The notes below the pieces were generated by a model. It had not been told where the DNA came from, did not search any database, and saw nothing but the letters and a program-made list of their open reading frames with translations. Shown piece after piece: positions 1 through 21,681 of a stretch of DNA of 21,681 nt; positions within the stretch are counted from its first letter, which is position 1, and every line of letters starts with the position of its first letter. Origin of the DNA: a virus; IMG/VR virus record IMGVR_UViG_3300008450_000533, positions 1 to 21,681 of that record. One strand, written 5' to 3'. The translations under genes were made by a program, and so were the position numbers.

Positions 1-25
1 GAACAATAATTTGAATTTCACTCAT
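1..25 (-). CDS. Start of a further gene, cut by the window edge
   Basis: An ATG at 25-23 overlaps the TGA stop of the preceding 189-aa gene in an ATGA arrangement. It opens a frame that reads M-S-E-I-Q-I-I-V before the window ends. The four-base overlap is the same coupling seen between the primase and nuclease genes upstream, which supports a real start. Eight residues are too few to suggest a function. It continues the same leftward gene set. Confidence 0.6.
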
Positions 26-591
26 TTTTTTAAACTTTGTAGGTACTTAATTGTTTCTTCTTTATTTTCAAGCAACTTCTGCTTTGAAGAACCTACCCAA
101 CGTTCAACATCACCGGCTTCAGTGACATATGAGGTGTTGGATTCATTAATTTCCTCGTCAATCCAAATATTAAAATCATTTATGATGCCATCAATATCCG
201 AATTGATAATGTGTTTTTCATAATCGTTCCATAAACCTTTAATTCGTAATTCTGTTTCAAAGTCTACTTGACAATCGAAACATCTTTTATATTGAAGATA
301 AAATAGTTTATCATTCTGCTTTTTCATGATATTACTACAACAAGGACAAAAAAGCGGCAAATGAATTGATTCCTTTGCTTTATCTAATTTAGTAATATTT
401 TGTTTAATTCCATTTTTGATAGTCCATGAACGACCATCAGCTTCCCAGACATCTCCTTCTTCGTAAAACTCTTGTTGTTTAGTATAACCGGTTCCGACAG
501 ACGTTTTCTCCCCGTATTTACCTGTCATTAGGTTACGGAGGCGTTGTACGTCCTTTTGTTGGAACTCTTTTTTTAAAACATTATCCGACAT
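22..591 (-). CDS. Conserved phage protein with a central zinc ribbon (189 aa)
   Basis: Function not recognised. The N-terminal 75 residues are charged and carry a stretch (about residues 13-70) of a style I associate with large T4-like phages, containing KYGEKT and GDVWEADGRSW. A zinc ribbon follows, with Cys82 and Cys85 in FCPCC and Cys104 and Cys107 in RCFDC; the 18-residue spacing is typical of a structural zinc knuckle. The C-terminal third is acidic and helical. No catalytic motif is visible. The gene begins one base downstream of the end of the 160-aa gene and its stop overlaps the next start, so it is probably cotranslated. A nucleic-acid-binding or protein-docking role is plausible from the zinc ribbon alone, but this is inference. 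Confidence 0.85.
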   Translation of the reverse strand: MSDNVLKKEFQQKDVQRLRNLMTGKYGEKTSVGTGYTKQQEFYEEGDVWEADGRSWTIKNGIKQNITKLDKAKESIHLPLFCPCCSNIMKKQNDKLFYLQYKRCFDCQVDFETELRIKGLWNDYEKHIINSDIDGIINDFNIWIDEEINESNTSYVTEAGDVERWVGSSKQKLLENKEETIKYLQSLKK

Positions 592-592
592 A

Positions 593-1075
593 TTATTTTT
601 TTAAGTTGTATGTAACTCCTGCATTGTTGAATACAGTTGTAAATACTTTTTCTATATAATCTTTAGTTATTTTTGGAGTTGAAGTTGCATGAATTTCATT
701 TCCTACTTGTTTCCAATTTGTTATTTTACTTAACAATACTGGGGTAAGTCTGTTAAAATCAGAGTCTGTGGTAAGTAAATTAGTAATAAAGGCTGAAGTG
801 TTAGATGCTGATTTTTCTGGGTATCCACCTTTAGCGCGTTGGGTTGGGGTGCCGTAGTGGGCTGTAAGTTTATCCATAATGGATTTATTTACATGAAGTA
901 AACTACTAAGGTATATCCCGTAATTAGCAGGATTGTTTAGAGCATTTACTAAATCTTGTATAGTAGAATCCCCTTGAGGGGTAACTATTATATCTTTAGT
1001 AATTCGAAGACGAGTAGATACGGGTTCATCCCCCATACCATTTTCCATTAAATACGCTAAACTGTATCTGCTCAT
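593..1075 (-). CDS. Hypothetical protein (160 aa), unknown function
   Basis: I do not recognise this protein. It is 160 residues, soluble-looking, rich in Thr, Asn and Ser, and has no cysteine motif, signal peptide or membrane segment. The middle part (about residues 35-75) is helical with a KLTAHYGTPTQRAKGGYP stretch; the C-terminal half has alternating short helices. It follows a 45-base gap that holds an ATATTTAT motif 18 bases before the start, so it may begin its own expression unit. The downstream zinc-ribbon gene follows after a single base. Its position among replication and nucleic-acid genes suggests a non-structural role, with no stronger evidence. Confidence 0.8.
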   Translation of the reverse strand: MSRYSLAYLMENGMGDEPVSTRLRITKDIIVTPQGDSTIQDLVNALNNPANYGIYLSSLLHVNKSIMDKLTAHYGTPTQRAKGGYPEKSASNTSAFITNLLTTDSDFNRLTPVLLSKITNWKQVGNEIHATSTPKITKDYIEKVFTTVFNNAGVTYNLKK

Positions 1076-1093
1076 AAATAAAGGTTGGTTTTT

Positions 1094-1101
1094 TATAAAT
1101 A
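1094..1101 (-). promoter_or_regulatory. Intergenic TATTTATA motif upstream of the 160-aa gene
   Basis: The coding strand reads TATATTTATAA here, 18 bases before the ATG at 1075. It is one of six copies in short gaps of this window. The plus strand reads TATAAATA, the T4 late-promoter consensus, but pointing away from the gene. Function unresolved: sense promoter of another type, antisense promoter, or an A/U-rich translation or processing element. Confidence 0.4.
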
Positions 1102-1105
1102 TACG

Positions 1106-1122
1106 AAAAAAAGGTACCCCTT
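1106..1122 (-). terminator. Weak possible terminator after the metallopeptidase gene
   Basis: On the coding strand the TAA stop of the 279-aa gene runs into AAGG-GGTA-CCTT followed by a run of T. A four-base-pair stem with a four-base loop before a T tract is the outline of an intrinsic terminator, but the stem is very short. This gap (45 bases) is the largest fully contained in the window. Low confidence. Confidence 0.2.
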
Positions 1123-1960
1123 ACAACGAATTTTCCCAGCTTCTAAAGTACATATTTCCTTTACTATAAGCTTCTAATTCTAATTCTTTTAAATATTCAT
1201 CCTCATTTATGTTGTGTCCATCAATCCCTTGAATTTTACCTTCAAGATTTTGTTTATGATGAATCATTTCATGAGCATATGAACGTAATATATCTTTTGG
1301 ATGCCTACCACAAGTATATAAAACAATACATTTAGTATTTGGATCATAATGTGCAGTACGTCCTAATATATCACTAGCATTTTCTTTATCATCCTCTATA
1401 AATGTAACATCAGGAAGTGGGTCTAAATCTAAACCGTTATCCATCATAAACATTGTAAGAGATACTAATTTATCTCTAAATTCTTTATTGTGTTCTAATC
1501 CTTTTTTAGTGATATTAGACACTACAATTTTATCTTTATGCTTATTAACTTTAAAATCAGATGGTACTACATTTTTGATATGATCCTTATAGTAATCAAC
1601 TCTATTAGAATCAGATGAAATGTTTAAATCTATATCCTGGTTTTGTAGTGGTTCAAAAAAATCATTAGAAGAAGGTTGTTGGGGGGTATTATCATGTTCA
1701 CATTTGTGGCACACATATAAGTCACTTCCTCCATCTTTAATTTTCCAAGTCCAACCACATTCATCACAAACAATAGAATCACCTTGAATTTCTTCATCAA
1801 CAAATGAAGTTATTTCGTCACCTTCATACACATATAATTCTTCAGTTGAAGGTTTAACTTTAGATAAATCTAGTTTTTCTAAAATTGGACGAATTAAATC
1901 AATAGACTTTTTAGAGTATTTTTCTTCAAAATATTGTATCACATCAGATTTTTGAGGCAT
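1121..1960 (-). CDS. Putative zinc metallopeptidase with N-terminal zinc ribbon (279 aa)
   Basis: The C-terminal part contains HEMIHHKQ at residues 230-237, a classic HExxH zinc-peptidase site (His230, Glu231, His234), followed by an ELELEAY stretch near 259-265 that could supply the third zinc ligand, as in gluzincin-type enzymes. A separate zinc ribbon lies near the N-terminus: Cys65 and Cys68 in CDECGW, then Cys84 and Cys87 in CHKCEHD. I associate this ribbon with marine phage proteins, where it appears as a mobile domain. The two zinc sites are joined by a polar linker (about residues 88-125) and an alpha/beta region. No signal peptide or membrane segment is seen, so a cytoplasmic or virion-borne enzyme is likely. 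Substrate unknown; candidates are phage protein maturation or a host target. The catalytic call is good, the role open. Confidence 0.8.
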   Translation of the reverse strand: MPQKSDVIQYFEEKYSKKSIDLIRPILEKLDLSKVKPSTEELYVYEGDEITSFVDEEIQGDSIVCDECGWTWKIKDGGSDLYVCHKCEHDNTPQQPSSNDFFEPLQNQDIDLNISSDSNRVDYYKDHIKNVVPSDFKVNKHKDKIVVSNITKKGLEHNKEFRDKLVSLTMFMMDNGLDLDPLPDVTFIEDDKENASDILGRTAHYDPNTKCIVLYTCGRHPKDILRSYAHEMIHHKQNLEGKIQGIDGHNINEDEYLKELELEAYSKGNMYFRSWENSL

Positions 1961-1974
1961 AGCATACGTTTAGC

Positions 1975-1982
1975 TATAAATA
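1975..1982 (-). promoter_or_regulatory. Intergenic TATTTATA motif upstream of the metallopeptidase gene
   Basis: The coding strand reads TAATATTTATAG. The TAA is the stop codon of the upstream PD-(D/E)XK nuclease gene, and the motif follows it directly, 14 bases before the ATG at 1960. Same orientation as the other gap copies. Confidence 0.4.
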
Positions 1983-2753
1983 TTAAATGTCTTCCCGTTT
2001 TGCTGTTGTTCTAAATGATTCAAATGAAGGAGATGATGTTGGATTTTCTAAATCAAATAACGTACGTACTGTTCTAAAAATATTTAAATTTTCTTCTTGT
2101 GTACGTTCTGATTCTACTACTTCCCAGCCCTTGCCTTGCATTTTATCTTTTTTAGGCCCACGCTTAGATGATTTTAGCCATAATATTCCTTGGCGTTGAG
2201 CATCCTTCCCATAACATTCTTTATAACACTGTGTATAAACTGCAGTTTGCAGTTCATATGTTGGTTGAATATGATTAGAAGTTTTAACATCTAATACCCA
2301 CAATTCATCATTAATTTCACAAATTAAATCACAAGTACCTGCTACTTTTAATTCATCTGAAAATAAGTGTACTTCAGTTTCAATAAGTTTAGGTTTATGG
2401 GTTTCCCAAAATTCTACAAAATGTAAAAACATCTGCCACACATCTGGGTTATGTTGTGGGTAGCCATTTTTGTCTAGGAATTTTAATTCAGCTCCGTTTA
2501 AGTATTCTTCCACCATTTCATGGACTTGAGTGCCTTCTTCAGCTGCTTTTTTAACAATATATTCTGAGGCGTAACCTACTTTTTTAAGCCAATCCTCAAA
2601 ATGTCTGCCTTTAGGATAGTATCCTAAGACATACGTTACAGAGGGATAATAATTACCGTTTCGCCTATAAAATCGTGAGTCAGGTAATGTAATTTGTTTA
2701 TGATCGTCAGATATTTCTAAAATACGATTATAAGAATGTTTAATTGTACTCAT
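1983..2753 (-). CDS. RecB/Cas4-like PD-(D/E)XK nuclease (256 aa)
   Basis: The motifs of the RecB/Cas4/AddB-type nuclease family are visible in order: GTQVHEM with His78 (motif I), a Glu-rich strand near 125-127, GTCDL with Asp142 (motif II), VLDVKTS with Asp155 and Lys157 (motif III), and a downstream QTAVY with Gln169 and Tyr173 (motif IV, QxxxY). This is the expected active site for a metal-dependent DNA exonuclease. The four cysteines of an iron-sulphur cluster, as in Cas4, are not visible. The ATG at 2753 overlaps the primase stop (ATGA), so the two are translationally coupled, pointing to replication, recombination or degradation of host DNA. The C-terminus (about 200-256) is basic and polar and may bind DNA. 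The family assignment is strong, the exact process inferred. Confidence 0.88.
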   Translation of the reverse strand: MSTIKHSYNRILEISDDHKQITLPDSRFYRRNGNYYPSVTYVLGYYPKGRHFEDWLKKVGYASEYIVKKAAEEGTQVHEMVEEYLNGAELKFLDKNGYPQHNPDVWQMFLHFVEFWETHKPKLIETEVHLFSDELKVAGTCDLICEINDELWVLDVKTSNHIQPTYELQTAVYTQCYKECYGKDAQRQGILWLKSSKRGPKKDKMQGKGWEVVESERTQEENLNIFRTVRTLFDLENPTSSPSFESFRTTAKREDI

Positions 2754-3682
2754 ACTAATTCTAATTTTTTCTCAAATAAGTTTGAGAAGGTTAATGGTTG
2801 AGTGGTTTGAATTAACTTAGTAAAGTTTTCAAAACCCATTTCACTTGGATCTTTATCTTGTAACTCTACTAAATATACTTCTTTACCCTCGTTTAATAAT
2901 TCTTCGCAGAATGATAAAGCTTGCTTAATTGCGTCTTTATCTAATGCTATATATATTTTTTGTACCTGTGAGGTAACTAGTTTTTTCTTTAATTTGTCCT
3001 GGATGTTTTTACCTAGCAGAGGTATTACATTGCGTTTAATAGCCATCATATCAAATGGGCCTTCACATAAAATGATAGGTACATTCCAATTTATAAAAAA
3101 TTCAAATGGAACAATGTTTCTTGATACATTTGGATTCTTATATTTTGATCTAGAAAATTCTTCAAATCCTCTAGAAGTAAAATAATTTAAATTACCTTTT
3201 TCATCATATGAAGGTATAACAATCATATTACTGTACGGGCCATGTTCACAATAACCAATTTGGTACTTAAGTATATCATACTTAGTGATACCACGGCGTT
3301 TTAGGTAAGCTAACGCGCGTCTACCAATGAGATTATTAGATGTCACATCAGTTAGCGGAATAAATTCTTCAGGCAATTTAACGCGCTCTAAATCGGCTTC
3401 TGTGTGTTCGGATTTAGAAGTACCTACTAAAGAATATAGTGATTGAAGTTTATCAGGTGTGACTTCTAAATGTTTAAATAAACGAGTTAATTTTCTACCT
3501 TTAGTGTTACATACCCAACAATGCCAAGGATTGTCACCTTTAGCATTTGTATCCATATTAACCTCAAGTTTAGGTTTATGGTGTTTACAAAATGGACAAT
3601 GATATGCTCTGTTGTTTTTAGAGGTATTTTTACCTGCCCCCAAGACAGAATCCACCAATGTTACTAACAGTTGATTTACCAT
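2750..3682 (-). CDS. DNA primase, gp61-like (CHC2 zinc finger and TOPRIM)
   Basis: This would synthesise RNA primers for lagging-strand replication together with a phage helicase. An N-terminal zinc-binding domain is seen with Cys29 and Cys32 (YHCPFC) and Cys55 and Cys58 (WHCWVC), the pattern of CHC2-type primases. A TOPRIM catalytic domain follows: ILCEGPFD with Glu207 and Asp211, then IALDKD with Asp248 and Asp250, the acidic metal ligands. The region between (about 110-190) contains IGRRALAYLKRRGI, the substrate-binding linker typical of DnaG/gp61. At 310 aa it is slightly shorter than T4 gp61 (342 aa) and has no helicase domain, so it should act with a separate helicase not in this window. 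It starts 23 bases after the GIY-YIG gene; that gap lacks the A/T motif. Confidence 0.92.
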   Translation of the reverse strand: MVNQLLVTLVDSVLGAGKNTSKNNRAYHCPFCKHHKPKLEVNMDTNAKGDNPWHCWVCNTKGRKLTRLFKHLEVTPDKLQSLYSLVGTSKSEHTEADLERVKLPEEFIPLTDVTSNNLIGRRALAYLKRRGITKYDILKYQIGYCEHGPYSNMIVIPSYDEKGNLNYFTSRGFEEFSRSKYKNPNVSRNIVPFEFFINWNVPIILCEGPFDMMAIKRNVIPLLGKNIQDKLKKKLVTSQVQKIYIALDKDAIKQALSFCEELLNEGKEVYLVELQDKDPSEMGFENFTKLIQTTQPLTFSNLFEKKLELV

Positions 3683-3705
3683 ATTGTGGAATATATGAAA
3701 GAAAC

Positions 3706-4161
3706 TTAGGAAACAAAATCTCTTTTAAAAAACTTACCTAATATGTTATCATTGTAGCTATCTACAAGCAAGACATTATATTGGCATTGGTAGTGTAATT
3801 CCCAATAAGTTAATTCTTTTTTGGTGTTGACTATTTTAATGATGTCTCTTTGGAATGCTAGGTTACCGTTGGATTTTATTTCGGCAAGTATTTCTTTATT
3901 AGAACCCCAATATGTAACCCAATCAGATTCTTTTTGTACTTTTTTAGTGGTTGCTTTTCTACCAGGACCAGATTGTTCAGCCAATTCAACTTTAGTTAAT
4001 TTTTTCTTTATATTGTGATAAAGACTTTTTTTACCGATATAAAACTTACCTGTTACTGTATTAGTAATTCTATAAATGAATCCAAAACTATTTTCTGGGA
4101 AGTCTTCTAAAGTAATGAATTCTTTAATTTGAGTGTTTTCATATCGAAACCAGTTATTCAT
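3706..4161 (-). CDS. GIY-YIG family nuclease-like protein (151 aa)
   Basis: The GIY-YIG signature is present as FIYRI (residues 28-32) and KFYIGKK (39-45), where the paired tyrosines Tyr30 and Tyr41 and Gly43 fit the catalytic beta hairpin. Further conserved-looking elements are SDWVTYWGSN near 79-88 and TYWELHYQ with Glu121, the likely metal-binding glutamate. A basic segment (about 50-78) suggests nucleic-acid contact. It is a single short domain with no separate DNA-binding module, unlike many homing endonucleases. It lies exactly at the change from structural genes to primase, two bases after the 284-aa structural gene. It could be a resident repair or host-DNA-degrading nuclease or a free-standing mobile endonuclease; the sequence alone does not decide. 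Confidence 0.8.
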   Translation of the reverse strand: MNNWFRYENTQIKEFITLEDFPENSFGFIYRITNTVTGKFYIGKKSLYHNIKKKLTKVELAEQSGPGRKATTKKVQKESDWVTYWGSNKEILAEIKSNGNLAFQRDIIKIVNTKKELTYWELHYQCQYNVLLVDSYNDNILGKFFKRDFVS

Positions 4162-4163
4162 AT

Positions 4164-5018
4164 TTAAAAATTTAGGTTTACTTGGAATAATGCTTCGTTA
4201 TGGAAATTTTTATTGTATGGTCTAGGAAGTTTAGCAGTTGCTAATAACTCATTGTTATCATTGTACAAGCCAATTGTAGTAATGTATGCTTGTGGGTTTT
4301 CATACCACTCAGGATGTATTATAATACCTGAACTACCTGAAATAAAGCTTGGATTAGATGGGTAATTATATTCTAGGTTTCGGGTTCTAATAAAGACTGA
4401 ATTGAGAGGAGTAGAATCTTCGTTTTTAAGAATAAAGGCTGAAGATGCAAGAGTAGACAAGTTTTGAGAGCTTATAATAATTCCTATATCTGGGAATACA
4501 TAACCATATTCTCCTGTACCTGTTCCGTAGGTGAATGCTCCTGTTCCTCCTGTTACAGTTCCAAGAACTAATTTATATGCTCTTCCACAATTGAATAATT
4601 GAGGAGATTCCATATTACTATTATCAGTATAATTTCCAATTTTTAAACTACCAGGTAATAAAGCACTTTTATATTTGTCTCTAGCAATTGATATAACATT
4701 GAAAGTAGGTTGAGATGATCCGTTCCAAGTAAATTCAGCATTGTTATCCCCAAAAACTATATTGCGTAATTTACCATATACAGCTCTTGGAGTACCAGAG
4801 CCATTTTTATTAGCAGTTGTTACACTATACTGTACATTAGATCTGTTACCTATAAAAATATTATTAATGCTTGGGTATATAACTTCAGTGCCTAGTCCTG
4901 GGGTAGTAGATGTAGGGATAGAGTTAATAAAGTTACCACTAGCATCTCTCCAACATGAAGTTGAAGTAGAAATAACTTCTAAGGTAAAATCTAAGGGATC
5001 TATTCTAGTTAAAGCCAT
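4164..5018 (-). CDS. Tandem structural paralogue C (284 aa), probable virion protein
   Basis: Predicted beta-rich virion protein, very poor in cysteine and rich in Ser, Thr, Asn and Gly. It is clearly paralogous to the 334-aa protein two genes upstream: both begin with an xRxDPxDF motif and share a YGxxRN...GD-N-A-F block, a PGSLxI block, a CGRAxxLV block, a PDIGxI block and NPSFISGS. The final 42 residues, starting QAYITTIGLYNDNNELLATA, align without gaps to the ends of both neighbouring paralogues. It is the last structural gene before the nuclease and primase genes. Proteins with this ending recur, as I recall, in marine T4-like phages near the baseplate genes. Tail-fibre attachment or baseplate periphery are plausible roles, unproven. 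No enzymatic motif seen. Confidence 0.82.
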   Translation of the reverse strand: MALTRIDPLDFTLEVISTSTSCWRDASGNFINSIPTSTTPGLGTEVIYPSINNIFIGNRSNVQYSVTTANKNGSGTPRAVYGKLRNIVFGDNNAEFTWNGSSQPTFNVISIARDKYKSALLPGSLKIGNYTDNSNMESPQLFNCGRAYKLVLGTVTGGTGAFTYGTGTGEYGYVFPDIGIIISSQNLSTLASSAFILKNEDSTPLNSVFIRTRNLEYNYPSNPSFISGSSGIIIHPEWYENPQAYITTIGLYNDNNELLATAKLPRPYNKNFHNEALFQVNLNF

Positions 5019-5022
5019 AATT

Positions 5023-6003
5023 TTATCTGTCTAAATTTACAACTATTGTCATATCTGTAGTTCTGCTAGTTGGTATAGGTTGTGATAATTTAGCTACTGC
5101 TAATAACTGTTGATCATCATCATATAATCCAACAGATGTTATATAAGGAGAAAATGAAGAACCAGTTACAAAATCCCATGTTTTTCCACTAGTATCTACA
5201 GTGGTACTATTCATTGGGCTGGTGTATCCGGTGGTTGAGAATATGGATGGGTTTAATGAATAATTAAATTCACTTTCTCTAAGGGTGCATTTATATTGGG
5301 TTTCATAAACAACTTTAGAACTTTGAAAATTTAAGGTTGTGTTAATACCCCACCAACCAAATATAGATTCATCAAATGCTAAAAAAGGAAGAACCGCTAT
5401 TCCGTGAGCATAATTGATAATACCTACTATTTGTCCGGCGTATGTTCCATTAGCAACTACTAATCCTCCTTCTCCATTATCTTTTACAGTAATTGTTCCT
5501 AAAACATCATCTGTAATACCAGCACATGAAAAACTAGTAGGGTTTATGTAATCACCATATAATGTACTGGGGATGGATATTACATATAAACTTGTTGAGT
5601 CAGCATTGGGGGCAGATCCAGAGCGAAAAGTTCGAGGTTGATATAAAGTAGTATCTAAAAAATTATCAAATCTACTATGTACATTTAGGGTAGCTCCTCC
5701 TTCAATAATATTACCATTCATATCAGTTTGAATGGTTTCCCCTTCAGGATTAGGAACTTGATTTGAATAATATAATTGTTTTATAACATTGTATACCTGT
5801 GTAAAATCTACATCTTGGTAATCTGCAACAATAAATCCACCATAATCTATGTTTTGCTCATCATCATAAGGGATGTTTGCTCCAGCATATTTTTTTATAC
5901 CAACCGCTTCCCATTGAGTGTCCCCAGTAAAAGTAAAACTTTTATGTGTAACTAAAGGTGTTATTATAACATCTTGTGAAGTAAGAGATTTGAAAGCACC
6001 CAT
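5023..6003 (-). CDS. Tandem structural paralogue B (326 aa), probable virion protein
   Basis: Beta-rich protein starting MGAFKSLTSQDVIITPL, a start style I recall from structural proteins of marine T4-like phages. The body (about residues 30-230) differs from paralogues A and C, but the last 90 or so residues contain FNYSLNPSIFS and the shared 42-residue C-terminal module beginning SPYITSVGLYDDDQQLLAVA. So it looks like a different N-terminal body on a common C-terminal module. The shared end may be the docking or trimerisation part and the variable body the exposed part; this is inference. It is separated from its neighbours by 4 bases on each side and has no Shine-Dalgarno sequence, so it is probably translated from the same message. 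Confidence 0.82.
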   Translation of the reverse strand: MGAFKSLTSQDVIITPLVTHKSFTFTGDTQWEAVGIKKYAGANIPYDDEQNIDYGGFIVADYQDVDFTQVYNVIKQLYYSNQVPNPEGETIQTDMNGNIIEGGATLNVHSRFDNFLDTTLYQPRTFRSGSAPNADSTSLYVISIPSTLYGDYINPTSFSCAGITDDVLGTITVKDNGEGGLVVANGTYAGQIVGIINYAHGIAVLPFLAFDESIFGWWGINTTLNFQSSKVVYETQYKCTLRESEFNYSLNPSIFSTTGYTSPMNSTTVDTSGKTWDFVTGSSFSPYITSVGLYDDDQQLLAVAKLSQPIPTSRTTDMTIVVNLDR

Positions 6004-6007
6004 TCAT

Positions 6008-7012
6008 TTAGAAATCTAATTTAACACGTATTAAAGCTTCTTTGGTAAAATCTTTTTTAAGTGGTTTTGATAATTTTGCTACAGCTAATAATTCATTATT
6101 GTCATTATACATTCCTACAGATGTGATATATGTTTGAGGATTTTGGATAAATGCATCATAAAGTATAGCTCCAGTACTACCTGAAATAAAGCTTGGGTTT
6201 TCAGAGTAATTAAACTCAGCGTTTCTAGCTCTTACAAATACAAAATCAGATGTTACTGTTTCTTGGCTGAGTATTCCAAAATTGCAGGTTCCAGTATTAC
6301 TTAAACATTCATTAGCAAAATCAAATGCATTGTCAGTATCAGTGTTTGGAGTTCGAGGTGTTGTAAAACCAGTATATTCTTGTATAGCAGCCGGATTAAA
6401 TAGTATAACTCCTATATCAGGAAGAAGATAACCAAATGACCCTGAGGTGCCTCCTCGAGCTGCATTAGTAACTCCACTACCATTACTACCTGATACTAGT
6501 TCAAATGCTCTACCACAGTCTAGATAAGTAACGGTAGTTACATCTCGGCTATTATCCGTTAATGCAAGGGCTGCATTGTTTTCAAGTCGTATATTTAAAC
6601 TTCCAGGAAATATAGTTTGTTTATAACGAGTACGAGCTAAAGATACAACATAAAAGTTAGGTTGGATTACTCCTCCAAAATTAAAAGTAGCATTCTCATC
6701 ACCATAAATTAAATTTCTAAATTGACCATAAATGGTTCGAGAAGGTGAATTACTAGTAACCGAGGCATAATATGGTACTGTTCCGTATCCATCAATATCT
6801 CCATATGCTACATTAAATTGAGGAGTAGCTGCTGTAGAAGAAGCAGGGTCAGATTGATATGCACTTACATAGTAATCTCCACTAGGGCCTGATCTCTGGG
6901 TTGTAGAGAAGTATATTGTGCTAAGAGAAGCACTATTAGTAGACCAAGCAGGTCCCACAACTGAGTCAGCACTGACTATAAAATCTTCGGGGTCTAGTCT
7001 TTTAAATGACAT
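6008..7012 (-). CDS. Tandem structural paralogue A (334 aa), probable virion protein
   Basis: Beta-rich virion-type protein paralogous to the 284-aa protein C. Shared blocks in order: LDPEDF near the start, YGQFRNLIYGDENATF, PGSLNI, CGRAFELVSGS, LLPDIGVIL, FNYSENPSFISGS, then the common C-terminal 42 residues from 293. Compared with C it carries about 50 extra residues, partly a Ser/Thr/Tyr-rich insert near 20-70 and partly a segment with two cysteines (ECLSNTGTCN) about two thirds along, absent from C. It opens the three-gene tandem set, 18 bases after the 219-aa gene; that gap has no ATATTTAT motif. No enzymatic motif, signal peptide or membrane segment is visible. Role likely in the baseplate or fibre network. 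Confidence 0.82.
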   Translation of the reverse strand: MSFKRLDPEDFIVSADSVVGPAWSTNSASLSTIYFSTTQRSGPSGDYYVSAYQSDPASSTAATPQFNVAYGDIDGYGTVPYYASVTSNSPSRTIYGQFRNLIYGDENATFNFGGVIQPNFYVVSLARTRYKQTIFPGSLNIRLENNAALALTDNSRDVTTVTYLDCGRAFELVSGSNGSGVTNAARGGTSGSFGYLLPDIGVILFNPAAIQEYTGFTTPRTPNTDTDNAFDFANECLSNTGTCNFGILSQETVTSDFVFVRARNAEFNYSENPSFISGSTGAILYDAFIQNPQTYITSVGMYNDNNELLAVAKLSKPLKKDFTKEALIRVKLDF

Positions 7013-7030
7013 TTATTGTTAATTTTTTAA

Positions 7031-7690
7031 TTAAGAATTTTTGTTAATTTGAACCGGAACTGTAATTCTGGCTCCACTGTCTCTACCTACTACGGTTAAA
7101 GTGGTTGATATTTGGTTTACTCCTGTTGGGAATAAAATATTAATTGTAGTAGCGGCTAGATTAATGGTAGTACCAACTACGGTTTTAGACACGTTAGTTC
7201 CAAGAGTAGTTGTTGAATTTAACGCATTAGCTTGAGTTGTATTGATACCTACACCATTAAACGAACTCATTAATCTTACATCGGATATAGTTGCGCTATA
7301 ACCAGAAGATTCACGAGTTTGAGTTCCACCCAAATAATTTAATGTTTGAGGACTAATAGAAAGTGTAGCTCCTTGGTTCAAAGTAATAGTAGTATAACCA
7401 AGATCTAAAATAGGTAATTTAGAAGTACCTCTAGGAAGAGTGGTAAGCAAATATTTCATTGCTTGTGTCTCATCAGGAAATGCTTCTAATAAAGGCATAC
7501 CATCAATTGCTTGACCATAAAATGCAGAACCTTCAGGATGATCAGGGTTATACATTGTATAATCAATTTCATCATCTGCTAAGGCAAATTGTGTAATTCT
7601 AAAAGAACCATCATTTTTGGCTAACAATTCTCTACCTTTTCTTGTTAAGATAGCGTCTACTGTAACTATTGAATTATTAAGAAATCCCAT
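7031..7690 (-). CDS. Conserved marine-phage structural protein (219 aa)
   Basis: The first 90 residues are of a type I recognise from T4-like marine phages: a start of the form GFLNNSIVTVDAILTRKGRE, then a LLAKNDGSFRITQFALADDE block, a NPDHPEGSAFYG block and a PLLEAFPDETQAMKYLL block. These proteins are normally listed only as structural or hypothetical. The C-terminal half (about 110-219) is a repetitive Thr/Asn/Ser-rich beta region ending in an Ig-like strand pattern (TTLTVVGRDSGARITVPV). It follows the giant 1602-aa tail gene after 28 bases, and that gap holds one ATATTTAT motif. A baseplate or fibre-connecting role fits the position. Confident as a gene and as structural, not as to exact role. 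Confidence 0.83.
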   Translation of the reverse strand: MGFLNNSIVTVDAILTRKGRELLAKNDGSFRITQFALADDEIDYTMYNPDHPEGSAFYGQAIDGMPLLEAFPDETQAMKYLLTTLPRGTSKLPILDLGYTTITLNQGATLSISPQTLNYLGGTQTRESSGYSATISDVRLMSSFNGVGINTTQANALNSTTTLGTNVSKTVVGTTINLAATTINILFPTGVNQISTTLTVVGRDSGARITVPVQINKNS

Positions 7691-7710
7691 TTTTTATATT
7701 ATTTTTTTAT

Positions 7711-7718
7711 TATAAATA
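7711..7718 (-). promoter_or_regulatory. Intergenic TATTTATA motif upstream of the 219-aa gene
   Basis: On the coding strand the TAA stop of the 1602-aa gene is followed directly by TATTTATAATAA, 20 bases before the ATG at 7690. The leader between motif and start is almost pure A/T and contains no Shine-Dalgarno sequence. Confidence 0.4.
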
Positions 7719-10700
7719 TTATGATATTAAATCTTGTTGACTTAATTTTGCTATTGTTCTATCATAACTATCAGTTAATTCTTTGCTAACAAATTTAGGT
7801 TGAATTATACCTGTATATGCATTGGAATCTAAGTCAGAATCTACTTTTAAGTTAATATACATGCCATCATTTACTAATCTATAAAGAATAAAATGATCTA
7901 ACATTGACCCTGTTGGTACAGGAGGGTAAACGGTTAAATATAATGTAGATGATTCTTCTATATTTGTTATAGTATGTACATTGTTAGGGTTATACTCAAA
8001 TCTAACTTTATCACCAGTTTGAAGTTGGAAAGGAGTATTTGATGGATATGAATATATATTAAATTCATTAGTAGGATCAAGGGTTTCCTTAAATGCAAGA
8101 CCCGCTATATCAACAACAGATTGTAAGTCTTGTTTAAAGAATGGGGAGTAAACATTATATAAAGCAGCAGATGCTGTTAAAATACTAGTATTATTACTTC
8201 CAGTTAAATATTCTCCTATGGTCCAATAAGATGCTGGGACAATGCGAGGACCATTTGTGTATTCTGGGGTTGAACCAAATATGGTTTCTTGTGCTGATAT
8301 TGCTAGTTTATCTGCAGGGCTATTAAGAGTATATCCTGAAGGGATATTATTAATAGAGAATGCAACTGTAATTTCATCTCCAGCATTAAATTCTTGTAGA
8401 CCCGTAGAAAGATTAAATGTTTTAGTAACAGATAAAAATCCACTAGTAGAACTAATTGGAAAATTAAAAATTTGAGATTGTCCGGCAGTTCCTACTGATA
8501 TTGGTTGTCCATTTTTTCGGATAGTTGCAGTTGCATATAAACTACCTGGGTACCCAGCGGGTGCAATTGATTTACGAATAGATAGGGTAAGTCTAAAGGT
8601 TAAAGTAATATCAGTCCTATTATTATAATCCCCAGTAGAAGTATCAAAAGTATAAGTAGATGTAGCAGTGTCGTAATCTCCTAGTGGATTTTCAGATGCA
8701 TTAGAAGCAGATATTAGAAATAGGTGAGTATAAGCGTATGAAGAAGTAGTATATGATGTAACAGGAGCTGTAGCTTTAAAACTATAGTCTGGGGTGGTAT
8801 TATAGAGTTGGGTATTGTCTGTAGAAACAAAGCTCATAGTAGGAAGAAATGCTCCTTGGGATGAACCAGTTTCAGAAACTAGAATTTTTTCTAATCTCCC
8901 TAACCCTGTTATATTATAAGTTCCTGCTAAAGCAGAATCACTAGAATTAACTAAACCCAAAGGATCAGGAGTAATTAATTTAACGGTTGCTTGTTTTCCT
9001 ACTTCAAAATTATTTACTAAATTGTCTAGTACAATTTGGTCTTTAGCATCCCCAGTTTTAGGTATATATGAATTTCCTTGAGAATCTACTAAATACTTAA
9101 CAAGAAATGTTGATTCACCTATAATTGTAGGTTTAAGATTATTAACAGCTTGAAAATAAAGAAAATAGGTTTGGTTTTGCTCTGCAGCGGGGAGGGCACC
9201 AAACCCACTACCATCTGTGGATAACTCATTAAATTCACCAGTAGCTAAATCTAATATGTCTGGTGGGGTAATACCATCATAAACATTATAGGTAACTGTT
9301 GTTCCTGGGAGAGTAAATGAATTATATTTGGAGCCATTATATCTTATATCAGACCAAGTTGCTGAAGCGTAGTTGGAATCTTGAGCAGGAGCCGGGGTAC
9401 CAGATCCGGACGTGATGTCTAAGAAATTAGTTGGGGTTAAAATTCCTGTGTTGTAACTTGGAGACACGTAAAAATCTGAAGTTCTAATGTCTTCAGAGTT
9501 ATTTAATATAGCATTAAAATCATTATATTCAAAGCCTACATAGTCAGGATTAAATATGACTGGGCGGCTGGTATTAGTAGCCAGTGCAAAGTAATCTTGT
9601 TGTATAGGAGAAGTGAGGGTAAATATATATGTTGTAATTGCAGAATTAGGAGCAAGTCTAGGAGCTTCAGCAATAAAATCAAAAGATTTAAGATCTAAAT
9701 TTTGATCTTGTGCATATATAGAAAATCCAGTAGCTTGTTTTAGATATGCTTCAGTATCAACAGTATTACTGGAGGGGATTGCAATTTTAGCATATTTAAA
9801 ACCACTAGATCCTGGGGTTTGGTCATACCAGAGCAATAATTGACCAGGTAATACTCCTTGGGAAAGAAGGAAAGAACCAGCTGAGGGGGAACCAAAAGAG
9901 TTAGTGGGAGTATTATATTGTCTAACAGTATATGTTATTAAAGTAGTATTAGGGTATTTAAATCTATTATCCTCTCCTAGTTCCCCATTAGAAGCAACTA
10001 TACTATTGCTACTAGTAGGGGTATATGGTAACTCACCATTATAAAACTCAGCTTGATCACTGTGTGCTAATTGAGTTATACCTAAAGGAGTTACAACCCT
10101 TTCATTCCATGATTGGGTATTATTTACTCTGGGGGTTAAAGAGTTATAGTCATTAAAAGTGCCTCCTGTACTTCCAGTAATAAATCCAGAAGTTATAGAA
10201 CCACTATGATAATTATTACTGCTAGTAACTTGTGGTTGGACAATTTTACTTCGTTCTAATAAATGTTGTTTAATAACAATACCTGATTTTAAGTTTGTTC
10301 TTGCAGGAACAAAGTCTTTAATCATTTTAAATAATGAATTATCAAAGTATTTAATTAAACGAATATAATTTATTGGTTTAAAATAAGGTTGTTGTGCTAC
10401 CCATTGATTAGAAGGACTAAAATAGCTATCAGCATATGTCCATAAATCAGGATATGTTGGGTAAAAAGTTTGTCTAGGATCTCCTATATATTCTCCTATG
10501 TCAAAATACCCTAAAGCACTCTTAATACGATTGTCTGTTTGAGTTTGGGGTGAAAAAGCAACCTCTAAAGAACTAATATCAGGAGATACACTAGCAGTGG
10601 ATGGAGGGACTTGTTCTATACCTCTAAAAGGAGATAAAGTATTAGCTTCTTGAGTATATTGAGCATTGATGTCAGGTAAAGAAGCAGACATAGCACTTGA

Positions 10701-12527
10701 TGAAAGGATTAAAATCCTATCATTTATAATATCTCGTATTCCAGTTCGAGGAATAGTATTAGTATAGTTTCCTCCTAATTCATTTACATCTAATGTGGTA
10801 GTAACAGGTAAACCATACATACTAATAATATTTTGTAAGCCGGCTACTGTTCCTTTAGACTTTAATAAATAAGGTAAATTGTGATAAATACGCTTATACA
10901 TTTCCTTATTAACATCATCTAAAGGAGTATAATATGATTCTCTTGATGCTGTAATATACGTAGCAATTTTTTCTCTATCTGAGCCAGGTGGAAGGGTATC
11001 AGAAGGGGTATTAACGGTTTTGGTTCTTAGATAACTCCCAGAATCAAATCCAGTAAATGCATTAAATAAATCACTAGTAGAAAAATTATTTTGGTAAATT
11101 TTTAAACCAAATGATCTAATAGCATCTGCTACTAAATCTTTAGAGATACCATATTCTATACGGTTATCCCCACTATATCTATTAGTTACATCTTTATAAT
11201 ATACCCAAATGTTATCATAGTATTGACCAATCATATCAATAAACACTTTATAAGGTTCATTTTGAGGATCATCTCTTAAATATGAAGGTATAGTGTTTAT
11301 TAAATAGTCCTGGTTGTTTTGGTCGTAGTTTAAAGCAGTGCTTAATAAACTTTCATACCAAGTAGTAACAGAAGCATCACTGCTAGTTACTAGGGTGTAT
11401 GGAGGAGTAACAGTACTTTTAGGATAAGTGATTGAACCTGTTTCAAAATACAAATAATATTCAAATCCATCAAAATTTTTAATTATATCTGTAATTTTAT
11501 TGCTGAAGTATAAGGCACTAGAAGTTATAGATGTGTTTGTGGTTTCATTAATGATGGTTAAGCTTGAATTGTATTGTTCAATAAGTTGAACTTTATAGAA
11601 AAAATTTCCAATTCTTGATACTGCAGAAGAAAAATGCACAAAGCTGGAAAAATCAGAGTAATCAATTCCTATTTCTATGCTTTTTTCAGCTAAATATGAA
11701 AGAATTTGATCGTATGAGGATACAAGTCCTGTTGTTAATAACTGTTCATAATTGATATAATTGGTTGAATTATTAATTCTATCCTTTAAAGGAAGATTTA
11801 AATTTGGGCCTTTAAGTGTAGGATCAGTTAATGTAGGAGTAACAGGTAAAAATTCAAATTCAACATTAAATGCTAATGAATCTGCAACTTTAGTAACAAT
11901 CCATAATGTATCTTTTAAATCAAATTGAGGAGGTAAAGGTTCATATAAGTTAATTAGTACCTCATATTGTGTACTCGTTTTATCAAGTAAAATATTATTA
12001 GCTATAACTAACTCATTATCTCCAAAATTTAAATAAAAATCCTGGAAGTATGATAGTTCATTTGATTGTCTTTTAAATTGATTTATTAGATCTTCAATTT
12101 CAAAATTTGTTAAGATATTTGAAGCTAATCTTACTTCTGTTCTATCTGGGGATATGCTTTTTAGGTAATAATTTTGGCCTTCAAAAGATGAACCAAGTTC
12201 ATTGCTAAAAAAGTTATATATAGTATTGTAGGATCCCTGGAAAAAACCAGCATCAAGTAGATTTTTTTCAGGATCTAGATCAATTTCATATGTTGTAGAG
12301 AAACCCGAAGCTCCATTAATAGTATTAGCTATAACTTGATAACCTGTAAAGTTATGATCAGTAAGAGTATAAGATCTATCTAAAGATTGAATAGTATATT
12401 CTACATAGTGTATTGAAGGATTAAATGTAGAAGGAGAAAATTCAGTAGAAAGCAAGCCTAAGTCCTGGGGGGAGTAGGATTGGATTTCTAGGTTATTGGG
12501 GTCTAAAGGGGTTATTTCTGCTGCCAT
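7719..12527 (-). CDS. Giant tail/baseplate structural protein (1602 aa)
   Basis: By position after gp25-like and gp6-like genes it occupies the place of T4 gp7/gp8, but it is much longer than T4 gp7 (1032 aa) and I cannot claim direct homology. Residues 1-540 are a mixed region beginning ITPLDPNNLEI. Residues about 541-586 carry EMYKRIYHNLPYLLKSKGT and a GLQNIISMYGLP block resembling tail-protein-I type baseplate proteins. A further conserved block near 670-780 has GYFDIGEYIGDPR, YIRLIKYFDNSLFKMIKDF and VPARTNLKSGIVIKQHLLER, which I recall from uncultured aquatic phages. The remaining 800 residues are Ser/Thr/Asn-rich beta domains, likely exposed and possibly host-contacting. The ATG at 12527 overlaps the preceding stop (TAATG). 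No premature stop interrupts the frame. Confidence 0.85.
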   Translation of the reverse strand: MAAEITPLDPNNLEIQSYSPQDLGLLSTEFSPSTFNPSIHYVEYTIQSLDRSYTLTDHNFTGYQVIANTINGASGFSTTYEIDLDPEKNLLDAGFFQGSYNTIYNFFSNELGSSFEGQNYYLKSISPDRTEVRLASNILTNFEIEDLINQFKRQSNELSYFQDFYLNFGDNELVIANNILLDKTSTQYEVLINLYEPLPPQFDLKDTLWIVTKVADSLAFNVEFEFLPVTPTLTDPTLKGPNLNLPLKDRINNSTNYINYEQLLTTGLVSSYDQILSYLAEKSIEIGIDYSDFSSFVHFSSAVSRIGNFFYKVQLIEQYNSSLTIINETTNTSITSSALYFSNKITDIIKNFDGFEYYLYFETGSITYPKSTVTPPYTLVTSSDASVTTWYESLLSTALNYDQNNQDYLINTIPSYLRDDPQNEPYKVFIDMIGQYYDNIWVYYKDVTNRYSGDNRIEYGISKDLVADAIRSFGLKIYQNNFSTSDLFNAFTGFDSGSYLRTKTVNTPSDTLPPGSDREKIATYITASRESYYTPLDDVNKEMYKRIYHNLPYLLKSKGTVAGLQNIISMYGLPVTTTLDVNELGGNYTNTIPRTGIRDIINDRILILSSSAMSASLPDINAQYTQEANTLSPFRGIEQVPPSTASVSPDISSLEVAFSPQTQTDNRIKSALGYFDIGEYIGDPRQTFYPTYPDLWTYADSYFSPSNQWVAQQPYFKPINYIRLIKYFDNSLFKMIKDFVPARTNLKSGIVIKQHLLERSKIVQPQVTSSNNYHSGSITSGFITGSTGGTFNDYNSLTPRVNNTQSWNERVVTPLGITQLAHSDQAEFYNGELPYTPTSSNSIVASNGELGEDNRFKYPNTTLITYTVRQYNTPTNSFGSPSAGSFLLSQGVLPGQLLLWYDQTPGSSGFKYAKIAIPSSNTVDTEAYLKQATGFSIYAQDQNLDLKSFDFIAEAPRLAPNSAITTYIFTLTSPIQQDYFALATNTSRPVIFNPDYVGFEYNDFNAILNNSEDIRTSDFYVSPSYNTGILTPTNFLDITSGSGTPAPAQDSNYASATWSDIRYNGSKYNSFTLPGTTVTYNVYDGITPPDILDLATGEFNELSTDGSGFGALPAAEQNQTYFLYFQAVNNLKPTIIGESTFLVKYLVDSQGNSYIPKTGDAKDQIVLDNLVNNFEVGKQATVKLITPDPLGLVNSSDSALAGTYNITGLGRLEKILVSETGSSQGAFLPTMSFVSTDNTQLYNTTPDYSFKATAPVTSYTTSSYAYTHLFLISASNASENPLGDYDTATSTYTFDTSTGDYNNRTDITLTFRLTLSIRKSIAPAGYPGSLYATATIRKNGQPISVGTAGQSQIFNFPISSTSGFLSVTKTFNLSTGLQEFNAGDEITVAFSINNIPSGYTLNSPADKLAISAQETIFGSTPEYTNGPRIVPASYWTIGEYLTGSNNTSILTASAALYNVYSPFFKQDLQSVVDIAGLAFKETLDPTNEFNIYSYPSNTPFQLQTGDKVRFEYNPNNVHTITNIEESSTLYLTVYPPVPTGSMLDHFILYRLVNDGMYINLKVDSDLDSNAYTGIIQPKFVSKELTDSYDRTIAKLSQQDLIS

Positions 12528-12889
12528 TATGAATTAATGTTGGGTTGATTGGTGCTTGGTGAGGCTTGTAAAGAAATTAATTGTTGGTTGGCGGCAAGTA
12601 GATCTTGTCTTAGGGTAGTTATTTCGTCTAATAAAAGTTGAATTTCTTCATTAGTTTGTTCAAAACCAATATAGTCACCACTAGTTTTAACTAGATATTC
12701 ATGTGAATTAGTATTCCCATTAGTAGGAATATCATAAAACAAAGTATTATATAACTCAAAAAACTCTCCTACAGTTATAGTATCTGCTAAAGGGGGTGGC
12801 GGTACTGATACTTGTGAAAAAGAAGTATCAATAGTGTTTTCATAGTTTTGTTTAGTAAAAACTGTTTTATTTAACGGATAATTAGCCAT
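12527..12889 (-). CDS. Small baseplate-associated protein with C-terminal coiled coil (120 aa)
   Basis: A 120-residue protein with a proline-rich patch (PPPPLAD near 31-37), a middle ITVGEFFELYNTLFYDIP helix followed by NTNSHEYL, and a C-terminal heptad-like helix (about 80-112, EEIQLLLDEITTLRQDLL) that should form a coiled coil. I recall similar small proteins between wedge genes of marine T4-like phages, but know no tested function. Its ATG overlaps the stop of the DNRLRE-like gene by 8 bases and its stop overlaps the start of the 1602-aa gene, so all three should be translated in a linked way. A chaperone or connector for the giant protein is a reasonable guess. Confidence 0.8.
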   Translation of the reverse strand: MANYPLNKTVFTKQNYENTIDTSFSQVSVPPPPLADTITVGEFFELYNTLFYDIPTNGNTNSHEYLVKTSGDYIGFEQTNEEIQLLLDEITTLRQDLLAANQQLISLQASPSTNQPNINS

Positions 12890-14003
12890 TAACTACTTTA
12901 AAATAATAATTATTATCAAAAATTATTGTTGAACCATTTATAATACTTTTAATAAGTATCTTATAATACCTTTCAGGTTCTAAGCCATTCATGTAAAGTG
13001 TAAAATAACTGCCTTGTTCATCAACACTTAATTGAGTATATTGGTCATCGAAATCTACAACAACTTCATTAGTATCCAAGTCTTTTATTGAAAAATATGA
13101 AGAAGTAGGTAAATAATAATTTTGTGTGTAATATGAAGAAGTTTGAAAAGTTCTTGGTGGGTAAGTTGGTCTACTATTAACCCTAAATATATTTACACTT
13201 TCAGGATAAAAAACACCGATATTGTCATCAACAGATACCGTAGCAGTTGTTGTAGACAATTCATTAATGGTAGAAGAACCAGTATTAAACGTATAATCTC
13301 TCCATCTAAATTCTAGTTGTGGAGGGTATATAGTATGAGTATCTGAGGAAAAGAATTGAATTTTAGATTGATAATCTTCATTATTAATGAATTCAATAGC
13401 TTGTTTAGCTATAATTCCATTATTATCTATAGTACCACTATACCATGCTTTAACCATATTAGTAACATTAGTATCAATGTCACCTGAGTCTTTATAAGTA
13501 AAGCTTTGAGTTGAATAGATAGGTAAAGTAGTAGAATTTGATGAACTTATATACCAAGTACCTCCTCCAATCTCATTCCCGTATGATGCTGTTACGAAAG
13601 CTGGGAAGCCGCTAGTGGCCCAAGCGTTACTCCCAGAGTATGATCTCCAAGTCCAACTAACTCCATTTTCAATTTCAGGACTATAATTGTATTTTCCGGT
13701 ACCCATATTCCATGTAGTAGAGACAGGGTAAAATTCTAATGTTGTAGTAGTTGATAAACCTTCTAAATTAGCAGCAAATCCTCTAAAATTAGCTTGCCAT
13801 TGAGATCCACTAATTTTATTATTAATAAGATCCGTGATTTCATTAGAATCAAATTGAATTAAAAATCTACTAGCTTGGGGGTAAGAAGATAAATTATTTA
13901 CTAAAGTAGTAGTTTCTATTACTTCATCTAGCCCTGTATTTTTGTTAGGGTAAAGTGAATAAATAGTAGCATCTTTAACAGGAAATAGTTTATAAACAGC
14001 CAT
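12882..14003 (-). CDS. DNRLRE-like beta-sandwich structural protein (373 aa)
   Basis: The N-terminal 230 residues resemble DNRLRE-type beta-sandwich domains: DATIYSLYPNKNTG at 11-24, SRFLIQFD at 45-52, an LEFYPVSTTWNMGT strand near 89-102, SWTWRSYSG near 116-124, then a DIDTNVTNMVKAWYSG segment that matches the usual V-T--V--W pattern of this fold. The C-terminal 140 residues form a second beta domain with SYFSIKDLDTNEVVVDFDD and a final NNYYFKVVNG strand. Such domains occur in extracellular and virion proteins and may bind surface polymers; here a baseplate or fibre-linked role follows from the position after gp6. No catalytic residues seen. It overlaps the next gene by 8 bases. Confidence 0.75.
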   Translation of the reverse strand: MAVYKLFPVKDATIYSLYPNKNTGLDEVIETTTLVNNLSSYPQASRFLIQFDSNEITDLINNKISGSQWQANFRGFAANLEGLSTTTTLEFYPVSTTWNMGTGKYNYSPEIENGVSWTWRSYSGSNAWATSGFPAFVTASYGNEIGGGTWYISSSNSTTLPIYSTQSFTYKDSGDIDTNVTNMVKAWYSGTIDNNGIIAKQAIEFINNEDYQSKIQFFSSDTHTIYPPQLEFRWRDYTFNTGSSTINELSTTTATVSVDDNIGVFYPESVNIFRVNSRPTYPPRTFQTSSYYTQNYYLPTSSYFSIKDLDTNEVVVDFDDQYTQLSVDEQGSYFTLYMNGLEPERYYKILIKSIINGSTIIFDNNYYFKVVNG

Positions 14004-14010
14004 TTTTTAT

Positions 14011-14018
14011 TATAAATA
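14011..14018 (-). promoter_or_regulatory. Intergenic TATTTATA motif upstream of the DNRLRE-like gene
   Basis: Coding strand reads TTATATTTATAATAAAA, only 7 bases before the ATG at 14003 and 6 bases after the TAA stop of the gp6-like gene. The short distance leaves no room for a normal leader if this were a -10 element for the gene. Confidence 0.4.
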
Positions 14019-14024
14019 TAAGAA

Positions 14025-15884
14025 TTACAAAGATACTATACGTCCTTTAATATCAGAATCAGGGTACTTAACCTCAAAAATCATCGGATCTAATGAAGGA
14101 TAAATTGTATTATTTTGAGTTGCACCGGCAATGTCATAGGCAAATGGAGAGTATCCTAAAGTAATGCCTACTTTATTGGTTATATTAATAGTTTTAATAG
14201 TTTGAACACCCTCAATTTTATCAAGCAATATGTATAAGTCTCTTAATATAATAGGTTCATTCATTTGCCATTTATCAATTTCAAAATAACTTTTTAAAAC
14301 ATTAATGCAATTAATTAATACTTCACTGTTATTATATTCTGGGAAGACTATAAGATCGAATTCTATTCCAATGTTAATGACATATCCATCTCTAATTCGA
14401 ATAGTGTCATTAATCATTCTGTACTGGGATAGGTAGGTTTTAAGATTTTGTTTTAATGCTTCGGAAGCTAATTTAAGCTTTTTGTTAGCATCGTATGACA
14501 AAATATATAAATCTAATGTAGAAGGAGCTTCCCCAGGAAGAATATTTTCTAATTTTTCAGGTTCAAGATATATTTTAGCTATTGAACCATATTGTGAGGG
14601 TAAACTTAAAGCTCTAACTAAATAATCATCTTGAGTTACTGTTCTTAATTGGGTACCAAATGCTGCTAGAGAATTAAATCTTAATTCATCAGTAGTATCT
14701 CCATCTTTACCTCCAGTAGCTGCTAAAGGGTTAGTAATTGCTACTGAGCCGAGAACTCTGGATTGTAGGGTAGGATCTAGACCTGCAGCAGCAATGGTAA
14801 CATTAGTAGTATCAACAATTGAAGTAATTGAATTAGCAGGCACATTAGCCGCTATTCCTCCCCCAGTTAAATATCTTACTGTTAAAGTTGTATTATTCGG
14901 AGCAATACCATAAGTGCCTGTATATAAAAAATTGGCAGGATCATAAGCTGTGAATAGACGTTGGTCAATTGGGATGGTAAGATTTAATCCTATAAGATTT
15001 GGGGAAGGAGTAATAGTAGTATCAAAATTAGAAGTATTAGTTCCTGCACCAAATTGAATTTGAAGAGTTGTAGGGGAAGTAAATCTTGAAACAAACCTTC
15101 TTGAGACTTTTAATAGTTGTAACAAATATGGTACTTCACCTAAATCATTAGGATTAGTATTAGTTATTGTGTCATATATAGTTTCTTGGGCTAGATATGG
15201 CACTTCATACCATTCATTACCATCACTGTCTATTATGTCTAATACTTGGATTATATTAGCATCATTAATTTCTATAGTTTGAAAACGCTCAGGAGATCCA
15301 AATGAAAAATCAACAGAAGTTACATTAGCTGAAATAGCATTTCGAGTTTTTTTAAGTAAGAAGAAATCAGGAACATCCCCAACGGTACTGTAAATTGTGA
15401 TTTGAGTAGGGTCAGCTGAACTAGAAAAAGCAAAATCTACAGGATCTTGCATAACAAAGCCCGTAGCGCCATTTAAATTAGAGGCTAGGGTAGTATTAGC
15501 TGCTATTTGTATAGTATAATCAAAATCAGGAACCCAAGTACTATCTGCAACATTTAGTTTAGCAGGGACCTGTTGGTAAATATCAACAGCAGCTAATGCT
15601 ACACCAGTTACTTTAGGTCTATAGCCTAGCATGTAGGCTAAAGTATATAAATTATTTTGTTGTCTTGCAAATTGAACAAAATTTTCTTGAATTTGATTAT
15701 CAAGATAAAATGACATTACATCACCAACATAAGCGGACATTTCCAAAAACAACATTCCTGGGGATGAAGGTGAGAAGTCATTGTATGTTGATGGAAAATA
15801 TGTTTTAGTGTATTCAATAAGGGCATTCCTTAATTCACCAAAATCTTTATTTATATATTTTATATCTTTATTTTCAGTTGCCAT
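14025..15884 (-). CDS. Baseplate wedge protein, gp6-like (619 aa)
   Basis: Would form the wedge dimer that joins the baseplate inner ring and drives sheath contraction, as gp6 does in T4. The N-terminus has the conserved gp6/J-type pattern: DFGELRNALIEYTKTYFP at 14-31, then a DFSPSSPGMLFLEMSAYVGD stretch at 36-55, then a MSFYLDNQIQENF helix and a LAYMLGYRPK segment. The body has beta-strand segments with a GGKDGDTTDELRFN motif about 390 residues in, a hallmark of J-like baseplate proteins, followed by a DDYLVRALSLPS stretch. Length is close to T4 gp6 (660 aa). Its ATG overlaps the stop of the gp25-like gene (TAATG), keeping the T4 order 25 then 6. The strongest structural assignment in the window. 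Confidence 0.92.
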   Translation of the reverse strand: MATENKDIKYINKDFGELRNALIEYTKTYFPSTYNDFSPSSPGMLFLEMSAYVGDVMSFYLDNQIQENFVQFARQQNNLYTLAYMLGYRPKVTGVALAAVDIYQQVPAKLNVADSTWVPDFDYTIQIAANTTLASNLNGATGFVMQDPVDFAFSSSADPTQITIYSTVGDVPDFFLLKKTRNAISANVTSVDFSFGSPERFQTIEINDANIIQVLDIIDSDGNEWYEVPYLAQETIYDTITNTNPNDLGEVPYLLQLLKVSRRFVSRFTSPTTLQIQFGAGTNTSNFDTTITPSPNLIGLNLTIPIDQRLFTAYDPANFLYTGTYGIAPNNTTLTVRYLTGGGIAANVPANSITSIVDTTNVTIAAAGLDPTLQSRVLGSVAITNPLAATGGKDGDTTDELRFNSLAAFGTQLRTVTQDDYLVRALSLPSQYGSIAKIYLEPEKLENILPGEAPSTLDLYILSYDANKKLKLASEALKQNLKTYLSQYRMINDTIRIRDGYVINIGIEFDLIVFPEYNNSEVLINCINVLKSYFEIDKWQMNEPIILRDLYILLDKIEGVQTIKTINITNKVGITLGYSPFAYDIAGATQNNTIYPSLDPMIFEVKYPDSDIKGRIVSL

Positions 15885-16351
15885 TATAATGTAATTTGAA
15901 GATTTTCAGGAGCATTTCCTAAATATGAATAATTTATAGATAATTGTATAGCATTTTCATCATATATTGGAGTTAAAGATACTCCATTTATCCTAACTGC
16001 AGGGAAGTTTGATGAAAGATCATTACTTATTTTAATTTCTAAGCCTTTTAGATACTCATCAGTTATATTTTCAAATAATTGATTTTGTAGATTAGAACCA
16101 AATCCAGGGTTAAGAACTCGTTCATCTTTATTAGTTAATAAAAAATTAATCATGTTTGATTTAACCTGATCAATTGTTGTATATGTTGAGGTAAATACTG
16201 AGGTTCCTGTGGTTAATGATGGGTTAAATCCAGAACCCGTATATAATGGGGTGCCAGTATTAGTAGCACCCCCATTAAAAGGAATAGATATCCCAACCGC
16301 AACTCGCTGATTGAGATCTAAAGGATTTTGGTTTGCTATTCTGATTGCCAT
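15884..16351 (-). CDS. Baseplate wedge protein, gp25-like (155 aa)
   Basis: GPW/gp25-family protein, part of the wedge core and the site where the tail sheath starts. The family signature is visible as NKDERVLNPGFG at residues 74-85, followed by a LFENITDEYLKGLEIKI helix and a FPAVRINGVSL strand. The 155-aa length is a little above T4 gp25 (132 aa); the extra part is a Gly/Thr-rich N-terminal segment (about 26-58). The start overlaps the stop of the 116-aa gene (TAATG), and its own stop overlaps the gp6-like start. Gene order gp25 to gp6 is as in T4 and marine T4-like phages. Confidence 0.93.
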   Translation of the reverse strand: MAIRIANQNPLDLNQRVAVGISIPFNGGATNTGTPLYTGSGFNPSLTTGTSVFTSTYTTIDQVKSNMINFLLTNKDERVLNPGFGSNLQNQLFENITDEYLKGLEIKISNDLSSNFPAVRINGVSLTPIYDENAIQLSINYSYLGNAPENLQITL

Positions 16352-16701
16352 TATTTAGTCATTAATCCCATTATTTGATCTAAACTTACTTCACCACCAG
16401 GCAAACTTGAACCTTCACCTACTGTACTAACAGGAGGTGGGGTATAAGTGGGTTGGGCATGTGATGAGTTAGCTGTTATAGTAGCATCAAATTCACCACC
16501 AATCATACTACGTAAATTACGTTTAATATCTGGGTTGATGTTAGTATGTGTGGGTTTTGTGGTGTAAGGGATAGGATTAGCGTTTTCATTAACTACAGTT
16601 TTAGGAGAACGTACTGCTTCAAGTAAAATATCTTTAATTTCTTCTTGAATTGCTTCACGAACTGCTTCTTTAATTAACTTTTTTAATATATCTGTTTTCA
16701 T
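16351..16701 (-). CDS. Small protein with amphipathic N-terminal helix (116 aa)
   Basis: Function unknown. Residues 1-32 form a strongly charged amphipathic helix (IKEAVREAIQEEIKDILLEA), followed by a Pro/Thr/Asn-rich disordered middle (about 35-100) and a short C-terminal helix SLDQIMGLMTK. Two helices joined by a flexible linker suggest an adaptor peptide tying two baseplate parts, an inference from layout only. It directly precedes and overlaps gp25 (TAATG). It starts just 3 bases after a TATTTATA motif and has no Shine-Dalgarno sequence. Confidence 0.8.
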   Translation of the reverse strand: MKTDILKKLIKEAVREAIQEEIKDILLEAVRSPKTVVNENANPIPYTTKPTHTNINPDIKRNLRSMIGGEFDATITANSSHAQPTYTPPPVSTVGEGSSLPGGEVSLDQIMGLMTK

Positions 16702-16704
16702 AGT

Positions 16705-16712
16705 TATAAATA
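16705..16712 (-). promoter_or_regulatory. Intergenic TATTTATA motif abutting the 116-aa gene start
   Basis: Coding strand reads AAATATTTATAACTATG: the motif ends 3 bases before the ATG and begins 5 bases after the preceding TAA. If it were a -10 box for this gene, transcription would start inside the coding region, so a translational, processing or antisense role must be considered. Confidence 0.4.
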
Positions 16713-16717
16713 TTTGA

Positions 16718-18508
16718 TTATTCAGCTGTTAATTGAGGATTTGAATCTATAATAAACTTTAATTGGTCCAAAAGTACTTGTGGGTCTGATGCAAATGAGG
16801 AATCGGTTTTTAGTACAGGTACTCCTTGTCTATTAACTGCTTGGGCAAAACGTCTCGGGTAAGAAGTATTAGAAGTAGTATCTAATTTTAATTCTAAAGT
16901 AAATCCTTTATAAATATTATTTTGTTGTTGGGTAGCTTGTATTACATCACTGTTGCTTAACCCAGTTGATTCATTAATAAAACTATCTAATTCAGTATTA
17001 ATTTCTTCAAAAGGTATAGCAATCTTAACATCCCCAGCATCAACAGGTAAAGGTTCATTAGGTGGAGTATTATAATTAGGATCTTCAGCACATTGAAGCA
17101 TAAGTGCATCTAAAGATCTTAGTATAACTAAAATTACTCCAAGTAATGTTCCTATAGTAGCTAAAGCTACAGTTGCAACATTAAGTACAACATTAAACTT
17201 TTTAGCAGTCTCTTCAAGTTTAGCCAAACCTACAGGTACTCCAGGAGGAGCAGGGAGGGGTACAAATGTTGCTGCTAAAATACCAATACGTATGGCTGTA
17301 ACTGCGGTATTAAGTCCTAGGGTAATTTTAGATAAAGTTGTTACTGTTTTATAAATAGCATTGATTTGTCTTACTAATTTATTACGTTTTTCTATAAGTC
17401 GTAACAATTCAGCTCTATTAGGACAAGAAGCTAAATCTTTTATCGTGTTTAAGGGTAACTTAGCTAAAACAGCTTGTAGTGCTGCTGCTCCAAAAGGTAG
17501 TAATAATGCTATTAAAAAAGGAATAATTTTTCTTCTAATTTTATCCTTTTGAGAATTAAAAATATTAACTAACCTTGCTTGAGGTGAAAGTTGTGATTTT
17601 AATATTCTATCTGAAGTTTTATTATTCTCAGTTTTTAATTCATCATTAAGTTGAGAATTAGCAGTAATAGTAGGATCAGGCTCCTCAGACATAGTCTTAC
17701 GAGGCACTTCTGTTACTGTATTAGAAGCGGGTGGGTTAACTATAGGTATTCTACTTACTTGAGCATCTGTAGGGAAATACTGTGATGCTTGGGCTTCGGG
17801 GGTAAGTTGTAAGATTACTCTTTTAGAATAATCTTCGTCTGGTATGGTGGTAAAGTCTGCAGGTGAAAAGCGTGCATAAGATTCAAAGGGTTGATTGTAA
17901 GGGGGTTGGGTTAAATATGTTTCCAACTCATAATAACCAATTTTTACTGTAGGAGATGATTCTGCAGTAGTAGTGGGAGAATTTTGTTGGGTAAATACTC
18001 TCCCAGACTCAAGTACTGTAGATCCGTAATAACTAGCTAGTAAATCTTTGTAGGTACCTAAAACTGTATTGGCTAATATGTCAAAAGTAGCTGTAAATGA
18101 AGGGACACCTTTGATGGGGGTACTGCTTATGTTAGGGTCAGATGGGGTTAAAACTGCTGTTTTTTGTGGGCCAGATATTTCAAATGTAATTACTGCTCCA
18201 TCGGGGGCTGTGGTTCCATCTTCTTTTTTTCTATAAACAACATATGTAGGTGTTGTTGGGGCTTGGGTTGGAGTATTGCCCTCTATAAGATTATCTTCTG
18301 TTAAATAAAGAGCAGTAACAATATATTCAAGAGGATCATCTGTATTGATTAATATATTACCATTTATGTCAGAATGTCCAACTAATGTAAGTACTCCATT
18401 ATAATCATCAGTAGAAGTACTAAAAACTGTAGCTCCAGCTAGAGGGCCTTCACCATACCTATCAGGAGCATTAAGTTGAAAATATACATTTAGTATTTTA
18501 TTAGGCAT
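16718..18508 (-). CDS. Baseplate-module protein with three hydrophobic segments (596 aa)
   Basis: Not recognised by name. Residues 1-70 look like a carboxypeptidase-regulatory or Ig-like beta domain (PLAGATVFS, then GHSDINGNILI). Residues 100-290 are beta-rich and proline-rich. A charged stretch (about 285-327) leads into three hydrophobic segments: about 328-350 (IIPFLIALLLPFGAAALQAV), 402-420 and 440-468 (ATIGTLLGVILVILRSL). A charged helix (about 366-395, RLIEKRNKLVRQINAIY) separates the first two. The C-terminal 110 residues are soluble. Membrane-type segments are unusual in a protein encoded between hub and wedge genes; a role in contacting or breaching the host inner membrane, or in the tail-tube lumen, is possible. 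No signal peptide at the start. The assignment to the virion rests on context. Confidence 0.8.
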   Translation of the reverse strand: MPNKILNVYFQLNAPDRYGEGPLAGATVFSTSTDDYNGVLTLVGHSDINGNILINTDDPLEYIVTALYLTEDNLIEGNTPTQAPTTPTYVVYRKKEDGTTAPDGAVITFEISGPQKTAVLTPSDPNISSTPIKGVPSFTATFDILANTVLGTYKDLLASYYGSTVLESGRVFTQQNSPTTTAESSPTVKIGYYELETYLTQPPYNQPFESYARFSPADFTTIPDEDYSKRVILQLTPEAQASQYFPTDAQVSRIPIVNPPASNTVTEVPRKTMSEEPDPTITANSQLNDELKTENNKTSDRILKSQLSPQARLVNIFNSQKDKIRRKIIPFLIALLLPFGAAALQAVLAKLPLNTIKDLASCPNRAELLRLIEKRNKLVRQINAIYKTVTTLSKITLGLNTAVTAIRIGILAATFVPLPAPPGVPVGLAKLEETAKKFNVVLNVATVALATIGTLLGVILVILRSLDALMLQCAEDPNYNTPPNEPLPVDAGDVKIAIPFEEINTELDSFINESTGLSNSDVIQATQQQNNIYKGFTLELKLDTTSNTSYPRRFAQAVNRQGVPVLKTDSSFASDPQVLLDQLKFIIDSNPQLTAE

Positions 18509-18517
18509 AATCTAAAA

Positions 18518-20005
18518 TTAATTAGGACATAATTTATATTTAAATACTGAGGGTTCTATTAAATTTCCTGCTTGGTAATGTATATAAAATGTTCCAAAAT
18601 CAGGGATATCAGAGATATCATAAATCCTAGGACCTCGGACAATTTTATAGCTGTAGTATTTGTTTGTTGTTTTTCCATCATCACCAGCAAATGGGAAACG
18701 GTAGAGGTTAGGGTCGTCAAACATTATGTTTATATTCTCTTTAGCATTTTTTGGGTCGACAGTATATACTTTACGATTCTGGTCATAACGGGCTTTATTC
18801 CAATTATAAATTTCCCTACCTATAAGACCAGGTTTAGTAGGATCTGTAGTTCCATCGTTTTGTACAAACCAATCTGCTAATAGACTATTATATACATCTT
18901 TACCAGCAACTAATGTTCTATAAGACTTATCCCCTATGGTTCCATCAGTTTGACCAGGAAATGGGGGATTGGGGAATCGACCTAGTTTTAAATATGCCAT
19001 AAATCCCCAAGAAAGAAGACTTCCACCAACTTCATCTTGGTGAAAAACACTGTCAAATGTTGCACTTTTAAATCCCTCTGTAATGCTAAATCCAAATCTA
19101 TCAGCAAAATTTAAAGCATATAATTCAATCTTTTTTGTTCCAGGGGGTTTGGTAAACCCAAGTGAACCATATTGAGAGCCATCAAAAGGTATTTCTGCGC
19201 ATGGTGGGCCAGTAAGTAATGCTTGTACTTGTACATACTGGTAGGGTAGGTAAGGTTCAATTGCTTTACTATATTCTGGGGTGCCTCTTTTTGGGAAAGG
19301 ATTAGGTTTTGGATACTCCTTGGGATCTGGTTCTCCAACTAGTATGGCTTTTTTAACGTCGGGAGCAGGGGTACCCTTATCTGTAAAGTATTTTTTTATA
19401 TATTTTATTAAATTATCTGCTCTTCTGATGGATAAAACTTCTCGGTTTAAACTTTTTTCATAGTCAGGGTTAGCAGTACCATTAGATGAAGAAGGCTCTA
19501 AATCAGTATTACTAAGTGTAGACTCAGAAGCTACAATTTTGATCTGGGCGTAATTTTCTGTTTGGCCTGTTTTTTTCTCTTTTTCATAGAAATTAACAAA
19601 CTCTAATGCACTTGCTAAATTATAATCTAAAAGACTTTGATCATATGAACTTAGTGATGTAATCAAGTACTTTCCAGCATCAAATCCCCCAGCAAAATTA
19701 AGAGTACCTCCCCTGTACTTATCAACAGCCGGAGGAGGAAATTGGAATGTATCAGAAATTTTAGGATTTTTAATGGTAAAAGAACTATAACCCTTTTTTA
19801 CAAATGTTATTGTTACTTGTGAAGAATCAATCCCATTAGGTAGACTAGCATTCCATGTACCATCTTTTGCAGTTTTAGTGGGTTGTAAAATACTTTGACC
19901 AGAAGAATCAGTATACCTGATTTTAACGTCTACTCCTTCTAAAGGTGCTCCTGTGCTTGAGCGTACTATTCCATTGTATTTATTACTTCCAGGATCATTA
20001 GCCAT
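18518..20005 (-). CDS. Baseplate-module protein: CarboxypepD_reg-like and possible OmpA-like domains (495 aa)
   Basis: Residues 9-78 match a carboxypeptidase-regulatory-like (Ig-fold) domain: YNGIVRSSTGAPLEGVDVKI, then DGTWNASLP and FVKKGYSSFTI. Residues about 112-255 show the outline of an OmpA C-terminal fold: a KIVASES strand at 146-152, LSIRRADNLIKYIKKYF at 191-207 (the RRA helix), a G-x-P-D-P turn near 214-218 and a final QYVQVQALL strand at 246-254. The catalogue Asp/Arg residues that bind peptidoglycan are not all obvious, so this is a divergent match. The C-terminal 240 residues, with aromatic and glycine-rich stretches such as FHQDEVGGSLLSWGFMAYL, are unrecognised. Peptidoglycan contact by the phage hub would make sense here since the hub gene upstream lacks a visible lysozyme domain. 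Role inferred. Confidence 0.78.
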   Translation of the reverse strand: MANDPGSNKYNGIVRSSTGAPLEGVDVKIRYTDSSGQSILQPTKTAKDGTWNASLPNGIDSSQVTITFVKKGYSSFTIKNPKISDTFQFPPPAVDKYRGGTLNFAGGFDAGKYLITSLSSYDQSLLDYNLASALEFVNFYEKEKKTGQTENYAQIKIVASESTLSNTDLEPSSSNGTANPDYEKSLNREVLSIRRADNLIKYIKKYFTDKGTPAPDVKKAILVGEPDPKEYPKPNPFPKRGTPEYSKAIEPYLPYQYVQVQALLTGPPCAEIPFDGSQYGSLGFTKPPGTKKIELYALNFADRFGFSITEGFKSATFDSVFHQDEVGGSLLSWGFMAYLKLGRFPNPPFPGQTDGTIGDKSYRTLVAGKDVYNSLLADWFVQNDGTTDPTKPGLIGREIYNWNKARYDQNRKVYTVDPKNAKENINIMFDDPNLYRFPFAGDDGKTTNKYYSYKIVRGPRIYDISDIPDFGTFYIHYQAGNLIEPSVFKYKLCPN

Positions 20006-20007
20006 AA

Positions 20008-21291
20008 TTAAGAAATTTTAACATTTTTAGATAACAATTTTTTATCTTGAACAAAATTAGCAATTGATATTGATATATCCTCTGCATCACTAGAAACAGC
20101 ATTTAATGATGCTATAGGTGCTCCAAATGAATCAGCAGCATTTTTAAAAGCTATATTCAAAGTATCCATAAAAGTAGATAATTCTTTTAATAAAAGATTT
20201 AAATTATCTCCTAATACTGGTGGTTGGATATTAACACCTTCTGTTCCACTTATAATACCTAAACGTACTAGAGGAGATGCTAAAACAATTTGAGTACCAC
20301 CATCTATATTAACAGTAGTGTCTGAGGATAAATGTATAGATTTTTCAGAACTTAATATAATGCTGTCTTTAGTAGCATTAAATACTAATCGTCCTGAGTT
20401 TAGAATTATTTGGTTTTTTGAGTATGCATTAACATCATCAGGAATATCTGTAGGTGATAGTTTATCATATGAATCAACTAAATTACTTGCTAAAGTAAAT
20501 CTACTGATTTGTTGAGTAGAAGTTAAGTAAATAGATGACATGTCATTATTTACATTCTCAGTGGTTGGGACCCAAGGGTCTGTAGGTAAGGGGCCTTGTC
20601 CGTTTCTGATAATAGTAATAGGATCTCCATCCTTACCTGTACCATTAGACCAATTATTTTTAAGGGCAGCAGTATTGACTGTAGAGCCTAGTCTAATGGA
20701 GTTTCCAAATCTACCTTCATATATAGTATCCCCCTCATATGGTAAAAGGGGGTGAATGTTATTTATATTTGATTCTTTAAATGTCCTCCCTAAATTTATT
20801 TCAGTAGATTGATCCCCTATCCTTCGCACAGCACCAGCTTCTATTTGTTGATAGTCTCTTCGTTGTTCAGGAGGTAAAGTATTATTTTCAGGAATAGCAT
20901 TATGAATTTGGCTATTCCAAATATTAATAGGAGGTAGATAATATGGGGATACTGAGGTAGTATTAGTAGTAATATTAGTATTGGGGAGATATATTATAGG
21001 TACTAATTCATTAAGTAAAGGATAATATTTAAGATTAGGAAAAAGAGGATAAGCTGGTATCCAATTGTTAGGAGAGGAGTTATTAAGGGTAGGGTTTTTA
21101 GTAGAATCTATAAAAATAACACCTATTCCATTCCATTCTCCGTATTTTTTAAAATCTCTATGAGTATTATCTAAAATAATATCTTTTACTCTATACGCAA
21201 GTATAGTAGAAGTAGTAGACATACCCGAAGTTGAAGCAGCAGCTGCATATTGGGTGTTATTTTGTTTGTTACCATACGAAACTGTAGGCAT
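20008..21291 (-). CDS. Baseplate hub/spike protein, gp5-like (427 aa)
   Basis: Resembles the gp5-type hub proteins of marine T4-like phages. Residues 30-105 look like the OB-fold domain (YRVKDIIL, GIGVIFID, ELVPIIYLPN). Residues 191-260 carry EGRFGNSIRLGSTV, KDGDPITIIRNGQG and SSIYLTSTQ, a combination I associate with these proteins. Residues 293-345 form a repetitive beta pattern (IILNSGRLVFNATKDSIILS, then SIHLSSDTTVNIDGG) as in the gp5/VgrG needle helix. The C-terminal 70 residues are helical. No T4-lysozyme-like insert is seen between the OB fold and the helix, so the cell-wall-cutting activity of T4 gp5 must be absent or elsewhere. The start is supported by a strong Shine-Dalgarno sequence, the only one in the window, and the ATG overlaps the preceding stop (TAATG). 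Confidence 0.85.
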   Translation of the reverse strand: MPTVSYGNKQNNTQYAAAASTSGMSTTSTILAYRVKDIILDNTHRDFKKYGEWNGIGVIFIDSTKNPTLNNSSPNNWIPAYPLFPNLKYYPLLNELVPIIYLPNTNITTNTTSVSPYYLPPINIWNSQIHNAIPENNTLPPEQRRDYQQIEAGAVRRIGDQSTEINLGRTFKESNINNIHPLLPYEGDTIYEGRFGNSIRLGSTVNTAALKNNWSNGTGKDGDPITIIRNGQGPLPTDPWVPTTENVNNDMSSIYLTSTQQISRFTLASNLVDSYDKLSPTDIPDDVNAYSKNQIILNSGRLVFNATKDSIILSSEKSIHLSSDTTVNIDGGTQIVLASPLVRLGIISGTEGVNIQPPVLGDNLNLLLKELSTFMDTLNIAFKNAADSFGAPIASLNAVSSDAEDISISIANFVQDKKLLSKNVKIS

Positions 21292-21632
21292 TAATTACCT
21301 CCTTCTTTAAATTTATCTATTTCAGCTAATAATTGAGCTTTTTCTTCTTCAGAAATACCAAAACCGCCTTCGGCGGTTCCGTTATTACTCATAATGCGTT
21401 GAATAATAGTAGCCATTTTAATTAATTGTTCATCATTTTTAACACTTATTTCTAAGTATTCTTTAATTAAAGGAACAATTAAAGTAGCATCTCCTATTTC
21501 GTTTACTAATGGTTTAAGTTCTGATATAAGAGCAGAGATTTGTTTATCTTTTTTCTTTTGATTATTGTATATCTCCTCTAATATGTCAGAAAATTTTTTA
21601 CCACCAAATACAACATTGTCTAAACCATTCAT
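21291..21632 (-). CDS. Small helical protein upstream of the hub gene (113 aa)
   Basis: Function unknown. Mostly helical and charged, with a likely coiled coil around 14-45 (DILEEIYNNQKKKDKQISAL) and a second helical stretch near 60-85, then a glycine-rich turn (AEGGFG) and a C-terminal acidic helix. Cysteine-free and without a membrane segment. It directly precedes and overlaps the gp5-like gene and its final codons contain the GGAGG that serves as the ribosome site of that gene, so the two are linked in translation. Small helical proteins in this place could be hub chaperones or tail-assembly adaptors; inference only. Confidence 0.8.
   Translation of the reverse strand: MNGLDNVVFGGKKFSDILEEIYNNQKKKDKQISALISELKPLVNEIGDATLIVPLIKEYLEISVKNDEQLIKMATIIQRIMSNNGTAEGGFGISEEEKAQLLAEIDKFKEGGN
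21298..21303 (-). promoter_or_regulatory. Strong Shine-Dalgarno site for the gp5-like gene
   Basis: Coding strand reads AAGGAGGTAATTAATG, with AGGAGG 6 bases before the ATG at 21291. It lies inside the last codons of the 113-aa gene. Other starts in the window lack such a site, so this one is exceptional and fixes the start of the hub gene. Confidence 0.7.
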
Positions 21633-21646
21633 GATACGTGTTTAAT

Positions 21647-21654
21647 AATAAATA
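21647..21654 (-). promoter_or_regulatory. Intergenic ATATTTAT motif upstream of the 113-aa gene
   Basis: Coding strand reads TTATATTTATTATTA, one base different from the other five copies (TATTTATT instead of TATTTATA), 14 bases before the ATG at 21632. It marks the start of the baseplate hub block. Confidence 0.35.
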
Positions 21655-21657
21655 TAA

Positions 21658-21681
21658 TTATGGGAAATTTGTATACCCATT
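21658..21681 (-). CDS. Possible C-terminal end of an upstream gene
   Basis: One minus-strand frame reads N-G-Y-T-N-F-P followed by TAA at 21660-21658. The stop lies 3 bases before an ATATTTAT motif, the same stop-then-motif layout as at the other gaps, which suggests a real gene end. Another frame running through to TAA near 21645 is equally open, so the assignment is tentative. In T4-like order a wedge protein such as gp53 often precedes the hub gene, but seven residues cannot show that. Confidence 0.35.
   Translation of the reverse strand, partial: NGYTNFP

Follow-up and report, generated by a model that had tools for sequence, protein, structure and literature searches.

The window analyzed here is the whole of a virus record of 21,681 bases, which carries about 20 genes, all of them on the minus strand. 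For both its gp6-like baseplate wedge protein (48% identity) and its primase (46% identity) the nearest named phage is Flavobacterium phage immuto, followed in both cases by Microcystis phage Mel-JY01 and the uncultured phage LR756508. This places the window's phage among the relatives of Immutovirus, a T4-related group with a primase similar to that of SPO1-like phages. From these relatives, and from the early promoter class described below, we infer a Bacteroidetes host. A reading of the sequence without database searches (the sequence-only reading) had described eight intergenic gaps of at least 16 bases, six of them holding a short motif in a single orientation, and all are present as described: the six boxes lie on the coding strand, five as TATTTATA and one as ATATTTAT, and the two gaps said to be devoid of the box are so. 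The features are as follows.

1094-1101, minus strand: putative late-promoter box TATTTATA, ending 18 bases before the ATG of gene 593-1075
1975-1982, minus strand: putative late-promoter box TATTTATA, ending 14 bases before the ATG of gene 1121-1960
7711-7718, minus strand: putative late-promoter box TATTTATA, ending 20 bases before the ATG of gene 7031-7690 (219 aa)
14011-14018, minus strand: putative late-promoter box TATTTATA, ending 7 bases before the ATG of gene 12882-14003
16705-16712, minus strand: putative late-promoter box TATTTATA, ending 3 bases before the conserved ATG of gene 16351-16701 (116 aa)
21647-21654, minus strand: putative late-promoter box TATTTATT, ending 14 bases before the ATG of gene 21291-21632, with ATATTTAT at 21648-21655
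3683-3705, minus strand: gap of 23 bases without a box
7013-7030, minus strand: gap of 18 bases without a box
21658-21681, minus strand: last codons (NGYTNFP-stop) of a putative gp55-like sigma gene, the remainder of which lies beyond the window edge

The sites reported earlier are in the right places and their distances to the ATG do span 3 to 20 bases, but the coordinates given for ATATTTAT are off by one base because they belong to TATTTATA. The box at 1094-1101 is preceded by a T-run with a weak GGTACC-type hairpin, and that at 1975-1982 directly follows the exonuclease stop codon. Across the window as a whole, the two strings occur at chance level (9 copies of TATTTATA versus 7.5 expected and 7 of ATATTTAT versus 7.2), as they would if AT-rich gaps simply acquired them by chance, and the signal thus lies entirely in their placement. 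The gaps hold 5 copies of TATTTATA and 6 of ATATTTAT, the latter being their commonest 8-mer, compared with shuffle means of 0.20 and 0.18 and a maximum in either case of 2 in 2000 shuffles. A further two sense copies fall within coding sequence (16909 and 17350), and two more are on the opposite strand (15848 and 20760).

Relatives of the gp6-like gene occur in IMG/VR in at least about 600 places, and 80 loci around this gene were taken, 64 of which remained after removal of redundancy. The window being a record of 21.7 kb only, whole-genome tests were made on relatives, namely immuto and the IMG/VR contigs G001 (163 kb) and G002 (161 kb). The motif claim withstood a count by strand in gaps and genes of the 64 relatives, where the densities are unequal: the 21.9 kb of same-strand gaps contain 162 sense copies of TATTTATA (7.4 per kb; 162 of 320 gaps) and 17 antisense copies (0.78 per kb), and the 758 kb of coding sequence contain 91 sense (0.12 per kb) and 139 antisense copies. 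Over all gaps of these relatives the two commonest 8-mers are ATATTTAT and TATTTATA. The motif is tied to particular gene junctions. Specifically, TATTTATA is present in 16 of 17 distinct orthologous gaps upstream of 7031-7690, and there also in immuto and Mel-JY01, in 25 of 31 upstream of 12882-14003, in 33 of 39 upstream of 16351-16701 and in 24 of 30 distinct gaps upstream of 21291-21632; it is found in none of the 20 distinct orthologous gaps upstream of 6008-7012, which is a gap of similar length (7013-7030 in the window). At the junction between the sigma gene and the 113-aa gene (upstream of 21291-21632), TATTTAT occurs in all 47 distinct orthologous gaps (shuffle mean 2.8, maximum 8) while the rest of the gap is variable, with the box 3 to 21 bases from the ATG; the single distance of 0 at this junction is a second copy of the box in one locus (L116). 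Elsewhere in the relatives' loci, neighboring genes mostly abut or overlap. The shuffles, strand bias, conservation and junction specificity rule out chance or AT composition as the source of the boxes, and we regard the probability of that explanation as negligible.

In the whole genomes the motif represents the late one of two putative promoter classes. The early class, in immuto, G001 and G002, takes the form of arrays of small genes with TTTGGC...TTATATTTAG, which is close to the Bacteroidetes -33/-7 consensus, the sigma-A promoter of F. johnsoniae having TTTG at -33 and TAHHTTTG at -7 (PMC6847099). This class is found in gaps predominantly on the sense strand (30 sense versus 1 antisense in G001, 24 versus 3 in G002, and 29 versus 9 in immuto). 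In G001 and G002, TATTTATA precedes the terminase, portal, PhoH, sheath, tube, hub, tape measure and baseplate genes, and the late virion genes have ATATTTATAnnnAA without a -33 element, usually downstream of any terminator in the gap. Gaps with only the late class and gaps with only the early class differ by region (Fisher p = 0.0013 in G001 and 0.00026 in G002). The structural regions in this test were drawn by the analyst on the basis of gene homologies; they leave out 14 and 15 gaps of the late class, respectively, or about half of the late-class sites. The base before the late box is A (A or C in immuto), conserved A's follow 4-5 bases after it, and the segment directly downstream is AT-rich; the position profile upstream of the box is flat, with no -33 or -35 element.

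The order of boxes and terminators bears on the idea that the box is an mRNA processing site, cut by an endonuclease to separate late cistrons. Such a site would suit an A/U-rich, intergenic element lying mostly 0-9 bases from the upstream stop codon. In box-bearing gaps, however, 14 intrinsic terminators lie upstream of the box and only 2 downstream, both in Mel-JY01, and beyond a terminator there should be no read-through RNA to cut. Moreover, the box is missing at many junctions of the same operon, and cutting would need neither the conserved downstream A's nor the partition against the early class, so we consider processing very unlikely.

The motif had been described as standing in reverse orientation to the T4 late promoter, which is misleading. 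The box looks reversed because TATTTATA and the T4 box TATAAATA are reverse complements of each other; aligned in one direction, the two strings are identical except at positions 4 and 5. The boxes are most simply taken as late boxes of the T4 orientation in which the central AA is replaced by TT, T's being found there in the host -7 element too. The alternative is that the antisense strand carries T4-type late promoters (TATAAATA), which make antisense RNA, and the exact match of the reverse complement to TATAAATA is what speaks for it. A reversed T4 promoter was rejected given the strand bias, the order of terminators, the downstream conservation and the link to late genes, all of which point in the sense direction. 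Specifically, the conserved A's lie 4-5 bases beyond the box on the sense-downstream side and the terminators are upstream in the sense direction; with nearly all genes of these genomes on one strand, every box would yield antisense RNA. In addition, the roles of the two strings are reversed in the gaps of 45 kb of T4 (4 sense copies of TATAAATA, no sense copy of TATTTATA), and sense TATAAATA is not enriched in the gaps of the window's relatives. We therefore hold antisense promoters to be extremely unlikely. As for two further control phages, bias is absent from Flavobacterium phage FCL-2 (2 and 2) and only weak in the crAss-like Cellulophaga phage phi14:2 (4 and 0 in 4.8 kb).

The T4 late box lies at -13 to -6 (PMC1524935), and T4 late promoters have no -35 element and AT-rich DNA downstream (PMC2988020). 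The boxes described here resemble the late promoters of T4, KVP40, 44RR and S-PM2 in being a single 8-base TATA-like box at -10 without -35 conservation, in the AT-rich DNA downstream and in their place before late virion genes. They differ in the two central changes from TATAAATA to TATTTATA, with the direction the same, and in lying as close as 3 bases to the ATG. A T4 relative with both a diverged late box and a diverged gp55 has a precedent in Aeh1, whose late promoters read CTAAATA (PMC1524935), although the change in Aeh1 is at the 5' end of the box and here it is central. By definition, then, the boxes are not T4 late promoters, as they lack the defining TATAAATA box, but they would work like them.

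In T4, gp55 recognizes the late promoter, which the sliding clamp gp45 activates together with gp33. A comparison with the phage's own sigma-factor gene, if it had one, had been suggested, and a gp55-like sigma gene was found adjoining the window. The coding strand of the window opens with NGYTNFP-stop, the exact C-terminus of a sigma-like protein in one relative (L097), the gene being unannotated, and the complete gene is present in a close relative (L102, 194-910) whose gap sequence is identical to that of the window. A search for Sigma70 region 2 gave one protein of 237-239 aa in each of G001 and G002, and directly downstream of the sigma gene comes the homologue of gene 21291-21632, the last one in the window. 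Homologues are encoded by immuto (46%), LR756508 (46%) and Mel-JY01 (40%), as hypothetical proteins where annotated. The box is present in both immuto and Mel-JY01 (17 sense and 4 antisense in the latter, the recorded host of which is the cyanobacterium Microcystis), while the 50-kb structural region of LR756508 has no clear box, although that phage encodes the sigma.

The case for a sigma factor rests on the agreement of scores, those of single sequences being weak. Matches to Sigma70_r2 (PF04542) were obtained with 48 of 50 family members (best E 5.7e-5, below the curated cut-off) and to the PHROG "late sigma transcription factor" with 28 of 50 (best E 8.5e-4). Profile-profile alignment by hhalign against gp55, represented by 14 proteins from T4-like, Aeromonas, cyano-, pelagi- and Stenotrophomonas phages, gave a probability of 93% (E 3e-7, 156 columns) with a match that starts at the gp55-specific N-terminal segment 1 (YVdNkeL/YFTQETE); a larger but less diverse alignment gave 44% (E 2e-4). 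The top Foldseek matches of the AlphaFold2 model (pLDDT 75, pTM 0.42) in the PDB are mostly sigma factors, at E above 0.05, with 93-94 residues of domain 2 superimposed on SigW and WhiG at 3.2-3.6 Å; a PDB sequence search with the sigma profile gave no matches. Like the gp55 of T4, KVP40, 44RR and S-PM2, the predicted protein would be a small phage sigma factor with homology in segment 1 and region 2. It exceeds those proteins in length by about 50 aa, has an additional helical domain at its C-terminus and shows no obvious clamp tail of the DFLYE type; members of the family end in FYLENGYTxF, and the aligned cyano-, pelagi- and Stenotrophomonas gp55s are also without the tail. The 113-aa neighbor was considered as an equivalent of gp33 and gave a poor model (pLDDT 47) and only chance-level matches in a PDB profile search. 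Searches of the open literature turned up no account of either this box or this sigma.

The host sigma-A could instead read the box as a -7 element (TAHHTTTG-like) without a -33, perhaps with a phage activator, leaving the phage sigma-like protein otherwise employed. In this context, TATATTTA resembles TAHHTTT(G) and is a string common to the early class of the same genomes; the late box shares an A..TTT core with the Bacteroidetes sigma-A promoter, to whose type the early class belongs. Yet the position profiles of the late box show neither TTTG at -33 nor TAHHTTTG at -7, which the early class resembles: the invariant G of the host -7 is replaced by A, the leading T is not conserved, there is no -33 and the box extends to TATA. 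The motif is also lacking in the Flavobacterium phage FCL-2, it is kept in Mel-JY01, recorded on a cyanobacterium, and the early and late classes segregate by gene region. We consider reading by host sigma-A unlikely, and recognition by the gp55-like sigma highly likely if the boxes are promoters.

The spacing to the ATG bears on both translation and the start of transcription. In G001 and G002 together, 7 of 68 sites lie exactly 3 bases before the ATG and none at 0-2, and immuto has one box 1 base before. The start codon of the 116-aa gene (16351-16701) is conserved in its homologues, with the box mostly 3-6 bases before it. Bacteroidetes have no Shine-Dalgarno sites and use upstream A's (PMC6847099), and with many boxes near the ATG an A/U element that recruits ribosomes might be envisaged. 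However, the distance to the ATG ranges from 3 to 21 bases within one orthologous gap, genes without a gap manage without a box, and the known determinants are A at -3 and -6 rather than the box octamer. In Mel-JY01, furthermore, most boxes stand 31-39 bases ahead of the ATG, and a Shine-Dalgarno-like GGAG lies in between; the box itself is therefore no ribosome-binding element. This explanation is as improbable as antisense promoters. Of the four options in the sequence-only reading, a new promoter class survives; an antisense promoter, a processing site and a ribosome-recruiting element fit worse, and promoter function on the sense strand is very probable.

It had been objected that a promoter at 16705 would start transcription inside the gene. 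This holds for the T4 geometry (-13 to -6), which was rejected here as starts would then fall within the ATG wherever the box is 3-4 bases from it, but not if transcription starts at the conserved A, the fourth base after the box, which at 16705 coincides with the first base of the ATG. We favor a start at the conserved A's 4-5 bases downstream, in which case mRNAs from the short-spacing sites would begin with AUG. Leaderless starts of this kind are conceivable, at slightly less than even odds. Alternatively, the box would serve genes further downstream and the first gene would be read from upstream transcripts.

We propose that the boxes are probably switches for late (virion) genes that are read by the phage-encoded gp55-like sigma. 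The late promoter core would consist of (A)TATTTATA and an AT-rich stretch after it in which A's are conserved 4-5 bases downstream, with no -33/-35 element. The sigma, a divergent homologue of gp55 encoded by the gene that terminates at the window's right edge, would bind the core of the host RNA polymerase and recognize this single -10-type box, with transcription starting about 4-6 bases downstream on the sense strand and driving the baseplate, tail, head and other late genes. The early genes would use the separate host sigma-A-type class, with a -33 (TTTGGC) and a -7 (TTATATTTAG), and early 5' ends in immuto would fall after the TATATTTAG sites. The analysis itself establishes the motif with its strand, its conservation and its tie to certain junctions, as well as the two classes and the homology of the sigma; in this mechanism we infer the pairing of sigma and box, the timing of gene expression and the position of the transcription start. 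More tentatively, at somewhat less than even odds, the whole may be a T4-type late module adapted to a Bacteroidetes-type RNA polymerase, combining a gp55 homologue that has an additional C-terminal domain and lacks a canonical clamp tail, a box intermediate between T4 TATAAATA and the host -7 element, and starts so near the box that the mRNAs of several late genes are leaderless.

The DNA-reading segment of gp55 is still termed speculative (PMC2988020), and the phages described here would offer a natural case of paired divergence of a late box and gp55 that bears on promoter recognition by this protein. They would also provide a testable promoter code for a large T4-related phage group, in which early-type and late-type promoters can be separated from sequence alone, and name a likely function for proteins now annotated as hypothetical, immuto26A_153 and its homologue in Mel-JY01.

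In relatives of the window's phage, the gene for the gp55-like sigma factor is followed by one encoding a highly conserved helical protein of 109-116 aa, which is similar in size to the T4 co-activator gp33. Its structure model is of poor quality.

Window 21291-21632, the highly conserved helical protein (109-116 aa), with homologues in loci L099-L176
Window 4164-7012, three adjacent tail genes
Window 1121-1960, protein with a metalloprotease-like motif and an apparent zinc-ribbon
Window 3706-4161, GIY-YIG-like protein
PP395634.1 (L013-L016), Microcystis phage Mel-JY01, recorded host the cyanobacterium Microcystis elabens

The three tail genes are apparently paralogues, as judged from the like C-termini (ITSVGLYDDNNELLAVAKL-like) of their products. 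The 1121-1960 protein carries the metalloprotease-like AHEMIHH close to its C-terminus and the apparent zinc-ribbon (CDECG...CHKC), and its sole family match, DUF6647, is sub-threshold. For the 3706-4161 protein, the best PHROG family and the homologue in Flavobacterium phage immuto are both labeled 'NAD synthetase'; homing endonuclease families are also matched, and the Mel-JY01 counterpart is annotated as GIY-YIG. The 'NAD synthetase' label looks like a propagated error.

Short genes of unknown function lie in arrays in two relative contigs (G001 and G002) and immuto. Upstream of every gene in these arrays is an early-type promoter of almost unvarying sequence (TTTGGC...TTATATTTAGnnATAATTAAAA), and a GGCCTTCGGGCC-type hairpin often adjoins or contains the -33 element.

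G001, ~134-143 kb (L185, L186), array
G002, ~95-109 kb, reversed orientation (L188-L196), array
immuto, 67-76 kb (L010), array

Mel-JY01 has the sigma factor and late box in common with the window's phage lineage, but differs in having Shine-Dalgarno-like leaders and fewer -33/-7 early sites.
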